From: Terrabacter sp. Root85
GTDB lineage: Bacteria; Actinomycetota; Actinomycetes; Actinomycetales; Dermatophilaceae
Assembly: GCF_001429185.1 (NCBI RefSeq)
Contig: NZ_LMIW01000009.1
Span: 62,001 to 126,000 of the forward strand
Length of the DNA stretch: 64,000 nt
Reading direction: 5' to 3'
This document shows positions 1 to 64,000 of the stretch, piece by piece (position 1 is the stretch's first letter; the number at the start of each line of letters is the position of its first letter). The translations under genes and the position numbers were made by a program. The notes under the pieces are model-generated. The model searched no databases and was not told where the DNA came from. It was given only the letters and a program-made list of their open reading frames with translations.

Positions 1-1993
1 CGCCGGTGGGCTCGAGCCGCACGAGCGGTGCGCCGGTCTCGACCTGGCTGCCGACGGAGACGAGCAGCTCGCGCACGCGGGCGGCGAAGGGCGCCGGGAG
101 GACCGTCTCCATCTTCATCGACTCGAGGACGAGCACCGGGGCACCGGCGGCGACCTCGTCGCCCACGGCCGCGGGGGTGGCGACGACGAGCGCGGGCGCG
201 GGCGAGCGCACGACGCCGCCCTCGTCGCGGGACACGCGGTGGGTCACGCCGTCGACCTCGACGAGGTGGACGGGGCCGTGGGTGGCGGTCACGAGGCGGT
301 GCGCGCGTCCCTCGACGACGATGCGGCCGGCATACTCGTCGATGCGGTCGAGCGTCGCGTCGACGACGTGCTCGTCGCCGCCGTTGGCGATGGAGACGCG
401 GTAGCGGTGCGACGCGGTGCGCAGCACCATGACCTTGTATGCCGTGCCGCGCAGCTTGAGGTCGATGGCGCGGCCGACCGTGTGCTGCACCTGCGGACGG
501 CCCCCGCGGGCCGACTCGAGCAGGCGGGCCCGCTCGATGGCCTCCGCGTCCTCGTAGGCCTCGATGCCGGCGGCGACGAGCGCGACGCCGGAGTGGCGGT
601 GCGACACGAGGCGGCCCTCGGCGCGGACGCGGTCGATCCAACCGGTGTCGGCGGAGCCGTCGATGATCTCGGGCTGGTCGAGCAGGTCGAGGATGAAGCT
701 CTTGTTCGTCGAGCCGCCGTCGATGACGACGGTCGTCTCGGCCATGGCGCGGCGCAGGCGGGCGAGGGCCTCGTCGCGGTCGCGGCCGTGGGCGATGATC
801 TTGGCGATCATCGAGTCGAAGTCGGCGGGGATCGAGTCGCCCTCTCCCACACCGGTGTCGACGCGGATGCCGGGACCGGCCGGGAACTGGAGCAGGCTGA
901 TGCGGCCGGGGCTCGGGGCGAAGTCGCGGTCGGGGTCCTCGGCGTTGAGGCGGGCCTCGACGGCGTGGCCGCGCTGCGTGGGGCGGCCGCCGGGCAGATC
1001 GTCGAGACGCCCGCCGTTCGCGACGTGGATCTGGAGCTTGACGAGGTCGGTGTCGGTGACGACCTCGGTGATCGGGTGCTCGACCTGGAGGCGGGTGTTG
1101 ACCTCGAGGAAGGCGAAGAAGCGCTCGCCCGGGTGGTAGAGGAACTCGACGGTCCCGGCGCCGGCGTAGCCGACCGCGATGGCGAGCCGCTCGGCGCTGG
1201 CGCGGACCTCGTCCTCCTGCTCGGGGCGCAGGACGGGAGAGGCGGACTCCTCGATGACCTTCTGGTTGCGGCGCTGCACCGAGCAGTCGCGCACGCCCAC
1301 GGCCCACGCGGAGCCCTGGCCGTCGGCGATGACCTGGACCTCGATGTGGCGGGCGCCGGTGACGAGCTTCTCGAGGAAGACGACGCCCGAGCCGAACGCG
1401 CGCTGGGCCTCGTCGCGGGTGCGCTCGTAGGCATCGGTGAGGTCGGCGTCGGAGTCGACGCGGCGGATGCCGCGGCCACCACCGCCGGCGGTCGCCTTGA
1501 GCATGAGGGGATAGCCGATGCGTGCGGCTGCTGCCTTCGCGTCCTCGAGGGTGTCGACGCCGCCGCGGCTCCACGGCGCGACGGGGACGCCGACCTCCTC
1601 GGCGATGAGCTTGCTGCCGATCTTGTCACCGAGCTTGCGCATGGCATCGGGGCTCGGGCCGATGAAGGTGACGCCGACGCGCTCGCACAGCTCGGCGAAG
1701 GCGGGGTCCTCGGCGACGAAGCCCCAGCCGACCCACGCCGCGTCGACCTTCGTCTCGCGCAGGGCGCGCTCGAGGACGGCGTGGTCGAGGTAGGGGCGCG
1801 CCGAGGCCGGTCCGAGGTCGTAGGCGTCATCGCTCTCGCGCACGAACATGGCCCGCCGCTCGCCCTCGGTGTGCAGGGCGACCGTCTCGATGCGGTGGCC
1901 GTCGCGACCCGCGGCGGCGTTGAGGTCCCGCACCGCGTGGATGAGCCGCATGGCGGCCTCGCCGCGGTTCACGATGGCGATGCGCGAGATCAT
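1..1993 (-). CDS. Acyl-CoA carboxylase biotin carboxylase/biotin carrier subunit (5' part; runs off the window)
   Basis: ATP-dependent carboxylation of protein-bound biotin, first half-reaction of an acetyl-/propionyl-CoA carboxylase, cytosolic. The 664 visible residues hold the biotin carboxylase N domain, an ATP-grasp domain with the glycine loop KATAGGGGRGIR near residue 168, the biotin carboxylase C domain, a linker and a biotinyl domain. The biotin-accepting lysine lies in ESMKMET (codon 113-115, residue 627). Start: ATG at 1993 behind a GAAGGAG ribosome site. The frame stays open to base 1, about 37 residues past the biotin site, where many AccA-type proteins would end soon. I infer, but cannot see, a fused carboxyltransferase domain like that in some long actinobacterial homologues. 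The substrate (acetyl-, propionyl- or another acyl-CoA) cannot be told from this part. Confidence 0.9.
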   Translation of the reverse strand, partial: MISRIAIVNRGEAAMRLIHAVRDLNAAAGRDGHRIETVALHTEGERRAMFVRESDDAYDLGPASARPYLDHAVLERALRETKVDAAWVGWGFVAEDPAFAELCERVGVTFIGPSPDAMRKLGDKIGSKLIAEEVGVPVAPWSRGGVDTLEDAKAAAARIGYPLMLKATAGGGGRGIRRVDSDADLTDAYERTRDEAQRAFGSGVVFLEKLVTGARHIEVQVIADGQGSAWAVGVRDCSVQRRNQKVIEESASPVLRPEQEDEVRASAERLAIAVGYAGAGTVEFLYHPGERFFAFLEVNTRLQVEHPITEVVTDTDLVKLQIHVANGGRLDDLPGGRPTQRGHAVEARLNAEDPDRDFAPSPGRISLLQFPAGPGIRVDTGVGEGDSIPADFDSMIAKIIAHGRDRDEALARLRRAMAETTVVIDGGSTNKSFILDLLDQPEIIDGSADTGWIDRVRAEGRLVSHRHSGVALVAAGIEAYEDAEAIERARLLESARGGRPQVQHTVGRAIDLKLRGTAYKVMVLRTASHRYRVSIANGGDEHVVDATLDRIDEYAGRIVVEGRAHRLVTATHGPVHLVEVDGVTHRVSRDEGGVVRSPAPALVVATPAAVGDEVAAGAPVLVLESMKMETVLPAPFAARVRELLVSVGSQVETGAPLVRLEPTG

Positions 1994-2104
1994 CGGTGCT
2001 CCTTCAGACGGGGGTGGTGTCGCACCCTGCAGCCTTCCACGCCTGCCCGGTGACCGGCGAGTAGACAGGCGCGGAGTCGTGGGGTGCGTGGTTCGGCCGG
2101 TCGG

Positions 2105-3007
2105 TCAGGCGAGCTCGGCGACGACGGCGCGCACCATCTGACGGCCGTGCTCGGCCATCCGCGGGAAGGTGTGCCGGTAGTAGTCGATGCCGGTGAGCGA
2201 CGGCGCGAGAGCCCAGCCGCACGCCCGGAGCCACGTGGCGTCGTCGGGGCAGACGGTCTCGCGGTAGAGGTCTCGTGCGTCTCCCGTGAAGGTCCACAGG
2301 GCGGCGGCGACGTCGGGAGCCGGGTCGCCGACACCGAGGGCGCCCCAGTCGATGACGGCGACGAGGCGGCCGGTGTCGACGACGAGGTTGCCGGGCTGGA
2401 GGTCGCCGTGGATCCACACGGGGTCGCCCTCCCAGTCCGGGGCGGAGACGCAGATGTCCCAGGCGCGCTCGGCGGCGTCGAGGTCGAGGGCGTCGTCGTG
2501 GCCGCGCAGCCGCTCGAGGCCGGCGCGCGCCGCCGCGTCGACGTGGGAGAGCGGGGTGCCGCGCGAGCCCGGTGGCTTGGTGGGGCCGCCCGTGGCGTCG
2601 ACCTCGCGCAGTCGCAGGGCGAAGTCCGCGACGTCGCGGGCAAGAGGGACGTCGTCGGAGCCGAGGCGCGGCGGGGTCGTGCCGTCGACCCAGGGGACGA
2701 CCGACCACGCCCACGGGTAGTCGTCGGACGGGCGTCCGAGGTGGACGGGGACCGGCACGCCGACGGGCAGGTGCGGTGCGAGACGAGGGAGCCACCGGGC
2801 GTCGGAGTCGGCCTGCTGCGCGGCCCACTCGACCTTGGGCATCCGCACGACCAGCGCGTCGCCGAGCCGGAAGAGGACGTTGTCGGTGCCCTCGACGTCG
2901 TCGGGAAGGGCCGTCACGGGCAGCTCCGCAAGCTGCGGGCACTGGTCGGCGAGCAACCGTCGGACCAGCTCGGGAGTCGCGCGGACCTCGTCCTCGTGCA
3001 TGGGCAT
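2105..3007 (-). CDS. Aminoglycoside phosphotransferase (APH)-family kinase
   Basis: 300 residues with a protein-kinase-like APH fold. The catalytic loop HGDLQPGN and the metal-binding segment VIDWGALGVGDP are both present, spaced as in active family members, so ATP-dependent phosphotransfer is expected. The family covers antibiotic kinases, choline/homoserine kinases and many small-molecule kinases of unknown substrate; nothing here selects one. Alternative starts are ATG 3007 and ATG 3001. It lies 111 bases upstream of the carboxylase gene on the same strand with no overlap, so co-transcription is possible but unproven. I see no sign of recent transfer such as flanking mobile genes or altered base use. 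Confidence 0.85.
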   Translation of the reverse strand: MPMHEDEVRATPELVRRLLADQCPQLAELPVTALPDDVEGTDNVLFRLGDALVVRMPKVEWAAQQADSDARWLPRLAPHLPVGVPVPVHLGRPSDDYPWAWSVVPWVDGTTPPRLGSDDVPLARDVADFALRLREVDATGGPTKPPGSRGTPLSHVDAAARAGLERLRGHDDALDLDAAERAWDICVSAPDWEGDPVWIHGDLQPGNLVVDTGRLVAVIDWGALGVGDPAPDVAAALWTFTGDARDLYRETVCPDDATWLRACGWALAPSLTGIDYYRHTFPRMAEHGRQMVRAVVAELA

Positions 3008-3127
3008 CCCGGCACGCTAGGCGGCGAGCAGCGTCCCTGGCGACTGCTTTCCGGGCGAGGCGTCGACCTTGGGAGTACCTTCGCCTCACCGGCACAGGGG
3101 AGCGCCACGGACGACAGGGGCAGTCGC

Positions 3128-3529
3128 ATGGACGAGACGGTGACCAGCACGACGCGGGCGGAGGCGCCGGACGGGCTCGGGCAGCCGGGGCAGCGCGGTC
3201 CGGACTCGCCTCTCAGCGGCGTGGAGCGCTCAGTGGGTCGCCCCGTGAGCGTGGGCCTCGTGCTCCTGCTCGTCATCGCCAACACCATCGGCTGGCTGTG
3301 GTTCGTGGGCCACCAGGACGAGCAGTTCCAGATGCTCCAGTCGCAGGTGGGGGCGGTCGACGTGTCCGTGCCGTCCACCCAGACCGACCCGACGCTGTGC
3401 TGGCTCGTCGGAGCGCAGGCCCGGGCCGCCGGTCACGCCAAGGAGCTCGTGGGTCAGGTGACCACGTCGGGCACCGTCGACGCGTGCATCGAGAACGTGA
3501 TCCGAGGCGCCAACGGCTACGGCCGCTGA
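3128..3529 (+). CDS. Small single-pass membrane protein of unknown function
   Basis: 133 residues. A hydrophilic Gly/Pro-rich N terminus of about 40 residues is followed by one transmembrane helix (about residues 42-61, including VGLVLLLVIANTIGW) and a soluble C-terminal part with two cysteines that could pair outside the membrane. I recognise no domain. ATG 3128 is the first start that leaves the region divergent from the APH gene free. The gene precedes thymidine kinase on the same strand by 56 bases. The N-terminal-in orientation is inferred only from the arginines before the helix. Confidence 0.65.
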   Translation: MDETVTSTTRAEAPDGLGQPGQRGPDSPLSGVERSVGRPVSVGLVLLLVIANTIGWLWFVGHQDEQFQMLQSQVGAVDVSVPSTQTDPTLCWLVGAQARAAGHAKELVGQVTTSGTVDACIENVIRGANGYGR

Positions 3530-3585
3530 CCCGGGTGCGAGGCGATGCCACCGACTGACACCGGGGGCCGATAGCGTTCTCGCCC

Positions 3586-4194
3586 GTGACCACGATCGAC
3601 GACGTCAGGCAGGCCGTCCGCACCGCGTCCGAGGTGTCGCTCGACGTCGTCCTCGGGCCGATGAAGTCGGGCAAGAGCCTCGCGCTCATCTCGCTGCTGT
3701 CACCGCTGCAGTTCACGCGGGTGCGACACCGCGTGTACCAGTCGGAGCGGCACGTCCGCGACAGCGGCGTCACCTCCCGCAGCGGTGGTGTGCTCGCGAC
3801 GACGAAGGTGCGCAGCCTGCACGAGGCCCTCGACGAGCAGCTCGACGTCGTGGCCGTCGACGAGGTGCATATGTTCGACCTCGACGACGTCGCGGTCGTC
3901 GACCAGCTCCTGCGTCGCGGCACCCGTGTCGTCGTCGCCGGCATCGACCTCGACCACCGCGGCGAGCTCTTCGCCCCCGTCCGGGCGCTGCTCGAGCTCG
4001 GGCCCGACACCGTGACCTACCGCCGCGCCGTGTGCGACCAGTGCCGCGACTTCAGCGCCACGCACACGCAGGTCCTCCGCTCGGGCGAGCCCTTCCTCGA
4101 CAGCCTCGGCGGCTCCGAGGCCCTTCCGGACGACGGCACCTTCACCTACGAGGCACGCTGCCGCTCCTGCTTCGTGCGGCCCGCGTCGTCCTGA
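3586..4194 (+). CDS. tdk: Thymidine kinase (type II)
   Basis: Phosphorylates thymidine (and deoxyuridine) with ATP in the nucleotide salvage pathway. 202 residues, normal for type II enzymes. Visible features are the P-loop GPMKSGKS near residue 23, the Walker B/catalytic segment VDEVHMF, the GIDLDHRGELF stretch equivalent to the family GLDxDFRGxxF, and a zinc-binding lasso domain with two CxxC pairs (CDQC and CRSC). The start is GTG 3586. The P-loop lysine-serine pair and the DEVH variant of the usual DEAQ are slightly off the commonest form but conserve the key Lys and Asp-Glu. The gene stands alone between unrelated neighbours. Confidence 0.88.
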   Translation: MTTIDDVRQAVRTASEVSLDVVLGPMKSGKSLALISLLSPLQFTRVRHRVYQSERHVRDSGVTSRSGGVLATTKVRSLHEALDEQLDVVAVDEVHMFDLDDVAVVDQLLRRGTRVVVAGIDLDHRGELFAPVRALLELGPDTVTYRRAVCDQCRDFSATHTQVLRSGEPFLDSLGGSEALPDDGTFTYEARCRSCFVRPASS

Positions 4195-4312
4195 GCCGGC
4201 GGCACCCGGGCTCCTGTCCGGCTCTGTCGCCGCGCGCACAGACACGCGTCCCCTGAACGGTCATCCTCGGGTCGAGGACGCAACGCCCTCGCTCTCGCAG
4301 AGGGAGACCGAG

Positions 4313-5266
4313 ATGGGAACCACGACCGGACGCAGGCACCGGACCGGAACCACGCACGGCCTGAGGTGGCTGACCGTCGTGCTCGTGATGGCGCTGGCAC
4401 CGGCCCTCGCGGCCTGCACGTCCGGCTCCGCCGGTGCCGGCGCCGTGACGACCCCGACCGCACGAGCAACCCCCACCGTACGAGCAACCCCGACCGTGCG
4501 AGCGACCCCGACCCTCGAGCCCGAGCGTGACGTCGTCGTTGCCGGCCGGCACCTCAAGGCCCGGTGCGCCGGCAGCGGCCCGTCGGTCGTCCTCGTGGCC
4601 GACTACGGACTGGCCATGGACGACGCGTGGGGCACGATCCCGCAGACCCTCGCGACGCGCGGCCGGGTCTGTGTCTATGACCGACTCGGGATCGGACGGA
4701 GCGACTCGGTGCCCGACCGCCAGACCTTCGCCAGCCTCGCCGACGACCTCGACGGAGTCATCTCGGGGCTCGGGCTGACACGGCCCGTCGTCGTCCTGGG
4801 ACTCGCCATGGGGGCTCCGATCGTGCTGACGTGGATGAGCCGGCACGAGTCCGACGCCAAGGCCGTCGTCCTGCTCGACCCCGTCCCCCCGGGCTACTTC
4901 GGACCCACCGGCGCCCTGCTCAGGCTCCTGCCGCCGAAGGACCCGAGCGACCCTGAGCTGGGCAGCGTGTGGGCCGACCTTGGCCGCTTCAGCGCGGTCG
5001 CGACGAACAAGGAGAGCCTCGACCCGACCTCGTGGACGGCCTACGAACGGCTGCCCGTGACGTCCACGCCGCTCTACGACCTCGTCGGGGCGCAGGTGCA
5101 GCCGTGGCCGGCGGCGGTCGACGGCAGCAAGATCGACGGTGTCTGGAGGCAGTACCAGCGCCGGGTGCTCGCGCTGTCGTCGCAGGCCGAGCTCCGGATC
5201 GTGCCGAAGCCCGACGACTGGCCCGCGACGATCAGGAGCACGCTCGAGCGCGCGCTGCAGTCATGA
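4313..5266 (+). CDS. Lipoprotein with alpha/beta-hydrolase fold lacking the catalytic triad
   Basis: 317 residues. The N terminus is a lipoprotein signal (hydrophobic stretch and lipobox LAAC), so it is probably anchored on the outer face of the membrane. A Thr/Pro linker of three ATPTVR/L repeats (about 4460-4515) separates the signal from an alpha/beta-hydrolase domain. The nucleophile elbow, normally GxSxG, reads GLAMG (near residue 163), so serine is replaced by alanine. The usual histidine near the C terminus is also absent (VPKPDDWPAT). It is therefore either a non-enzymatic relative or uses other residues. ATG 4313 follows a GAGGGAG ribosome site. Its stop abuts the stop of the next, convergent gene. 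Confidence 0.8.
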   Translation: MGTTTGRRHRTGTTHGLRWLTVVLVMALAPALAACTSGSAGAGAVTTPTARATPTVRATPTVRATPTLEPERDVVVAGRHLKARCAGSGPSVVLVADYGLAMDDAWGTIPQTLATRGRVCVYDRLGIGRSDSVPDRQTFASLADDLDGVISGLGLTRPVVVLGLAMGAPIVLTWMSRHESDAKAVVLLDPVPPGYFGPTGALLRLLPPKDPSDPELGSVWADLGRFSAVATNKESLDPTSWTAYERLPVTSTPLYDLVGAQVQPWPAAVDGSKIDGVWRQYQRRVLALSSQAELRIVPKPDDWPATIRSTLERALQS

Positions 5267-5893
5267 CCGAGGACCGCCCGGCGCCACCACCCAGCCGCCA
5301 GCGTCGCCGCTGACCACGAGGTCGGCTCGCTGCCAAGGACGGTCGCCGGCGAGGAAGGGCTCCTCGGCCGTCATCCACTCGTCCCAGAATCGCTCGGCCT
5401 CCGCACGCGTGCGACCGAGCTCGACGTCGCGCCGCAGCCCGCGCTCGCGCGCCTCGTCACGGTCGGCCTGCACCCAGACGACCACGTCGGCGTGGAGGGC
5501 CAGCGACGCGCGGCCCGCGCCGACCCCCTCGAGGACGAGCACGCGTACGCCCTCGAGGACGGTCACGGAACCGTCGCGCCCCTGCGCGGCCCAGCCCGGC
5601 GGTCGGTGGTCGACGAGCTCGCCGCGCCGCCAGGGCCCGATGACGTGCTCGAGGGCGACGTCGTCCCACGCGATCGCGTCGTGGTGCCAGGCGGGGTCGT
5701 CGGTGTGGACGACAGCACCGCCGAGCAGCGTCGCCGCCCGCTCGGCGAACGTCGTCTTGCCCGACCCGGACCGGCCGTCGACGAGCAGGACGCCCCGTCC
5801 GTCCGGGAGCAGGGTCCCGAGGAGCGTCTCGATCGCGGCATCGTCGACGGGACGCCACGGCCCCGCCTCGGTCTCCTCGGGGTGCAGTCGCAT
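5261..5893 (-). CDS. P-loop nucleoside/uridine kinase-like protein
   Basis: 210 residues with a Walker A motif GRSGSGKTTFAE (near residue 40) and a conserved HTDDPAWHHD segment just after it, as in uridine-kinase-like and other small-molecule kinases of the P-loop kinase superfamily. The C-terminal half is rich in Arg/Glu and includes a lid-like region (ARERGLRRDVELGR). Substrate unknown; a soluble cytosolic phosphotransferase is the likely role. ATG 5893 was chosen because the frame upstream overlaps the divergent RidA-family gene. The terminal TGA lies directly against the TGA of the convergent lipoprotein gene at 5261-5266. Confidence 0.75.
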   Translation of the reverse strand: MRLHPEETEAGPWRPVDDAAIETLLGTLLPDGRGVLLVDGRSGSGKTTFAERAATLLGGAVVHTDDPAWHHDAIAWDDVALEHVIGPWRRGELVDHRPPGWAAQGRDGSVTVLEGVRVLVLEGVGAGRASLALHADVVVWVQADRDEARERGLRRDVELGRTRAEAERFWDEWMTAEEPFLAGDRPWQRADLVVSGDAGGWVVAPGGPRS

Positions 5894-5959
5894 GGCGTGA
5901 GTATGCCGTCCGGTCGCGTCGGTCACGGTCAGGTCGGCTCGCGCACTAGCGTCCTGACC

Positions 5960-6373
5960 ATGAGCCGACCCACCAGCGCCGTGCGCCTCATCAGGGCCGC
6001 CGCGCTCACCGACACCGCGCCCTACGCGTATGCCGCGACGACCGACCCCGGCGCCCGGCTCCTCTTCACGGCGGGAGCCTGCCCCCTCGACGAGTCCGGT
6101 GCAACCGTGGCGCCCGGCGACGTCCCAGCCCAGGCCCGGCAGTGCGTGGCCAACCTCGTGACCGCTCTCGAGGCCGCCGGCGCGACGCTGGGGGACGTCG
6201 CCTACACGCGCGTCCTCGTGGCGACGGCCGTCCGCGAGGACCTCGTGGCGGCGTGGACCGTCGTCCACGACGCCTTCGGCGAGCACGAGGTGCCGAGCAC
6301 CCTGCACGGCGTCACCGTCCTCGGCTACCCGGACCAGCTCGTGGAGATCGAGGCCGTCGCCGCGCTCAGGTAG
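5960..6373 (+). CDS. RidA (YjgF/UK114)-family protein
   Basis: 137 residues, typical RidA length; the family forms trimers that hydrolyse reactive enamine/imine intermediates of amino-acid metabolism. The family C-terminal pattern VEIEAVAAL is present. The arginine that binds the substrate carboxylate in the archetype, normally in a P(A)RS/T segment, is missing: the segment reads HEVPSTLHG. That places the protein in one of the Rid subfamilies without proven deaminase activity. ATG 5960 was chosen as the first start after the divergent kinase gene. The last 8 bases overlap the convergent VWA gene. Confidence 0.8.
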   Translation: MSRPTSAVRLIRAAALTDTAPYAYAATTDPGARLLFTAGACPLDESGATVAPGDVPAQARQCVANLVTALEAAGATLGDVAYTRVLVATAVREDLVAAWTVVHDAFGEHEVPSTLHGVTVLGYPDQLVEIEAVAALR

Positions 6374-7532
6374 CCGGCTCGGCCTCGTGGGTCGTGACGA
6401 TGTCGTTGGCCGCGGCCCAGGCCGTGATGTCGCGCTTCTCGATGGCCGTCGCCATGAGGTCGGGGAACTGGTCGGGCGTGCAGGCGAAGGCCGGCACCCC
6501 GACGGCCGCGAGGGCCGAGGCGTGGTCGGCGTCGAAGCTCGGCCGGCCCGAGTCGCTGAGCGCGAGCAGGGCGACCATCGTCGCGCCGGACGCGACGATC
6601 GAGGATGCGCGTCGGACCATCTCCTCGGCGATGCCGCCTTCGTAGAGGTCGCTGATGAGCACGAGGATCGTCTCGCCCGGCTGCTCGATGAGGCCCTCGC
6701 AGTAGGCGAGCGCCTGGTTGATGTCGGTGCCTCCGCCGAGCTGCACGCCGAAGAGCACGTCGACGGGGTCGTCGAGCTCGTCGGTGAGGTCGACGACGGC
6801 GGTGTCGAAGACGACGAGGCGCGTCTCGACCGACCGGAGCGAGGCGAGGACTGCCCCGAAGACGCTGGAGTAGACGACGGACTCGGCCATCGAGCCGGAC
6901 TGGTCGATGCAGAGGATGATCCGCCGCTCGACTCGGTGCGCCCGCCGGGCGTGACCGACGAGCCGTTCGGGCACGACGGTGCCGTGCTCGGGCTGGTAGT
7001 GCTTGAGGTTGGCCGCGATGGTGCGGTTCCAGTCGATGTCGGACGCCTTGGGGCGCCGGGTGCGTGACGCCCGGTTGAGCGCGCCGGAGACGGCCTGGAC
7101 CGTCTCGGAGCGGAGCCGCTCCTCGAGCTCGTCGGTGACGACGCGGACGACCGCCCGCGCCGTGGCGCGCGACCGCTCGGGGATGACGCGGCCCAGCCCG
7201 ACGAGCGTCGTGACGAGGTTGACGTCGGGCTGCACGGCCTCCATGAGCTCGGGCTCGAGGAGCAGCTGGGTCAGGCCGAGCCGGTCCATCGCGTCGTGCT
7301 GCATGACCTGCACGACCGACGACGGGAAGTAGCCACGGATGTCGCCGAGCCAGCGCGCGACGCGCGGCGCCGACGCCCCCAGACCGCTACGGCGCTCGCC
7401 GTCGTAGAGCTCGCGCAGGGCCTCGTCGCGCTTGAGGTCGTCGGGGTCGAGGCTTGCGCCCTCGCCGATGCCGTCGGACTGCTCGCCGCCGAGGACGAGG
7501 CGCCAACGGGTGAGCCGGTCGCGGTCGGTCAT
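6366..7532 (-). CDS. VWA-domain protein of a MoxR/VWA system (YehP-like)
   Basis: 388 residues. The C-terminal half is a von Willebrand factor A domain with the metal-ion-dependent adhesion site DQSGSM, a conserved threonine in GGGTDI and the aspartate in ISDLYEG. The N-terminal half is helical and carries no named motif I recognise. Last gene of a minus-strand operon, it overlaps the upstream DUF5682 gene by 4 bases (ATGA), so translation is probably coupled. VWA proteins beside MoxR ATPases are thought to act as metal-dependent adaptors that present substrates to the ATPase. As I recall, E. coli YehP is a relative with the same neighbour set. Confidence 0.85.
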   Translation of the reverse strand: MTDRDRLTRWRLVLGGEQSDGIGEGASLDPDDLKRDEALRELYDGERRSGLGASAPRVARWLGDIRGYFPSSVVQVMQHDAMDRLGLTQLLLEPELMEAVQPDVNLVTTLVGLGRVIPERSRATARAVVRVVTDELEERLRSETVQAVSGALNRASRTRRPKASDIDWNRTIAANLKHYQPEHGTVVPERLVGHARRAHRVERRIILCIDQSGSMAESVVYSSVFGAVLASLRSVETRLVVFDTAVVDLTDELDDPVDVLFGVQLGGGTDINQALAYCEGLIEQPGETILVLISDLYEGGIAEEMVRRASSIVASGATMVALLALSDSGRPSFDADHASALAAVGVPAFACTPDQFPDLMATAIEKRDITAWAAANDIVTTHEAEPAT

Positions 7533-9754
7533 GACGCCACCTCCATCCCGAGCAGGCGAGCGACCGCGGCGATCGCCGGTGCCGCCCGGTCGAGGTCGAG
7601 CGAGTCCGTCGACGACGGAGTCGTACGCGTGCCGCTCGCGAGGTCGCGCAGGTGCGTCCCGATGAGGCGGCGTTCGGCGGGCTGGTAGCGCGAGAACGTG
7701 CGGCGCACGAGGGGCAGGAGGTCCTCGAAGGCCTCCTCGGACGCGCCGACGAGCCACTCGTCGATGATCGAGAGCAGGTCGTCGCCGTGGATGAGGAGCA
7801 GCGCCTCGCCGGTGAGGAAACCGTCGAGCCAGGCCGCGGCGGCCGGGGCCGGGGTGCCGGGGGAGAGCCGGCGGCTCAGGCGCGCGGCCGCGTCGTCGTG
7901 CGTGAGGTGCGAGCCGTCGAGCAGCAGCCGGTTGACGCGTCCGGCGACGGCGCCGTGGATGACCTCGTCGCGACCGACGGTCACGAGCGCCTCGGTCCAC
8001 GGGTCGCGCAGGTCGTCGCGGTCGACGAGCGCCACACCGCGGTGCGCCGCCTCGACAGCGGTGCGCATGGCGGCCGCGCTGTCGTCGTCGAGGCTCGAGC
8101 ACGCGGCGCGGAGCCCGACGGACGCACGCACGACGACGGTCTGGAGCACGTGCGCCACGTCGGCGACGTCGACGCCGCGCACGTCGCCGTAGCGGCACGT
8201 CCGCGCGAGCGGCTCGACGGTCTCGAGCAGGGCCTGGGTGTCGTGCTGTCGGGCCGTGCGCTCGGCCAGCGCGGCCACGACGGCGCGCAGTCCCTCCGGC
8301 AGGTCGGCGAGCAGGCACTCCTCGATGAGCCGCCCGAGGACGCGGAGGTCGGCCGCCTCCCCCGCCTCCTCGGCGATGCGGGACTCGGCGGCGCTGCGGA
8401 CCGTCGTGCCGTGGAGGCTCGCCTCGATGACGGCGACGGCGAGCTCGGGTGTCCACTCGAGCTCCCAGGCCTCCTTGAAGGTGCCCGTCGTGCGGCCGGC
8501 GTCGACCTGCGTGCCCCACGGGACGTCGAGGACGGCGAGTCGGTGCAGCAGCACCGACCGGGCGAGCTGGGACTCGCGGCGGAGGTCGAGCTGCACGACC
8601 GTCGAGGTCGCGGACGCCTTGAGCCGCAAGGTCTTCTGCTGCTTGGCGAGGTCGCCGGCCAGTGGCACCATCGGCGTCGACTCGGGCACCCTCCCGAGCA
8701 GCTCACCGATGACGAGGGTGCGGTCGACGAGCCGCAGGGGCAGGTCGGAGCCCTCCGTGAGGACCGCCCGGGCCGCATCGGTCAGCTCGGCGAGCCCGAC
8801 CGACGGCCTGCCCCGCACGGCGGCGAGCGCGCCCGCGAGACGGGTCGCCTCGACGACCGAGGCGGTCGACGCGTCGAGATCCTGGCCGCGCAGGGCCCGG
8901 GCGACGCGGACGAACCACGACGGCACGACCTCGTCGTCGGGGGTGACGAAGAGGTGGTGGTACCACCCGGGCGAGCGGACCCCCGCGCCGTAGCCACTGG
9001 CATACGACAGGCGCTCGGAGCTCCACGGCGCCCACGTGGCGGCGACCTTGATCTTCGGCAGCTTGCTCATGAGCGCGTTGTCACGGCTGGCCGGCGGGAA
9101 GGATGCCGGGTCGAGAGCCGGGGCGTGGTAGGCGCCGCAGACGACGGCGATGCGCTCGCGACCGCCCCGCATCTCGGCGCGGATCACCTTGCGCATGAAC
9201 GCCTCTCGCCGCGCGTCGTCGTCGACCTCGAGGTCGCCCCGGACCCCCTCCATCGCCCCGCGCAGGTGGGCGAAGTGGGCGAGAGACGACGTGCGGCGGT
9301 GCTCGACGGCGTCCTCCCACCAACGCTCGGGGTCGTCGTAGCCGGCAGCCGACGCGAGGGCCGAGATGGGGTCGAGGCGCCGGCCCGGACGACGCGGAGC
9401 GTCCTCGGCGTCGCTGTCGGCGAGGTGGTGCGTCGCGGGCAGGTCGGCGAAGCGGACGTCGACCCCGTGCTCGAGGGCCCACCGCAGCGCGACCCACTCG
9501 GGGGAGAAGACGGCGAACGGGTAGAACGCCGCCCGCCTCGGCTCGTCGACGGCGTAGACGAGCCCGGCCACCGGCGGCACGAGGTCGGGGTCGGCGGCGA
9601 GCGGGATCAGCGCGTCGAGCTCGGGTGGGCCCTCGATGACGATGACGTCGGGCAGCAGCTCGTCGAGGGCGCGCCCGACGGAACGTGCGGAGCCCGGACC
9701 GTGGTGCCGGACGCCGAGCACCTCGACACGAACGTCCACCCCAGGAACGCTCAC
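7529..9754 (-). CDS. DUF5682 family protein of a MoxR/VWA system
   Basis: 741 residues. The N-terminal part starts with a conserved LGVRHHGPGS segment and the stretch VIVIEGPPE, the hallmark region of DUF5682. Further histidine/acid-containing motifs follow (for example VCGAYHAPAL near residue 220), which look like a possible metal-binding or hydrolase-like fold. The C-terminal half is helical. Function unknown. The start is set at GTG 9754, 4 bases after the MoxR stop codon; a GTG at 9739 is an alternative. The gene sits between MoxR and VWA genes and overlaps the VWA gene by 4 bases, so the three products are likely made in fixed proportion. Confidence 0.85.
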   Translation of the reverse strand: MSVPGVDVRVEVLGVRHHGPGSARSVGRALDELLPDVIVIEGPPELDALIPLAADPDLVPPVAGLVYAVDEPRRAAFYPFAVFSPEWVALRWALEHGVDVRFADLPATHHLADSDAEDAPRRPGRRLDPISALASAAGYDDPERWWEDAVEHRRTSSLAHFAHLRGAMEGVRGDLEVDDDARREAFMRKVIRAEMRGGRERIAVVCGAYHAPALDPASFPPASRDNALMSKLPKIKVAATWAPWSSERLSYASGYGAGVRSPGWYHHLFVTPDDEVVPSWFVRVARALRGQDLDASTASVVEATRLAGALAAVRGRPSVGLAELTDAARAVLTEGSDLPLRLVDRTLVIGELLGRVPESTPMVPLAGDLAKQQKTLRLKASATSTVVQLDLRRESQLARSVLLHRLAVLDVPWGTQVDAGRTTGTFKEAWELEWTPELAVAVIEASLHGTTVRSAAESRIAEEAGEAADLRVLGRLIEECLLADLPEGLRAVVAALAERTARQHDTQALLETVEPLARTCRYGDVRGVDVADVAHVLQTVVVRASVGLRAACSSLDDDSAAAMRTAVEAAHRGVALVDRDDLRDPWTEALVTVGRDEVIHGAVAGRVNRLLLDGSHLTHDDAAARLSRRLSPGTPAPAAAAWLDGFLTGEALLLIHGDDLLSIIDEWLVGASEEAFEDLLPLVRRTFSRYQPAERRLIGTHLRDLASGTRTTPSSTDSLDLDRAAPAIAAVARLLGMEVAS

Positions 9755-9758
9755 GGGC

Positions 9759-10856
9759 TCAGCCGAGCTCGCGGCACGCGCGGTAGAGGTCGGTCCACTC
9801 GGTGCGGTCCTTGACGACGGTCTCGAGGTACTCATGCCAGACGATGCGGTCCTGGACCGGGTCCTTGACGACGGCGCCGACGAGGCCGGCCGCGACGTCG
9901 TCGGCCCGGACGATGCCGTCGCCGAAGTGGGCGGCGAGCGACAGCCCGTTGGTCATGACCGAGATGGCCTCGGCGGTCGACAGCGTCGCCGACGGCGACT
10001 TGACGGTGGTCCGCTGGTCGGCGGTGACCCCCGAGCGCAGCTCGCGGAAGATCGTGACGACGCGCTCGATCTCGGCGAGGGACTCGAGCCCGGGCGGCAA
10101 TTCGAGCGAGCGGCCCAGCGAGTCGACGCGGGTGCGGACGATCTCGACCTCCTGCGCGAGGGTGTCGGGCAGGGGCAGCACGAGGGTGTTGAAGCGGCGC
10201 TTGAGGGCCGACGAGAGGTCGTTGACACCCTTGTCGCGGTTGTTGGCGGTGGCGATGACGTTGAAGCCCTGCTGCGCCTGCACCTCGGAGTCGAGCTCGG
10301 GGATCGGCAGGTGCTTCTCGGACAGGATCGTGATGAGGGCGTCCTGGACGTCAGCCGGGATGCGCGTCAGCTCCTCGATGCGCACGAGGGTCCCGGTCTC
10401 CATGGCCCGCATGACCGGGCTCGGCACGAGCGCGCCGCGCGTCGGCCCCTCGGCGAGCAGGCGCGCGTAGTTCCAGCCGTAGCGCAGCGACTCCTCGGGC
10501 GTGCCGGCCGTGCCCTGGACGACGAGCGTCGACGAGCCGCTGACGGCGGCCGCGAGGTGCTCGCTGACCCATGTCTTGGCCGTGCCCGGCACGCCGAGGA
10601 GCAGCAGGGCCCGGTCGGTGGCGAGCGAGGCGACGGCGACCTCCATGAGCCGCCGTGACCCGAGGTACTTCGGGGTGATCTCGGTGCCGTCGTCGAGCGT
10701 GCCGCCGAGGAGGTAGGTCGTGACGGCCCACGGCGACAGCCTCCATCGCGGAGGGCGGGGGCGGTCGTCGGAGGCAGCGAGGGCGGTCAGCTCGGCGGCA
10801 TACGCGTCTTCGGCGTGGGCGCGCAGGACCGTGGTGGGAGAGGGTGATTCGCTCAT
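9759..10856 (-). CDS. MoxR-family AAA+ ATPase (YehL-like)
   Basis: 365 residues. Walker A GVPGTAKTW (near residue 90), a Walker B-type segment VRIEELTRIP, sensor 1 ATANNRDKG and an arginine-finger region (SSALKRRF) mark a MoxR-type AAA+ ATPase, a hexameric ATP-driven remodelling enzyme. MoxR proteins work with VWA-domain partners to insert metal or activate protein complexes; the partner is encoded two genes downstream. The ATG (10856) overlaps the stop of the DUF5691 gene by 4 bases. The ATPase motifs are complete, so it should be active. Confidence 0.9.
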   Translation of the reverse strand: MSESPSPTTVLRAHAEDAYAAELTALAASDDRPRPPRWRLSPWAVTTYLLGGTLDDGTEITPKYLGSRRLMEVAVASLATDRALLLLGVPGTAKTWVSEHLAAAVSGSSTLVVQGTAGTPEESLRYGWNYARLLAEGPTRGALVPSPVMRAMETGTLVRIEELTRIPADVQDALITILSEKHLPIPELDSEVQAQQGFNVIATANNRDKGVNDLSSALKRRFNTLVLPLPDTLAQEVEIVRTRVDSLGRSLELPPGLESLAEIERVVTIFRELRSGVTADQRTTVKSPSATLSTAEAISVMTNGLSLAAHFGDGIVRADDVAAGLVGAVVKDPVQDRIVWHEYLETVVKDRTEWTDLYRACRELG

Positions 10857-12373
10857 CTGAAGGCCTCGGTGATCGATCGCTTGACGGAGTGGAACTGGAG
10901 CAGGTGGCGCAGGTTGGTCGTCAGGGTCTGGTCGGCGCCGCTGGACTCGAGCCAGCGCTCGACGGCGTCGAGCGCGGCGGGGTGCAGCCCGGCGACGAGG
11001 TAGGGCATCGTCGCGACGACGATCGCCGAGCCCTGGGGTGCGGCGCGGAGCCGGGACACGAGGGCGACGCTGTAGTCGGCCGACCACGGGGGCTCGACGG
11101 CCGCGATGACGGCGGCCGCGTGGTGCGGCTTGGTGCTCGTCGCGTCGACGCGCCTCAGCACGGCTCGCTCACGCAACTCACGCGGAAGGGCGGGCACGAG
11201 CGTCGGGTCCCAGCCGCCGTCGAGGAGCGCCGCCGCCCACTCGGGGTCGCGTCGGACTCGCACGGCACGGCGTATGCCGGCCAGGGCGTCCGTCGCCTGC
11301 GCGTCGGTGAGGCGCTTGACCGTCGCCACCGGACCCGCGCCGGTCAGCTCGGCCCAGAGCTCGAGCGGGGCGCCGGCGCAGAGCTGCTCGAGCCACCAGC
11401 CGCGGGCGGAGCGGCGCGGCGGGGGCTTGCCGAGGCCGTCGCGCACGGCTGCGTCGTCCGGCTCGTCGGGCAGCCGCACCTCGACGCCGCGACCGAGCAG
11501 GCCGGTGCGCTGGACGAGCGGTCGCAGCCGCGCGGCCATGCGAGCGGCGCGTGCCGAGTCCGGAAGGGCGTCGAGCAGCTCGGCCGCCAGCTCACGCACA
11601 CTGGCGGCCCGGTCGTCGAGAGCGTCCTCGAGGAGCGGCTCGTCGTCGGGGCCGAGGGCGATGCGCAGGGCGTCGAGGTGTGCGCGTCGGTCGCGCGCCG
11701 CGTCGGTGGCCCAGGTGGAGCGGACGAGCTCGCGCGCCGCAGCCGGGTCGTGGGCCCGGACACCGGTGAGCACGGTGACCCGGTCGGTCGAGGGCAGGCG
11801 GGCCCAGTCGTCGGCCCGCGGCGCGGCGCCGGTCCGGCGCGAGGCGGTGCGGGCCTCGGCGCCCGCGGAGGCGTCGGCGACCCACGACCACTCGTCGCGC
11901 AGCCCGGCGAGCCATCGGCCCCGTTCGTCGAGCACCGCGGCCGTCGGGCGCCGCAGCTCGCGCGCCCCGGTGGCGAGCGCGAGCAGCGTCGGCAGCAGGG
12001 CGTGCGGCACCCGGCAGCCGGCGTCGTCGGCGGCACCCAGCCAGTGCGCGAGCAGGGCGCTGCGCTGCTGGGCCCCGGCCGGAGGCTGGGTCATGACGAG
12101 CTCGAGCAGCTGGACGGCCCGGCGCGGGGCCACGGGACGACGGTCGTCGGGGGCGGCTTCCGGTGGGTCGGCGTGGTCGAGCCGGCGCCCCGCGCGCAGG
12201 GCCGCGCCGCCCAGCGCGGCGGCGTCGAGGAGGGCCTCCTCGCGGGAGGACTCGCCGGAACGTCCCAGGACACCGGCCCGCCCGAGATCGGGCAGCGGGG
12301 GCGCCGGCCGGCGCGCCGTGCCCAGCAGCGCGGCGTTGCCGACGTCGCGCCACCACGTGTCGACATCGCTCAC
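10853..12373 (-). CDS. DUF5691 family protein
   Basis: 506 residues, largely alpha-helical, with HEAT-like stretches rich in Leu/Ala/Arg. The N-terminal WWRDVGNAALLGTARR segment and the C-terminal LRHLLQFHSVKRSITEAF segment look well conserved. Known to me only as DUF5691, which accompanies MoxR, VWA and SWIM genes in actinobacteria and cyanobacteria; no biochemical role is known. The start is GTG 12373, overlapping the SWIM stop as GTGA, and the end overlaps the MoxR ATG. A helical scaffold or adaptor for the ATPase is a reasonable but untested inference. Confidence 0.8.
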   Translation of the reverse strand: MSDVDTWWRDVGNAALLGTARRPAPPLPDLGRAGVLGRSGESSREEALLDAAALGGAALRAGRRLDHADPPEAAPDDRRPVAPRRAVQLLELVMTQPPAGAQQRSALLAHWLGAADDAGCRVPHALLPTLLALATGARELRRPTAAVLDERGRWLAGLRDEWSWVADASAGAEARTASRRTGAAPRADDWARLPSTDRVTVLTGVRAHDPAAARELVRSTWATDAARDRRAHLDALRIALGPDDEPLLEDALDDRAASVRELAAELLDALPDSARAARMAARLRPLVQRTGLLGRGVEVRLPDEPDDAAVRDGLGKPPPRRSARGWWLEQLCAGAPLELWAELTGAGPVATVKRLTDAQATDALAGIRRAVRVRRDPEWAAALLDGGWDPTLVPALPRELRERAVLRRVDATSTKPHHAAAVIAAVEPPWSADYSVALVSRLRAAPQGSAIVVATMPYLVAGLHPAALDAVERWLESSGADQTLTTNLRHLLQFHSVKRSITEAFR

Positions 12374-13676
12374 AGCCCGACCACCTCGCCGTCGAGCACG
12401 ACGGTGAGCGGCCTCAGGCGGGTCTCCTCGAGCTCGCCGAAGACGCGCGCCGGTCCGCCGCCGGTCAGGCCGAGCAGCGACCACACGTCGGCGTCGTCGG
12501 TCAGGGAGACGCTCGCACCGTCCGCGTCGACGACCCGGTCGACTCCGACGCGCACGTCGGACAGGACGACGGGGATGCGGCGCGCCCACGGGTTGCGGCC
12601 CCAGGCCTCGGCCGCCGCCGACCGCGCGTCCGCGAGGGACGCGCCGGACGGCATACGCACGTCGCCGTCGGAGACGGTGGGCTCGTCGACGAAGAGGGCC
12701 CGCCGCACGGCGGCACCCGGGTAGCGGGCCAGCGTCGCGTCGAGCCCGGATCCGACGACGCGCGGGACCGGCAGCACCTGGCCCCCGGCCGCGAAGTCGA
12801 GCACCTGCACCGTCTCGCCGGTGGCGCTCCCGCGCAGCCACGTGCGCTGCTGCTGGAGGCGGCCGTCGTCGCTGCGGTGCGCGCCGAGGACGAGCCAGCG
12901 GTCGGCCACGGCGTCGGCCCGGCGCACCGACTCGGTGCTCGTCGACCAGCCGAGGTAGGCGCGCAGGTCGCCGAGCCGGGCCTCGTCGAGGGACTCGCGT
13001 CCGGACCAGGCCCGGGTGGCGGTCCACCAGCGACCGAGCGCGACGAGCAGGCGCTCGGCCCAGTCGGGGCGACCGCTCACGGCGCCTCCGACCGAGCGCA
13101 CGTCGTCGGCGAGTCCGGGCAGCTGGGCGTCGACGAGGCGCGCGGCCGTGCCGTCCCACCACGCGTAGGACTGGTGCCGTGCGGCTGCCGTGCCGCTGCG
13201 CGCGAGGTCGGTGAGCCACCGCGCGAAGTCGTCCATGCCGTCGTCCATGAGGGCGAGCCGCTCCTCGAGGCGCTTTGCCGCGGCTGCGGGGTCGGGGGTC
13301 CTCGCCGGGCGGGCGGCGTCCCCGGCGGCCTTCGCCTCGGCCCGGGCCGAGCGCTCGGCGGCCCACTCCTGGGCGAACCCGGCCACCTCGGTCGCCTCGG
13401 CGACGGACCCCGACCCGTCCACCCAGAGGAGCAGGAGCGCGAGCCCGTGCTTGCACGGGAACTTGCGGCTCGGGCACGAGCACCGGAACGCGGGCCCGGT
13501 GAGGTCGATGCTCACCTGGTAGGGCGTCTTGCCGGAGCCCTGGCACTTGCCCAGAGCAACGTCTCGGTGGAGCCGGTGTCGGACCACGGCCCGGGGCGCG
13601 CGAGCCTCCGGGCAGCGGCCAGCGACGAGGCGTCGGGAGCCAGACCGGCCACCTGCTGGGAAGTCCATCGCGTCAT
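12370..13676 (-). pseudogene. SWIM zinc finger protein (YehQ-like), apparent -1 frameshift near 13550
   Basis: The SWIM motif CSCPSRKFPCKH (CxC...CxH) sits in the frame that ends at 12370. The matching N terminus, starting MTRWTSQQVAGLAPDASS at ATG 13676, is in a different frame and runs on to DTGSTETLLW. In relatives the text continues W-G-E/K-CQGSG-KPY. Here TGG GGC AAG would be needed, but the run of G has three bases instead of four (plus-strand ccc, 13550-13552). One added base restores a single protein of about 435 residues. Either the gene is broken or the assembly lost a base. A shorter product could start at ATG 13668 but would have an unrelated N terminus. First structural gene of the MoxR/VWA operon. 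Confidence 0.75.
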
Positions 13677-13747
13677 GACTCGCACATCATGACCGACACC
13701 CCCCACACCCGTGGGCGGAGCGCCGTATGCCGTGTCGCCGCGTGCGG

Positions 13748-14002
13748 TCAGGCGTCGCCGGTCGAGCTTCGGCTGCGGTCCGCGTCACCCTCGCGCACGA
13801 GCCGCTCCAGGTGGGCCATGACGCTGGCGCGCTCGAACCGCCGGTGGCCGCCGGGCGTCCGGGTCGAGGTCAGCAGGCCGACCCGGGCCCAGCGGGTGAT
13901 GGTGGCCGGAGAGACCCGGAAGATCCGGGCGACCTCGTGCGGAGCCATGAGCTCCCGGTCGTCACCGTCGTGCCCGCGGCCGGATGAGTGTGCTGTCGCC
14001 AT
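13748..14002 (-). CDS. BldC/MerR-like helix-turn-helix regulator
   Basis: 84 residues. A single winged-helix domain of the BldC type is clear: MAPHEVARIFRVSPATIT followed by RWARVGLL and a TPGGHRRF wing. BldC proteins bind direct repeats and regulate development or stress genes in actinobacteria. The ATG at 14002 gives a short charged N-terminal tail. The gene lies 72 bases upstream of the SWIM start on the same strand, so it may head the MoxR/VWA operon or regulate it. The 71-base gap carries a GTATGCCG octamer at 13725. Confidence 0.85.
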   Translation of the reverse strand: MATAHSSGRGHDGDDRELMAPHEVARIFRVSPATITRWARVGLLTSTRTPGGHRRFERASVMAHLERLVREGDADRSRSSTGDA

Positions 14003-14146
14003 GGTGCTGCCCCCGTGTCCCCTGTGCGCTGCGTCCCCCGACGCGCGATCGACCACAACATACCCACCTTCGCAGCCGTCCGTCGGCGAACCGAGCGACC
14101 CGGGGCGCACCTTCCGGCCGGCCGTTCGCCGGGTGATGATGGCCGG

Positions 14147-14839
14147 GTGACCGACCTCGCCTCTGCGCACGTCCTCGTCCTCGGCGCCACCGGCGGCCTC
14201 GGCAGCGCGATCGCGAGGCGTCTCGTGGCGTCCGGCGCCCGGGTCAGCGTGTCCGGTCGGGACGGAGCCCGTCTGGAGGCGCTCGCCGACGAGCTCGGCA
14301 CCGCCGTCGTGACAGTCGTCGCCGCCGACCTGACGATGCCCGACGGACCGGCCTCGGTCGTGCGTGCCGCGAGTGCGGACGCAGCCCTCACGGGGGTCGT
14401 CAACGCGGCCGGTGTCGTCGCGTTCGGCACGGTCGAGGACCTCGACGACGACACGCTCGACGAGGTGCTCCTGCTCGACCTCGTCGCGCCGATCCGCCTG
14501 GCCCGTGCCGCCCTCGCGGTCATCCCGGAGGGTGGCTTCCTCGCGCAGGTGAGCGCCGTCGTCGCTGAGAAGGCGATGCCCGGGATGGCGGCCTACAGTG
14601 CCGCGAAGGCGGGCCTCACCGCCTTCGACGCGGCTCTCGCGACCGAGCTGCGGCGGCGGCGCATCCGGGTCCTCGACGTCCGTCCGCCGCACACCGAGAC
14701 GGGTCTGGCGACCCGACCGGTCGCCGGCGAGGCGCCGAGGCTGCCGCAGGGGCTCGACCCCGACGCCGTCGCCGAGCGCGTCGTGCGGGCCCTCGCCGAC
14801 GAGGAGCGCGACCTCCCGTCGACGGCCTTCACAGCCTGA
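14147..14839 (+). CDS. Short-chain dehydrogenase/reductase (SDR)
   Basis: 230 residues. Rossmann motif GATGGLG near residue 13, the NAAG motif (VNAAGVV), and a catalytic S...YxxxK set (VSAVVAEKAMPGMAAYSAAK) define a classical SDR. NAD(P)-dependent oxidation or reduction of an unknown small alcohol or ketone is expected, in the cytosol. The start is GTG 14147. The gene is divergent from the BldC-like regulator, with 144 bases between them, and its last 11 bases overlap the convergent acyltransferase gene. Confidence 0.87.
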   Translation: MTDLASAHVLVLGATGGLGSAIARRLVASGARVSVSGRDGARLEALADELGTAVVTVVAADLTMPDGPASVVRAASADAALTGVVNAAGVVAFGTVEDLDDDTLDEVLLLDLVAPIRLARAALAVIPEGGFLAQVSAVVAEKAMPGMAAYSAAKAGLTAFDAALATELRRRRIRVLDVRPPHTETGLATRPVAGEAPRLPQGLDPDAVAERVVRALADEERDLPSTAFTA

Positions 14840-17048
14840 CGCCGGAGGCCCTGAGGAGATGGGCGAGGTCGGGGGCGAGCTGGCGGGCGTACTGCACCGA
14901 CGTGTGGAGGTAGTCGCCCTTGAGCACCGTCCCGGTTGTCGTCGTGAAGATGGGGCACCGTCCGTCGACGCAGTACCAGTGGGTCGTGTCGACGAAGACG
15001 GCGTGCTGCACCTTCTTCTCGACGTCGCGCGTGCGCGCCCACCACGTCGGGATGCCGGTGACGCACCGTCCCGGCGACCCACCCGTCCGGTAGCAGTCGA
15101 GGAACGCGACGCCCGGCATCGACGGCGCGACGATGACGACGGTGCCGACGCTCCCGCGCACCGCGTCGACGAACGCCTGGTCGGCGGCCAGCCACTCCTT
15201 CGCCGAGGCCGCGCCCTTCGCGTGGGACGTGAGGCGGACGGCCCACGAGTACGTCTCGGTCATGATGAGGACCTTCGGCTTCACCTTCCGCACGTAGTCG
15301 AGCACCATCTTCCGGTGGTCGACGCAGGGGAGCGCCCACTCGTCCTTGCCGTAGTTTGCGTCGACGCCGTTGACGGCACAGGCGATCTTCGTCATGCCGC
15401 GCACCTTGTAGGTCCTGCCGTAGGCCTTCTCGACCGTCGCGAGGAGCGGGAAGCCGATGGAGTCGCCGTAGACGATGATCTCGGGCCCGGCGCGGTTGCC
15501 GAAGGTGCACGACTCGGGGTCCTCGGCGTCGGTCGCCGTGCAGGCGCTCATCGCGGCGCGCTGGTCGGCGGTCGTCTGCCACTGGTCGGGTGAGGGGTTG
15601 AGGTCGGTCGGCCACGACCCCGACGCGAGGGCGCCTCGGAGCCCGTCCTGGATGCGGGTTCCGCTGGCGCCCAGTGGGATCGGCGTCCAGCTCGTGGACG
15701 TGGGCGTCGGCGTGGGGGTCGGCGTGGGGGGCGGCACGGGGGGCGTCGTCCGGGTCGGTGGGCTGGTCGTCGTCGCCGTGGGCGTCGGCTCGAGGGTCTG
15801 CGCCGTCGGCGCGGGCACCTCGCCCTCCGGAGGTGGTGGAACAGCGCCATCGGGGTCGTCGGCCGCGACGACGGTGCCACCCGCGAAGAGGTCGGGTCGG
15901 GCCGACGCCGCCCCGCCGACCCCGACGACGAGGAGCACGAGCGCCAGGGCGGCGGCCACCATGCTGCGACGCCGCACCCGTGGCGCGTCGAGAACCGGTC
16001 GCTCGACGAGGTGGTGCGAGATGACGGCCAGCGCGAGCGTCGCCGTGAGGACGATCGCCGCGCTCGTCGCGCCCGTGGTCGTGAGCACGACCGGGGCGAG
16101 CACGACGAGCGGGAAGTGCCAGAGGTAGAGCCCGTAGGAGATGTCGCCGACGTAGCCGCTCACCGGGTTCGTCAGCAGCACCGCTCCCGGTGCCGGCGCA
16201 CCGATCCCAGCGACGAGCACGAGCACGGTGCCGACGGCGACCCCGAGCGCCGCCGGCCAGGGGATGCCCGTGCCCGGCGTGACGAGGACGTATGCCGTCA
16301 CGACCGTCGCGAGGCCCGCCCAGGACAGCGCGGTGCGGGCTGCGGGAGCCAGCCGGACGGCATACCGGGGCACGGTGGCGAGCGCGGCGCCGAGCGCGAG
16401 CTCCCACGCGCGGGTCAGCGTCGAGAAGTAGGCGGTCGTCGGGTCGGAGGAGGTCGAGGCGGCTGCCCAGACGAGGGACGCGACGCCGACGGCCGCCGCG
16501 AGGCTGCCGATCGCCACCCGGTGTCGGCGCACACCTCCCGCGATGGCGACGACAAGCACGACGAGCAGCGGCCACACGAGGTAGAACTGCTCCTCGACCC
16601 CCAGCGACCAGTAGTGCAGGAGCGGCGAGGGCGCCGAGCCGGTATCGAAGTACGTGTCGGCGCGGGCGGCGTAGTGCCAGTTCGCGGCGAAGAGCATCGC
16701 CCACAGGGCGTCCGTGTGGATCGAGGCGACCTTGGCGGCCGCCCACGCCCACGGCGCGATGGCGACGACGGCGGCGATGACGAGCAGCGCGAGCGGCAGG
16801 ATCCGTCGGGCCCGGCGGATCCAGAAGGCGCGCAACGAGATCCGTCCCGTGCGGTCGCGCTCGCGGACGAGCACCCCGGTGATGACGAAGCCGGACACGA
16901 GGAAGAAGGCGTCGACCCCGAGGTAGCCGCCGCTCGGCCAGCCGAAGAGGTGGAAGGCGATGACGGCGGTCACGGCCACGGCCCGGAGGCCCTGGATGTC
17001 CGCCCTACGCGGTCCCCCCACCGGACCGTCGCTCATGCGGGACAGCAT
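14829..17048 (-). CDS. Membrane acyltransferase (OafA/YrhL type) with C-terminal SGNH domain
   Basis: 739 residues. An N-terminal acyltransferase-3 domain of about ten transmembrane helices starts with IQGLRAVAV and includes FFLVSGFVITG and the conserved HYWSLGVEEQFYLVWP. A Pro/Thr-rich linker (PTPTPTPT) joins it to an extracytoplasmic SGNH-hydrolase-like domain beginning IVYGDSIGFPLL, with the catalytic-type DxxH region near the end. Such proteins transfer acetyl or other acyl groups to cell-surface polysaccharide or peptidoglycan. The start could be ATG 17048 or 17036. It overlaps the upstream MFS gene by 44 bases on the same strand. Confidence 0.88.
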   Translation of the reverse strand: MLSRMSDGPVGGPRRADIQGLRAVAVTAVIAFHLFGWPSGGYLGVDAFFLVSGFVITGVLVRERDRTGRISLRAFWIRRARRILPLALLVIAAVVAIAPWAWAAAKVASIHTDALWAMLFAANWHYAARADTYFDTGSAPSPLLHYWSLGVEEQFYLVWPLLVVLVVAIAGGVRRHRVAIGSLAAAVGVASLVWAAASTSSDPTTAYFSTLTRAWELALGAALATVPRYAVRLAPAARTALSWAGLATVVTAYVLVTPGTGIPWPAALGVAVGTVLVLVAGIGAPAPGAVLLTNPVSGYVGDISYGLYLWHFPLVVLAPVVLTTTGATSAAIVLTATLALAVISHHLVERPVLDAPRVRRRSMVAAALALVLLVVGVGGAASARPDLFAGGTVVAADDPDGAVPPPPEGEVPAPTAQTLEPTPTATTTSPPTRTTPPVPPPTPTPTPTPTSTSWTPIPLGASGTRIQDGLRGALASGSWPTDLNPSPDQWQTTADQRAAMSACTATDAEDPESCTFGNRAGPEIIVYGDSIGFPLLATVEKAYGRTYKVRGMTKIACAVNGVDANYGKDEWALPCVDHRKMVLDYVRKVKPKVLIMTETYSWAVRLTSHAKGAASAKEWLAADQAFVDAVRGSVGTVVIVAPSMPGVAFLDCYRTGGSPGRCVTGIPTWWARTRDVEKKVQHAVFVDTTHWYCVDGRCPIFTTTTGTVLKGDYLHTSVQYARQLAPDLAHLLRASGVRL

Positions 17049-18282
17049 GCACCGCGCGGGCCTCCGGGGAGACCGTAACGCCGGTGCCGATCCGATCGCG
17101 GCCGGGCAGCGCGGTCAGGGCGAGCGCCAGGGCGACCGCGGCGAGCACGACCACGGCGCCCACGACGGCGCGCCAGCCGGGTCCCGACCACGCGTAGCCG
17201 AGCAGCCAGCCGACGAGGGCGGACCCGCTGTAGTAGGCGACGTTGTAGAGCGCGGTCGCCTGGGCGCGCCCGGTCGTCGCCCGGGCGCCGACCCAGGCGG
17301 AGGCCGTCGCGTGGGCGGCGAAGAAGCCGGCCGTGAGGACGAGGAGGCCGACGACGACGACGGGCAGCGCGCCCGACAGCGTGAGCAGGGCGCCGACGGC
17401 CATGGTCACGGTGCCCGAGGCGAGCACGCGCCGCCGCCCGAGACGCGGCACCCAGCGGCCGGTGAGGCGCGAGCTGACGGTCCCGGCGGCATAGGCGGCG
17501 AAGATCAGCGACCCGACCGTCGCGGGCAGCGCGAACTCCGGGCCCTCGAGCCGGAAGGCGAGGTAGTTGTAGACCGCGACGAAGCCGCCCATGAGGAGGG
17601 CCCCCTGGCCGTAGAGCGCCAGCAGCGCCGGGTCCCGCAGGCTCGTGCGTATGCCGTCCACGACGGTCCGCGCGGTGGCTGCGGTCGTCGGTCGGTAGCC
17701 ACGCGCCCGCGGCATGAGCCGCAGGAAGACGACCGACGCGACGGCACACACGGCGGCCACCGTGAGCAGGGCCGGGCGCCAGCCGACGACGCCCGCGAGC
17801 GGTCCGGCGATGAGCCGCCCGGCTGCACCACCGATCGTCGTGCCGGAGATGTAGGCAGCCGCAGCCGCTGCCGTGTGGCGGGCGTGCACCTCGTCGTGGA
17901 GGTAGGTGACGGCGAGCGCGGGCAGCCCACCGAGGGCCATCCCCTCGACGAGGCGCAGGGCGAGCAGGGCCTCGATCCCGGGCGCGAGCGCGACGGCGAC
18001 GCCGAGCACGGTCGAGGCGACGATGGCCACCTGCATGGCGCGCAGCCGACCGACGCGGTCGGCGATCCACGACCACGGCAGCACCGCGACGGCGACGCCG
18101 AGGGTCGCGAGCGAGACCGACAGGGCCGCATCGGCGGGGCTGACCTCGAGGCCGCGCGCGAGGGTGGGCAGCAGCCCCTGGGGTGAGTAGAGCTGCGCGA
18201 ACGTCGCGATGCCGGCGGCACCGAGCCCGACGAGGATGCGGCGGTACTCGCGGCTCGCGGGGAGGTGTCCGGCCCAGGTCAT
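17005..18282 (-). CDS. MFS transporter (YnfM-like)
   Basis: 425 residues with about twelve transmembrane helices and the MFS loop motif WIADRVGRLRAM between helices 2 and 3. Likely a proton-driven exporter of a small molecule. ATG 18282 was chosen; the frame is open upstream, but those residues (MRRASGMHW...) would overlap the regulatory region and the LysR start. It is divergently transcribed from a LysR-type regulator 71 bases away, the usual layout in which the regulator controls the transporter. Its 3' end overlaps the acyltransferase gene, so the two may share a transcript. Confidence 0.87.
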   Translation of the reverse strand: MTWAGHLPASREYRRILVGLGAAGIATFAQLYSPQGLLPTLARGLEVSPADAALSVSLATLGVAVAVLPWSWIADRVGRLRAMQVAIVASTVLGVAVALAPGIEALLALRLVEGMALGGLPALAVTYLHDEVHARHTAAAAAAYISGTTIGGAAGRLIAGPLAGVVGWRPALLTVAAVCAVASVVFLRLMPRARGYRPTTAATARTVVDGIRTSLRDPALLALYGQGALLMGGFVAVYNYLAFRLEGPEFALPATVGSLIFAAYAAGTVSSRLTGRWVPRLGRRRVLASGTVTMAVGALLTLSGALPVVVVGLLVLTAGFFAAHATASAWVGARATTGRAQATALYNVAYYSGSALVGWLLGYAWSGPGWRAVVGAVVVLAAVALALALTALPGRDRIGTGVTVSPEARAVHAVPHERRSGGGTA

Positions 18283-18353
18283 GCGCTCGACGCTAGGTCG
18301 GTCAGGTCGTGCGCACCAATGCATACCAGAGGCCCGACGCATACGATCAGAGC
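18283..18353. promoter_or_regulatory. Divergent MFS/LysR control region
   Basis: 71 bases between two divergent starts. It holds two GCATAC copies (18321-18326 and 18339-18344) 18 bases apart on the same face pattern, and a nearby ATGCAT palindrome at 18318-18323. LysR regulators typically bind such a shared region and repress their own gene; the repeats are candidate half sites. GCATAC is also the core of an octamer scattered over the whole window, which weakens the case for a specific operator. Confidence 0.4.
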
Positions 18354-19283
18354 ATGAGACCTGCCGATTCCCGGGCCGTCGTGCGGTTGCTGCCCGTCTT
18401 CGTCGTCGTCGCGGAGGTCGGCCAGGTGACGACCGCGGCCGCCGTCCTCGGCATGCCGCAGCCGACCGTCAGTCGGGCCCTGGCCCGCCTCGGGGAGCTG
18501 CTCGGCACCCCCGTCGTCGAGCGGGACGGGCGCGGGATCGCCCTGACCGCGGCCGGCCGGGCGCTGCTGCCCTTCGCGCAGGAGGGGGTGGGTGCGCTCG
18601 AGCGCGGTGTCGACGTCGTGACCGGGTCGAGCGTCGTCGGGCACGGCACGGTCGGTCTGTCGTTCCAGACCCTGCTCGGGGAGGCGGTCGTGCCGGCCCT
18701 GATCCGCCGATTCCGCGACCGCTTCCCGGGCGTGCGGTTCGAGCTGGCCCAGGGCTCACGGCAGAAGGCCCTCGACGACTTCGCGGCCGGCCGCTGCTCC
18801 GTCGCGCTCGTCGCGTCGCCACCGTCACTGCCCGGTGCGTCGACCACGGTGCTCTACGACGAGCCCCTCGTCGTCGCCGTGCACCGGTCGCACCCGGCCG
18901 CCGGAGCGGGCTCGGTCTCCGTCGAGCGTCTGGCCGCCGACGGGGGCGACGAGCTCATCGTCCTCAAGACCGGCTTCGGCCTGCGTGGCCGCGTCGAGGA
19001 GATCTACGCCGACGCCGGGGTGCCGCTGCGCGTGGCCTTCGAGGCCGAGGACGTCCACACCGCAAGGGGACTCGTCGGTGCAGGCCTCGGCGTCGCGATC
19101 CTCCCGGACTTCGCCCCGGAGGGCGACGTGGTGCCCGTCCGGCTCGACCACCCGCAGGCGCAACGGACCATCGGCGCGATGGTGCGCAACCCCGCGCACG
19201 ACCCGACGATCGCCGCCTTCGAGGAGTTCGTGGGCCGGTCGGGGCGGCCGGTGGCGCTCGCCGCGCTCAGCCGGCCATCCTGA
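18354..19283 (+). CDS. LysR-family transcriptional regulator
   Basis: 309 residues. N-terminal winged helix-turn-helix (TTAAAVLGMPQPTVSRALAR, about residues 27-46) followed by a two-lobed periplasmic-binding-like effector domain. The effector ligand is not predictable. It is divergent from the YnfM-like MFS gene and probably controls it and itself. ATG 18354 fits the domain start. Its 3' end overlaps the small convergent membrane-protein gene by 17 bases. Confidence 0.88.
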   Translation: MRPADSRAVVRLLPVFVVVAEVGQVTTAAAVLGMPQPTVSRALARLGELLGTPVVERDGRGIALTAAGRALLPFAQEGVGALERGVDVVTGSSVVGHGTVGLSFQTLLGEAVVPALIRRFRDRFPGVRFELAQGSRQKALDDFAAGRCSVALVASPPSLPGASTTVLYDEPLVVAVHRSHPAAGAGSVSVERLAADGGDELIVLKTGFGLRGRVEEIYADAGVPLRVAFEAEDVHTARGLVGAGLGVAILPDFAPEGDVVPVRLDHPQAQRTIGAMVRNPAHDPTIAAFEEFVGRSGRPVALAALSRPS

Positions 19284-19443
19284 CCACGACGGTGATCAGC
19301 CCGGCGACGAGGAGGGCGGCGGCGGCGATGCCCGCGAAGACGAGCCCGATCCGCTGGTCGCGCCCCGTGCGACCGGGTCCCTCCACGGGCTCCGACCCGA
19401 CCTGGTCGACGAGGTGCTGCGGGCCGTTCGGTCCTGCGTTCAT
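19267..19443 (-). CDS. Small single-TM membrane protein
   Basis: 58 residues. A hydrophilic 30-residue N terminus with acidic and Gly/Pro residues is followed by one transmembrane helix (GLVFAGIAAAALLVAGLI) and a short VVVRMAG tail. No family recognised. ATG 19443 has a GGAG ribosome site 6 bases upstream. The gene overlaps the convergent LysR gene end and lies downstream of the B12-binding-domain gene on the same strand, with about 100 bases between; co-transcription is possible. Confidence 0.6.
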   Translation of the reverse strand: MNAGPNGPQHLVDQVGSEPVEGPGRTGRDQRIGLVFAGIAAAALLVAGLITVVVRMAG

Positions 19444-19545
19444 GGGAGCTCCATCGGTCGGGTCCTGCGGGTCACGGTGCCTGGGCACGGCAAACGAGCC
19501 TAGCGCCGAACAGGTCACGCGCGCGGTGGGCAGGCCGGCCTGTCG

Positions 19546-20214
19546 TCAGACAGCCGTGGACTCGTCGATCTGCGTGGCGGACTCGCCGAGGGCCTCGTGG
19601 AGGGTGCGGGCGCCGCGGACGGGATCGCCGTCGAGGCGGGTCGCGTGGCACAGCTGGGCGACCTCGTCGGTGGCGCCAGCCGCGGCGAGGTGTACCGGCG
19701 TGGACTTGGCGACGCGGCGCAGCGCCGGCGCGTGGGCGGCGAAGGCCGTGGCCCGGCGTGCCGCGACGACGACGACCGCGGGCTGGAGCGTCCGGCAGGT
19801 GAGGGCGAGCTCGGCGGCGGGCGTGTCGGCACCGAGGTAGCAGGTGCGCCAGCCGAGGCGCGAGAGCACGATCGAGGTGGCCATGAGCCCGAACTCGTGC
19901 TGCTCGCCGGGCATGCAGGCGAGCACGGCGAGGGGGCCCTCGGGTCGTTCGTCGGCCCCCATGAGCACCGAGAGCCGCGAGCGCAGGACGTTGCTCGCGA
20001 AGTGCTCCTGCGCCACGCCGATCGACCCGGCCGACCACCGTTCACCGAGCCCGTGGAGGTAGGGGAGCACGACGAGCGAGAGGGCGTCCTCGACGCCGAG
20101 CTCGTCGAAGACCTGGGTGAGGATGCGGTGCCCGCCGGTCTCGTCGAACGCCTCGAGCGTCTGCTCGAGGTGGTCCATCCACTCGCGGGGCGTGGTGCGG
20201 CGCGGCGTCGGCAT
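19546..20214 (-). CDS. Stand-alone CarH-like cobalamin-binding domain protein
   Basis: 222 residues with no DNA-binding domain. A four-helix bundle region carries the W-x9-EH signature (WSAGSIGVAQEH), followed by a Rossmann-like B12-binding domain with GEQHEFGL (HxxG). Trp, Glu-His and His are the residues that contact adenosylcobalamin in the CarH/LitR photoreceptors, and the same set occurs in the CarH protein at 47775. The MerR-type helix-turn-helix that normally precedes this module is absent; only about 20 residues precede the bundle. It should bind B12 and may sense light or B12, acting through protein partners. ATG 20214 starts just before the conserved region. Confidence 0.8.
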   Translation of the reverse strand: MPTPRRTTPREWMDHLEQTLEAFDETGGHRILTQVFDELGVEDALSLVVLPYLHGLGERWSAGSIGVAQEHFASNVLRSRLSVLMGADERPEGPLAVLACMPGEQHEFGLMATSIVLSRLGWRTCYLGADTPAAELALTCRTLQPAVVVVAARRATAFAAHAPALRRVAKSTPVHLAAAGATDEVAQLCHATRLDGDPVRGARTLHEALGESATQIDESTAV

Positions 20215-20367
20215 GGCGGGATCCTCGCGGGTGGGACGGGGACCCGGGACGTCACCCGGGTCCGAACTGACGCGACGTACCCAGTCGGGCCGTTGTCCCC
20301 ACCGGCCGTGACCGAATCGTGGCCCGGGGCGCCGGACCACCCCTGCGAGCAGGCTCGACGGGTGGCG

Positions 20368-20610
20368 CTAGAGGTCGCTCATCATCGAGACGGAGCACGA
20401 CCCGGCCCGTGTGGGCACGTGGTGCGGCGTCGGCGCCGACGGCAGGCGCACGTCGGCGAGCGAGGTCGTGACGACGGGGGCGACCGGAGCCACCGTCCGG
20501 GGTGCGGCGACGGCCGACGATCCGGCCAGGGCCGTGAGGGCGACGAGTGCCGAGCCCGCGACGGCGGTCAGGGCGCTGCGACGGGTCAACCTGCTGCGGC
20601 GCGTGTCCAT
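20368..20610 (-). CDS. Small secreted protein
   Basis: 80 residues. The N terminus (MDTRRSRLTRRSALTAVAG) is a signal peptide with arginine pairs, possibly Tat-type, ending in an Ala-rich cleavage region (SSAVAAP). The mature part of about 40 residues is Pro/Val-rich with a single Cys and no known domain. It lies 62 bases downstream of the secreted beta-propeller-like protein on the same strand, and that gap contains a CGGCATAC octamer at 20658. Function unknown. Confidence 0.55.
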   Translation of the reverse strand: MDTRRSRLTRRSALTAVAGSALVALTALAGSSAVAAPRTVAPVAPVVTTSLADVRLPSAPTPHHVPTRAGSCSVSMMSDL

Positions 20611-20672
20611 CTGTCCAGTGTGCGCCCGTACGGCCGCCGGGTCCATGGGGGACCCGACGGCATACGTCCTCG

Positions 20673-21665
20673 TCATCCGGCCGGGAGGCGGGTGACCCAG
20701 AAGGGTGCCGTGTCGGGTGAGGGGATCCCGAAGCGGGCGTTGACGACCCAGAGCGACCCGAGCGCGGCCGTGGCGGTCGACGGCACGTCGAGTCCGGCGT
20801 CGGTGAGCGTGGCGACCCACCGGCCGCGCAGCTCGCCGGCGTGAGTCCGGAGCCGCACGACGCTGACGTCCTGGGGGCCGCTCCCGCGCACGTTGTAGAG
20901 GGTCCGGCCCACGAGCTCCAGCCCGTCGCCGCTCGTGATCGGGGGTCCACCGGTGACGGCGATCCGGCGGGCGACGCCGGATGCCGGGTCGACCTGCCAG
21001 AGACCGCCCACGCGGCTGTGGTTGAGGACGATCGGTCCGTGTGGGAGGGTGCGGATCCCGTTGGCGTTGAAGGTGTTCGGGGGACTCGTCGGCCAGTCGC
21101 CGATGAGGTTCACGAACTCGGCCGGGGCCCAGGACGGGCGGCCGTGGCGGGTGAGTCGCACGATCGTGAGGCGGTCGACGTTCGAGTCGGTGGCCCACAC
21201 GGCGCGACGGGTGACGACGAGGTCGTTGAGGAAACCCGCCCCGGGGACCACGGTGTCGCCGACGACGGCTCCCGACCGGGCGTCCACGGCCCAGACGTGT
21301 CCGACGGTGCCGAGCGAGCCCACGGCCCAGACGAGCCCTGTGCGGGAGTCGAAGTAGAGGCCGCGCAGCGATCGTCCGGCCTCGGGGGCGAGAAGGGTGC
21401 GGACGGCTCCGGTGCGGAGGTCGCCCGTAACGATGCGGCCGTCGGCGACGGAGCCGACGTAGAAGGTCGGCCCCGGCCCGGACGTGATGCCCTCGGGGCG
21501 GGTCCCGACCGGGAGGTCGATGCGCGACGGGAGGCGGCCGCGGCGAAGGCCCTGCTCGGCGGAGGCGACGGGAGCGGTGAGGGCGGTGACGGCGACGGCA
21601 GCAGCCGAGCCGAGGACGAGGCGACGCGAGGGAGTGCCATGGTGCACGGCGTTGTGGTTGTCCAT
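20673..21665 (-). CDS. Secreted SMP-30/NHL-type beta-propeller protein
   Basis: 330 residues with a Tat-like signal (SRRLVLGSAAAVAVTAL) and a mature domain of repeated short blades, for example LPVGTRPEGITSGPGPTFYV and GTVGHVWAVDARSGA. The pattern is that of SMP-30/gluconolactonase or NHL-like six-bladed propellers. An extracellular ligand-binding or lactonase role is possible, but the metal ligands of true SMP-30 enzymes cannot be assigned with confidence. ATG 21665 directly precedes the signal peptide. The upstream gap of about 170 bases holds two inverted repeats. Confidence 0.7.
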   Translation of the reverse strand: MDNHNAVHHGTPSRRLVLGSAAAVAVTALTAPVASAEQGLRRGRLPSRIDLPVGTRPEGITSGPGPTFYVGSVADGRIVTGDLRTGAVRTLLAPEAGRSLRGLYFDSRTGLVWAVGSLGTVGHVWAVDARSGAVVGDTVVPGAGFLNDLVVTRRAVWATDSNVDRLTIVRLTRHGRPSWAPAEFVNLIGDWPTSPPNTFNANGIRTLPHGPIVLNHSRVGGLWQVDPASGVARRIAVTGGPPITSGDGLELVGRTLYNVRGSGPQDVSVVRLRTHAGELRGRWVATLTDAGLDVPSTATAALGSLWVVNARFGIPSPDTAPFWVTRLPAG

Positions 21666-21722
21666 CCTCCATGGTGAGCGGACGGCCGACCGGAAATCGA
21701 GGGGCGGCCGGTGAACCTTTGA

Positions 21723-21746
21723 CCCGGGTGTGTCGTTGCACCCGGG
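21723..21746. promoter_or_regulatory. Inverted repeat upstream of the propeller gene
   Basis: Perfect 8-base inverted repeat CCCGGGTG (21723-21730) / CACCCGGG (21739-21746) with an 8-base spacer, 58 bases upstream of the start at 21665. It may be an operator for that gene or part of the transcription end of the DUF2853 gene; position does not decide. Confidence 0.4.
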
Positions 21747-21770
21747 CCACCGCCCCGGAAACAGACCGTG

Positions 21771-21795
21771 TGCCGCCTGGCCCGGCCAGGCGGCA
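21771..21795 (-). terminator. Strong hairpin downstream of the DUF2853 gene
   Basis: TGCCGCCTGGC (21771-21781) and GCCAGGCGGCA (21785-21795) pair perfectly over 11 bases with a 3-base loop. It lies 43 bases past the DUF2853 stop in its direction of transcription. There is no U-tract, as is common for terminators in high-GC actinobacteria. The right arm runs directly into a CGGCATAC octamer (21791-21798). Confidence 0.6.
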
Positions 21796-21837
21796 TACGT
21801 TCGTCCGCGTCCGAAGGGACGCGGTCAGCAGCGGAGG

Positions 21838-22159
21838 TCAGCGGAAGAGGTCGAGCTTCCCGTGCTTCTCGGCCAGCAGGTAGTAGACGGTGACGCGGTT
21901 CTTCGTGCGGTCGCCCTTGAGCGTCTGCCCGACCTCAGCCAGGGAGGCGTCGAGATCGGCGTCGGAGTCGGTGAGGCCGAGCTTCTTCTTCATGAATCCG
22001 TCACGCACGCGGTCGGTCTCGCTCTTGTCGCTGAACGACACCAGTGCCGAGTCGCGCTTCTGCAGCGCGATGCCGCAGTGCCGGACGACGGCCCTTGATC
22101 GCGGCGTCGTCGGCGTCGGGGGAGTACTTCTTGACGTCTGCTGCCCAGTCTTCTGCCAT
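21838..22159 (-). pseudogene. DUF2853 family protein, apparent +1 frameshift near 22092
   Basis: ATG 22159, behind a GAGGGG ribosome site, opens a frame reading MAEDWAADVKKYSPDADDAA and then IKG, the family N terminus. The family continuation (VVRHCGIALQKRD and then SALVSFSDK, ending KHGKLDLFR at 21838) is in another frame. The junction reads AAG GGC CGT; removing one G gives AAG GCC GTC (Lys-Ala-Val), in frame to the end, for a protein of about 106 residues, the usual length. The extra base is in the plus-strand ccc at 22092-22094. DUF2853 proteins are small, soluble and helical, of unknown role. Assembly error and true mutation are both possible. Confidence 0.75.
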
Positions 22160-22268
22160 GTGCCGTGCCCCTCTTCGTTGAATGGCGTGAACACCACAGA
22201 CGCTAGACCTGAAACCCCCGTCGGAGAGGGGTCCTCGCTGGGAAGTTCCGGGGAGAACCGTTCGCTTG

Positions 22269-23267
22269 TCAGACGGTGAGCATCGCCCAGGTGCGGGCGC
22301 CCACGACGCCGTCGGCCGCGAGCCCCCGGGACTGCTGGAAGGCCTGCGTCTTCGTCGCGGTCATCGCGCCGAAGACGCCGTCGGCCGTGAGGCTGTAGCC
22401 CCGGTGGGTCAGCAGCTTCTGCGCGGCGACGACGGCCTGGCCGCTCGAGCCGCGCTTGACGGAGACGACGAGCGCCGACCAGGTCTTCGGTCCGACGACA
22501 CCGTCGACCGCGAGGCCCTTGGAGCGCTGGAACGAGATGACGCGGCTCTGGGTCGTCGGTCCGAACGAGCCGTCGACGGTGAGGCTGAACCCGCGCTGGC
22601 GCAGCAGGTGCTGGATGGCCGTGACGCGGAAGCCGCTCGCCCCGCGCTTGACCGTGGTCCAGGCGATCGGGGCGGGCGTCGGGGTGCCGCCACCGCCGCC
22701 GATCCGCTGGGCGAGGGCCGCGAGGCGAGCATCCCCGGGGCGGACGTTGATCTCGAAGTGCATCTCGTCCTTGCGGCCCGAGTAGTCCCCGCCCCAGCGC
22801 ACGACTCCGTTGCAGGAGTTCAGGATCGAGCGGATGTGCGAGCGCTGCGTCGCCGTGAAGGTGCCCGACGTGCCGAGCGGGTGGCGCGGGGCGTTGAGGT
22901 CGATGGCCGTGCCGCTCGAGTGGTTCGACAGGGTGGTGCTCCCCGAGATCGGACGGTAGCTGTGGCCCCAGCACCAGCCCTTGACGAGCGCCTCGACCTC
23001 GCTGTTGAAGCGGCGGGCGACGTAGCCGAGGACGATGTGGACGTCACCACGGCGGACGCCTGCCGGGAAGGTCGCGGCGCCGACGGCCAAGGTGGCGAGC
23101 GGGACGGTCGACGTTGAGCCGGCCGGCCAGCCGTTCTGCGACGTGGCGGCCTGGGCGGCGGTGGCCGTGGCGGCGACGAGTCCGCCGCCGATGAGGAGGC
23201 CGCCCGCGCCGCGGATCAGTGTGCGGCGCCCGACGGCGGGACTGGTGGTTTCGTGGAGCTCACACAT
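22269..23267 (-). CDS. Secreted M15-type peptidase with two peptidoglycan-binding repeats
   Basis: 332 residues. A Tat-like signal (RRTLIRGAGG...) precedes a D-Ala-D-Ala-carboxypeptidase-like domain with zinc-site segments SNHSSGTAIDLN (His, Asp) and DEMHFE (Glu, His). Two PG_binding_1 repeats follow a GGGGGTPTPAP linker; each contains LTVDGSFG- or LTADGVFG-like and VDGVVGPKTW-like motifs. It probably cleaves or remodels the cell-wall peptide outside the cell. ATG 23267 is the best start; the frame is open upstream but without a signal-like sequence. Confidence 0.85.
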   Translation of the reverse strand: MCELHETTSPAVGRRTLIRGAGGLLIGGGLVAATATAAQAATSQNGWPAGSTSTVPLATLAVGAATFPAGVRRGDVHIVLGYVARRFNSEVEALVKGWCWGHSYRPISGSTTLSNHSSGTAIDLNAPRHPLGTSGTFTATQRSHIRSILNSCNGVVRWGGDYSGRKDEMHFEINVRPGDARLAALAQRIGGGGGTPTPAPIAWTTVKRGASGFRVTAIQHLLRQRGFSLTVDGSFGPTTQSRVISFQRSKGLAVDGVVGPKTWSALVVSVKRGSSGQAVVAAQKLLTHRGYSLTADGVFGAMTATKTQAFQQSRGLAADGVVGARTWAMLTV

Positions 23268-23323
23268 GACTACCCCTGAGCGTGTGTCGGTGGCTGGACG
23301 CGGGCGCGTCCGCAGCGCCGACG

Positions 23324-24319
23324 CTAGGGGCGAGCGGCGTTGCGGTACATGGGGAGAACTCCCCGACCAGAGGCCACGAGGGCGTCGCCCAGGGCGGTGC
23401 GCCAGTAGAGCACCTCGCGTCCCGACCGTCGGCGCAGCACGGTGCCCGAGGCGAGCAGCACCTTGAGGTGGTCGCCGACCGAGCCCAGCGGCATACCCGT
23501 GCGGGCGACGAGCGCGCTCGTGCTCGACGGTCCGTCGAGGGCGCGCAGCAGCCGTGCCCGAGCGCTGCCGACGAGGCGCTCGAGCCCGTCGTCTGCCTGG
23601 CCGTCGACCTCGGCGAGGGCTCCGGTCACGGGGTAGTAGATGGCGTAGCGACGGGGGAGGTCCCAGCCGACCCACGTGGCGGTCCCGTGGGCGGGCACGA
23701 AGTAGAGGTCGGCGTCGTCGTCGAGGACGCGCGAGGGCAGGTCGTAGCGGTTGATCCGGAGCTGGCCGTCGCCGAGCCACTCGCGGTCGCGGCCGAGGTC
23801 ACGCAGCACGGCGGCCCAGCCGTGGGTCGCGAGGCGCGCCGTCCGCGACACGATGTCGGCACGCAGGATGCGCTCGCGGCGGCCCCAGTCGCTGGCGAGG
23901 GCGTGCGTCCACACCCACTCGAGCAGCTGGGCCGCCTGCTCGGCCGTGCCCGGTCGGCTGAGGATGCGCGGCAGCGACGCCTCGGGGGTGCTCTCGCGCA
24001 GGTAGGCGCGAATTCGCTTGTCCCCCAAGGTTCGCACGTCATCGACCTCGTCGGCGAAGCTGCGACCCGGACCGTCTGGCGGGAGTGCGAGCCAGTCGGA
24101 GATCCATCCCGTGCGCCAGCTGTGGTCGAGGACGGCACGCCGCACGGGGTGCTCGGCGAGCATCGCCTCGAACGACTCGCGGTGCGCGGCGGCGAAGGCC
24201 CGCCCCGCGGCGTCGCTGGGCCGCACGAGGTCGTTGAGGGCGGCCACCGTCTCGATGCGCGGTGACACCACGAAGCGGCTCCGCGCCAGCAGGTCGGCCG
24301 AGATCCGCCACGTCCCCAT
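23324..24319 (-). CDS. ArsR-type winged-helix regulator with long N-terminal domain
   Basis: 331 residues. The C-terminal 80 residues form a winged helix of the ArsR type (STSALVARTGMPLGSVGDHL, then LKVLLASGTVLRRRSGREVL). The first 240 residues are a conserved actinobacterial domain (DUF5937-like by my reading) with no metal-site cysteines. Likely a small-molecule-responsive repressor. It is divergent from an MFS gene that starts 49 bases away, so it probably regulates that exporter. ATG 24319 gives MGTWRISADLLARSRF, a typical start for this family. Confidence 0.8.
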   Translation of the reverse strand: MGTWRISADLLARSRFVVSPRIETVAALNDLVRPSDAAGRAFAAAHRESFEAMLAEHPVRRAVLDHSWRTGWISDWLALPPDGPGRSFADEVDDVRTLGDKRIRAYLRESTPEASLPRILSRPGTAEQAAQLLEWVWTHALASDWGRRERILRADIVSRTARLATHGWAAVLRDLGRDREWLGDGQLRINRYDLPSRVLDDDADLYFVPAHGTATWVGWDLPRRYAIYYPVTGALAEVDGQADDGLERLVGSARARLLRALDGPSSTSALVARTGMPLGSVGDHLKVLLASGTVLRRRSGREVLYWRTALGDALVASGRGVLPMYRNAARP

Positions 24320-24368
24320 GTTTCGCCTCCGTCCGAAAGATTAGCGGCCCGGGTCGCGACTCGTCAGG

Positions 24369-25586
24369 GTGGAGCGAGTGAAGACCTACCGCCAGCTGTT
24401 CGCCATCCGTGAGTTCCGGGTCCTCTTCCTCGTCCAGTGCATCAACATCGGGTCGTATGCCGTCGCGTCCCTCGCGCTCGGCACCATCACCTTCGCCGCC
24501 ACGGGGTCGCCGGTCCTGACGGCCCTCGCGATGTTCGGCGCGCCGCTCATGCGCATCGTCGGCCAGACCCTCTTCGGCTCCGGCTCCGACCTGGTCCGCC
24601 CGCGCACCGCGCTGCTGCTCGTCTTCACGACGACGATGGTCACCGACCTGCTGCAGGCGATCCCGGGCCTGGCCTGGGGCTGGCGTTTCGCCCTGCTCGC
24701 GGTCGGCCCGCTCATCACCTCGGCGCTCGGCGGCAGCATGATGGCGCTCGTCTCCGACATCCTCCCGCCCGACGGCTTCATCCTCGGCCGGGCGACGATG
24801 AACATCGCGGTCGGCGGCATGCAGATCGTCGGCTACGGCATCGGGGGCCTGCTCCTCATCACCTTCACGACGACCGAGCTCTTCCTCGGTTCGGGTGTCG
24901 CCCTCCTCGTCGCGGTCGTGCTGCTCCGCCTCGGCCTCTCGGACCACCCGCCGCGGCACGCGGCCACCTCCCTCGTGCGCCGCACCCGCGAGGTCAACCG
25001 AGCCCTGCTCGGGTCGCGCGTCATCCGTCCGATCTACCTGACGTTGTGGGTGCCCAACGGGCTCATCGTCGGGTGCGAGGCACTCTTCGTGCCGTTCGCG
25101 GGCGAGCGCGCGGGCTACCTCTTCGCCGTCACCGCCGCCGGCATGCTGCTCGGCGACGTCGTCGTCGGGCGCTTCCTCGCCGTGGCCGTGCGCGACCGGC
25201 TCATCGGCCCGCTGCGGCTCCTGCTCGCGATCCCCTACCTCGCCTTCTTCGCCGTCCCGTCGCTTCCGTATGCCGCCGCGCTGGCCTTCGTCGCGTCCGT
25301 GGGCTACTCGGCGAGCCTGCCCCTGCAGGAGCGGCTGGTGACGCACACCGACGCGCAGGCGCGAGGCCAGGTCTTCGGGCTGCAGGGCACGGGCCTCATG
25401 GTGGGCCAGGCCCTCGGGGCGCTGCTCGGCGGCGTCGTCGCGAGCTCCCTGGGGATGGGGCCGGCCGCGGCCGCGCAGGCGATGGGCGTCATGGCCGTCG
25501 CCTCGGTGGTCGTCTCGGTCGCCCTCACCCCCGGTCTGCGTCGGTCGCGGCCGGCGACCGAGGTCCTCGAGGCCGCCGCGGCCTGA
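24369..25586 (+). CDS. MFS transporter
   Basis: About 405 residues, eleven to twelve predicted transmembrane helices, with a DxxRPR-like loop (GSDLVRPRTALL) after helix 2. Probably a drug or metabolite exporter under the divergent ArsR-type regulator. GTG 24369 and GTG 24378 are both possible starts. The 3' end lies 6 bases from the end of the convergent LuxR-family gene, leaving no room for a separate terminator. Confidence 0.82.
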   Translation: MERVKTYRQLFAIREFRVLFLVQCINIGSYAVASLALGTITFAATGSPVLTALAMFGAPLMRIVGQTLFGSGSDLVRPRTALLLVFTTTMVTDLLQAIPGLAWGWRFALLAVGPLITSALGGSMMALVSDILPPDGFILGRATMNIAVGGMQIVGYGIGGLLLITFTTTELFLGSGVALLVAVVLLRLGLSDHPPRHAATSLVRRTREVNRALLGSRVIRPIYLTLWVPNGLIVGCEALFVPFAGERAGYLFAVTAAGMLLGDVVVGRFLAVAVRDRLIGPLRLLLAIPYLAFFAVPSLPYAAALAFVASVGYSASLPLQERLVTHTDAQARGQVFGLQGTGLMVGQALGALLGGVVASSLGMGPAAAAQAMGVMAVASVVVSVALTPGLRRSRPATEVLEAAAA

Positions 25587-25592
25587 TCGCAC

Positions 25593-28547
25593 TCAGCCGG
25601 TCACGAGCCCACGTCGCCGCGCGATGGCGGCCGCCTCGGTGCGACCGGAGGCGCCGAGCTTGGCCAGGAGGTTGGAGACGTGGACGCTCACGGTCTTGGT
25701 GCTGATGTAGAGCTGCTTGCCGATCTGACCGTTGGTCAGGCCCTGCGCCAGCAGCGCGAGCACCTCGAGCTCACGCGGGGTGAGGTCGACCGTCACGCCG
25801 CCGGGGCGCACCGCGTCGAGCTCGGCGAGGAGCGGCTTCGCTTCGAGCCTGACGGCCTCCTCGCGGGCCAGCTCGGCGACCGTGCGGGACTCGACGTCCT
25901 CGCCCGCGGCCCGCAGGGCCTCGGCGAGCCGCGCCCGCGAGCGGGCGGTCTCGAAGACGTGGCCGTAGCGCTCGAACGCCGCGACGCTCTCGCGCCACGC
26001 GTCGACGAGCTCGGTCACCGGCGGCGGCTCCTCGACCCCGGCGACCCGCTGAAGCCGCAGCACCTCGGCCTCGAGCCGCGCGGTCCACGCCCACGTCTCG
26101 CGGCTCGTGTCCTCGAGCGACTCGGCGGCCGCGCGCTCGAACTTCGGACGGCTCGCCTTCTCGACGGCGGGCCGCAGCTCGCTGATGCGGCGGCCGCGAT
26201 CGGCGAGCTCCTCGACGACGGCGACGGCGCGGGCCCGGAGCGCCGGGTCGGCCCGCGGTACGAGCGCTGCAGCCTGCCCGGCCACGAGCGCGGCGAGCCG
26301 CACGACGGCGTGGTACTCGCCCCAGGTGGCGTCGAGGACGCGGACGGCCTCCTCGGTGAGGTCGAGCATCCCTCCGAGGTCGCCCGTCTGGCCGAGCACG
26401 TCGACGGCGGGCATGGTCGTCAGCACGACGCACAGGCCGTCGACGGGCCACCACTCCCGCATCGCCCCGATGAGGTCGGGGTCGACGGGGTCTCCGCGAC
26501 CGGCGTGCACGAGCAGGGCGGCGCCGGTGAAGATCGTGCGCCCCGGCTGCGGGGCCGGTCGCCCCGCGAGGTCGAGGCGTCGAGCCGCGCCGTCCCAGTC
26601 GCCGAGCTCGTAGGCCGTGAGTCCGCCGAGCAGGCGGCACTCCTGCCCCCAGGGTGCCCACTCTCGGTGCATCCGCCGGGCGACGGCGGCCCCGCGGTCG
26701 TAGAGCTCGAGCGACCCGGGAAGGTCGCCGCGGCGGTGCGCGAGGGACGCGAGCTGGTGCAGGGCGCGAAGGAGGAGGGGGTCGTCTGGATCGATGTCGG
26801 CGACGATCGAGCGAAGGTGCGTCTCGACCGAGTCGAGGTCCTCCTGCGCCTCGAGGATGCGAGCCATGATGGTGCGCACCTCGGCGAGCGCGCCGCCGAG
26901 TCCGAGACGCTCGGCGAGCAGGGACACCTCGTTGCCGACGACGGCGGCTTCGACGAACGAGCCGTTGTCGACGAGAGCCTGCACTCGGGCGACGAGCACC
27001 CGGACCCGGCGCTCGTCGGCCTCCTCGCCGATGAGCGACAGGGCCTCGTCGGTCAGGGCGATGGAGTCGATCGGCAGGTCGAGGATGCGCGAGCGGATGA
27101 CGAGCGTCGAGAGCAGGTCGGCGCGCGCGCCCGGGTCCTGCGCGGTGCCGGGATGGTCCAGCCGGTCGCGCAGCAGGTCCATGGCTCGGATCGGCTCACC
27201 GGCGACCATCGCCGCGCGCGAGGCCCGGAGGGTCACCTCGTCGCGTTCGGGGTCGTCCTCGTCGAGCCACGAGAGCGCGCGCTCGAGGAGCAGCAGCGCC
27301 TCCTGCGGACCGCCGACGGCCATGGCGGCCTCGGCCGCGGCTCGACTCGCGCGGACCGCCGTCGGCAGGTCGCCCACGGCGGCGGCGTGGCGGGCCAGCT
27401 CGGACGCGGGGGCGAGCTCGGGACGCTCGGCCAGCACGGCGGCATACGCCCGGTGGAGCCGTAGGCGCTCGCCGGGCAGGAGGCTGTCGGCCACGGCCTC
27501 ACCGAGGAGGGCGTGGCGGAAGGTGTAGGCCGGCGGCCAGCGGGCCTCGAGGACGTGGTGCTCCACCGCGGCGGCCAGCGCGGCCTCGAGCGTCTCGTCG
27601 GGGAGGTCGACGACGCGGGAGAGGAGGTCGTGGCCGATGAACTGCCCGCCCTTGAGGGCGATGGCCCGGAGCACGCGCTGGGCGGTGTCGTCGAGCTGCT
27701 CGACGCGGGCGCGGAGCACGCGGCTCAGGCCGCCGGTCAGGCCCTGGCCGGCCGCGGCGCTCGCGACGAGCTCCTCGGCGAAGAACGGGTTGCCCTCGGA
27801 GCGGCGGGCGATCTCGGCGTTCGTCGCGGCGTCGGTCGGGGCGCCCTCGATGCCGGAGACGAGCTCTCGCACGGCGTCGTCGGGGAGCGGGGCGAGCTCG
27901 ACGTGCTCGAGCCCCGCGATGCGCGCCCACACGGCGAGCGTCTCGTGCAGGGGGTGGCGGCGGTAGAGGTCGTCGGAGCGGTAGGTCACGACGAGGCCGA
28001 CCGCGTGCGTGAAGCCACGGGTCAGCAGGAGGGTGATGAGGTCGCGCGAGGAGTGGTCGGCCCAGTGGACGTCCTCGACGACGAGGAGGGACGGCTGGGC
28101 GTCGCCGAGCGCGGACAGCAGCGCGTGCACGGCCTCGGCGACCTGGCCGGGGTCGGTGCTGCGTCCGGAACGGTCCCGGTCGGGTGCGTCGGTGCGCCCC
28201 GGCAGCAGGTGGCCGAGGCTCGGGTGGGTCTCGAGCACACGCTCGACGACGTCGGGATGGCCTGCGTCGATGGTGCCGACGAGCTCGACGAAGGGCAGGT
28301 AGGCGAGGCTGCTGCCGGCCTGGCCGACGCAGTGACCGACGGCGGTGAACCAGTCGGACGCGGTGGCCTCGGTGACGAGGTGCCCCACGATGCGGGACTT
28401 GCCGATGCCGGCGTCGCCCGACAGCACGACGACGCCACCGGGCCGGGCACCCGGGGTGGGGCGCAGTCCGATGGCGTCGGCGAGACGGGACAGGTCGGTG
28501 TCCCGCCCGATGAGGGGGCCCGTGCTGAGCGGCATACGCGGAATCAT
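25593..28547 (-). CDS. LuxR-family regulator with AAA/ATPase domain (LAL type)
   Basis: 984 residues. Walker A GDAGIGKSR near residue 45 and Walker B LLVVEDVHWAD define the STAND-type ATPase domain. A long TPR-like helical region follows, then a C-terminal LuxR helix-turn-helix (LTPRELEVLALLAQGLTNGQ, then IGKQLYISTKTVSVHVSNLL). LAL regulators activate catabolic or secondary-metabolite genes when bound to an inducer. ATG 28547 (MIPRMPLSTG) was chosen; ATG 28535 is equally close to the domain start. A 52-residue gene lies just upstream on the same strand. Confidence 0.9.
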   Translation of the reverse strand: MIPRMPLSTGPLIGRDTDLSRLADAIGLRPTPGARPGGVVVLSGDAGIGKSRIVGHLVTEATASDWFTAVGHCVGQAGSSLAYLPFVELVGTIDAGHPDVVERVLETHPSLGHLLPGRTDAPDRDRSGRSTDPGQVAEAVHALLSALGDAQPSLLVVEDVHWADHSSRDLITLLLTRGFTHAVGLVVTYRSDDLYRRHPLHETLAVWARIAGLEHVELAPLPDDAVRELVSGIEGAPTDAATNAEIARRSEGNPFFAEELVASAAAGQGLTGGLSRVLRARVEQLDDTAQRVLRAIALKGGQFIGHDLLSRVVDLPDETLEAALAAAVEHHVLEARWPPAYTFRHALLGEAVADSLLPGERLRLHRAYAAVLAERPELAPASELARHAAAVGDLPTAVRASRAAAEAAMAVGGPQEALLLLERALSWLDEDDPERDEVTLRASRAAMVAGEPIRAMDLLRDRLDHPGTAQDPGARADLLSTLVIRSRILDLPIDSIALTDEALSLIGEEADERRVRVLVARVQALVDNGSFVEAAVVGNEVSLLAERLGLGGALAEVRTIMARILEAQEDLDSVETHLRSIVADIDPDDPLLLRALHQLASLAHRRGDLPGSLELYDRGAAVARRMHREWAPWGQECRLLGGLTAYELGDWDGAARRLDLAGRPAPQPGRTIFTGAALLVHAGRGDPVDPDLIGAMREWWPVDGLCVVLTTMPAVDVLGQTGDLGGMLDLTEEAVRVLDATWGEYHAVVRLAALVAGQAAALVPRADPALRARAVAVVEELADRGRRISELRPAVEKASRPKFERAAAESLEDTSRETWAWTARLEAEVLRLQRVAGVEEPPPVTELVDAWRESVAAFERYGHVFETARSRARLAEALRAAGEDVESRTVAELAREEAVRLEAKPLLAELDAVRPGGVTVDLTPRELEVLALLAQGLTNGQIGKQLYISTKTVSVHVSNLLAKLGASGRTEAAAIARRRGLVTG

Positions 28548-28603
28548 CGCGTACTCCGCCGACAGGAGCGGGACGGTCGGCGACACGGGTCGCGTCGCCG
28601 TCG

Positions 28604-28762
28604 TCACCGCGCGCGGCCCGGGTTGTTCTCCTCTCGGGAGACCCGCGCCATGGTGCGGCGCATGATCTCGAGCGACGAGTCGCGGCGGACGCGGCGACGC
28701 TGCGGGTAGCGGGACTCGATCTCGACCTGGACGGTGCGGAAGTCGATGTACTGGGTGGTCAT
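28604..28762 (-). CDS. Small basic protein upstream of the LAL regulator
   Basis: 52 residues, strongly basic in the middle (SRYPQRRRVRRDSS), starting MTTQYIDFRTVQVEI. No family recognised. An AGAGGAAAG ribosome site precedes ATG 28762 at good spacing, and the reading frame is closed by a stop before the LAL start, 56 bases on. This supports a real small gene, probably in one transcript with the regulator. Confidence 0.6.
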   Translation of the reverse strand: MTTQYIDFRTVQVEIESRYPQRRRVRRDSSLEIMRRTMARVSREENNPGRAR

Positions 28763-28854
28763 GGTCTTTCCTCTGCTCGTGCCGTTCTGGACTTCTCCAG
28801 ACTCGGTTGCTGAGGTAGACCCCCACATCGGACGACCGCCCTATCCCTGCCCGC

Positions 28855-28907
28855 CGACTACCTCAGATCCGATGGCGTATGCCGGGTGGACCCGTCTGAG
28901 GTAGTCG
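28855..28907. promoter_or_regulatory. 13-base inverted repeat upstream of the small gene and LAL regulator
   Basis: CGACTACCTCAGA (28855-28867) and TCTGAGGTAGTCG (28895-28907) are perfect inverted copies separated by 27 bases. A third half site, CTGAGGTAG, lies at 28810-28818, nearer the start of the small gene at 28762. The spacer contains one GTATGCCG octamer. The arrangement suits an operator for a dimeric regulator such as the LAL protein itself; as RNA it would also fold into a stem after the NERD gene. Confidence 0.5.
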
Positions 28908-28919
28908 CCCGGTGGCTTT

Positions 28920-29846
28920 TCAGGCGGGCGGGAAGGCAGCCGCCAGCCGATCGCGCACGGCTGCGACGTCCACGGTCGCGAGCGACGCCGTGTCGCGGGT
29001 GGGCGGCGTCGCCGTGACGAGCTGCACGAGGCGCTGGGACCACAGCACGTGAACTCCGCAGGTCACGAAGGCACCACCGATGAGCGGCCAGTCGGCGGCG
29101 ACGAAGCACAGCACCCCCGTCACGGGGACGGTCGGGTCGTCGACGGCCGTGCGGACGATGTCGACCTGCCCCAGCACCCCGTCGACGAGCTTCGTGCAGT
29201 CCCTTCCACCGACGACGAGCTTCTCGGTGCGGGGCCGAAAGAGGCCGCCCTCGACGCGGAGGGCGGGCCTGCCCTTGTACTTCTTCGCGTCGACGACGAA
29301 GATGCCGTGGCGCGAGACGACGACGTGGTCGATGTTGGCCCGCGTCCTGGGAATGCGCCGATCGTGCAGCACGGCGAGGTCGTCACCCACGAGGGCGTCG
29401 AGACGGCCGCCCACGAACTGCTCGCCCTCCGCGCCGGTGTCCCACGCCCGGGTGCTCTGCGGCTCCTCGGTGATGGCGAGGAGGAATCCGCCGATGCGTG
29501 GGTGGCGCTCGCGGACGCGTCGCTCCCGGGCGTCGCGCCGCCGTTCGAACTCGCGCCGCGCCGACCCCCCGGCCTGGCCGCTGGTTTCCCGGGCCGGCTC
29601 GGGCTGGAGGGACGGCTGGGCCCGTGGTTCGTCGGGGACGACGGCCACGCCGACGTCGTCGCACTCCGGGGTGACCGTCTTGGCCGACTCACCCGGGCAC
29701 TCGAGGCAGCGCACGGTCCGGCTCGACCGTTCGTAGACGGCACGGGTACCTGCTGGGAGCGGGGCGGCGCACCGTCGGCACGTGCCGGCATACCGAAGCC
29801 TCATGCGTTTGTCGTCGCCGACGTCGGCGACGTCCCCCGTGCTCAC
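28920..29846 (-). CDS. NERD-domain (nuclease-related) protein
   Basis: 308 residues. An N-terminal cysteine cluster (CRRCAAPLPAG and VRCLEC) suggests a small zinc ribbon. The C-terminal half carries a NERD domain with NIDHVVVSRHGIFVVDAKKYKG split as the conserved D...DAK core of the nuclease-like fold (Asp, then Asp-x-Lys). NERD proteins are thought to act on DNA; activity is unproven here. The start is at ATG 29846, with ATG 29804 (MRLRYAG) as the alternative closer to the zinc ribbon. Confidence 0.8.
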   Translation of the reverse strand: MSTGDVADVGDDKRMRLRYAGTCRRCAAPLPAGTRAVYERSSRTVRCLECPGESAKTVTPECDDVGVAVVPDEPRAQPSLQPEPARETSGQAGGSARREFERRRDARERRVRERHPRIGGFLLAITEEPQSTRAWDTGAEGEQFVGGRLDALVGDDLAVLHDRRIPRTRANIDHVVVSRHGIFVVDAKKYKGRPALRVEGGLFRPRTEKLVVGGRDCTKLVDGVLGQVDIVRTAVDDPTVPVTGVLCFVAADWPLIGGAFVTCGVHVLWSQRLVQLVTATPPTRDTASLATVDVAAVRDRLAAAFPPA

Positions 29847-29903
29847 GCAGCAGAGGTTAGGTCGAGTCCTTCCGTCGCGCAGGCCAACGAGCGAATCGGG
29901 CGT

Positions 29904-30500
29904 TCAGCCGAGGAGGAGGGTGGCGGCGATGGTGAACATGACGACGGCGATCGCGACGTCGAGAACGCGCCACGTGGCCGGCCGCGCGAAGAGCGGCGCG
30001 AGCAGGCGCGCGCCGTAGCCGAGCGAGGTGAACCACACGACGCTGGCGAGCGCGGCCCCACCGGCGAACCACCACCGTCCGTCCGGACCGTGCTGGTTGG
30101 CGAGCGACCCGACGAGCAGCACGGTGTCGAGGTAGACGTGCGGGTTGAGCCAGGTGAGCGCGAGGACCGTCGCGAGCACGCCGCTGCGCGACCGCTGGGT
30201 GCCGCCGGCCTCGAGGCCCTTGGGGTGGCGCGCGTTGCGCAGGCACAGCAGGCCGTAGCCGACGAGGTATGCCGCCCCGACCCACCGCACGACCGTCAGC
30301 AGTCCCGGGTGGGCCGTGACCAGACCGCCCACGCCGAGCACGCCGGCGAGGACGAGGACGGCGTCGCTCACGGCGCAGACGGCGACGACGAGCCCGACGT
30401 GGTGACGCGCGAGGCCGGTGCGGAGCACGTAGGCGTTCTGCGCGCCGATGGCCACGATGAGCGAGGCCATGGTGAGGAAGCCGGGCACGAGGGAGGTCAC
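29904..30500 (-). CDS. LysE/ArgO-family amino-acid exporter
   Basis: 198 residues, six predicted transmembrane helices, with the family start IVAIGAQNAYVLRTGL and the WLNPHVYLDT segment of LysE/ArgO. Exports L-lysine and/or L-arginine when they accumulate. GTG 30500 is the start. It is divergent from a LysG/ArgP regulator, the standard pairing in actinobacteria, with 70 bases between. Confidence 0.88.
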   Translation of the reverse strand: MTSLVPGFLTMASLIVAIGAQNAYVLRTGLARHHVGLVVAVCAVSDAVLVLAGVLGVGGLVTAHPGLLTVVRWVGAAYLVGYGLLCLRNARHPKGLEAGGTQRSRSGVLATVLALTWLNPHVYLDTVLLVGSLANQHGPDGRWWFAGGAALASVVWFTSLGYGARLLAPLFARPATWRVLDVAIAVVMFTIAATLLLG

Positions 30501-30570
30501 GCCCTCGACCGTAGAGGGAACGTGACCTTCAGTGAAGCGAAGGTTTCTTCAGCATCATTAGCATGGCTTC
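30501..30570. promoter_or_regulatory. lysE/lysG divergent control region
   Basis: Contains the perfect palindrome CTTCAGTGAAG (30527-30537) and the adjacent GAAGGTTTCTTC (30539-30550), also self-complementary at its ends. These fit LysR-type recognition and activation sites of LysG, which activates lysE when lysine or arginine is bound (known for the family; binding here is inferred). Confidence 0.5.
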
Positions 30571-31512
30571 ATGCGGCTCCAGCCCGAGCACCTCGCGACC
30601 CTGCTCGCCATCATCGACACCGGCACCTTCGACGCGGCGGCCCGACGGCTCCACGTGACACCGTCGGCCGTGAGCCAGCGGGTCAAGGCGCTCGAGGCCG
30701 AGGTCGGCCAGGTCGTGGTCGTGCGCAGCACCCCGTGTCGCGCCACGAGCGCGGGCGAGGCGCTCGTCCGGCTCGCCCGGCAGCAGGGACTGCTCGAGTC
30801 GGAGGCGCTTGCGGGGCTTGTCGCCGACGGCCGGTCCCGGGTCGACCTGCCGATCGTCGTCAACGCGGACTCGATGTCGACGTGGTTCGGTGCGGTGCTG
30901 ACCGAGGCTGCCGCCTGGGACGACGTCGTGCTGCGCCTGAGGGTCGAGGACCAGGACCACTCGGCTCGGCTGCTCCGGTCGGGTGAGGTGCTCGGCGCCG
31001 TGACGTCCGACCCGACGCCGGTCCAGGGCTGCTCGACCGAGCCTCTCGTCACGATGCGCTACCTGCCAGCGGCAGCGCCACAGCTCGTGGACCGTCATCG
31101 GGTCGGCCGTGGGATCGACTGGGCCGCAATGCCGCTCGTGCGTTTCAACGACAAGGACGACATCCAGCAGCGCATCCTCGACCGGCGCGGCGTGGACGTC
31201 GCGCCGCCGACGCACGAGGTGCCCGACGGTGGTGGCTTCGTGACGGCGGTCCGCTCCGGGCTCGGCTGGGGTGCGCTCCTGACAACGCAGCTCGGGCCGT
31301 TGCTCGACGCTGGTGAGCTCGTGCGACTCGGGTCGCGCGACCACGTCGACGTCCAGCTCTACTGGCAGCGGTGGCGGCTGCCCTCGGCGCACCTCGACCG
31401 GCTGAGCGACACGGTCCGACGCGAGTCGGCGCGTGGCGGGATCCATCCGGATGGCGGCAGTCACCCGCAAGGGGTGAGCCGCGGCGACCAGGGCCGCTCG
31501 ATAGTGGAGTGA
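30571..31512 (+). CDS. LysG/ArgP-type LysR transcriptional activator
   Basis: 313 residues. LysR winged helix (DAAARRLHVTPSAVSQRVKA, residues about 20-39) and an effector domain close to ArgP/LysG, with the conserved VVVNADS-like start (IVVNADSMSTW). It likely activates the divergent lysE in response to basic amino acids. ATG 30571 is unambiguous. The C-terminal tail after about residue 290 is Gly/Arg-rich and probably disordered. Confidence 0.87.
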   Translation: MRLQPEHLATLLAIIDTGTFDAAARRLHVTPSAVSQRVKALEAEVGQVVVVRSTPCRATSAGEALVRLARQQGLLESEALAGLVADGRSRVDLPIVVNADSMSTWFGAVLTEAAAWDDVVLRLRVEDQDHSARLLRSGEVLGAVTSDPTPVQGCSTEPLVTMRYLPAAAPQLVDRHRVGRGIDWAAMPLVRFNDKDDIQQRILDRRGVDVAPPTHEVPDGGGFVTAVRSGLGWGALLTTQLGPLLDAGELVRLGSRDHVDVQLYWQRWRLPSAHLDRLSDTVRRESARGGIHPDGGSHPQGVSRGDQGRSIVE

Positions 31513-31540
31513 TCGACCCGTCGACGGGAGCGAGCCGAGG

Positions 31541-32239
31541 ATGAGGGTACGACCAGAACGCCTGAACGCGGCGATCGCCTGGCTCTTCATGGCCGGCTCG
31601 GCGTGCTTCGTGCTGGGCTCGGTGCCTGCCTACCTGAATGCCGTCGGGGGATGGGTCGATGGCGTCACCTACGTCGTCGGCTCGGTCTTCTTCACCAGCG
31701 CTTCGTCCTGCCAGCTCGTGCAGGCGCAGAACCCCTCGACGACCGCCGTCGACGAGGTCACCCAGCACCAGCCGGTCCAGGCGCGTCTGTGGTGCTGGCT
31801 GCCGCACGACCTCAACTGGCTGGCCGCGGCCGTGCAAGTCCCCGGCACGCTGTTCTTCAACGTCAGCACCGTCGCCGCCGTGACCCACAACGCGACGGCC
31901 GCCGAGTCCGATCGCTACGTGTGGCGGCCGGACCTCTACGGGTCGGTGCTCTTCCTCGTGGCGAGCGCCTGCGCCGTGCTCGCGGTCTCGAGCCGCTTCC
32001 TCAGCGTCCAGCCCCGGTCGTTCCCGTGGCGGATCGCATGGCTCAACATGCTCGGCTCGGTGTTCTTCATGGCCTCCGCGATCGCCAGCTTCGTCGTTCC
32101 GAGCACGGACCAGGTGCTGAGCACGCGGATCGCCGTGGCCGGGACCTTCTGGGGCGCCGTGTGCTTCCTCGTCGGCGCCGCACTCCTGCTCCCGGCCTGG
32201 CGGCGTGCCGTCGCGACCGTCACGCCCGCGAGTCCCTAG
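31541..32239 (+). CDS. Multi-pass membrane protein beside glutamate decarboxylase
   Basis: 232 residues, six or so hydrophobic helices (for example IAWLFMAGSACFVLGSV at the N terminus and WLNMLGSVFFMASAIASFVV later), consistent with the YrhK-like membrane family. It precedes glutamate decarboxylase by 34 bases on the same strand, behind the same apparent promoter region. It may take part in acid tolerance or GABA handling, but it shows no similarity I can see to the GadC antiporter. Start ATG 31541. Confidence 0.7.
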   Translation: MRVRPERLNAAIAWLFMAGSACFVLGSVPAYLNAVGGWVDGVTYVVGSVFFTSASSCQLVQAQNPSTTAVDEVTQHQPVQARLWCWLPHDLNWLAAAVQVPGTLFFNVSTVAAVTHNATAAESDRYVWRPDLYGSVLFLVASACAVLAVSSRFLSVQPRSFPWRIAWLNMLGSVFFMASAIASFVVPSTDQVLSTRIAVAGTFWGAVCFLVGAALLLPAWRRAVATVTPASP

Positions 32240-32273
32240 ACACCACCCCTCCGTCCGACTCAAGGAGAAGCGC

Positions 32274-33650
32274 ATGTCCACACCGTCCGAGATCAACGCC
32301 ATAGCAGCGCTCTACGGCAACCGCTTCGTCACCGAGGAGGTGCCCAGCCGCGAGTTCCCGGTCACGGGGATGAGCGCGGTCGACGCCAGGCGCCTGGTGG
32401 CCGAAGACCTCGCCCTCGAAGGGGATCCGGGGCGCAACCTCGCGACCTTCGTCACCACGTGGATGGAGCCGGAGGCGCAGCAGATCATCGCGGAGAACCT
32501 GCACCGCAACTTCATCGACCACGCGGAGTACCCGCGCACGGCCGAGATCGAGCAGCGCTGCATCCGGATGCTCGCCGACCTGTTCCACGCCCCGGGCGAG
32601 ACCACGGGAGCGCGGACGCAGGGCTCGTCCGAGGCGATCATGCTCGGCGGTCTGTCGCTGAAGTGGAACTGGCGCACCCGTCGCCAGGCCGCGGGCAGCT
32701 CGACGGAGCGTCCGAACCTGGTCTTCGGCGGCGACGTGCACGTCGTGTGGGAGAAGTTCTGTCGCTATTTCGACGTCGAGGCGCGGATCGTCCCGCTTCA
32801 GCGCGGGAAGTACACCATCGGCCCGGAGGACGTCGCCCCGCACGTGGACGAGAACACCATCGGAGTCGCGGCCGTCCTCGGCACGACCTTCACCGGCCAC
32901 AAGGACGACATCGTCGGCATCAACGACCTGCTCGTGCAGATGAAGCAGGAGCGTGACCTCGACGTGCCGTTACACATCGACGGGGCCAGTGGTGGCTTCG
33001 TGTGGCCGTTCCTCTACCCGGACTCGCCCTGGGACTTCCGGCTCGAGCAGGTGCGCTCGATCAACGTCTCGGGGCACAAGTTCGGCCTGGTCTATCCGGG
33101 CATCGGCTGGTTGATCTTCCGGGAGGTCGCCGACCTGGCGCCCGACCTGGTCTTCAAGGAGAACTACCTCGGCAAGACCGACTCGACCTTCACCCTGAAC
33201 TTCTCGACGGGGTCGGCGATGGTCCTGGCGCAGTACTACAACCTCGTGCGCTACGGACGTGAGGGCTACACCTACATCATGCGCAACATGCAGGCGAATG
33301 CTCGGATGCTCGGCGACAAGCTCGAGGCGATGGGCCGCTTCGAGCTGATCGGCCGGGAGGAGGAGCAGCTCCCGCTCGTCGCCTTCATGCTGTCCGGTGA
33401 CCACGGGTACGACGAGTTCGACATCGCCTGGCAGCTGTCTGCCGAGCGCGGTTGGATGGTGCCCGCCTACACGCTGCCACCCGACGCCCAGGACGTCACC
33501 ATCATGCGCGCGCTGGTCAAGGAGACGATGAGCCGCGAGCACGTCGACACCCTGGCCCGCGACATCGAGGAGGCCTGCACGACGCTGGCGGCGAAGGGTG
33601 CGGCACACGAGTCGGAGCGAGCCAAGATGGTCAGCGGCCCGGGCCACTGA
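32274..33650 (+). CDS. gadB: Glutamate decarboxylase
   Basis: PLP-dependent decarboxylation of L-glutamate to GABA and CO2, consuming a proton; acid tolerance or GABA production. 458 residues, usual length. The PLP lysine is in SINVSGHKFGLVYPG (near residue 270). Other family segments are DHAEYPRTAEIEQR, TQGSSEAIMLGG and LHIDGASGGFVWPF. ATG 32274 has an AAGGAG site 6 bases upstream. A membrane protein gene precedes it; no GABA antiporter gene is within reach. Codon use includes a few more A/T-ending codons (TAT, ATA) than its neighbours, a weak hint of a different history. Confidence 0.93.
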   Translation: MSTPSEINAIAALYGNRFVTEEVPSREFPVTGMSAVDARRLVAEDLALEGDPGRNLATFVTTWMEPEAQQIIAENLHRNFIDHAEYPRTAEIEQRCIRMLADLFHAPGETTGARTQGSSEAIMLGGLSLKWNWRTRRQAAGSSTERPNLVFGGDVHVVWEKFCRYFDVEARIVPLQRGKYTIGPEDVAPHVDENTIGVAAVLGTTFTGHKDDIVGINDLLVQMKQERDLDVPLHIDGASGGFVWPFLYPDSPWDFRLEQVRSINVSGHKFGLVYPGIGWLIFREVADLAPDLVFKENYLGKTDSTFTLNFSTGSAMVLAQYYNLVRYGREGYTYIMRNMQANARMLGDKLEAMGRFELIGREEEQLPLVAFMLSGDHGYDEFDIAWQLSAERGWMVPAYTLPPDAQDVTIMRALVKETMSREHVDTLARDIEEACTTLAAKGAAHESERAKMVSGPGH

Positions 33651-33686
33651 ACGACTGCTGCGCCCTCGACCGTCCTCGGTCCTGGC

Positions 33687-34067
33687 CTACTCGGCGGAGG
33701 CGTGCCACGCCCGCCACGCGGCATACCCCCCGATGACGTCGGTGGCGCGGTGGATGCCGAGGTCCTGGAGCGCGGCGGCCGCCAGGCTGGAGGTGTAGCC
33801 CTCCTGGCAGAGGACGATCACCTCGAGGTCGTGGCTCGCGACCGGCAGCGACGCGTCGCTCGAGGGGTCGAGACGCCACTCGAGGACGTTGCGCTCGATC
33901 ACCGTCACGAAGGGCAGCTCACCCTCGGCCGCACGCTGGGCGGCAGGGCGGATGTCGACGACGAGCGCGCCGTCCGCACGTGCCGTCTCCGCCTGTTCGG
34001 GCGTGAGCCGGTGGAGGCGACCGCGAGCCTCGGCGAGGACCTCGTCGATGGTGCGGGGTCGGGACAT
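33687..34067 (-). CDS. Single-domain rhodanese-like protein
   Basis: 126 residues with one rhodanese domain. The active-site cysteine is in VIVLCQEGYTSS (near residue 87), followed by the short six-residue loop typical of sulfurtransferases rather than phosphatases; the LVVDIRP motif is also intact. Likely transfers sulfane sulfur to a small acceptor or protein. ATG 34067 is the start. It is convergent with glutamate decarboxylase and divergent from the EamA transporter gene. Confidence 0.87.
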   Translation of the reverse strand: MSRPRTIDEVLAEARGRLHRLTPEQAETARADGALVVDIRPAAQRAAEGELPFVTVIERNVLEWRLDPSSDASLPVASHDLEVIVLCQEGYTSSLAAAALQDLGIHRATDVIGGYAAWRAWHASAE

Positions 34068-34259
34068 GGTCAGGCCTCTCGGGACGGGCAGTGGCAGGTC
34101 GGCCAGCCTTGCGCTGGGGGCACGTCCACCGTGCCACACGGCGGGCGTCGACGCGTGTGCGACCTGACGCCTGACACCCGTCCGTGGTGGCGGGATGTGG
34201 GGGACATCTGACCGGAAAACCGGCGGCGCTCTGTCGGTGTCGACGCCTACGGTCGTCGA
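34068..34259. other. Divergent intergenic region without recognisable elements
   Basis: 192 bases between the rhodanese and EamA starts. I see the two ribosome-site regions, and no repeat, riboswitch-like fold or clear promoter that I can defend. Confidence 0.4.
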
Positions 34260-35192
34260 GTGACCGTGGACTCCCGCACTGCATCCCAGGCCCCGCCCAG
34301 CGCTCGCCGTGCGAGGTGGCTCGTCCTGGCTGCCGTGGCCGTGACGCTCCTCCTCTGGGCGTCCGCGTTCGTCGCGATCCGCCACCTCGGCCGAGACGTG
34401 CCGCCGGGCGCACTGTCGCTCGGGCGGCTGCTCGTCGCGTCGGTCGCCCTCGGGGTCCTCGTCTTCCGACGGCCGCGGACCTGGCCGGCCCGCCGCGACT
34501 GGCCCCTGCTGCTGCTCTGCGGCGTCGGCTGGTTCGGCATCTACAACCTCGCCCTCAACGAGGCCGAGCGGCGCATCGACGCCGGCACCTCCGCGCTCAT
34601 CGTGCAGATCGGGCCGATCATCGTCGCGCTCCTCGCCACGGTCTTCCTCGGCGAGAAGATGACGCGTTGGCTGCTCATCGGCATGGCCGTCGGCTTCGCG
34701 GGTGTCGTCGTCATCGCGCGCGGCTTCTCCTCCGGTGACTCCGGCGACATGGTGGGCGTGTGGCTCGCCGTCCTGGCTGCGGTGACGTATGCCGTGGGCG
34801 TCCTCGCGCAGAAGCCGCTCCTCGGGCGGTTGCCGGGTCCCGAGGTCACCTGGCTCGCCTGCATCATCGGCGCCATCGTGTGCCTGCCGTGGAGCGGCGA
34901 GCTCGTCACCGTGGTGCGTGACAGCGACCCGAGCACCTTGTGGTGGATCGCCTACCTCGGCCTCTTCCCGACCGCCATCGCCTTCTCGACGTGGGCCTAC
35001 GTGCTGGCGCGCAGCGATGCCGGCACGCTGACCCTGACGACGTTCCTCGTGCCGTTCATCGCGACACTCATCGCCTGGGCGCTGCTCTCCGAGGTGCCGC
35101 CGCCCCTGACCTTCGTCGGCGGGGCGTTGTGCATCGCCGGTGTCCTGCTCACGCGGCGCAAGCCACGAGTGGCTCCGACCGCGGAGGAGTGA
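34260..35192 (+). CDS. EamA/DMT-family transporter
   Basis: 310 residues, ten predicted transmembrane helices arranged as two EamA repeats (first starting LLLWASAFVAIRHLGRDVPP, second VWLAVLAAVTYAVGVLAQK). Probably an exporter of an amino acid or other metabolite. GTG 34260 starts the protein. It is followed by a strong inverted repeat that probably ends the transcript before the DUF222-HNH gene. Confidence 0.88.
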   Translation: MTVDSRTASQAPPSARRARWLVLAAVAVTLLLWASAFVAIRHLGRDVPPGALSLGRLLVASVALGVLVFRRPRTWPARRDWPLLLLCGVGWFGIYNLALNEAERRIDAGTSALIVQIGPIIVALLATVFLGEKMTRWLLIGMAVGFAGVVVIARGFSSGDSGDMVGVWLAVLAAVTYAVGVLAQKPLLGRLPGPEVTWLACIIGAIVCLPWSGELVTVVRDSDPSTLWWIAYLGLFPTAIAFSTWAYVLARSDAGTLTLTTFLVPFIATLIAWALLSEVPPPLTFVGGALCIAGVLLTRRKPRVAPTAEE

Positions 35193-35199
35193 GTGCGCT

Positions 35200-35228
35200 C
35201 CGATCCCTTTGCGACGCAACGGGATCGG
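35200..35228 (+). terminator. Hairpin terminator after the EamA transporter
   Basis: CCGATCCC (35200-35207) pairs with GGGATCGG (35221-35228). Inside it TTGCG (35209-35213) pairs with CGCAA (35215-35219), so the stem is 13 pairs with one mismatch. It begins 8 bases past the EamA stop and is the only strong hairpin before the next gene. No U-tract. Confidence 0.6.
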
Positions 35229-35263
35229 TGGACTCACAGTGTGGACAGACCTTCACAATCTAT

Positions 35264-35277
35264 CGAACATGTGTTCC
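35264..35277. promoter_or_regulatory. LexA (SOS) box upstream of the DUF222-HNH gene
   Basis: CGAACATGTGTTCC matches the Gram-positive/actinobacterial SOS consensus CGAAC-N4-GTTCS at every fixed base. It lies 40 bases upstream of the start codon, just after a TTCACA segment (35252-35257) that could serve as a -35. LexA binding there would block transcription. The adjacent gene family (13E12/DUF222) includes, as I recall, SOS-linked members in mycobacteria. Confidence 0.75.
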
Positions 35278-35316
35278 AATAGAGGGGTCGGCGACCCGGG
35301 TGGGAGGAGTGAGTTC

Positions 35317-36801
35317 GTGCCATTCCTCGACACCGGGCGTCCGGCGCCCGACGCGACTGACGGTGGCAGCAGCCTCGACCCCCGCGTGGTCTGGCTGGTC
35401 GGTCAGGCGAAGGCCCGCGCCGATCGGGCGCAGGAGCGCAGCTCGTCCCTCACGTTGGCCGACGAGGCCGACGAGGTGCTCACGCAGATCGAGCGCCTCG
35501 AGGTCCAGAAGGCTCGCCTCGAGGGTCGTATCGTCGACGCGTATGCCGCGCTGCACTCCGTCGAGGAGCAGCAGCTCGCCCGGTGGACGACGAGCTCGCC
35601 CGTGCCGATCACGGCCGACCAGGTCGCCGCGCAGGAGATCGCCTGGGCGACCGGGGTGGGCGCGACCGAGGTCGCCCGTCGGCTCGAGCTCGCGACAGCA
35701 CCCCGGCGTCATCGGGTGCTGCGTGAGCGGCTGCGGGCCGGTGCTGTCAGTCTCCAGCGAGCCCTGCGCGTCGTCGTCGAGACGCGGGCGCTCGCCGACG
35801 ACGTCCTCCCCGACCTCGAGGCCACGGTGCTCGCGCCGGCTCCGGACGGCGCGGTCGCCTCTCAACGCCTCTTCGCCACACGGTTGCAGCGGTGCGTCCG
35901 CTCGGCCGAGTCCCGCGCCGCCGAGGAGCGCCGCCGGTCCTCTCATCTGCGTCGCACGGCGTACGGCCGCCTCGTCGAGGACGGTATGGGGACGTTCACC
36001 GTCGTCGCGCCGGCCGAGCGGGTCGTCGGTGTGCTCGACCGGGTCGATGCCCTGGCTCGGGCCGCCCGCGCGGGTGGCGACGACCGCAGCCTCGACCAGC
36101 TGCGCAGCGACCTGCTCTGCGACCTCGCCCTCTTCGGCGTCGTCCCGTCCGGCATCGGCGGACCTGCCGGCGCCGGTGCCGGTGGCGGTCTTGGTGGCGG
36201 TCTCGAGGAAGAGCTCTCGTGTGCGGGCCTGCTGTCCGACGCGGCGCCCGCGGCCGTCCGCATCGTCGTCCCGTTCGAGGTCGCCGTCGGGATGTCCGAC
36301 GCTGCGTGCGAGCTGCCCGGCCACGGCTGGGTCACCGCCGCCCACGCCCGCCAGATCATGACCGCACCGGGCTCGGTGTGGCAGCGCCTCGCCGTCGACG
36401 TCGACACCGGCCGCGCCCTCGAGCTCTCCACCGACTGCTACCGCCCGACCGCCGCGATGGTCGAGCACGTGCGGGCCGTCGACGGCGTCTGCCGGGCACC
36501 CGGGTGCCAGGTGCCGGCCGACCGGTGCGATCTCGACCACGTCGTCCCGTGGCCGGCCGGCCCCACCCACGTCTCCAACTCCGAGTCCCTGAGCCGGGGC
36601 TGCCACAACGGCAAGACCGCCGGAGTCTGGCAGGTCGAGTGGGTCGACGACGACGGCATCTCCTGGTCCTCGCTCGCCGGTCGCGACTACATCACCTATC
36701 CCAAGGACTGGCGAGAAGCCCTCCGCGACCCGGGCTCGGGTCCACCGCCTCGATCCCCTTCAGCAGGAGCCGAGACTGCCGACGATCCGCCACCCTTCTG
36801 A
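35317..36801 (+). CDS. DUF222 (13E12 repeat) protein with C-terminal HNH endonuclease domain
   Basis: 494 residues. The N-terminal and central part is the helical DUF222/13E12 domain common in actinobacteria, often in many copies. The C terminus holds an HNH motif: CRAPGCQVPADRCDLDHVVPW with a zinc-type CxxxC start, followed by the Asn and GCHNGK residues. It should bind and may nick or cut DNA. GTG 35317 follows a GGGAGGAG ribosome site at 8 bases. A LexA box 40 bases upstream indicates DNA-damage control. Such genes are thought to be mobile or selfish in some genomes; here no flanking mobile gene is visible. Confidence 0.9.
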   Translation: MPFLDTGRPAPDATDGGSSLDPRVVWLVGQAKARADRAQERSSSLTLADEADEVLTQIERLEVQKARLEGRIVDAYAALHSVEEQQLARWTTSSPVPITADQVAAQEIAWATGVGATEVARRLELATAPRRHRVLRERLRAGAVSLQRALRVVVETRALADDVLPDLEATVLAPAPDGAVASQRLFATRLQRCVRSAESRAAEERRRSSHLRRTAYGRLVEDGMGTFTVVAPAERVVGVLDRVDALARAARAGGDDRSLDQLRSDLLCDLALFGVVPSGIGGPAGAGAGGGLGGGLEEELSCAGLLSDAAPAAVRIVVPFEVAVGMSDAACELPGHGWVTAAHARQIMTAPGSVWQRLAVDVDTGRALELSTDCYRPTAAMVEHVRAVDGVCRAPGCQVPADRCDLDHVVPWPAGPTHVSNSESLSRGCHNGKTAGVWQVEWVDDDGISWSSLAGRDYITYPKDWREALRDPGSGPPPRSPSAGAETADDPPPF

Positions 36802-36867
36802 CCGCTGGGCCGGCTGGTGTGCGGCTTCGGCGGCGCCAATGGCGGCGGGTGGGCCTAGCGTGGCCGG

Positions 36868-37713
36868 ATGACGCTTCCGGCGGACAGTCATGTGCACAGC
36901 GAGTGGTCGTGGGACGCCGCGCACGGGTCGATGGACCGCACGTGCGCGCGGGCGCTCGAGCTGGGCCTGCCGGCCGTCGCGTTCACCGAGCACGTCGACC
37001 ACACCGTCTGGTCGCTCGACCGCTCGCACCTCGTCGAGGATGCGCACCTGCTGACCTTCACGTCGCCCGATGGCCTGGTGACCCCCGGCCCGTTCGACGC
37101 CGCCGGCTACCTCGAGGCGATCGCGGAGTGCCGGGAGCGCCACCCCGGCCTGCGCATCCTCAGCGGGCTCGAGCTCGGCGAGCCGCACCTGCACCCCGAG
37201 GCCGTCGCGCGGGTGCTCGCGGCCGGCCCGTTCGACCGGGTGCTCGGCTCCCTGCACTGTCTGCCGGACGGCGACGGCTGGACCGAGCCCGGCGAGCTCT
37301 TCGGCCGCAGGCCCGCCGTGGACATCGTCCGCAGCTACCTGCGCGACGTCGCAGCCATGGTCGCGGCCGACGACACGTTCGAGGTCCTCGCCCACATCGA
37401 CTACCCCGTCCGCTCCTGGGACGAGGCCGCGGACGGCCCCTTCGACCCGGCGGAGTTCGACGTCGAATTCCGCCAGACGCTCGAGGCCGTCGCGGAGGCC
37501 GGCAAGGTGCTCGAGATCAACACCGTGCTGCCGCTGCACCCGACGGTCGTCCGCTGGTGGCACGACGTCGGCGGTGGCGCGGTGAGCTTCGGCAGTGACG
37601 CGCACGAGCCCGTGTCGCTCGCCCGTCGGTTCCGCGACGCCCGGCACCTCGCCGAGGCCTGTGGCTTCCGACCGGGTCGCGATCCGCACGACCTCTGGCC
37701 GCGCATCGACTGA
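36868..37713 (+). CDS. PHP-domain phosphoesterase (histidinol-phosphatase-like)
   Basis: 281 residues. The PHP metal-site motifs are in order: DSHVHSEWS (HxH) at the N terminus, FTEHVDH, a Glu in LSGLELGE, HIDYP and SFGSDAHEP. This is the pattern of HisK-type L-histidinol phosphate phosphatase and related PHP phosphatases. With no his operon nearby, the substrate is uncertain. ATG 36868 begins 66 bases after the HNH gene. Confidence 0.85.
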   Translation: MTLPADSHVHSEWSWDAAHGSMDRTCARALELGLPAVAFTEHVDHTVWSLDRSHLVEDAHLLTFTSPDGLVTPGPFDAAGYLEAIAECRERHPGLRILSGLELGEPHLHPEAVARVLAAGPFDRVLGSLHCLPDGDGWTEPGELFGRRPAVDIVRSYLRDVAAMVAADDTFEVLAHIDYPVRSWDEAADGPFDPAEFDVEFRQTLEAVAEAGKVLEINTVLPLHPTVVRWWHDVGGGAVSFGSDAHEPVSLARRFRDARHLAEACGFRPGRDPHDLWPRID

Positions 37714-37716
37714 CGG

Positions 37717-37730
37717 CCGCCAGACGGCGG
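37717..37730. terminator. Weak hairpin between convergent genes
   Basis: CCGCC (37717-37721) and GGCGG (37726-37730) form a 5-pair stem with a 4-base loop between two convergent stop codons. It is short and has no U-tract, so it is only a candidate bidirectional terminator. Confidence 0.3.
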
Positions 37731-37742
37731 GGTCCAGGTGGG

Positions 37743-37904
37743 TCAGCGGGTGACGGGCACGTCGTGCAGGACGCGCTCGATGTCGCGGTCGACCTCGGCG
37801 TCGGCGCCGAAGGGAGCGCGCGGCAGCGAGAACGTCCGGCGGTGGTGCGGCTCGAGGGCCGCGACGATGGCGATGATCATGACGAAGAAGAAGATGATGT
37901 CCAT
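37743..37904 (-). CDS. Small single-TM protein
   Basis: 53 residues. An N-terminal transmembrane helix (MDIIFFFVMIIAIVAAL) is followed by a charged cytoplasmic tail (EPHHRRTFSLPRAP...VDRDIERVLHDVPV). No family recognised. ATG 37904 has no clear ribosome site. It is divergent from the FtrA/GlxA-type regulator and shares its palindromic upstream region, so it may be part of that regulon. Confidence 0.5.
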   Translation of the reverse strand: MDIIFFFVMIIAIVAALEPHHRRTFSLPRAPFGADAEVDRDIERVLHDVPVTR

Positions 37905-37941
37905 GGCAGAAAGTCTGCGCTCATCATGATCCCGCCACGAG

Positions 37942-37976
37942 TGGCAGAACTGTCGATGATCGACAAGATCCTGCCA
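37942..37976. promoter_or_regulatory. Nested palindromic operator upstream of the FtrA/GlxA-type regulator
   Basis: Inner perfect palindrome TGTCGATGATCGACA (37951-37965; 7-base arms around one G) inside outer arms TGGCAG (37942-37947) and CTGCCA (37971-37976). It lies 20-50 bases upstream of the regulator start and 38-72 bases upstream of the divergent small gene. The size and symmetry suit a dimeric AraC-type or other repressor; autoregulation is inferred. Confidence 0.55.
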
Positions 37977-37995
37977 AACATGCCATGCTGGCCGG

Positions 37996-38958
37996 ATGCT
38001 GCGCACCATCGCCGTCATCGCCCAGGAGCCTGTGGCCATGTTCGAGCTCGGCGTCCTCTGCGAGGTCTTCGGCATCGACCGCACCGACGACGGGGTCCCG
38101 GCCTTCGACTTCCGGGTCTGCTCGTCGCGTCCCGGCGAGGTTCTGCGCACGACGAGCGGCATGAGCATCGTCGCGCCCTTCCCGCTCGAGGCGGCCCGCG
38201 GTGCCGACCTCGTCGCCATCCCCGGTGGAGCGGTCGACGGTCCCTACGACCCGGACGTCCTCGACATCCTCCGCCACACAGCGGCGAACGGCGGTCGCGT
38301 GCTCTCCGTCTGCTCGGGCGCCTTCCAGCTCGCCGCCGCCGGCCTGCTCGACGGTCGTGAGTGCACGACCCACTGGAGGTATGCCGCCCGGCTGGCCGAC
38401 GAGCACCCCCGCGCCTGCGTTGACCTCGACGTCCTCTACGTCGAGGACGGCCCGGTCCTGACGAGCGCCGGCACGGCTGCCGGCATCGACGCGTGCCTGC
38501 ACATCGTGCGCACCGAGCTCGGCTCGGAGGTGGCGACCCGCATCGCGCGCCGCATGGTCGTCCCGCCGCACCGCTCCGGTGGGCAGCGCCAGTTCGTCGA
38601 GACGCCCGTCCCGTCCGAGCCGTGCGAGGGTCTCCAGGACGTCATGGAGTGGGTCGCCGAGCGCCTCGACGAGGAGCACTCGATCCCCTCGCTCGCCAGG
38701 CGGGCGGCCATGTCGGAACGCACCTTCGCGCGCCGCTTCACCGCCGAGGTCGGCACGACCCCGCACAAGTGGGTGACGAGCCAGCGGGTGCTCCGGGCCC
38801 GCCACCTGCTCGAGTCGACGGACCTCGACGTCGAGCGGATCGCCCGCGAGAGCGGCTTCGCCACTGCGGCGGTGCTGCGCCACCACTTCCAACGGGAGAT
38901 CGGCATCCCGCCCGTCGCCTACCGACGCGCCTTCACGAAGCAGCCCGCCTCGGCCTGA
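37996..38958 (+). CDS. FtrA/GlxA-type AraC-family regulator
   Basis: 320 residues. The N-terminal DJ-1/PfpI-like domain (VIAQEPVAMFELGVLCEVFG; nucleophile-elbow SVCSGAFQLAAAG) is followed by an AraC helix-turn-helix pair (IPSLARRAAMSERTFARRF and IARESGFATAAVLRHHFQR). In the family the DJ-1-like part senses a small molecule and does not act as an enzyme; the cysteine in VCSGA is present here. It likely controls its own region and perhaps the adjacent small membrane protein gene. Start ATG 37996. Confidence 0.88.
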   Translation: MLRTIAVIAQEPVAMFELGVLCEVFGIDRTDDGVPAFDFRVCSSRPGEVLRTTSGMSIVAPFPLEAARGADLVAIPGGAVDGPYDPDVLDILRHTAANGGRVLSVCSGAFQLAAAGLLDGRECTTHWRYAARLADEHPRACVDLDVLYVEDGPVLTSAGTAAGIDACLHIVRTELGSEVATRIARRMVVPPHRSGGQRQFVETPVPSEPCEGLQDVMEWVAERLDEEHSIPSLARRAAMSERTFARRFTAEVGTTPHKWVTSQRVLRARHLLESTDLDVERIARESGFATAAVLRHHFQREIGIPPVAYRRAFTKQPASA

Positions 38959-38991
38959 CCCTGCGCCGCAGCTTCAGCGCGACAGGCATGG

Positions 38992-39004
38992 TTACCGTCA
39001 GTAA
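38992..39004. promoter_or_regulatory. Candidate operator upstream of the secretory lipase
   Basis: TTACCGTCAGTAA has TTAC/GTAA arms around 5 bases and ends 55 bases before the lipase start. Short palindromes of this form are bound by TetR-type repressors of lipid genes in actinobacteria. No TetR gene is near, so the assignment is speculative. Confidence 0.35.
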
Positions 39005-39059
39005 GTTGCTGGCCAGTGGACGCCACCGACGTCGTCCTGCCGCCTGAGGGGAAGCCGCC

Positions 39060-40301
39060 GTGCCTCGTTCGACCCACCGCTCGTCCCGCACCCGCACCCG
39101 CACCCGTCGCGTCGTCGGCGTCGTGGTGCTCGCGATCGCCGCGGCCGTCATGTCGCCGGTCACGACAGCCCGGGCCTCCGGCTTCTACGACCCTCCCACG
39201 CCCGTCACCGGAGCACCCGGCACGGTGCTCAAGACCGAGCCGATGACCTTCTATCTCGACCCGCTCAAGGCCGTCCCCTCGACCGCGCGCGCCACTCGGG
39301 TCATGTATGCCAGCCGCGACCGCAGCGGTGCGCCGATCGCCGTGACGGGCACCGTCCTCGTGCCGCCGGTCCCGTGGTTCGGTCCGGGCCAGCGCCCCCT
39401 CATCGGCTACGCCGCGGGCACCCAGGGCATGGGTGACCAGTGCGCCCCGAGCCGTCAGCTCGCGGCCGGCTCGGAGTACGAAGGTGCCTTCGTCTCCGGC
39501 CTGCTGACCCGCGGCTATGCGGTCGCCATGACCGACTACCAGGGCCTCGGCACACCCGGCACCCACACCTACATGGTCCGCGAGGCCCAGGCGTACGCCG
39601 TCCTTGACATGGTGCGCGCCGCCCAGCGCCTCCCCGGCACCGGGCTGCCGAGCGGCGGCCCGGTCATGCTGGCCGGTTACAGCCAGGGCGGCGGTGCGAG
39701 TGCCGCAGCCGTGGAGCTCGCGCCCACGTATGCCCCAGAGCTGAGGCTCGAGGGTGCGGTCGCCGGCGCCGTCCCCGCCGAGCTCGGTGCCGTCGCCGAC
39801 CACCTCGACGGCAGCCTCTACTCCGCCTTCGCGCTCTACGCCGTCGCCGGCCAGTCCGCCGCCTACGGCCTCGACCTCGACGGCTTCCTCAACGCCCGGG
39901 GCGCCTCGGTCGTCGCCGCCGTCAAGGGCGAGTGCGTCGGCGAGTCGATCGCGCTGCACGCGTTCACCCGCTCGAGCGACCTGACGAAGGACGGCCGCAC
40001 GCTGACCGAGCTCGCCGCGGCCGAGCCCTTCCGATCGATCATCGCCGAGCAGCGCATCGGTCGGCTCAAGCCCGCCGTCCCGGTGCTCGTGACGCACTCC
40101 GTCCTCGACGACGTCATCCCGTATGCCGTCGGGCGCGGTCTCGCGCACGACTGGTGCACCCGCGGCGCCAACGTGGCCTTCTCGCCCAACATCACACCGA
40201 CGCACGTCGGCGGGGCGGTGCCGTCGTTCGCCAAGCAGTACGCCTTCCTCGAGGCGCGCGTCGCCGGGCTCCCCGAGGTCTCCGACTGCTGGTGGCTCTG
40301 A
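39060..40301 (+). CDS. Secretory lipase (LIP family)
   Basis: 413 residues. N-terminal signal peptide with many Arg residues (RRVVGVVVLAIAAAVMSP), then a LIP-type alpha/beta hydrolase domain with the nucleophile elbow LAGYSQGGGAS (Ser near residue 206) and a C-terminal acid and histidine region (VTHSVLDDVIPY; ITPTHVGG). Expected to hydrolyse triacylglycerols or long-chain esters outside the cell. GTG 39060 follows an AGGGGAAG ribosome site. The two arginine clusters and the presence of several Cys suggest secretion by Tat or Sec; I cannot choose. Confidence 0.87.
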   Translation: MPRSTHRSSRTRTRTRRVVGVVVLAIAAAVMSPVTTARASGFYDPPTPVTGAPGTVLKTEPMTFYLDPLKAVPSTARATRVMYASRDRSGAPIAVTGTVLVPPVPWFGPGQRPLIGYAAGTQGMGDQCAPSRQLAAGSEYEGAFVSGLLTRGYAVAMTDYQGLGTPGTHTYMVREAQAYAVLDMVRAAQRLPGTGLPSGGPVMLAGYSQGGGASAAAVELAPTYAPELRLEGAVAGAVPAELGAVADHLDGSLYSAFALYAVAGQSAAYGLDLDGFLNARGASVVAAVKGECVGESIALHAFTRSSDLTKDGRTLTELAAAEPFRSIIAEQRIGRLKPAVPVLVTHSVLDDVIPYAVGRGLAHDWCTRGANVAFSPNITPTHVGGAVPSFAKQYAFLEARVAGLPEVSDCWWL

Positions 40302-40324
40302 GCCGGTCCGACCGACCGGGCTCA
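40299..40324. terminator. Bidirectional terminator spanning both stop codons
   Basis: TGAGCCGGTC (40299-40308) and GACCGGGCTCA (40314-40324) pair with one bulged G around a CGACC loop. The stem includes the stop codons of the lipase (plus) and of the SDR-TspO gene (minus), and would end both transcripts. Confidence 0.6.
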
Positions 40325-41749
40325 GCGGTTGCGGCGCGCGATCGCCGTCGAGAGCGCGGTCGCGAAGCCGCACCACACGGCATACGGCGACAGGGCGATG
40401 CCCGCGCCCTTGCTCACGGTGCCGGCGCGGCGGGCGAGGTCCGCCGCGCTCGCCGTGAGCAGCGCCGCCTCCGCGGCCGCCACCCACGGCTTGCGCACGC
40501 GCCAGAAGAGCACGCTCCAGGCCGTGTTGAGGGCCAGGTTGGTCCCGAAGGCCTTGAGGTAGGCGTTGCGACCCTCGGTGTCACCGGCCTTGTCGTACGC
40601 GTTGAGCGCCGTCGCGGACGTCGCCGCGATGTCGGCGTAGAGCGCGGTCCACACCAGGGGGAAGGCGAGCGTCGGGGGCTGCCAGTCCGGCAGGTCGAGA
40701 GAGCGGTACCAGCGTGAGTCGGGCTGCGTCGCAAGCGAACCCGCAACGGCACTCGCCACCGTCGCGGCGCTCGTCAGGGCGAGGTTGCGCATCGCCGTGT
40801 CGGGCTTGGCCGTGCGCATCGCCGACCGGACGGCCGTGTCGAAGTCGATGAAGCCCCCGGGCACGTCGACGTGCTCCCGGATGTCGTCCTCCTTGGCGAC
40901 GACCTCGTGGACGAGGCTGCCGACGAGCGGCTTGGCCAGGCCCGCCGAGATCGGGGTGACGAGCCCGACCCAGTGGCTCGCCAGGCGCGGCGTCAGCACC
41001 GGCACGGTCACGACGACCGGGCGGCGCCGGTCCGTCGCGTCGGAGAAACGGGCGATCATCTCGCGGTAGGTCAGCACCTCGGGACCCCCGATGTCGAAGG
41101 GGCGGTTGACCTCGGGGGGCAGGCTGCCGGCGCCCACGAGGAGCGTCACGACGTCGTCGATGGCGATCGGCTGGATCTTGTTGTCGAGCCACTTCGGAGC
41201 GACCATCGCCGGCAGGCGGGTCGTGAGGTAGCGCAGCATGTCGAAGGACGCCGACCCGTCACCGAGCACGACGGCGGCCTGGAGCACCGCCGTCGGCACG
41301 CCCGAGTCGAGCAGGATCCGCCCGACCTCGACGCGCGAGGCGAGGTGCGGCGAGAGCACCTCGTCATCGGGGTGCAGGCCGCCGAGGTAGACGATGCGCG
41401 AGACCCCGGCCTCCTTCGCCGCCTCCGAGAAGATCGTCGCCGCCTCGCGGTCGCGCTCCTGGAAGTCGGGCTGGTCGTCCATGGAGTGCACGAGGTACCA
41501 CGCGGCGTCGACGTCCTCGAGCGCGCGGCGCATGTCGTCGGCCGACGCGACGTCACCCTCGGCGACCTCGACCCGGTCGACCCACGGCTTGTCGTCCATC
41601 GAGGCGCGGCGGCGGGTCAGCACCCGCACCGCCCAGCCCTCGTCGAGCAGCCGCGGCACGACCTGCCCGCCGACGTATCCGGAGGCGCCCGTGACGAGGG
41701 CGCGGCGCGGAGTGCCGTCGGTCGTGGTGGGGTTCGGGGCAGGGTTCAT
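40322..41749 (-). CDS. SDR-type epimerase fused to a TspO/MBR domain
   Basis: 475 residues. The first about 310 are a NAD(P)-binding extended SDR/NmrA-like domain (VTGASGYVGGQVVPRLL; YLVHSMDDQPDF). The last about 165 are a TspO/MBR membrane domain with five helices and the signature PDWQPPTLAFPLVWTALY. TspO binds tetrapyrroles and may take part in their light-dependent breakdown or transport; the SDR part may act on a linked metabolite. ATG 41749 sits 4 bases after the CPBP gene stop. Last gene of the photolyase-CFA operon. Confidence 0.87.
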   Translation of the reverse strand: MNPAPNPTTTDGTPRRALVTGASGYVGGQVVPRLLDEGWAVRVLTRRRASMDDKPWVDRVEVAEGDVASADDMRRALEDVDAAWYLVHSMDDQPDFQERDREAATIFSEAAKEAGVSRIVYLGGLHPDDEVLSPHLASRVEVGRILLDSGVPTAVLQAAVVLGDGSASFDMLRYLTTRLPAMVAPKWLDNKIQPIAIDDVVTLLVGAGSLPPEVNRPFDIGGPEVLTYREMIARFSDATDRRRPVVVTVPVLTPRLASHWVGLVTPISAGLAKPLVGSLVHEVVAKEDDIREHVDVPGGFIDFDTAVRSAMRTAKPDTAMRNLALTSAATVASAVAGSLATQPDSRWYRSLDLPDWQPPTLAFPLVWTALYADIAATSATALNAYDKAGDTEGRNAYLKAFGTNLALNTAWSVLFWRVRKPWVAAAEAALLTASAADLARRAGTVSKGAGIALSPYAVWCGFATALSTAIARRNR

Positions 41750-41753
41750 GCGG

Positions 41754-42473
41754 TCACCTGGTCAGCTCGAGGGCGGGTGGGAGGAGCAGGAGCATCCCCG
41801 TCGACCACACGACGTGCGTGATGATCGGCCCGAGGAAGCCGCCGGTGACGCGGCGCTGCAGGGCGGTCACGAGACCGATGACGGCAGCCGCCAGGACGAG
41901 CAGCGGGATGCCGCTGCCGACGGTGGTCAGGGCGTAGAGCAGGGTCGTCAGGGTCACCTGGTGGCGGGGGAGGGCGGCGTAGAGGGCGCCGCGGAAGTAG
42001 AGCTCCTCGACGACGCCGTTGACGAAGGTGATGGCGAGCACCGCCGTGAAGGCCCCGAACCGAGCGTGGTCGAGCAGCTGGTCGACCGGCTCGCGCAGCA
42101 CGGGGATGCGGGCGACGACGAGCGCGCCGACGAGGAAGAGGACGAGGAGCAGCACGCCGAGCACGAGGGACTGCACGATCGGCCGGGCCTTCTCGCCGCG
42201 ACGCGTGTGCCCCATGCCCGCGTGCAGCGGGCCCGAGAGCAGCGCGCCGACGAGCCACACCGCCGCCAGGGCGAGCGTCGCGACGTAGAAGAGCGGGTCG
42301 CCCGGGGTGATCCGCAGCGCCCACGCCAGCACCGCGGTGCCCACGACGAAGGTGAGCGCGACGACGACCTGGCGGCGCCGGAAGACGTCGTCGGGGTCGC
42401 GGTGGTCGCGGTCCACCTTCTCGATGAGCGCGGCGTTGACGAACGCACGCAGCTCGGTCACGGGGCCCCGCAT
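41754..42473 (-). CDS. CPBP-family intramembrane metalloprotease
   Basis: 239 residues, about eight hydrophobic helices, with the CPBP glutamate pair and arginine VVEELYFRGALY (near residue 160) and a following histidine (PIITHVVWS). These are the residues of the family glutamate-dependent metalloprotease site. Substrate unknown; the family includes abortive-infection-linked and bacteriocin-immunity proteins, and also many housekeeping ones. ATG 42473 is 8 bases from the photolyase stop, so it is in the same transcript. Confidence 0.82.
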   Translation of the reverse strand: MRGPVTELRAFVNAALIEKVDRDHRDPDDVFRRRQVVVALTFVVGTAVLAWALRITPGDPLFYVATLALAAVWLVGALLSGPLHAGMGHTRRGEKARPIVQSLVLGVLLLVLFLVGALVVARIPVLREPVDQLLDHARFGAFTAVLAITFVNGVVEELYFRGALYAALPRHQVTLTTLLYALTTVGSGIPLLVLAAAVIGLVTALQRRVTGGFLGPIITHVVWSTGMLLLLPPALELTR

Positions 42474-42481
42474 CTCGTCTC

Positions 42482-43849
42482 CTAGCCTCGGGCGCGCTCG
42501 TAGCGGGCCAGGGTCTCCTTGCGCTCCTCATCATGGTCGACGACGCGCTGGGGATACTCATGGTCGTACCCGTTGTCGTGCTTCCACGGCTCGTGAGCCG
42601 CGCCACCCGGCAGGTGGGCGAGCTCCGGAACCCAGCGCCGGACGTACTCCCCGTCGGGGTCGAACTTCTTCCCCTGCGTCACGGGGTTGAAGACGCGGAA
42701 GTACGGCGACGCGTCGGTGCCCGTCCCGGCGACCCACTGCCACCCGTGGTTGTTGGAGGCGATGTCGCCGTCGACGAGGTGGTCGAGGAAGTGCTGTGCC
42801 CCGACCGGCCACCAGACGTGGAGGTCCTTGGTGAGGAAGCTCGCCGTGATCATCCTGACGCGGTTGTGCATCCAGCCCTCCGCGAGCAGCTGGCGCATGC
42901 CGGCGTCGACGACGGGGTAGCCGGTGCGCCCCTCGCGCCACACGTCGACGAGCCGGTCGGTCTCGGCGCCCGAGTCGTAGGGCAGCTTCGCGAGCTCGGG
43001 CCGCAGGTCGTGCCACGCCGAGTCCGGGTGGTGCCACAGCACGTCGGCGTAGAACTCGCGCCAGATCAGCTCGGTGACGTAGGTGCTCGCCGCCTGCGAC
43101 CGCCCGGCCGAGTGCGCCGCGATGTCGGCGAGCATCGTGCGGGGGTGGATCTCGCCGTACTTGAGCGGCGCCGACAGCCGACTCGTCGTGTCGAGGTCGG
43201 GACGGTCGCGTTCCTTGTCGTATGCCGTGAGCCCGTCGTGGAGGAAGCTCTCCCACCGCTTGAGCGCGGCGGCCTCGCCGGCCTCGAGCCGGGACAGATC
43301 GGGCACCTCGGGCAGCGGGTCGCTGTGGACGTCCTCGCGCAGCCACGGGATGCGCTTGGGGCGGGCTGCCGGAGCCGGCCGCCCGTGCTCGTGCCATGCC
43401 TTGGAGAAGGGCGTGAAGACCTTGTACGGCGAGCCCGCCTGGTTGACGATGCGACCCGGCCCGACGGCATAGGGCGTCCCTGTGGCGACGAGCTCGCGCC
43501 CGTCCTCGGCGAGGGCCTTCTCGACGGCGTCGTCGCGTCGGCGGCCGTAGGGCGTCGTCTCCCGCGACACGTGCACCTGCGTCGCCCCGACCTCGGCGGC
43601 GAGCGCGGGGATGACGTCGACGGGGTCACCGCGCCGGACGACGAGCGCCCCCCGGGTGTCCTTCGACAGCGATGCGAGGGAGGCGAGCAGTCGCCGGGTG
43701 CGGGGCGTGTCGGTCTCGAGCAGGCGCGGGTCGAGGACGAAGACCGGCAGCACGTGCGAGGCCGCGTCGACCGCCGCGAGCAGCGCCGGGTGGTCGTTCA
43801 GCCGCAGGTCGCGGCGGAACCACAGGATCGACGTCGTCGACGGAGCCAT
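42482..43849 (-). CDS. phrB: Deoxyribodipyrimidine photolyase
   Basis: 455 residues. N-terminal photolyase alpha/beta domain (ILWFRRDLRLNDHPAL) and the C-terminal FAD-binding helical domain with GYPVVDAGMRQLLAEGWMHN and RVRMITASFLTKDL, the FAD-pocket residues of CPD photolyases. Repairs UV-induced pyrimidine dimers using blue light. ATG 43849 overlaps the CFA gene stop (TGATG), with GTG 43852 an alternative. Placement in a CarH-linked operon agrees with light-induced synthesis. Confidence 0.95.
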   Translation of the reverse strand: MAPSTTSILWFRRDLRLNDHPALLAAVDAASHVLPVFVLDPRLLETDTPRTRRLLASLASLSKDTRGALVVRRGDPVDVIPALAAEVGATQVHVSRETTPYGRRRDDAVEKALAEDGRELVATGTPYAVGPGRIVNQAGSPYKVFTPFSKAWHEHGRPAPAARPKRIPWLREDVHSDPLPEVPDLSRLEAGEAAALKRWESFLHDGLTAYDKERDRPDLDTTSRLSAPLKYGEIHPRTMLADIAAHSAGRSQAASTYVTELIWREFYADVLWHHPDSAWHDLRPELAKLPYDSGAETDRLVDVWREGRTGYPVVDAGMRQLLAEGWMHNRVRMITASFLTKDLHVWWPVGAQHFLDHLVDGDIASNNHGWQWVAGTGTDASPYFRVFNPVTQGKKFDPDGEYVRRWVPELAHLPGGAAHEPWKHDNGYDHEYPQRVVDHDEERKETLARYERARG

Positions 43850-45126
43850 CACGAGGCCGCGGCCGCGGCGCCCTCCCGCTCGAAGCGCACCTGGGCCACG
43901 TCGAGGTAGCCGGTCGCGAATCCCGCCTCGCAGTAGGCGAGGTAGAACTCCCACTTGCGGCGGAAGGTCTCATCGAAGCCCAGTGCGTGCACCTCGGGCC
44001 AGCGGGCGAGGAAGGTCTCGCGCCAGCGCCGCAGGGTCTCGGCGTAGTCGGCGCCGAACGCCTCGACGGCCGACATGCGCAGCGTCGTCGCGGCGTCGGT
44101 CGTCTCGCTCATCGCCTGGAGGCTCGGGATGAGCCCGCCGGGGAAGATGTGCTTCTGGATCCAGCCGTAGGAGTGCTTCGTCGCCATGAGCCGCTCGTGC
44201 GACATGAGGATCGCCTGGACGGCCGCGATGCCGCCCGGGGCGAGGCGCTCGTCGATGGTGCGGAAGTAGGTCTCCCAGTACTCCTCGCCGACGGCCTCGA
44301 TCATCTCGACGCTGACGACGGCGTCGTAGACGCCCTCGACCTCGCGGTAGTCCTGGATGCGGATGTCGACGGTGTCGGTGAACCCGGCATCGGCGACGCG
44401 CTGCCGGGCGAGCGCCGCCTGCTCCTTGGAGAGGGTGACGCTCGTGACCGTGGCGCCGCGCCGCGCCGCCTCGAGGGCGAGCGTGCCCCAGCCGGTGCCG
44501 ATCTCGAGCACGCGGCTGTCCTGGCCGACCTTGGCCATGTCGAGGATCGCGTGGACCTTGCGCAGCTGGGCCTCCTCGAAGGACTGCGTGCGCAGCGGCT
44601 CGTCCTCGTCGAAGATCGCCGAGCTGTAGCTCATCGTCTCGTCGAGGAAGGTCGCGAAGAGGTCGTTGGACAGGTCGTAGTGCGCCTCGATGTTGCGGCG
44701 CGAGCCAAGCAGCGAGTTGTTCTGGATGCTCGGGATGCGGCGGTCGACGAAGCCGCGCAGCCGCAGCCACCCCCCGGGGACGGCCGTCGTCATGCGCTCG
44801 GCGAAGGGCATGAGCAGCTCGGCGAGGTCGGTGCCCTCGGCGGCCTTCCAGTCCCCGGCCATGTAGGCCTCGCCGATCCCGATCTTGGGGTGGTGCGCGA
44901 GCCGCTCGAAGACGGCGGTCGGACGCACGATCTCGAGCCCCGGCCGGTCGGTCCGACGCGTGCCGCCACCGAGCAGCGAGCCGTCCGGCATGACGACGTC
45001 GACCGGCACGCGCTTGGCGACCTGGGCGAGGATGCTGCGGGCCAGGCGGGCGCGCACGCACAGGACGCGCAGGGTGGGGCGGCGCAGGCACAGCGGCTGG
45101 GCCATGGTCGGGGACTGGGCGGTCAT
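43849..45126 (-). CDS. Cyclopropane-fatty-acid-synthase-like SAM methyltransferase
   Basis: 425 residues, usual CFA length. The SAM-binding motif is VLEIGTGWGTLALEAA; the GSRRNIEAHYDLSNDLF stretch and the MSYSSAIF segment are diagnostic. CFA synthases add a methylene to unsaturated acyl chains of membrane phospholipids; relatives make methyl-branched or furan fatty acids. The neighbours (FAD oxidoreductase, DUF1365, photolyase) match light- and oxidative-stress clusters of other bacteria in which such enzymes modify lipids, so the cyclopropane product is not certain. ATG 45126 overlaps the DUF1365 stop. Confidence 0.9.
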   Translation of the reverse strand: MTAQSPTMAQPLCLRRPTLRVLCVRARLARSILAQVAKRVPVDVVMPDGSLLGGGTRRTDRPGLEIVRPTAVFERLAHHPKIGIGEAYMAGDWKAAEGTDLAELLMPFAERMTTAVPGGWLRLRGFVDRRIPSIQNNSLLGSRRNIEAHYDLSNDLFATFLDETMSYSSAIFDEDEPLRTQSFEEAQLRKVHAILDMAKVGQDSRVLEIGTGWGTLALEAARRGATVTSVTLSKEQAALARQRVADAGFTDTVDIRIQDYREVEGVYDAVVSVEMIEAVGEEYWETYFRTIDERLAPGGIAAVQAILMSHERLMATKHSYGWIQKHIFPGGLIPSLQAMSETTDAATTLRMSAVEAFGADYAETLRRWRETFLARWPEVHALGFDETFRRKWEFYLAYCEAGFATGYLDVAQVRFEREGAAAAAS

Positions 45127-45878
45127 CGGACGGCCTCCTTGGGGTGTCGGGGGCGGGGCATGACGGGCAGACGGCGCAACCACAGACGGATGCCGTGTAC
45201 CCGGATGAGGGTCGTCACTCTCTGCGTGATGAGGCCGTGACGTCGGACGAGGCGGAGCAGCGCCCGGGTCGTGGCCGGCTCCGGGGTGCCGCGGGTGACG
45301 GCGGTCATGATCCGCTCGCCGTCGCGGTCGAGGGCCACTGTCACGCTCACGGCGCCGGGCTCGAGGACGAGGCGGACGGCATACTCCCCGCGGGTGTCGT
45401 TGAAGGGGGAGACGTAGAAGGCCTTGCCGACGGTCGCCGTGCCGTCGTCGTGCACGTCGAGGAGGTAGGCGTGGCGCTCGCCGTACGTGTTGTGCACCTC
45501 GAAGACGACGGCGAGGAGGGAGCCGTCGGGCCGCAGGCACCAGAAGACCGACAAAGGGTCGAAGGTGTGGCCGAGCACCCGCGCGTTGGCGAGCATGAGG
45601 ACACGGTCCTCGGCGGCCAGCGACACATCGCGCGCCGCGAGGAAGCGCTCGACGTCGCCGCGGATGCCGCCGCCGAGCCGACCCCCGTCGAGGTGGTCGC
45701 GCACGTCGAAGCGCGCGAGCAGCCTTGCGGGCCAGGGGAGCCGGGGAAGATGGTCGACGTCGACGAGCCACTGGTAGTGGCCGTAGGTGAAACTGTGGTG
45801 CAGCGGGGTGCGGCGCGAGTGGGCCACGGTGCCGTCGACGAGCGCGGGCACCTCGGGCGGTGTCAGGACGGCCGTCAC
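45123..45878 (-). CDS. DUF1365 family protein
   Basis: 251 residues. Conserved segments include PLHHSFTYGHYQWLVDVD near the N terminus, HTFDPLSVFWCLRPDGS in the middle and KAFYVSPFNDTRGEYAVR later. DUF1365 proteins accompany CFA synthase and FAD oxidoreductase genes and are presumed to take part in lipid modification, with unknown biochemistry. GTG 45878 overlaps the FAD oxidoreductase stop (GTGA), and the end overlaps the CFA ATG (ATGA): full translational coupling on both sides. Confidence 0.85.
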   Translation of the reverse strand: MTAVLTPPEVPALVDGTVAHSRRTPLHHSFTYGHYQWLVDVDHLPRLPWPARLLARFDVRDHLDGGRLGGGIRGDVERFLAARDVSLAAEDRVLMLANARVLGHTFDPLSVFWCLRPDGSLLAVVFEVHNTYGERHAYLLDVHDDGTATVGKAFYVSPFNDTRGEYAVRLVLEPGAVSVTVALDRDGERIMTAVTRGTPEPATTRALLRLVRRHGLITQRVTTLIRVHGIRLWLRRLPVMPRPRHPKEAVR

Positions 45879-47158
45879 CAGCGCACCCCGAAGGACTCGG
45901 CGGCTTCCACGCCGGAGCGGCACCCGTCCTCGTGGAAACCCCAGCCGAGGTGTGCGCCGGCGAAGGCCAGGCGGTCGCCGCCGCCCTCGCGCAGGTGCGA
46001 CGCGGCCTCGACGGCCTCACGCGTGAAGATCGGGTGGTCGTAGGACATCCGCGCCGTCACGAGCGACTCGTCGATGCTGCCGGCCGGGTTGAGCGTCACG
46101 ACGTGGTCGTCGGCGTCGGTGATGCCCTGGAGGCGGTTCATCCAGTAGCTGACGGTGACGTCGGGGGCCGGGGCGTCACACGCGTGCATGCGGTAGTTCC
46201 AGGAGGCCTTGGCCTGGCGCGGCTTCGGCAGGACCGAGGAGTCGCGGTGCAGCCAGGTCTCGTTGCGGGAGTAGCGGATCGCCGAGAGGTCACGCTTCTC
46301 GTCGGGCGTCGCGTCGGCGAGCAGGTCGAGGGCCTGGTCTGCGTGCGTGGCGATGACGGCGCGGTCGAACGTCGCCGTCCGGCCGTCGCGCACGAGCACG
46401 TCCACGCCGTCGTCGTGCCTCGTCACGGCGGTCACCGGGCTCTCCTTGCGCACGTCGGGCAGGCGCTCGACGAGCCGGTCGACGTAGGTCGCCGACCCGC
46501 CGGTGACGGTGCGCCACGTGGGCGACCCCGTCACCGTCAGCATCCCGTGGTGGTCGAGGAACCGGAAGAGATGACGCGCCGGGTAGGACGACGCGTCGAG
46601 GTCGCCGCACGACCAGACGCAGGCCACGAGCGGGATCGCGAAGTGGCGCACGAAGTAGTCGGAGAAGCCCTCGACGGCGAGGAACTCGCCCCACGTCGGG
46701 TCCTGCGAGTCATCGGCGAGCAGGGCGCGCGCTGCCGCGTGGAAGCGCGGGACGTCGCGGAGCATGCGGATGAAGCGGGGGTCGGCGAGGCGGCGCTTCT
46801 GGGCGAACATCCCCTTGGGACCGCGTCCACCGGCATACGACAGGCCGCACCCCTCGCACGTGATGCTCATGCTCATCTCGGTCGGCTGGGTCGGCACGTC
46901 GAGCTCGCTGAAGAGGCGGAGCAGGTGCGGGTAGGTCTTCTCGTTGTGCACGATGAAGCCGCTGTCGATGCGCAGGCTGCCGTCGCGCCCGGGGACGTCA
47001 TGGGTGTGCGCGTGCCCGCCGAGGCGGGTGTCGCTCTCGTAGAGGGTCACGTCGTGCGTCGCGCTGAGGACGTGGGCGGCGGTCAGGCCGGACACGCCCG
47101 CGCCGATGACGGCTGCGGTCGGTCTGGTCGACGGTGTGGGTCGGTTCGGTCGAGTCAC
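45875..47158 (-). CDS. FAD-dependent oxidoreductase (amine-oxidase-like; lipid-modification partner)
   Basis: 427 residues. Rossmann FAD motif AVIGAGVSGLTAAHVL at the N terminus, followed by a TLYESDTRLGGHAHT segment; the family includes desaturase/amine-oxidase-like enzymes. In clusters with CFA synthase and DUF1365 this class has been linked to oxidation of methylated or cyclopropane fatty acids, for example towards furan fatty acids in some proteobacteria; the substrate here is inferred. GTG 47158 has an excellent AGGAGG site. First gene of the minus-strand light operon; the promoter is at 47272-47301. Confidence 0.85.
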   Translation of the reverse strand: MTRPNRPTPSTRPTAAVIGAGVSGLTAAHVLSATHDVTLYESDTRLGGHAHTHDVPGRDGSLRIDSGFIVHNEKTYPHLLRLFSELDVPTQPTEMSMSITCEGCGLSYAGGRGPKGMFAQKRRLADPRFIRMLRDVPRFHAAARALLADDSQDPTWGEFLAVEGFSDYFVRHFAIPLVACVWSCGDLDASSYPARHLFRFLDHHGMLTVTGSPTWRTVTGGSATYVDRLVERLPDVRKESPVTAVTRHDDGVDVLVRDGRTATFDRAVIATHADQALDLLADATPDEKRDLSAIRYSRNETWLHRDSSVLPKPRQAKASWNYRMHACDAPAPDVTVSYWMNRLQGITDADDHVVTLNPAGSIDESLVTARMSYDHPIFTREAVEAASHLREGGGDRLAFAGAHLGWGFHEDGCRSGVEAAESFGVRW

Positions 47159-47252
47159 CGAGGCCTCCTGGCTGATGTGGTCCCGTGTGGTTCGGCGCGG
47201 AGCCCCGACCGGATGGTTCGACGGTTTTGAGTGATGGCGGTCGCGTCGTGCG

Positions 47253-47304
47253 TTGTCCATCCTTCGTCCACACCGTAGAGTGGCTGTTCAAGGTCTGTCA
47301 AAGG
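47253..47304. promoter_or_regulatory. Divergent promoters with direct repeats for CarH
   Basis: Minus strand: TTGACA (47296-47301) and TACGGT (47272-47277) with an 18-base spacer drive the oxidoreductase-photolyase operon. Plus strand: TTGTCC (47253-47258) and TAGAGT (47276-47281), 17-base spacer, drive the SRPBCC-carH genes. The -10 elements overlap. Two direct repeats, TGTTCAAGG (47285-47293) and TGTCAAAGG (47296-47304), are 11 bases apart, the repeat spacing known for CarH operators, and cover the minus -35 and the likely plus start. CarH bound in the dark would silence both; light would release it. Binding is inferred. Confidence 0.55.
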
Positions 47305-47315
47305 TTGGAGAAGGC

Positions 47316-47771
47316 ATGGAGATCGAGCGCAGCGTCACGGTGGCACACCCGGTCGACCGCGTCTTCGCCTACCTCAGCGACTTCACGAACACCACGGAAT
47401 GGGACCCCGGGACCGTCCGCACCGAGCGCGTCTCGGGCGACGGCGGCCTCGGCACCCGCTACCACAACGTGTCGAAGTTCCTCGGCCGTGAGACCGAGCT
47501 CGACTACATGGTCATCGAGCACGTCCCCGACGAGCGGTTCGCGCTGCGGGGCGAGAACGCGACGGTCGTCGCCAAGGACACGATGACCTTCGTGCGCACC
47601 GTGACGGGCTCGGGAGCAGCCTCGAGCGAGGGCACGACGGTGACCTACCGGGCGGACTTCGAGTTCAAGGGCATCGCCAAGCTCGCCGCACCGTTGCTCG
47701 CGCCGGCCTTCAAGAAGCTCGGCGACGAGGCCGAGCAGGGCATGCGAGACGCGTTGAGCAGGCTGGGGTAG
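47316..47771 (+). CDS. SRPBCC (START-like) family protein
   Basis: 151 residues. Begins MEIERSVTVAHPVDRVFAYL and has the following DFTNTTEWDPG segment typical of polyketide-cyclase/coenzyme-Q10-type SRPBCC domains, which bind hydrophobic ligands in a deep cavity. Role unknown; a lipid or pigment ligand fits the locus. ATG 47316 follows a GGAGAAGG site. It lies 3 bases upstream of the carH start, so the two are co-transcribed. Confidence 0.82.
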   Translation: MEIERSVTVAHPVDRVFAYLSDFTNTTEWDPGTVRTERVSGDGGLGTRYHNVSKFLGRETELDYMVIEHVPDERFALRGENATVVAKDTMTFVRTVTGSGAASSEGTTVTYRADFEFKGIAKLAAPLLAPAFKKLGDEAEQGMRDALSRLG

Positions 47772-47774
47772 CGG

Positions 47775-48710
47775 ATGTACACCATCAAGCGTGCCGCGGA
47801 GCTGACCGGGATCAGCGTCGCCACCCTGCGCGCCTGGGAGCGCCGCTACGGCGTCGTCAGCCCGCAGCGCTCCGACGGCGGCTACCGCCTCTACGGCCCC
47901 GAGGACGTCCGCGCCCTCGCGATCATGAACTCCCTCGTCAACGAGGGCTGGTCGGCCCGTGAGGCCGCCGCCGAGACGACCCGGCGGCTCTCGAGCCGCG
48001 ACCCCGCCGGTCGAGAGGCACCCTTCGGTCGCGCCGACCGCGAGGGCCGCGGCGGCCGCGTCGCACCGCTGCGCCCAGGTGGGCGCTACCAGTCCGAGGA
48101 CGCCGAGGCGTTCGTCCGTGCGGCCGAGCGGCTCGACTCCGCGTCCGCGTCGGCGGTGCTCGATGCGCGCTTCGCGCTCGGCACCTTCGAGCACGTCGTC
48201 GACGACTGGCTCATGCCGACCCTCCAGCTCGTCGGTGAGGAGTGGGCGCACGGCCGGCTCACCGTCGCCGGTGAGCACCTCGTGTCGTATGCCGTCCAGC
48301 GCCGTCTCGCGGCCGCCTATGAAGCCGCGTCTGGCCGGGTCGACGGCCCGACCCTCCTCATCGGCCTGCCGCCCGGTGCCCGTCACGAGCTCGGCCTGCT
48401 GGCCTTCGCCGTGGCCGCGCGTCGGGCCGGCTTCGCGACGGTCTACGTCGGCGCCGACCTGCCCGTCGAGGACTGGCTGCGCGCCATCGAGGCGCGGGGG
48501 GCCACCGGCATGGTCATGGCCGTGCCGCGCGACATCGACATCACCGCGGCGCAGGAGATCGTCGACACCGTGGCCCGCGTCCACCCGGAGGTCGTCATCG
48601 GGCTCGGCGGCAGCCAGCAGAACGAGATCAACGGACCCTGCGTGCACCTCGGCCACTCGATCACCGTCGCGGTGGGCGAGATGACGCGCCGCCTGCGCAT
48701 CCCCGCCTGA
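47775..48710 (+). CDS. carH: CarH/LitR-type B12-dependent light-responsive MerR regulator
   Basis: 311 residues. MerR helix-turn-helix (MYTIKRAAELTGISVATLRA, then WERRYG) at the N terminus; after a linker of about 60 residues come the CarH helical bundle with W-x9-EH (WAHGRLTVAGEH, near residue 155) and a B12-binding Rossmann domain with GARHELGL (HxxG). These are the residues that hold adenosylcobalamin in CarH. In the dark the AdoCbl-bound tetramer represses; light splits the Co-C bond and releases DNA (established for the family). The targets are probably the divergent photolyase-lipid operon and its own. cobK starts 2 bases after its stop. Confidence 0.9.
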   Translation: MYTIKRAAELTGISVATLRAWERRYGVVSPQRSDGGYRLYGPEDVRALAIMNSLVNEGWSAREAAAETTRRLSSRDPAGREAPFGRADREGRGGRVAPLRPGGRYQSEDAEAFVRAAERLDSASASAVLDARFALGTFEHVVDDWLMPTLQLVGEEWAHGRLTVAGEHLVSYAVQRRLAAAYEAASGRVDGPTLLIGLPPGARHELGLLAFAVAARRAGFATVYVGADLPVEDWLRAIEARGATGMVMAVPRDIDITAAQEIVDTVARVHPEVVIGLGGSQQNEINGPCVHLGHSITVAVGEMTRRLRIPA

Positions 48711-48712
48711 CC

Positions 48713-49453
48713 GTGCGCGTCCTCGTCCTCGGGGGCACGGGGGAGGCGCGGGACCTCGCAGGTCGCCTCGTCGAGCGCGGCGACGCCGTCGTGTCGAGCC
48801 TCGCGGGCCGGGTCAGCGCGCCGGCCCTGCCGGTCGGCGAGGTGCGCACCGGCGGCTTCGGCGGTGTCGACGGCCTCGCCGACCACCTCGTGGCGCACGG
48901 CTACGACGTCGTCGTCGACGCGACCCACCCGTTCGCCGCGCAGATCACGGGCAACGCCGTCGCCGCCTGCGGCCGGGTCGGCGTGCCGCTCGTCCGACTC
49001 CAGCGACCGGGGTGGTCGCGCCACCCGCTCGCCGGGGCGTTCACCTGGGTCGACGACGTCGAGGCCGCGCGGGTCGCGGCCGAGGCCCTCGGGGTCCGGC
49101 CGTTCCTCACGACCGGGCGCCAGCAGCTCGAGACCTTCGCCGCGTGGGACGACCGCTACGTCCTGGCGCGTGTCGTCGACCCGCCCGACTGGGACGTGCC
49201 CTCCTCCTGGGAGGTGCTGCGGGCGCGCGGGCCCTACCCCTACGCCGCCGAGCGCGAGCTCCTCGAGAGCCGGGCCGTCGACGTACTCCTCACCAAGGAC
49301 TCCGGCGGCGCCCTGACAGAGGCCAAGCTCGGTGCCGCCCACGACCTCGGCGTGCCCGTCGTCGTCGTGCGACGACCGCCGGTGCCCGGCGGCGTGGCCG
49401 TCGTCGAGTCGGTGGGGGAGGCCCTCGGCGCGATCGACGCGAAACGGGCCTGA
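48713..49453 (+). CDS. cobK: Precorrin-6A reductase
   Basis: NADPH-dependent reduction of precorrin-6A to precorrin-6B in the aerobic cobalamin pathway. 246 residues, usual length; N-terminal VLVLGGTGEARDLAGRL nucleotide-binding motif, VVDATHPFAAQI and VLLTKDSGGALTEAK late in the protein are diagnostic. GTG 48713 starts 2 bases after the carH stop, so B12 synthesis and the B12 photoreceptor are probably on one mRNA. Product passes to CobL, encoded at 60.6 kb. Confidence 0.9.
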   Translation: MRVLVLGGTGEARDLAGRLVERGDAVVSSLAGRVSAPALPVGEVRTGGFGGVDGLADHLVAHGYDVVVDATHPFAAQITGNAVAACGRVGVPLVRLQRPGWSRHPLAGAFTWVDDVEAARVAAEALGVRPFLTTGRQQLETFAAWDDRYVLARVVDPPDWDVPSSWEVLRARGPYPYAAERELLESRAVDVLLTKDSGGALTEAKLGAAHDLGVPVVVVRRPPVPGGVAVVESVGEALGAIDAKRA

Positions 49454-49482
49454 CGGCATACGACCTCGCGTACGTTCGAGAG

Positions 49483-51267
49483 GTGACGGCGGACCTGCAG
49501 CAGCGGGCGCGGTGGGAGCGGCTGCTCCCGGGTGTGGCGGTGCTGCGCCGCTACGACAAGGTGTGGTTGCGCGGCGACGTGCTCGGCGGCATCACGGTCG
49601 CCGCCTACCTCGTGCCCCAGGTGCTCGCCTACGCCGAGGTGGCCGGGCTTCCCGCGGTCAGCGGGCTGTGGGCCGTCGGGCCGGGACTGCTCGTCTACGC
49701 GGTGCTCGGGTCGTCGCGACAGCTGTCCGTCGGGCCCGAGTCGACGACCGCGCTCATGACGGCTGCCGGCGTGGGTGCGCTCGTGACGGCCGGCGGGGGC
49801 ATGGCGATGCGCCAGGAGATGGCTGCGCTCCTCGCGATCGCCGTCGGGCTCATCTGCCTCGTCGGCTTCGTGACGCGGCTCGGCTTCCTCTCCGACCTGC
49901 TGTCGAAGCCGGTGCTCGTCGGCTACATGGCCGGCATCGCGGCACTCATGATCGTCAGCCAGATCGGCAAGGTGACCGGGCTCCACGTCGAGGGCGACTC
50001 CTTCCTCCAGGAGGTGAGGTATGCCGTCACGCACCTCGGCGACGTCCAGGTGCCGACGGTGCTGCTGTCGCTGGGCGTGCTCGTCGTGCTCTTCGCCTTC
50101 CAGCGCTTCGCGCCGCTCTGGCCGGGGCCGCTCATCGCGATGCTCGGGGCGACGGTGGTCGCCGCCGTCCTCGACCTCGCCGACCGTTTCGGGATCACGC
50201 TCGTCGGCCCCGTGCCGGAGGGGCTCCCGTCCTTCTCGCTGCCAAACGTGTCCGACGTCGACGTGTGGGCCCTGCTGCCTGCGGCCCTGGGCGTCGCGGT
50301 CGTCGCCTACTCGGACAACGTGCTGACCGGGCGGGCCTTCGCCGGTCGCCACCGCGAGACCATCGACAGCGACCAGGAGTTCCTGGCCCTCGGCGGCGCC
50401 AACGTCGCGACCGGCCTGCTGCAGGGCTTCCCGATCAGCTCGAGCGGCAGCCGCACCGTCATCGCCGACTCGATGGGGGCACGCACCCAGCTGCACTCCC
50501 TCGTCTCGCTCGTCCTCGTCATCGCGACCCTGCTCTGGCTCGGGCCGGTCATCGCGGCCTTCCCCACCGCGGCGCTCGGCGCCGTCGTCGTCTACGCCGC
50601 GATCCGCCTCGTCGACATCGCCGAGATGCGGCGCATCGGCGCGTTCCGGCGCAGCGAGCTCGTGCTGGCGCTCGCGACGACCGCCGCCGTGCTCCTCTTC
50701 GGGGTGCTGCCCGGCATCGGGGCGGCGATCGCGCTCTCGGTGCTCGACCTGCTGCGCCGCATCGTCCACCCGCACGACGGGGTCCTCGGCTACGTGCCCG
50801 ACGTCGCGGGCATGCACGACGTCGACGACCACCCGGACGCCGTGCAGGTGCCCGGACTCGTCGTCTACCGCTACGACTCGCCCCTCTTCTTCGCCAACTC
50901 CGACGACTTCGTCAGCCGTGCCCTCAAGGTCGTCGACGAGGCGACCCGCCACGCACGGGTCGAGTGGTTCCTGCTCAACGCCGAGGCCAACACCGAGGTC
51001 GACCTCACGGCGGTCGACGCGCTCGAGACGCTGCGCTCGACGCTCTCGGACCGGGAGATCCGCTTCGCCATGGCCCGGGTCAAGGAGGACATGCGGCTCT
51101 CGCTCGAGGCGGGTGGCTTCATCGACAAGGTCGGGACGGACCTCATCTTCCCGACGCTGCCGACCGCCGTGGCCGCGTATGCCGCGTGGTACGAGCGCGA
51201 GCACGGCTCTGGTCCGCCCGGGCTCCGGATCCCACCCGTGCCGGTCCAGCCCGAGCCCGACGCCTAG
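49483..51267 (+). CDS. SulP-family anion transporter with STAS domain
   Basis: 594 residues. The SulP transporter domain of about 12 helices (DVLGGITVAAYLVPQVLAYA; FPISSSGSRTVI) is followed by a C-terminal STAS domain (about residues 450-560; ANSDDFVSRALKVVDEA). Members carry sulfate, bicarbonate or other anions; substrate unknown here. GTG 49483 was chosen; the frame is open further upstream only through the cobK gene. It follows cobK by 29 bases in the same orientation. No tie to cobalamin is obvious. Confidence 0.85.
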   Translation: MTADLQQRARWERLLPGVAVLRRYDKVWLRGDVLGGITVAAYLVPQVLAYAEVAGLPAVSGLWAVGPGLLVYAVLGSSRQLSVGPESTTALMTAAGVGALVTAGGGMAMRQEMAALLAIAVGLICLVGFVTRLGFLSDLLSKPVLVGYMAGIAALMIVSQIGKVTGLHVEGDSFLQEVRYAVTHLGDVQVPTVLLSLGVLVVLFAFQRFAPLWPGPLIAMLGATVVAAVLDLADRFGITLVGPVPEGLPSFSLPNVSDVDVWALLPAALGVAVVAYSDNVLTGRAFAGRHRETIDSDQEFLALGGANVATGLLQGFPISSSGSRTVIADSMGARTQLHSLVSLVLVIATLLWLGPVIAAFPTAALGAVVVYAAIRLVDIAEMRRIGAFRRSELVLALATTAAVLLFGVLPGIGAAIALSVLDLLRRIVHPHDGVLGYVPDVAGMHDVDDHPDAVQVPGLVVYRYDSPLFFANSDDFVSRALKVVDEATRHARVEWFLLNAEANTEVDLTAVDALETLRSTLSDREIRFAMARVKEDMRLSLEAGGFIDKVGTDLIFPTLPTAVAAYAAWYEREHGSGPPGLRIPPVPVQPEPDA

Positions 51268-51277
51268 CCTGGCCGGC

Positions 51278-51736
51278 ATGCACCTCGACCCACCTGCCGC
51301 GCCGCCGACCGTCGTCGGGATCCACGTCGCCAAGGGGCGCCGGCTGCCGACGCGCTCGGTGCCGAGCGTCGAGGCGGAGGCGGGCGCCGGGCTCGTCGGT
51401 GACCGCTACCACGGCAGCAAGCACCGGCACGTGACGATCCAGTCGCTGCCTGACCTCGAGGCCGCCGCTGCCGACCTCGGGCGTCCGGTCGACCCGGGCC
51501 TGACGCGTCGCAACCTGACGATCTCCGGCGGCGTGATCCCGACGAAGCCGGGCTCCCGCATCACCATCGGCGACGTCGAGCTCGAGGTCGTCCGCATCGC
51601 GGCGCCCTGTCGCCTCCTCGACGACAACCTCGGACCGGGCGCGGCGCGGGCGCTGCACGCACGGGCGGGGACGGTCTTCCGGTTGCTGACGTCCGGGACG
51701 ATCAGCGTCGGCGACGAGGTCGACCTCGCCCCCTGA
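51278..51736 (+). CDS. MOSC-domain protein
   Basis: 152 residues forming one MOSC (molybdenum cofactor sulfurase C-terminal) domain: VVGIHVAKGRRLP at the start, GLVGDRYHG, LTRRNLTISG and the conserved cysteine in RIAAPCRLLDDNL. MOSC domains bind the molybdenum cofactor or transfer sulfur to it. ATG 51278, 10 bases after the SulP stop. Its last 35 bases overlap the tail of the convergent cobD gene. Confidence 0.85.
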   Translation: MHLDPPAAPPTVVGIHVAKGRRLPTRSVPSVEAEAGAGLVGDRYHGSKHRHVTIQSLPDLEAAAADLGRPVDPGLTRRNLTISGGVIPTKPGSRITIGDVELEVVRIAAPCRLLDDNLGPGAARALHARAGTVFRLLTSGTISVGDEVDLAP

Positions 51737-52658
51737 GCGCTGTCGCGGCCGCGACAGCGACGGCGACGGCGAGGGAGCCGACGCTCACGCGTCGCGCGAG
51801 GCGGGCGGCCGGGCCGATGTCGTGGGCCCTCGCCGCCGGGCCGGTGCCGAGGGTGCCGCGGTCCTCGCTCTCGCCGTCGTAGACGTTCGATCCCCCGAGC
51901 CGCACCCCGAGCACGCCGGCGAAGGCGGCCTCGACGACGCCGCCGTTCGGGCTCGGGTGGGCCGGGGCGTCACGCCGGACGGCCGCCCAGCCGGCGACGG
52001 CTCGCTCCCTGGACCCGGCGCTCGCCAGGGTCAGGGCGGCCGCGACCCGGGCCGGGACCCAGTTGACGACGTCGTCGAGCCTCGCTGCGGCCCAGCCGAA
52101 CTCGCGGTAGCGGTCGTTGCGGTGGCCGACCATCGCGTCGAGCGTGTTGACGGCGCGATAGCCGAGCAGCCCGGGGACGCCGAGCAGAGCGCCCCAGAGG
52201 AGCGGCGCGACGACCGCGTCGGACGTGTTCTCGGCGAGCGACTCGATGCAGGCGCGGGCGACCTCGTCGGCGTCGAGCCGCGTCGTGTCCCGCCCGACGA
52301 GGTGGCGCACCTGCACCCGGGCGGCCTCGAGGTCACCCCGCCGCAGCTGGCCGTCGATCGTGGACGCCTCGCGCGTCAGTGAGCGACCGCCGAGCACGGC
52401 CCAGGTCGCCGCGGCGGTCACGAGGGTGTGGGCGACGTCGCTGCGCCGCGTCGACCGCTCGGCCACGACGCCGAGGCCGGCGGTGGCGCCCACGAGCAGC
52501 GCGACGTGCGCGACGCCGCGAGCTCGCCGGACGGCATACGTCCGCTGCTCGAGGGCCGTTGCGGCCGAGCCGAACCCGGCCACGGGGTGCCAGCGGCGCG
52601 GGTCACCGAAGGCCCGGTCGAGCGCCCAGCCCAGGACCAGCCCGGCGGACCGGCTCAT
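51702..52658 (-). CDS. cobD: Cobalamin biosynthesis protein CobD/CbiB
   Basis: Adenosylcobinamide-phosphate synthase: attaches the aminopropanol (or its phosphate) arm to adenosylcobyric acid; integral membrane protein. 318 residues, usual length. Diagnostic text: GWALDRAFGDPRRWHPVAGF at the N terminus, ENTSDAVVAPLLWG in the middle, and a final AAFAGVLGVRLGGSNVYDG. ATG 52658 overlaps the cobA stop (ATGA). The C-terminal GRGRPRRRR tail overlaps the MOSC gene on the other strand. Confidence 0.92.
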   Translation of the reverse strand: MSRSAGLVLGWALDRAFGDPRRWHPVAGFGSAATALEQRTYAVRRARGVAHVALLVGATAGLGVVAERSTRRSDVAHTLVTAAATWAVLGGRSLTREASTIDGQLRRGDLEAARVQVRHLVGRDTTRLDADEVARACIESLAENTSDAVVAPLLWGALLGVPGLLGYRAVNTLDAMVGHRNDRYREFGWAAARLDDVVNWVPARVAAALTLASAGSRERAVAGWAAVRRDAPAHPSPNGGVVEAAFAGVLGVRLGGSNVYDGESEDRGTLGTGPAARAHDIGPAARLARRVSVGSLAVAVAVAAATALRGRGRPRRRR

Positions 52659-53665
52659 CGGAGGACGTCGAGGGCCGCGACGTCACCGATGACGACGACG
52701 GCAGGGGCGCCGAGGCCGTCACGGCGGGCGCGGGCGTCGATGTCGCGCAGGGGTGCCCGGACCGTTCGCATGCTCGGCAGCCCTGCGTCGGCGACGACCG
52801 CCGCAGGGGTCTGCGGCGACAGGCCCTCGGCGACGAGGGTCTCGGCGACCGCTCCCAGCGTGGCGACACCCATGAGCACGACGATCGTCGTGCGGCTCCG
52901 GGCGATGGCCCCCCAGTCGAGAGTGCTGCGCGGGTCGCCCGGCGGCACGTGGGCGCTCACGACGGTGAAGCCCTGCACGAGGCTGCGGTGCGTGACGGGG
53001 ATGCCGGCGAGGGCCGGTGCGGCGATGCTCGACGAGATGCCCGGGATGACGACGACGGGGATGCCACGCGCCGCGCAGGCCTCGGCCTCCTCACCACCGC
53101 GACCGAAGACGAAGTTGTCGCCGCCCTTGAAGCGCAGGACGTTCCGACCGGCCAGGGCGTGCTCGACGAGAAGGTCGTTGATCCGCTCCTGGGGTGTGAA
53201 GTCGCCGCGCGGGATCTTGCCGACGTCGACGACGTGCACGTCATCGCGGGCGTGCCGCAGCGCGCTGAGCGGCGCGAGCCGGTCATGGACGATGACGTCG
53301 GCCTGCCGAACGGCCTCGATGCCGGCGACCGTCAGCAGGCCGGGGTCGCCGAGGCCACCCCCGAGCAGCGTCACCGTCCCGACCACGGGGTGGCCTTCCG
53401 CGACAGCGGCTTCGGGGGGCGGCGCGGGAGACGTCGACGGGTCGCCGCGCAGGACGACGTCGTAGGCCGTCGGGTCGGCCTGCGGGGCGAGCGTGACGAG
53501 CCCGCGTTCGGCGAGGTCGCGCAGGGAGGTGGGCAGGTCGTCGAGCGCCGCGGCGACGGTCACGTGGGCCCCGTCGCGCAGGAGCGCATGGACCGTCGCG
53601 ACCGAGTGCGGAGCGATGCGCGCGACGAGGACGGAGAGGCTGGAGAAGCTCAGCTCAGGCGACAT
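52655..53665 (-). CDS. cobA: Uroporphyrinogen-III C-methyltransferase (SUMT) with degenerate N-terminal domain
   Basis: SAM-dependent methylation of uroporphyrinogen III at C2 and C7 to precorrin-2, the entry to cobalamin (and siroheme). 336 residues: from about residue 95 a SUMT domain with VTLLGGGLGDPGLLT, VIVHDRLA, FKGGDNFVFGRGGEEAEA and IPGISSS. The KGGDN replaces the usual KGGDP. The first about 95 residues resemble the NAD-binding domain of CysG-type siroheme synthase (ALLRDGAHVTVAA) but lack its glycine-rich loop, so precorrin-2 dehydrogenase activity is unlikely. Overlaps cobC (11 bases) and cobD (4 bases). Confidence 0.9.
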   Translation of the reverse strand: MSPELSFSSLSVLVARIAPHSVATVHALLRDGAHVTVAAALDDLPTSLRDLAERGLVTLAPQADPTAYDVVLRGDPSTSPAPPPEAAVAEGHPVVGTVTLLGGGLGDPGLLTVAGIEAVRQADVIVHDRLAPLSALRHARDDVHVVDVGKIPRGDFTPQERINDLLVEHALAGRNVLRFKGGDNFVFGRGGEEAEACAARGIPVVVIPGISSSIAAPALAGIPVTHRSLVQGFTVVSAHVPPGDPRSTLDWGAIARSRTTIVVLMGVATLGAVAETLVAEGLSPQTPAAVVADAGLPSMRTVRAPLRDIDARARRDGLGAPAVVVIGDVAALDVLR

Positions 53666-54716
53666 GGTGGAGTCTCCTCAGGTCGTCGAGCGCCGCGGCG
53701 ACGCCGCGTGAGGTCGCGGGGTCACGCACGGCGAGCCGGATCCACGTCGGGCCGAGGCCGGGGAACGTCTCGCCCCGGCGCACGGCGAACCCGAGGCGGG
53801 CGAGGTCCTCGCGGACGGACTCTGCGCCGACAGGGCTCGTGTCCACGAGGACGAAGGGCGCCGCCGACGGGGCCGCGGCGCGCAGCCCGACGGCGGCGAG
53901 CTCGCCCACGAGCACTGCACGGTCGGCGGCGAAGGACACGGCCGCTGCCTCCGCCTCGGCGACGGCGCGCTCGGACAGGCAGGCGACCGTGGCGGCGAGG
54001 GCAGGGCTCGAGACGGCCCACGGCGGCTGCACGCCACGGAGGCCGGCGACGAGCGCAGGGTCTCCGACGACGTAGCCGGCACGCAGGCCGGCCAGGCCCC
54101 ACGTCTTCGTCAGCGACCGGACGACGATCAGCCCTTCGAGGTCGCGACCGACGACCGACTCGGGCTCGCCCGGCACGGCGTCCATGAAGGCCTCGTCGAT
54201 GACGACGACGCGCCCGCTCCGGCGCAGCGACCGCACGTCGCCGGCGGGGTGCAGCACCCCCGTGGGGTTCGTCGGGTTGCCGACGACGACGAGGTCGGCG
54301 GCGGCGTGCTCGCCGGACGGGCCGAAGGACGACGGGTCGAGGCGGAAGCCGTTCTCGTGCGGCAGCACGCACCGGTCGACCGGTCGACCGGCTGCGACGA
54401 GGGCTGCCTCGGGCTCGGTGAACTGCGGGTGCACGACGACGGGGCGGCCGCCGGAGACCGCGCGGGCGACGAGCGTGAACGCCTCGGCCCCTCCCGCGGT
54501 CGGCAGCACGCACTCAGGGTCGACGCGGTGCCGTCGTGCGATGGCAGCGACCGCCGCTGACGGGTCCGGGTATCTCCCGAGGTCGTGCAGCGAGACCGCG
54601 ATGACGTCGGCGAGCCATGGCGGCGGCGCCGGCAGCCGGACGTTGACGGCGAGGTCGACGAGACCGGGGACGACGTCACGGTCGCCGTGGTGGTGCAGGT
54701 CGACGTGCCCGCTCAC
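53655..54716 (-). CDS. cobC: Threonine-phosphate decarboxylase-like aminotransferase (CobC)
   Basis: 353 residues, class I/II PLP aminotransferase fold. PLP lysine in RSLTKTWGLAGLRAGYVV (near residue 205); VVGNPTNPTGVL and a C-terminal RLAVRDPATSRG arginine segment match CobC/CobD-type enzymes. Makes (R)-1-amino-2-propanol phosphate from L-threonine phosphate for the nucleotide loop. Starts with GTG 54716, overlapping the cobB stop by GTGA. The HDLHHHGDRDVV-type start (GHVDLHHHGD) is typical. Confidence 0.9.
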   Translation of the reverse strand: MSGHVDLHHHGDRDVVPGLVDLAVNVRLPAPPPWLADVIAVSLHDLGRYPDPSAAVAAIARRHRVDPECVLPTAGGAEAFTLVARAVSGGRPVVVHPQFTEPEAALVAAGRPVDRCVLPHENGFRLDPSSFGPSGEHAAADLVVVGNPTNPTGVLHPAGDVRSLRRSGRVVVIDEAFMDAVPGEPESVVGRDLEGLIVVRSLTKTWGLAGLRAGYVVGDPALVAGLRGVQPPWAVSSPALAATVACLSERAVAEAEAAAVSFAADRAVLVGELAAVGLRAAAPSAAPFVLVDTSPVGAESVREDLARLGFAVRRGETFPGLGPTWIRLAVRDPATSRGVAAALDDLRRLHHVA

Positions 54717-56239
54717 GACGCCCTCCGGCGCGAGGCGGTCGTGACGGCATACGCGTGGACGGCCTCGGCGAAGCGGGCAGCGAGCCGGGGGTGACCCGCC
54801 CAGTGGGTGTGGAGGTAGGACGCGTGCAGGGTGGCGCGGCCGGTGCCGGCGGGGTCGAGGGCGAAGCCGTCGGGCGTCCCGTCGAGCAGCCAGGCCGCCG
54901 AGCTGGGCCGCTGCTCGCCGCCCACGGTCGTCCGGTGGAACTCGTGGCCCGTCACGCGGGTGCCGGCCACCGAGAGCACCGAGTCGCCCGGGGCGATCGC
55001 GGTGCGGTAGCCCAAGGTGAGGCGTGGGCCCATCGCCCCCACCGTCGGGATGGCGCCGACCATCTCGTGGCCGTCGACGGACTCGGAGAGGTAGAGCATG
55101 CCCGCGCACTCGGCCACGGTCGGCAGGCCGCCGCGGACGGCGTCCAGGATGTCCTCGCGCAGGTCGGAGTTCGCGGACAGGTCCTCGGCGTGGACCTCGG
55201 GGAAGCCGCCGCCGAGGTAGAGCCCGGCCGTGCCCGCGGGCAGGGACCGCGCGTGGAGCGGGTCGAAGACGACCGGCTCGAGGCCCGCGGCCCGGAGCAG
55301 CTCGTCGGTCTCCGCGTAGCGGAAGGTGAAGGCACGGCCGCCCGCGACGGCCACGACGGGACGCCGCCCGGTCGGGGCCGGCCGGGCGGCCTCGCCGAGG
55401 ACGGTGGCAGCGTCCCACGCCGGGACGTCGAGGTCGGGGGCCGACCGGGCGATCGACAGCACCGCGTCGAGGTCGACGTGCTCGGCCACGCGCTCGGCGA
55501 GCAGCCGCACCGACCGGGCGGCCTCCTCGCGCTCGGCGGCGGGCACGAGGCCGAGGTGACGCGACGGGGCCTCGATGCCGGCGTCGCGCGGCAGCACTCC
55601 GAGGACCGGGACCCCGGTCGCCTCGAGCGCTGACCAGACCTCGCGGGTGTGCCGGCCCGACGCAGCCTTGTTGAGGACGACCCCGGCGACGCGGACCCCG
55701 GGCTCGAAGGTCGCGAGGCCGTGGACGATCGCGGCCGCGGTGCGCGTCATGTGGCTGACGTCGAGGGCGAGCACGACCGGCGTGCGGGTCAGGGTCGCGA
55801 CGTGCGCGGTCGACGCGTAGCCGTCGCCGCCGATACGCCCGTCGAAGAGCCCCATGACGCCCTCGACGACGGCGACGTCGGTCGGTCCGCCGGCGGTCGC
55901 GCCGTGCACGAGGAGCGGCGCCACCTGGTCCTGGCCGCAGAGGAAGGGGTCGAGGTTGCGACCGGGTCGGCCCGTGGCGAGCGTGTGGTAGCCGGGGTCG
56001 ATGAAGTCCGGGCCCACCTTGAACCCCGAGACCCCTAGACCACGGGCGCGCAGCGCGGCCATGAGCCCCGTCGCGACGGTCGTCTTGCCGTGGCCCGAGC
56101 CGGGGGCCGCGACGACGAGTCGAGGGAGAGCGGTGGCGCCGGGCACGTCGGGCCCGTCGGGCCCGGCGGAGAGCCGGCCGAGGGCGGTGCCGATCGCCGA
56201 GCCGACGGCGGCGTCGACCGCGCTGCTGAAGGCGCTCAC
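54713..56239 (-). CDS. cobB: Cobyrinic acid a,c-diamide synthase (hydrogenobyrinate diamide synthase)
   Basis: 508 residues. N-terminal P-loop ATPase domain (VVAAPGSGHGKTTVATGLMA) and C-terminal triad-type glutamine amidotransferase domain with the nucleophile in VAECAGMLYLSESVDG and the His/Glu near the end (GHEFHRTTVGG). Amidates side chains a and c of the corrin ring using glutamine and ATP. Start at the GTG pair 56242/56239 behind GAGGGA; it overlaps cobO by 4 bases. The first about 35 residues before the P-loop are an Ala/Gly/Pro linker. Confidence 0.92.
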   Translation of the reverse strand: MSAFSSAVDAAVGSAIGTALGRLSAGPDGPDVPGATALPRLVVAAPGSGHGKTTVATGLMAALRARGLGVSGFKVGPDFIDPGYHTLATGRPGRNLDPFLCGQDQVAPLLVHGATAGGPTDVAVVEGVMGLFDGRIGGDGYASTAHVATLTRTPVVLALDVSHMTRTAAAIVHGLATFEPGVRVAGVVLNKAASGRHTREVWSALEATGVPVLGVLPRDAGIEAPSRHLGLVPAAEREEAARSVRLLAERVAEHVDLDAVLSIARSAPDLDVPAWDAATVLGEAARPAPTGRRPVVAVAGGRAFTFRYAETDELLRAAGLEPVVFDPLHARSLPAGTAGLYLGGGFPEVHAEDLSANSDLREDILDAVRGGLPTVAECAGMLYLSESVDGHEMVGAIPTVGAMGPRLTLGYRTAIAPGDSVLSVAGTRVTGHEFHRTTVGGEQRPSSAAWLLDGTPDGFALDPAGTGRATLHASYLHTHWAGHPRLAARFAEAVHAYAVTTASRRRAS

Positions 56240-56847
56240 CACTCGATCCCTCGCTGGCCCTTCTGGCCCTCGTCGAACGGGTGCTTGACCTTGGTCATCT
56301 CGGTCACGAGGTCGGCGAGGTCGAGGACGGCCTGCGGGCAGCGACGTCCGGTGATGACGACGTGCTGGTGGCCCGGGCGCTCGCGCAGGGTCGCGACGAC
56401 GTCGTCGACGTCGATCCAGCCCCACGCCATCGGGTAGGTGAACTCGTCGAGGACGTAGACGGCGTGCGTCTCGGCAGCGAGCCGGCGCTTGATCTCCGCC
56501 CACCCCTCGCGAGCCGCCTCGGCGTGGTCGTCCTCGGTGCCCTCCTTGCGGGTCCAGGACCAGCCGGCGCCCATCTTGTGCCACTCCATCGGACCGCCCT
56601 TGCCGGTCTCGCGGTGCAGCTCGGCGAGGGTCTCGACGGCGGTCTGCTCGCCGATGCGCCACTTCGCGCTCTTGACGAACTGGAACACGCCGACCGACCA
56701 GCCCTGGTTCCAGCCGCGGAGGGCCAGGCCGAAGGCGGCCGTCGACTTCCCCTTGCCGTCGCCGGTGTTGACGATGAGCAGGGGCCGGTTGCGACGCTGG
56801 CGCGTCGTGAGGCCGTCCTCGGGGACGGTCGTCGGCTGGCCGCGCAT
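56236..56847 (-). CDS. cobO: Cob(I)yrinic acid a,c-diamide adenosyltransferase (CobO/BtuR)
   Basis: 203 residues. P-loop NTGDGKGKSTAAFGLALRG near residue 27, VGVFQFVKSAKWRIGE and HAVYVLDEFTYPM are CobO-family hallmarks. Transfers the 5'-deoxyadenosyl group from ATP to the cobalt of the corrin, making the adenosylated form that CarH also uses. ATG 56847 overlaps the chelatase stop by 1 base (TGATG). Confidence 0.93.
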   Translation of the reverse strand: MRGQPTTVPEDGLTTRQRRNRPLLIVNTGDGKGKSTAAFGLALRGWNQGWSVGVFQFVKSAKWRIGEQTAVETLAELHRETGKGGPMEWHKMGAGWSWTRKEGTEDDHAEAAREGWAEIKRRLAAETHAVYVLDEFTYPMAWGWIDVDDVVATLRERPGHQHVVITGRRCPQAVLDLADLVTEMTKVKHPFDEGQKGQRGIEW

Positions 56848-58982
56848 CAGGCGGCCCGCCCCGTCGGGCGCGGCGTGCGTGCCGCGCCGACGATGGCCGA
56901 CGCGGCGAGCTCGCCGACGGGCAGGTGCTCGGCGCCGAGGTGCTCGGCGAGCCGGGCCGCCAGCCCCATCCGGAAGCGCCCCGACTCGCAGTCGAGCACG
57001 ACGCTCTCGACTCCTTCGCCGCGAAGCCGGGTGGCGACGCGCGCGGCGCGGCCCAGCGCGTCGGCGCCGCTCGTGGCCCGGCCGTCCGTGACGACGACGA
57101 GGAGCGCGCGCCGGTTGGGGTCGCGCAGGCGCTCGACGCGCAACGTGTCGAATGCCGTCCCGAGCCCTTCCGCGAGCGGCGTCCGTCCGCCGTGGGGCAG
57201 GTCGCGAAGCCGCCGGGCCGCGATGTCGACCGAGCCGGTCGGCGGCAGGGTGAGCTCGGCGTCGGACCCGCGGAAGGTCACGAGGCCGACCTTGTCGCGC
57301 CGCTGGTAGGCGTCGAGGAGCAGCGAGAGCACCGCCGACTTCACGGCCTCCATGCGCTTGCGGGCGGCCATCGACCCGGACGCGTCGACGCAGAGCAGCA
57401 CGAGGTTGGACTCCCGACCCTGCAGGACCGAGCGGCGCAGGTCGCCGGGGAGCACGCGCAGGCGTCCCGACCGGTCGCCCGTGGCGCCGCGTCCCGCGGC
57501 CGCGCGGATCGTCGCGGGCACGTGGACCGGCCCGGTGCGGGCGGTCGTCGAGCCGACGCGGCGTCCCGTGCTCGTCAGGGCGGCCGACCGGCGTCCCGGG
57601 TCGCCCTGCCCGATCCCCTTGGCGCGCAGCAGCTTCGCCCGGTAGGGCTCATCGGCCGCGCTCACCGTCGAAGCCGCGGGCACCTCGCTCTCACCGCCCT
57701 CGCCGCCCTCACGGCCCTCGCCGGGCCCCGGCTCGAGCTCGGCGTGCTGGGGCTCGGGCTGTCGTGGCGACTCCTGCCCGTCGGTCCGTGCCGTCTCCGA
57801 CGACGAGCCCGGCTGCGCCTCGCCGTCGTGGTCGTGGTCGTGGTCGCTAGGCTCCGGCTCGCCGCCGTCACCCGGTCCCGGATCCGGCTCGGGGTCCGGC
57901 TCGTCGGCGCCGAGGAGCTCGTCGAGCAGGTCCTCGTCGATCCCGGGGGAGTCGAACGGGTTGCGGCGCCGGCGGTGCGGCAACGCCAGCCGGGCAGCCG
58001 CCCGGACGTCGGCGACGGTGACCACCGTGCGGCCCGACCAGGCCGCGTGGGCGACGGCGGCGCGTGCCGTGACGATGTCGGCGCGCAGACCGTCCACCTC
58101 GAAGCCGGCACAGACGACCGCGATCCGGGTCAGCATCTCGTCCGTCAGGGTCACGGCTCCGACCCGCGACCGCGCGGCGGCGATCCGCCCGCGCAGCGCC
58201 TCCTGGTCGTCCTCGAACCGGGCCGCGAACGCAGCCGGCGACGCGTCGAAGGCCAGCCGGCGGCGTACGACCTCGGCGCGCAGCGCGGGCTCCCGGGGCG
58301 CGGCGACCTCGACGGTCAGCCCGAAGCGGTCGAGCAGCTGCGGGCGCAGCTCGCCCTCCTCGGGGTTCATCGTCCCGACGAGGACGATCCGGGCGGCGTG
58401 CGAGACCGAGACGCCGTCGCGCTCGACGGTGTTGCGGCCCATGGCAGCCGCGTCGAGCAGCAGGTCGACGAGGTGGTCGTGGAGGAGGTTGACCTCGTCG
58501 ACGTAGAGGATGCCGCGGTTCGCGGCCGCGAGCAGGCCGGGCTGGTATGCCGTCTCGCCGCGTCCCAGCGCCCGCTCGAGGTCGAGGGACCCGACGACAC
58601 GGTCCTCGGTGGCGCCGATCGGCAGCTCGACGAGGCGGGCCGCTCGGGTGCCGGCCGCGGCGTCCGGGTCGTGCGGTCCGTCCGGGCATCCGGCGCCGTC
58701 GCCCGGTGCGCAGCCGAAGCGGCAGCCGGCGACGACCTGCTGGCGGGGGAGCACGGCGGCGAGGCCGCGCACCATCGTCGACTTCGCCGTGCCCTTCTCG
58801 CCGCGCACGAGCACGCCGCCCACCTCCGGCGAGACCGCCGTGAGGACGAGCGCCAGGGCCAGGTCGTCGGAGCCGACGACCGCCGAGAAGGGGAAGGTGC
58901 CGGGTGGTGACCCGTGCTGGTCAGGGTCGTTCAGGACATCGTTCGGGACGTCGTTCGGGACGTCGTTCGAGCCGTCGCGCAT
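56847..58982 (-). CDS. Magnesium-chelatase-like AAA+/VWA protein (ChlI-ChlD fusion, putative cobaltochelatase subunit)
   Basis: 711 residues. N-terminal AAA+ domain with Walker A VRGEKGTAKST and the lid VYVDEVNLLHDHLVDLLL, an acidic Pro/Glu-rich linker (about residues 340-430), and a C-terminal VWA domain (VLLCVDASGSMAARKRME). This fusion drives ATP-dependent metal insertion; with CobN (not in this window) it should put cobalt into the ring. An N-terminal NDVPNDVPNDVLND tract is encoded by a 12-base tandem repeat (about 58929-58970). ATG 58982, AGGAGG at 58994-58999. A cobalamin riboswitch precedes it. The frame is open through the riboswitch, so a longer start was rejected. Confidence 0.9.
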   Translation of the reverse strand: MRDGSNDVPNDVPNDVLNDPDQHGSPPGTFPFSAVVGSDDLALALVLTAVSPEVGGVLVRGEKGTAKSTMVRGLAAVLPRQQVVAGCRFGCAPGDGAGCPDGPHDPDAAAGTRAARLVELPIGATEDRVVGSLDLERALGRGETAYQPGLLAAANRGILYVDEVNLLHDHLVDLLLDAAAMGRNTVERDGVSVSHAARIVLVGTMNPEEGELRPQLLDRFGLTVEVAAPREPALRAEVVRRRLAFDASPAAFAARFEDDQEALRGRIAAARSRVGAVTLTDEMLTRIAVVCAGFEVDGLRADIVTARAAVAHAAWSGRTVVTVADVRAAARLALPHRRRRNPFDSPGIDEDLLDELLGADEPDPEPDPGPGDGGEPEPSDHDHDHDGEAQPGSSSETARTDGQESPRQPEPQHAELEPGPGEGREGGEGGESEVPAASTVSAADEPYRAKLLRAKGIGQGDPGRRSAALTSTGRRVGSTTARTGPVHVPATIRAAAGRGATGDRSGRLRVLPGDLRRSVLQGRESNLVLLCVDASGSMAARKRMEAVKSAVLSLLLDAYQRRDKVGLVTFRGSDAELTLPPTGSVDIAARRLRDLPHGGRTPLAEGLGTAFDTLRVERLRDPNRRALLVVVTDGRATSGADALGRAARVATRLRGEGVESVVLDCESGRFRMGLAARLAEHLGAEHLPVGELAASAIVGAARTPRPTGRAA

Positions 58983-59049
58983 GTGACTGCGAGCCTCCTG
59001 CGGGTGCCGCGCCCGCGTCGGTGGACCGGACGCGCCCGGGCGGGCGCGA

Positions 59050-59180
59050 CCAGCGACGGGAGATGCCCTGGCTTCCGCCGACCGCGTGGTCGGAGGTTCA
59101 CAGTGGCGGGACCGCTCCGGATTCGCACCGGATTCCTCTCCCAGTCGCCAGCGGCAGTCTGCCACGTCGCCGGGGTGCGG
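59050..59180 (-). ncRNA. Cobalamin riboswitch upstream of the chelatase-cob operon
   Basis: Read on the minus strand: GGAATCCGGTGCGAATCC followed by GGAGCGGTCCCGCCACTG, then a GGAAGCCAGGG segment near 59060-59075. The GGTGCGAAT-CCGG pair, the GCCACTGT core (59098-59107) and the GAAGCCAGG 3' block are the conserved AdoCbl-binding parts. It lies 70 bases before the chelatase ATG and downstream of the gene ending at 59192. High B12 should reduce expression of chelatase, cobO, cobB, cobC, cobA and cobD. Confidence 0.9.
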
Positions 59181-59191
59181 CGCCCGGCGGC

Positions 59192-59944
59192 TCAGGCCGA
59201 CTGCGCCACGGTGCCGGTCTCGGTGCCCGTCTCGGCGTCGGTCGGAAGGATCGACACGATGGCCCGCCACACGGCGGTCGACGTCGTCGGCACCAGGGCA
59301 GGACCGTGCTCGTCGGCCTCGACCCGGAGCAGTCCGGCGTCGACGTCGACCCACGCGAGTCGACGCACGACGGTGCGGTCCCGGGCCTGGAAGGCGATGT
59401 CGACGACCGACAGCTGCCACAGTCCGGCACGCACGGCCGCGCCCGCGCGGGGCCACGGGGCGAGCAGGTCGGCGAGGGCCTCGCTGCCGGCGGTGCGGGC
59501 GGCCACGGAGTTGGAGGCGAGGTCGTCGAGCAGCGACTCGTCGACGACGGCCGACGCCGCGTCGAGACGGGGCCGGGCCCGCAGCCCGGTCAGCTGCGCG
59601 ATGGTCGTCGGCACGAACTCGGTGCTCAGGGCCGCGAAGTCGTAGGTGCCGTCGGCGAGGTCGGTGAGCATGGCGCTGACGAAGGCCACCCAGGCCTGGT
59701 GGAGGCGCACTCCGTCGGGTCCGGTGACGAGCACCTGGAGCGAGCCGAGCGAGCTGGTGACGGCGGCCAAGGCGTTGCGCAGGACGGGGTGCGGGGCTCC
59801 GTCGGCAACCGCGCCGGCGTCGCTGAGGCGCTCCACGACGTCCTCGCAGGCACCCTCGGGGTCGGTGGCGTACTCCACGAGGGTGATGAACGCGTCGGCG
59901 TCGAGCCGCAGACGGGTGGTCGAGGCGTCGAACGTCACGCTCAT
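59192..59944 (-). CDS. Protein of unknown function upstream of the cob riboswitch
   Basis: 250 residues, mixed alpha/beta, acidic, without signal peptide or membrane helices. Segments such as HPVLRNALAAVTSSLGSLQV and FVPTTIAQLTGLRARPRL are suggestive of an EspG-like fold of type VII secretion loci, but similarity by eye is too weak to name it. ATG 59944 overlaps the stop of the upstream gene (ATGA). It sits between the two cobalamin gene groups with no visible tie to them. Confidence 0.7.
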   Translation of the reverse strand: MSVTFDASTTRLRLDADAFITLVEYATDPEGACEDVVERLSDAGAVADGAPHPVLRNALAAVTSSLGSLQVLVTGPDGVRLHQAWVAFVSAMLTDLADGTYDFAALSTEFVPTTIAQLTGLRARPRLDAASAVVDESLLDDLASNSVAARTAGSEALADLLAPWPRAGAAVRAGLWQLSVVDIAFQARDRTVVRRLAWVDVDAGLLRVEADEHGPALVPTTSTAVWRAIVSILPTDAETGTETGTVAQSA

Positions 59945-60450
59945 GCAGGCACCAGACCGTCGGTCCGCATGACGAGGCTCGCCGCGACGGCGTCGAGGAC
60001 GGGTGCCAGGTGCGTGAGTCGCAGGGTGCCGACCCGGGCGGTCAGCGTGATGCCCGTGCCGTCGACGAGGGTCGTCCACGACTCGGTGGTCACGGACTCA
60101 TGGGCAGGGGTCGAGTGGGTCGTGAGCCGGCGCAGCCCGACGTGGCCGCCCACGGTGATCTCCTCGTGGTCGAGGAGGAGGTAGCCGTCGAGCTCCTGCG
60201 ACTCCAGGTGCTGCGTCGTGCGCTGCCATTCGGCGAGCGAGCCCTGCACGTCGGCGAACGTGAGGACGACGTTGGTCCGGAAACGGTCGGAGTCGTCCGG
60301 CTCGACGGCGGCGACGACGTCCCCGTCCGGCGAGAGCTCGATCGCGTCCCAGTGCTCGGGCACGGCGAACGACACGCGGCCCCCGCGCGTGCTCATCGTG
60401 GTCAGTCGGGGCGTCGGGACCTGCCCCGAGCCCGGGTGGACGTCGGTCAT
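59941..60450 (-). CDS. LpqN/PsbP-like protein of unknown function
   Basis: 169 residues without signal peptide. The text (VSFAVPEHWDAIELSPDGDV; later VGLRRLTTHS) resembles the PsbP/Mog1-like fold of LpqN-type proteins. ATG 60450 lies 8 bases after a GGGGAGGA ribosome site; the longer ATG 60477 lacks one. Overlaps the next gene by 4 bases, so the two form a two-gene unit that is divergent from cobL. Confidence 0.7.
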   Translation of the reverse strand: MTDVHPGSGQVPTPRLTTMSTRGGRVSFAVPEHWDAIELSPDGDVVAAVEPDDSDRFRTNVVLTFADVQGSLAEWQRTTQHLESQELDGYLLLDHEEITVGGHVGLRRLTTHSTPAHESVTTESWTTLVDGTGITLTARVGTLRLTHLAPVLDAVAASLVMRTDGLVPA

Positions 60451-60594
60451 CTCGGTGTTCCTCCCCTGTGTCGCCATCTGGGTGCCAGCCGTCCCCCGAC
60501 GACGTGCGATAGACATCATGGGGCCGAGATGGGGCGTATCGCACCGGAACGGTCATAACGAATGCCACCGGATCGTCGCGCTAGGGTCGCCGCT

Positions 60595-61824
60595 GTGATC
60601 GAGGTGGTCGGCGTGGGTGCATCCGGGCTGGAGTCCCTCGGCCCCGACGGCCGCCGGCTCGTCGACGAGGCCGAGGTCGTCGTCGGCGGTGAGCGGCATC
60701 TCGCGATGCTCGGGGTCCGTCCCGGCCGGCGCCTCGTGCCGTGGCCGTCGCCCTTGCTCCCGGGCCTGCGGCGCGTGCTCGACGACGCCGGTGCGGGTCG
60801 GGTCGTCGTGCTCGCGAGCGGGGACCCGCTCGTCTCGGGCATCGGGTCGACCCTCGTGCGCGAGCTCGGTGCCGCCGCCGTACGCATCCACCCGGGTGTC
60901 TCGTCGGTTGCGCTCGCCCGAGCCCGGATGCATTGGGCCGCAGAGGATTCCGACGTCGTCACCCTCGTGGGCCGAGATGTCGACCGGCTGCGCCGTGACC
61001 TGGCGCCGCGGGCCCGGCTCGTCGTGCTGACGTCGGGCGACGACGCCCCCGCGCGCATCGCCTCCCTGCTCGTCGAGGAGGGGTATGCCGGCAGCCGGCT
61101 CACGGTGCTCGGTGACCTCGGCTCACCGGCGGAGTCCCGCATCGACGGGCTGGCCGCATCGTGGGACGGCCGTCCCGCCCCTCGACTGCACCTGGTCTGC
61201 GTCGAGTGCGAGCCCCGTCCCGCCCGGAGCGCGAGGTCGCTCGTGCCGGGACTCGACGAGACGGCATACGACCACGACGGGCAGCTGACGAAGCGCGTCG
61301 TGCGCGCGGCCGCGCTGGCCCACCTCGCCCCGCAGCCCGGCGACGTCATGTGGGACCTCGGCGCCGGCGCCGGGTCGGTCGGCATCGAGTTCGCGCGGCA
61401 GCACCCGCGCAACGAGGTCCACTCGGTCGAGCGTGACCCGGAGCGGGCCGAGCGGGTGCGGCGCAACGCCCGTGCGCTCGGGGTGCCCGGGGTGCGGGTC
61501 GTCGAGGCGGCGTCGATCGACGCGGTCGCGGAGCTGCCCCGTCCGGACGCCGTCTTCGTGGGGGGCGGAGCCACCGGCCCGCTGCTCGACGCGTGCTGGT
61601 CCGCACTCGTGCCGGGGGGACGGCTCGTCGTCCACGGCGTCACGGTCGAGACCGAGGTGCTGCTCCACGAGGTCCGGGCCAGGCTCGGTGGGTCGATGAG
61701 CCGGATCGCCGTCGAGGACCTCGACACCATCGGGTCGCTCCACGGCTGGAAGCCTGCGCGGTCGATCGTGCAGTGGTCGGTCGAAAGACCTGTGACACAG
61801 ACGGATTCGGAGACTGACGCATGA
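60595..61824 (+). CDS. cobL: Precorrin-6Y C5,15-methyltransferase (decarboxylating)
   Basis: 409 residues, the CbiE-CbiT two-domain form. The N-terminal methyltransferase part begins VIEVVGVGASGLESLG; the C-terminal Rossmann-type SAM domain has MWDLGAGAGSVGIEFAR and a following VERDPERAERV. Adds methyls at C5 and C15 and decarboxylates the C12 acetate side chain of precorrin-6B. GTG 60595 is the first start of the family sequence; upstream residues of the frame are Arg-rich noise. Its last bases ATGA start cobM. Confidence 0.92.
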   Translation: MIEVVGVGASGLESLGPDGRRLVDEAEVVVGGERHLAMLGVRPGRRLVPWPSPLLPGLRRVLDDAGAGRVVVLASGDPLVSGIGSTLVRELGAAAVRIHPGVSSVALARARMHWAAEDSDVVTLVGRDVDRLRRDLAPRARLVVLTSGDDAPARIASLLVEEGYAGSRLTVLGDLGSPAESRIDGLAASWDGRPAPRLHLVCVECEPRPARSARSLVPGLDETAYDHDGQLTKRVVRAAALAHLAPQPGDVMWDLGAGAGSVGIEFARQHPRNEVHSVERDPERAERVRRNARALGVPGVRVVEAASIDAVAELPRPDAVFVGGGATGPLLDACWSALVPGGRLVVHGVTVETEVLLHEVRARLGGSMSRIAVEDLDTIGSLHGWKPARSIVQWSVERPVTQTDSETDA

Positions 61825-62585
61825 CGGTCCACTTCATCGGTGCCGGCCCGGGTGCCGCCGACCTGCTGACGCTCCGCGCGGTACGGCTCGTCGGGGAGGC
61901 GCAGGTGTGTCTCTATGCCGGCACCTACATCGGGTCGGAGGTGCTCGCGCACTGCCCCGAGGGAGCCGAGCTCGTGGACACCCAGCACCTCGACCTCGAC
62001 GCCATCACCGAGCACTGCGTCCGCGCCCACGCGGCCGGTCACGACGTGGCGCGGCTGTGCTCCGGGGACCCGTCGCTCTACTCCGCCGTCGCCGAGCAGA
62101 CCCGGCGGCTCGACCGCGCGGGGGTGCCGTGGGACGTGACGCCCGGCGTTCCCGCGTATGCCGCTGCTGCTGCCCTCATCGGTCGCGAGCTGACGGTCCC
62201 CGAGGTCGCGCAGTCCGTGGTGCTGACCCGGGCCCACCGCGACTCGACGCAGATGCCCGAGACGGAGTCGCTCGCCCACTTCGCGCGGTCCCGAGCCACG
62301 CTCGTGCTGCACCTCGCGATCCGCCGCACCCGCGAGCTCATGGCGTCGCTCGTCGGCGACTACGGCGACGACTGCCCCGTGGTCGTCGTCGCCAACGCCG
62401 AGCAGCCCGACCAGCTCGTGCTGCGCGGGACCCTGGCCGACATCGCCGACCAGGTCGAGGCCGCCGGTCTGCGTCAGGCCGCGGTCATCCTCGTCGGACG
62501 CGCGCTCGCCGCGCGCGACGCCGACGACTTCGTCGAGTCGCACCTCTACGGCACGCGGATCACCCGAAACACGCCGGGCGCCTAG
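61821..62585 (+). CDS. cobM: Precorrin-4 C11-methyltransferase
   Basis: 254 residues, tetrapyrrole methylase fold: VHFIGAGPGAADLLTLRAVR at the N terminus, YAGTYIGSEVLAHCPEGA, and VARLCSGDPSLYSAVAEQ. Methylates C11 of precorrin-4 to precorrin-5. ATG 61821 overlaps the cobL stop. CobI, CobJ, CobH and CobN, needed around it, are not in the window and may lie to the right or elsewhere. Confidence 0.93.
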   Translation: MTVHFIGAGPGAADLLTLRAVRLVGEAQVCLYAGTYIGSEVLAHCPEGAELVDTQHLDLDAITEHCVRAHAAGHDVARLCSGDPSLYSAVAEQTRRLDRAGVPWDVTPGVPAYAAAAALIGRELTVPEVAQSVVLTRAHRDSTQMPETESLAHFARSRATLVLHLAIRRTRELMASLVGDYGDDCPVVVVANAEQPDQLVLRGTLADIADQVEAAGLRQAAVILVGRALAARDADDFVESHLYGTRITRNTPGA

Positions 62586-62621
62586 GGTCCCCGTGGCGTG
62601 TCCGGACGGGCTGTGTCAGGA

Positions 62622-62785
62622 TGCGAGTGCCGCAGTGCACGGGAAGTCGGTGTGATTCCGACGTGGTCCTCGCCACTGTGACCAGGGAGCAAGTCCCCAC
62701 CGTTCGCCACTGGTGACCTCAGGTTGACGCCGGGTCGCTGGGAAGGCTGGGGAGGCGTGACGATCTGGAAGCCAGGAGACCGGCT
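62622..62785 (+). ncRNA. Cobalamin riboswitch upstream of cbtB
   Basis: GGGAAGTCGGTGTGATTCC at 62641-62659, the CGCCACTGTGACC core (62671-62683) and the B12-box-like GGAAGCCAGGAGACC (62767-62781) are the conserved AdoCbl riboswitch parts. The first start codon of cbtB is 48 bases after the last conserved block. It follows cobM by about 40 bases, so read-through from cobM could also be controlled. Confidence 0.9.
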
Positions 62786-62832
62786 GCGGCGCGATCTGTC
62801 CACGAGGCATGGAACGAAAGGGTCAATCTGCC

Positions 62833-63039
62833 ATGACCACTGCTGCATCGGCGTCTGCCGTCTCCCCGTCCACGAGCGTCCGCGTCCCCGTCTGGGCGTG
62901 GGCCCTGCTGGCGTTCGCCGTCTTCGCGCTCTACTTCGTCTCGCAGGAGAACGGCGCCCTGCTCAGCGCTCCCGCTGCGCAGATGCTCCACGAGCTGACG
63001 CACGACGCGCGTCACGCTCTCGGCGTCCCCTGCCACTGA
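62833..63039 (+). CDS. cbtB: CbtB, cobalt transporter small subunit
   Basis: 68 residues. One transmembrane helix (VPVWAWALLAFAVFALYFVS) followed by the histidine-containing tail ELTHDARHALGVPCH, which is the CbtB signature and probably a cobalt site. Works with CbtA in a predicted B12-regulated cobalt importer. ATG 62833 was preferred over ATG 62809, which has no room for a ribosome site. The riboswitch is immediately upstream. Confidence 0.9.
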   Translation: MTTAASASAVSPSTSVRVPVWAWALLAFAVFALYFVSQENGALLSAPAAQMLHELTHDARHALGVPCH

Positions 63040-63040
63040 G

Positions 63041-63814
63041 GTGGGCCTGAGCTTCGGCTCCGTGCTGCGGCGCGGGGTCCTTGCCGGCGTGTCCGCAGGT
63101 CTCGCGGCCGCCGTCGTCATCTGGCTCGTCGTCGAGCCGGTCATCCGTCGGGCCCTCGCCATCGAGGACATGCGCTCGATGCACGGCGGCCAGTCGGCGC
63201 CCGCCGGTCTGCCCACCCACGGTGGCGACGAGCCGCTCGTGTCGCGGGCCGCCCAGGTCGTCGGTGGCGCCGTGACGGCGGTCCTCGTCGGGGTCGCCGT
63301 CGGGGTCGTCTTCGCCGTCGTCTTCGCCAGGATGCGTGAGCGGCTCCCCGGTCGGGGCGACTTCGGCCGCTCGATGGTGCTCGCCACCATCGGCTTCGCA
63401 GCCGTGAGTCTCCTTCCGGCACTGAAGATCCCGTCGAACCCGCCGGCAGTCGGCGATCCGGGGACAGTCGGGCAGCGCACGCTGGTCTATGCCGTCGTCC
63501 TCCTCCTCGGGGTCGCGATCGCCCTGCTCGTGCCGGTGCTCGACCAGCGCCTCGTGGCGCGAGGGACGGTGCCGGCCACGCGGTGGGCCATCGACGTCGT
63601 CGCGACCGTGGTGCTCGTCGTGCTCGTGCTGGTGCTCGTGCCGGGCTCGCCCGATGCTGTGCCGGCCGACGTGCCGGCGGCGCTGCTCTGGGACTTCCGG
63701 CTCGCCTCCCTGGCACAGCTCGCCACGATGTGGCTCACGCTGGGTCTCGTCTTCGGGCTGCTCCTCGAACGGGTCGCCGCGCCCAAGCGGGCTCTCGAGC
63801 CCGTGGCGGCGTGA
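63041..63814 (+). CDS. cbtA: CbtA, predicted cobalt transporter
   Basis: 257 residues with about five transmembrane helices. The first helix starts FGSVLRRGVLAGVSAGLAAA; two loops carry His-rich segments (MRSMHGGQSAPAG, LPTHGGDEPL) that could bind cobalt. GTG 63041 is 1 base after the cbtB stop. CbtAB genes are typically B12-riboswitch-controlled in actinobacteria and proteobacteria (known from comparative genomics). Confidence 0.88.
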   Translation: MGLSFGSVLRRGVLAGVSAGLAAAVVIWLVVEPVIRRALAIEDMRSMHGGQSAPAGLPTHGGDEPLVSRAAQVVGGAVTAVLVGVAVGVVFAVVFARMRERLPGRGDFGRSMVLATIGFAAVSLLPALKIPSNPPAVGDPGTVGQRTLVYAVVLLLGVAIALLVPVLDQRLVARGTVPATRWAIDVVATVVLVVLVLVLVPGSPDAVPADVPAALLWDFRLASLAQLATMWLTLGLVFGLLLERVAAPKRALEPVAA

Positions 63815-64000
63815 CGGCACACGAGAACGCCTCTGCCGACAGCGATTCCGCGCGCACGTGCATCGTCCGCGTGTGCCGTGACTGCTGCTGCGGCACGGAA
63901 CGCAAGCACCCCGGGGTCGACCACGACGGGCTCCTGGCCCGCCTCGAGGTCGGCACCCGGGGGAGCGCCCGCGTGCTGCGGAGCGCGTGCCTGCTCGCCT
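63811..64000 (+). CDS. (2Fe-2S) ferredoxin-like protein (5' part, cut by the window edge)
   Basis: 63 residues visible. GTG 63811 overlaps the cbtA stop (GTGA). The cysteine-rich CRDCCCGTERKHPGVDH segment matches the thioredoxin-like (2Fe-2S) ferredoxin proteins often encoded with cobalamin genes. A role in cobalt reduction or electron supply is inferred from position only. Confidence 0.75.
   Translation, partial: MTAHENASADSDSARTCIVRVCRDCCCGTERKHPGVDHDGLLARLEVGTRGSARVLRSACLLA

Follow-up and report, generated by a model that had tools for sequence, protein, structure and literature searches.

An over-represented octamer of Terrabacter and related Dermatophilaceae, a probable self-recognition signal for DNA uptake

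Introduction

To our knowledge, self-recognition DNA uptake tags have so far been known from two unrelated bacterial families only. The neisserial tag, DUS, occurs in about 1900 copies in three Neisseria genomes, evenly on both strands (PMC1852404, Table 3). According to the same source, its pairs in N. meningitidis Z2491 point inward (226 +- vs 5 -+) and are commonest between convergent genes. Eight dialects have been described in the Neisseriaceae, with two of them in one genome (PMC3630211). The USS of the Pasteurellaceae is present in 1471 copies in H. influenzae, has even strands and is paired in terminators (PMC1852404). Its consensus is weaker 3' of the core (PMC1939737), and two types exist within the family (PMC12616744). 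In the Actinomycetota, Micrococcus luteus is naturally transformed by means of a Tad/Flp pilus, with comEA, comEC and tad loci and no comG cluster; the excerpts available of the two papers (PMC4322843, PMC6370729) mention no uptake sequence. Among the literature matches listed there was no report of natural competence in the genera treated here and, in their titles and abstract openings, none of uptake signals in actinobacteria.

Here we describe the octamer GTATGCCG from Terrabacter, found in a window of 64,000 nt, i.e. the whole stretch of DNA analysed. It resembles the Neisseriaceae DUS in copy number, strand evenness, inward pairs, preference for convergent genes and the existence of dialects. 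It differs in its unrelated sequence, its Actinomycetota hosts, the rarity of PilM (7/184 genomes) and in having one alternative word of unrelated sequence. Neither the DUS and USS cores, GCCGTCTGAA or AAGTGCGGT, nor their dialects match it, and unlike the Pasteurellaceae USS, to which it is also unrelated in sequence, its flank lacks AT tracts. With M. luteus it shares an Actinomycetota host carrying comEA, comEC and tad loci. The sequence-only reading, made before this analysis, had discounted uptake signals, as none of those it knew matches. This holds for the letters, but not for the copy number, strand balance, hairpins at gene ends, clade and dialects, which fit such a signal.

Results

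The window holds 40 copies of GTATGCCG, 22 on the plus and 18 on the minus strand, about 18-fold more than the 2.2 expected from an order-3 Markov model. A recount reproduced all 40 positions and the strand split of the sequence-only reading, which had estimated about two expected copies and a 20-fold excess. Of all repeated 7- and 8-mers in the window, the octamer and its one-base shifts rank first; the remaining high z-scores mostly belong to singleton words with near-zero expectation. The genome-wide count suggested by the same reading gave 2300 copies in the 4.87 Mb Terrabacter genome (1168+/1132-), as against 237 (112/125 by strand) for the reversed word, which was the sole control in whole-genome counts.

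The octamer differs from its own reverse complement, CGGCATAC, and is thus non-palindromic. Its core has a weaker flanking consensus: among 222 copies, position -1 is C in 66%, +8 is T or C in 86% and +9 is C in 63%. The extended form in Terrabacter is roughly cGTATGCCGyC. This flank varies by genome, and the codon period of 3 contributes to it. The spacing is slightly even, as indicated by coefficients of variation of 0.76 and 0.79 (random = 1).

Most window copies lie inside genes, as called by a self-written, not a standard, gene caller. On the plus strand, these are at 437..444, 5901..5908, 6028..6035, 11272..11279, 16290..16297, 24455..24462, 25268..25275, 30267..30274, 34787..34794, 35541..35548 (altered in five relatives), 38379..38386, 40121..40128, 43220..43227, 48287..48294, 50019..50026, 51177..51184, 58545..58552, 61083..61090 and 62156..62163. 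On the minus strand, they are at 328..335, 10796..10803 (altered in three aligned relatives), 12649..12656, 16358..16365, 23489..23496, 27440..27447, 28530..28537, 33719..33726, 40378..40385, 45377..45384, 46831..46838, 52532..52539, 54745..54752 and 61262..61269.

Seven copies are intergenic according to the gene caller, close to the six or so estimated by eye: 13725..13732 (+), 17649..17656 (+), 20658..20665 (-), 21791..21798 (-), 28877..28884 (+), 29786..29793 (-) and 49454..49461 (-), the last directly following a called gene's stop codon. The copy at 17649, for which two relatives have GGATGCCG, may in fact be coding, because the 1.3-kb stretch without called genes around it contains an open frame of 445 aa. 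Two of the seven had been placed by eye in a hairpin arm and at the centre of an inverted repeat, and both segments fold well. The copy at 21791 forms the 3' arm of a hairpin at 21767..21799, a half-decayed inward pair in which GTGTGCCG at 21768-21775 stands opposite CGGCATAC at 21791-21798; the segment 21762-21805 folds at -33 kcal/mol (z -6.5), and in three relatives the decayed arm at 21768 reads GTATGCCG. The copy at 28877 sits close to the middle of a longer inverted repeat; here the segment 28850-28910 gives a folding energy of -31.6 kcal/mol (z -3.9).

The excess is not a consequence of protein sequence, as had already been proposed from the letters. In 464 kb, 146 of the 222 copies were inside called genes, mainly in the two frames named beforehand, Tyr-Ala as TAT-GCC (87) and Ala-Tyr as GCA-TAC (37), with Met-Pro (11), Gly-Ile (9) and Arg-His (2) as minor frames. 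At the synonymous sites, whose comparison had been recommended, Tyr was encoded by TAT in 87/111 xxG-TAY-GCC-G contexts vs 102/2460 elsewhere, and the codon-context tests yielded odds ratios of 84 and 20. The excess also survived codon modelling: 116 coding copies were observed in 400 kb vs 9.8 after synonymous-codon shuffling. Codon-pair usage was rejected as an explanation on the basis of these shuffles and tests. Between genes, 65 copies were found in the same 400 kb vs 0.82 expected, an approximately 80-fold excess. Together with the orthologous conservation described below, these results support GTATGCCG as a signal at the DNA level, beyond protein sequence.

Among orthologous sites in six relatives, 153/190 copies were intact. 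Retention per relative was 73-87%, whereas other octamers were retained at 30-64%, those matched in A+T at 38-69% and flanking ones at 26-69%. The idea that the octamer is a hypermutable relic is disfavoured by this retention. There was no depletion in poorly conserved window DNA, as 6/40 copies fell in the 9.7 kb aligned in at most two of the six relatives.

No strand bias was detected in 400 kb (87/95), in the window, or in stretches of five other genomes (115/119), all counts that were not oriented by replication direction. Close pairs are a minority (12 among 182 copies in 400 kb), yet 10 of the 12 are oriented inward, six pairs are spaced by exactly 22 nt, and all four inward-pair hairpins tested fold (z -4.3 to -8.6). 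Intergenic copies favour the 3' ends of genes, with densities per kb of 2.01 between convergent, 1.62 between tandem and 0.47 between divergent genes.

The octamer is rich in 113/186 genomes of the host family, Dermatophilaceae, where rich means 80 or more copies per Mb, a threshold of our own choosing, and six of the 113 lie at 81-102 per Mb. The two strands are even over these 113 genomes (101966/102327). This count in related genera, also called for at the outset, was extended to 19 other families of the order, in which 0/362 sampled genomes were rich; among 396 genomes of the order, richness was confined to the host family.

Several sister genera poor in GTATGCCG have GCGAAGGGG, CGGATGCCG or CGTACGACG instead. 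These alternative words are mostly mutually exclusive, and one of them is unrelated in sequence to GTATGCCG. Words vary even inside single genera, namely g15, g33, g4 and g42, and two genomes, G036 and G037, have two words in quantity. CGTACGACG is the weakest dialect, since GTACGCCG-type words are modestly in excess elsewhere too (38 vs 16.5 expected in three Nocardioides loci). No word was assigned to 45/186 family genomes; in 60-80 kb each, none that was credible was found in the motif-poor G008, G020, G011, G161 and G184, nor in G001. The latter genome has a repeat confined to intergenic DNA. A related word is also present in a second family of the order, where its close pairs in genome G205 are 2 inward, 1 outward and 5 tandem. 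With a de novo word finder, the scores of three genomes from outside the host family equalled those of some motif-rich genomes; its input was mostly sequence where the words were known beforehand, so that it is no independent test.

In the Terrabacter genome, the ComEA and ComEC genes adjoin, and Tad genes are present. Searches of 184 of the 186 family genomes found ComEC in 179, T2SSE of the TadA class in 183 (181 above the cut-off) and type IVa PilM in just 7. As markers of motif-rich genomes all three were rejected: PilM occurs almost nowhere, and ComEC and T2SSE fail to separate the motif classes, being near-universal whether the motif is borne or not. Clustering of the called proteins from the Tad loci of 12 genomes gave several Tad clusters, pilin-like proteins included, and none of the protein clusters in these 12 was seen to follow the words.

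Discussion

By analogy with the described systems, GTATGCCG is quite probably a tag by which cells recognize their own kind of DNA for uptake in natural transformation. It has the copy number, the evenness on both strands and the inward pairs at gene 3' ends of such signals, as well as a restriction to one clade with dialects, and a core with a weaker flank. Its DNA-level nature, its conservation and the ComEA, ComEC and Tad genes of the host also speak for this reading. Several findings weigh against it: ComEC and T2SSE occur in motif-bearing and other genomes alike, 45/186 family genomes are without an assigned word, window copies are no rarer where conservation is poor, three genomes from other families scored high in the word finder, the close pairs of G205 are mostly not inward, no protein cluster from the 12 Tad loci was seen to follow the words, and the literature matches listed give no natural competence for these genera. 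We also consider it likely that GTATGCCG belongs to a third system of this kind, of independent evolutionary origin, which would be the first from Actinomycetota and the first found beyond the Proteobacteria. This system would be read by a Tad/Flp apparatus, its words would be replaceable between sister genera and would thereby raise sexual-isolation barriers, and a related system would exist in at least one more family.

For such a system we infer uptake, a receptor, molecular drive and a switch of preference. A DNA receptor on the cell surface, most likely belonging to the Tad/Flp pilus or acting at the ComEA step, would bind fragments bearing the word, and the bound DNA would pass through ComEC and then recombine. 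Because word-bearing fragments would be taken up preferentially, molecular drive could spread the copies and hold them against decay. Copies would settle where proteins and promoters tolerate them, namely within the codon pairs for Tyr-Ala and Ala-Tyr as well as at the 3' ends of genes, where inward pairs may have been co-opted as hairpins. If the preference of the receptor shifted, a lineage could swap its word, giving rise to dialects.

Other explanations account for part of these observations. The high density in the stretches examined and the slightly even spacing would suit a site for an intracellular chromosome or nucleoid protein, for instance an organiser protein or one that, like FtsK, reads a polar sequence. 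The strand-oriented form of this idea is disfavoured by the even strands (87/95, 22/18, 115/119), and strand polarity was rejected on the balance of the 400 kb, the window and the stretches of the five other genomes. A chromosomal site is further at odds with the inward pairs at gene ends and with sister genera that use mostly exclusive words, one of them unrelated in sequence; we regard it as unlikely. An over-represented, non-palindromic octamer in genic and intergenic DNA also recalls Chi, a recombination hotspot which could here be read by RecBCD or AdnAB. Chi is oriented with replication. The strong strand bias along the replichore that characterizes KOPS and Chi was, however, absent from our stretches, which were not oriented by replication direction. 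The inward hairpin pairing and the 80-fold intergenic excess are unlike Chi, and the variation of words within g15 and g33 speaks against it as well, making a Chi-like role very improbable.

The octamer could instead be created by a repair, mutation or methylation bias. HIP1 of cyanobacteria, a highly iterated palindromic octamer for which such a bias is suspected, is similar in its iteration; GTATGCCG, in contrast, is non-palindromic and pairs as hairpins. Its spread over several codon frames and into intergenic DNA would agree with a bias, as would the commonest orthologous variant, T->C at position 4 (9/25 single-base differences), and the raised use of TAT in contexts that depart from the word by a single base (12/73 and 8/34). 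The other 16 differences, however, are spread over positions 1, 2, 3, 4, 7 and 8 and include transversions, which indicates that no single mutation class makes the octamer. Moreover, it is scarce between divergent genes, and its copies are retained and not transient. There is thus little chance that a bias is the source. Least credible of all are the scattered arms of a terminator or REP-like element: inward pairs do fold strongly at gene ends, but 146/222 copies are inside called genes and single copies far exceed pairs (12 close pairs/182 copies in 400 kb).

Should GTATGCCG indeed be an uptake signal, high-GC Gram-positive bacteria would represent a third origin of self-tags, implying that these evolve repeatedly and without the need for type IVa pili, and natural competence would be predicted in many environmental actinobacteria. 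Adding the word to DNA would then offer a route to the genetics of these bacteria. The g15 genomes with two words in quantity could allow a dialect switch to be studied in progress.

Gaps in the distribution of the motif were also considered as foreign islands, an explanation that was rejected. The longest stretch free of GTATGCCG in 400 kb, at 172.8-183.0 kb of contig C1, is a region of ribosomal-protein genes and secY, not a mobile element.

Evidence for a putative DNA uptake signal

The octamer GTATGCCG, taken with its reverse complement, is probably a DNA uptake signal, judging from its sequence anatomy. Its copy number, strand balance, inward pairs at gene ends and persistence fit this function better than the alternatives tested. 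Its location at sites that codons and promoters can accommodate, restriction to a clade and a change of word among sister genera also favour an uptake signal. It would work like the uptake signal sequence of Pasteurellaceae or the DNA uptake sequence of Neisseriaceae, but is unrelated in sequence to either. Such uptake is described, in the available text of one source, as known only from these two families (PMC12616744), and the accessible part of a 2026 survey of terminators, covering thousands of genomes, describes uptake words for both (PMC13020248). No actinobacterial uptake signal appeared among the literature matches listed, which were mostly partial lists with thin coverage of subscription journals.

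All 40 copies located by the sequence-only reading in the window were recovered at their exact coordinates (22 plus, 18 minus), where a third-order Markov model predicts 2.2, and their mean spacing of 1585 bases agrees with its one per 1.6 kb. Genome-wide (4.87 Mb, 15 contigs), 1168 forward and 1132 reverse copies were counted, against 112 and 125 for the reversed word used as control. The absence of strand bias that it had described holds further afield: strands were even in 400 kb of one contig (87/95), in stretches of five other genomes (115/119) and in the totals over 113 rich genomes (101966/102327).

Codon usage as an alternative

An origin in codon usage, the explanation that the earlier reading had named against its own, was addressed by codon shuffling and context tests, and the excess persisted. 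Genes were called on the 400 kb and the window, where 76 of 222 copies are intergenic, though intergenic DNA makes up about 12% of the total. Coding copies number 146 and occupy five of the six possible frames, mainly the two that had been named, Tyr-Ala (87/146) and Ala-Tyr (37/146). Shuffling synonymous codons while holding the protein constant predicts 9.8 coding copies for the 400 kb, where the actual count is 116; between genes, 65 were found versus 0.82 under a first-order model. The Tyr codon TAT is used in 87/111 xxG-TAY-GCC-G contexts versus 102/2460 elsewhere (odds ratio 84, p 2e-85), and the Ala codon GCA in 37/78 xCG-GCN-TAC contexts versus 744/17408 elsewhere (odds ratio 20, p 2e-29). 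TAT is also raised in contexts one base off the word (12/73 and 8/34), a pattern expected of incomplete or decayed copies. Codon usage therefore does not remove the excess, and GTATGCCG is a DNA-level signal.

The longest stretch free of the word in the 400 kb (G000:C1 172.8-183.0 kb, L009:12747 to L010:3574) holds secY, the ribosomal protein genes S5, L6, L5, L16 and S3, and part of L2, genes that may be intolerant of the rare codons.

Pairing and conservation

Neighbouring copies within 60 bases form 12 pairs in the 400 kb (4.3 expected), of which ten are inward (+-), one outward and one tandem. Six close pairs are spaced exactly 22, and all four pairs folded gave hairpins (-22.8 to -30 kcal/mol, z -4.3 to -8.6). 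Intergenic density is 2.01 per kb between convergent genes, 1.62 between tandem and 0.47 between divergent genes. Strand balance and inward pairing match the anatomy published for the uptake signal of N. meningitidis Z2491, for which the available text gives 958/934 copies, with 226 +- and 5 -+ pairs (PMC1852404). The 64-kb window has no close intact pair. The copy previously assigned to a hairpin arm lies at 21791, in a 15-pair hairpin whose other arm is a decayed copy, GTGTGCCG at 21768; three relatives have an intact word at 21768. Likewise, the copy assigned to the centre of an inverted repeat was confirmed near the loop of the repeat at 28850-28910, which has CTACCTCAGA arms and folds at -31.6 kcal/mol.

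A short consensus flanks the word: position -1 is C in 66%, +8 is T or C in 86% and +9 is C in 63%. The flank varies by genome; for example, G occupies -1 in 86% of 28 G125 copies and +9 in 79% of 48 G165 copies.

The word is conserved as such. In homologous 60-kb regions of six relatives in the genus, taken in order, 29/35, 26/30, 25/33, 31/36, 20/26 and 22/30 aligned copies are intact. Identity there is 62.5, 64.0, 46.4, 38.0, 37.1 and 30.3% for other octamers, 66.9, 68.5, 53.9, 47.0, 46.0 and 38.4% for those of the same A+T, and 57.7, 69.2, 45.7, 38.1, 26.3 and 29.4% for flanking ones. Pooled, 153/190 are intact, the six relatives not being independent. Among the 37 altered copies, 25 differ by one base; nine of these carry a T-to-C change at position 4, and the remaining 16 changes are scattered over six positions. 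Each relative also carries the word at 4 to 11 aligned sites lacking it here.

Distribution and alternative words

The family Dermatophilaceae (GTDB; NCBI taxonomy places Terrabacter in Intrasporangiaceae) has 113 of 186 genomes, belonging to 32 of 53 genera, rich in GTATGCCG (at least 80 copies per Mb; range 81 to 1356). A further 11 genomes have 35-80 per Mb, and 62 fall below 35. An order-wide sample comprised 396 genomes, 34 of them from this family; among the 362 from 19 other families, the word never exceeded 94 on one strand, and the four highest counts came with reversed-word counts of the same order. Content differs even inside genera: G008 from four others in g4, G084 from two others in g33, and G114 from 30 others in g42.

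In stretches of motif-poor genera, alternative words were sought by coding and intergenic excess, and three were counted in whole genomes. Every genome of g27 (16; 230-608 per strand) and of g36 (three; 628-971) is rich in GCGAAGGGG; none of the remaining 165 of 184 family genomes has more than 63 per strand. High CGGATGCCG counts occur in G178, G017, G018, G034 and G035 (909-1175 per strand) and in G036 and G037 (434-534), which carry GTATGCCG as a second word (566-623 per strand); the next-highest genomes have about 230 CGGATGCCG. Exclusion is imperfect: G034/G035 keep 143-185 GTATGCCG per strand, and G017/G018 109-138. Six genomes are rich in CGTACGACG, with 634-837 per strand in G090, G089 and G084 and 323-437 in G088, G002 and G003, and several others are intermediate; G002 and G003 also hold 94-107 GTATGCCG per strand. 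CGTACGACG is the weakest of the three, because GTACGCCG is modestly over-represented in Nocardioides too (38 vs 16.5). Outside all four words fall 45 of 186 genomes (19 genera), some with intermediate counts.

Two further sets of words were seen. In G001 (L131-L133), GCACCCTG and GCGCCCTG (24 and 28 copies) are over-represented between genes only, and thus form an intergenic repeat, not an uptake-like word. G184 (L043-L046) has an intergenic repeat that includes GAGTAGGT among similar words; 14 copies lie between genes and 2 within them.

A word finder demanding both coding and intergenic excess was run largely on the stretches where words had first been noticed. It returned GTATGCCG, shifted by at most two bases, as top word in 7/7 genomes carrying it, and the expected word or a near form in 5/5 genomes with another (CGGATGCCG G178, CGAAGGGG G093, GCGAAGGG G056, CGTACGCC G090, CGTACGGCG G084). 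Six motif-poor genomes scored 3.0-4.3, and the lowest motif-rich one 5.0. Seven genomes of other families gave three scores of 2.6-2.9, and 5.3, 5.3, 8.2 and 8.9; the 5.3, 5.3 and 8.2 are as high as some motif-rich genomes. These belong to CGACGGCG-type words in G352 (L177-L179, 8.2) and G190 (L168-L170, 5.3), and to CCGAGGCG in G191 (L171-L173, 5.3), which are either further words or ordinary composition.

The 8.9 belongs to CGGATGCC, top word of G205 from a second family of the order, and was upheld with more G205 sequence (coding 74 vs 12.3, intergenic 14 vs 1.47, strands 42/46); of its eight close pairs, two point inward, one points outward and five are tandem. Across 249 genomes counted in that family, CGGATGCCYC reaches 834/799 in G205 (reversed word 2/2) and 653/656 in G328, with intermediate counts in several genera and low ones in the majority. 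Uptake-like words may thus be commoner in Actinomycetota than in one family. CGGATGCC[TC]C has hundreds of copies in some genera of the second family (G205 L180-L182, L188-L190).

Competence machinery

ComEC was found in 179/184 family genomes, the other five being draft assemblies of at least 330 contigs. It is preceded by an SLBB-HHH ComEA in the window's genome, and motif-poor G084 has the same pair. Type IVa PilM occurs in only 7/184, T2SSE (TadA class) in 183/184 (181 over cut-off) and TadE in 13/14 genomes tested. The machinery is therefore present but fails to separate word-bearing from word-less genomes. In the available text on M. luteus, which has comEA and comEC, transformation needs tad genes (PMC4322843, PMC6370729). 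Tad loci with T2SSE, T2SSF and TadE proteins are present in the window's genome. A further Tad locus on G000:C13 (L150:9298-11191) has a T2SSF-like gene end and four small pilin-like genes, two of which match Pfam TadE or Tad; TadA/TadB of G125 had no match in 20 kb at this locus.

Within the window, cobalamin genes at 54713-58982 encode cobyrinic acid diamide synthase and a cobaltochelatase-like protein, and the product of 40322-41749 resembles an epimerase/dehydrogenase at its N-terminus and TspO at its C-terminus.
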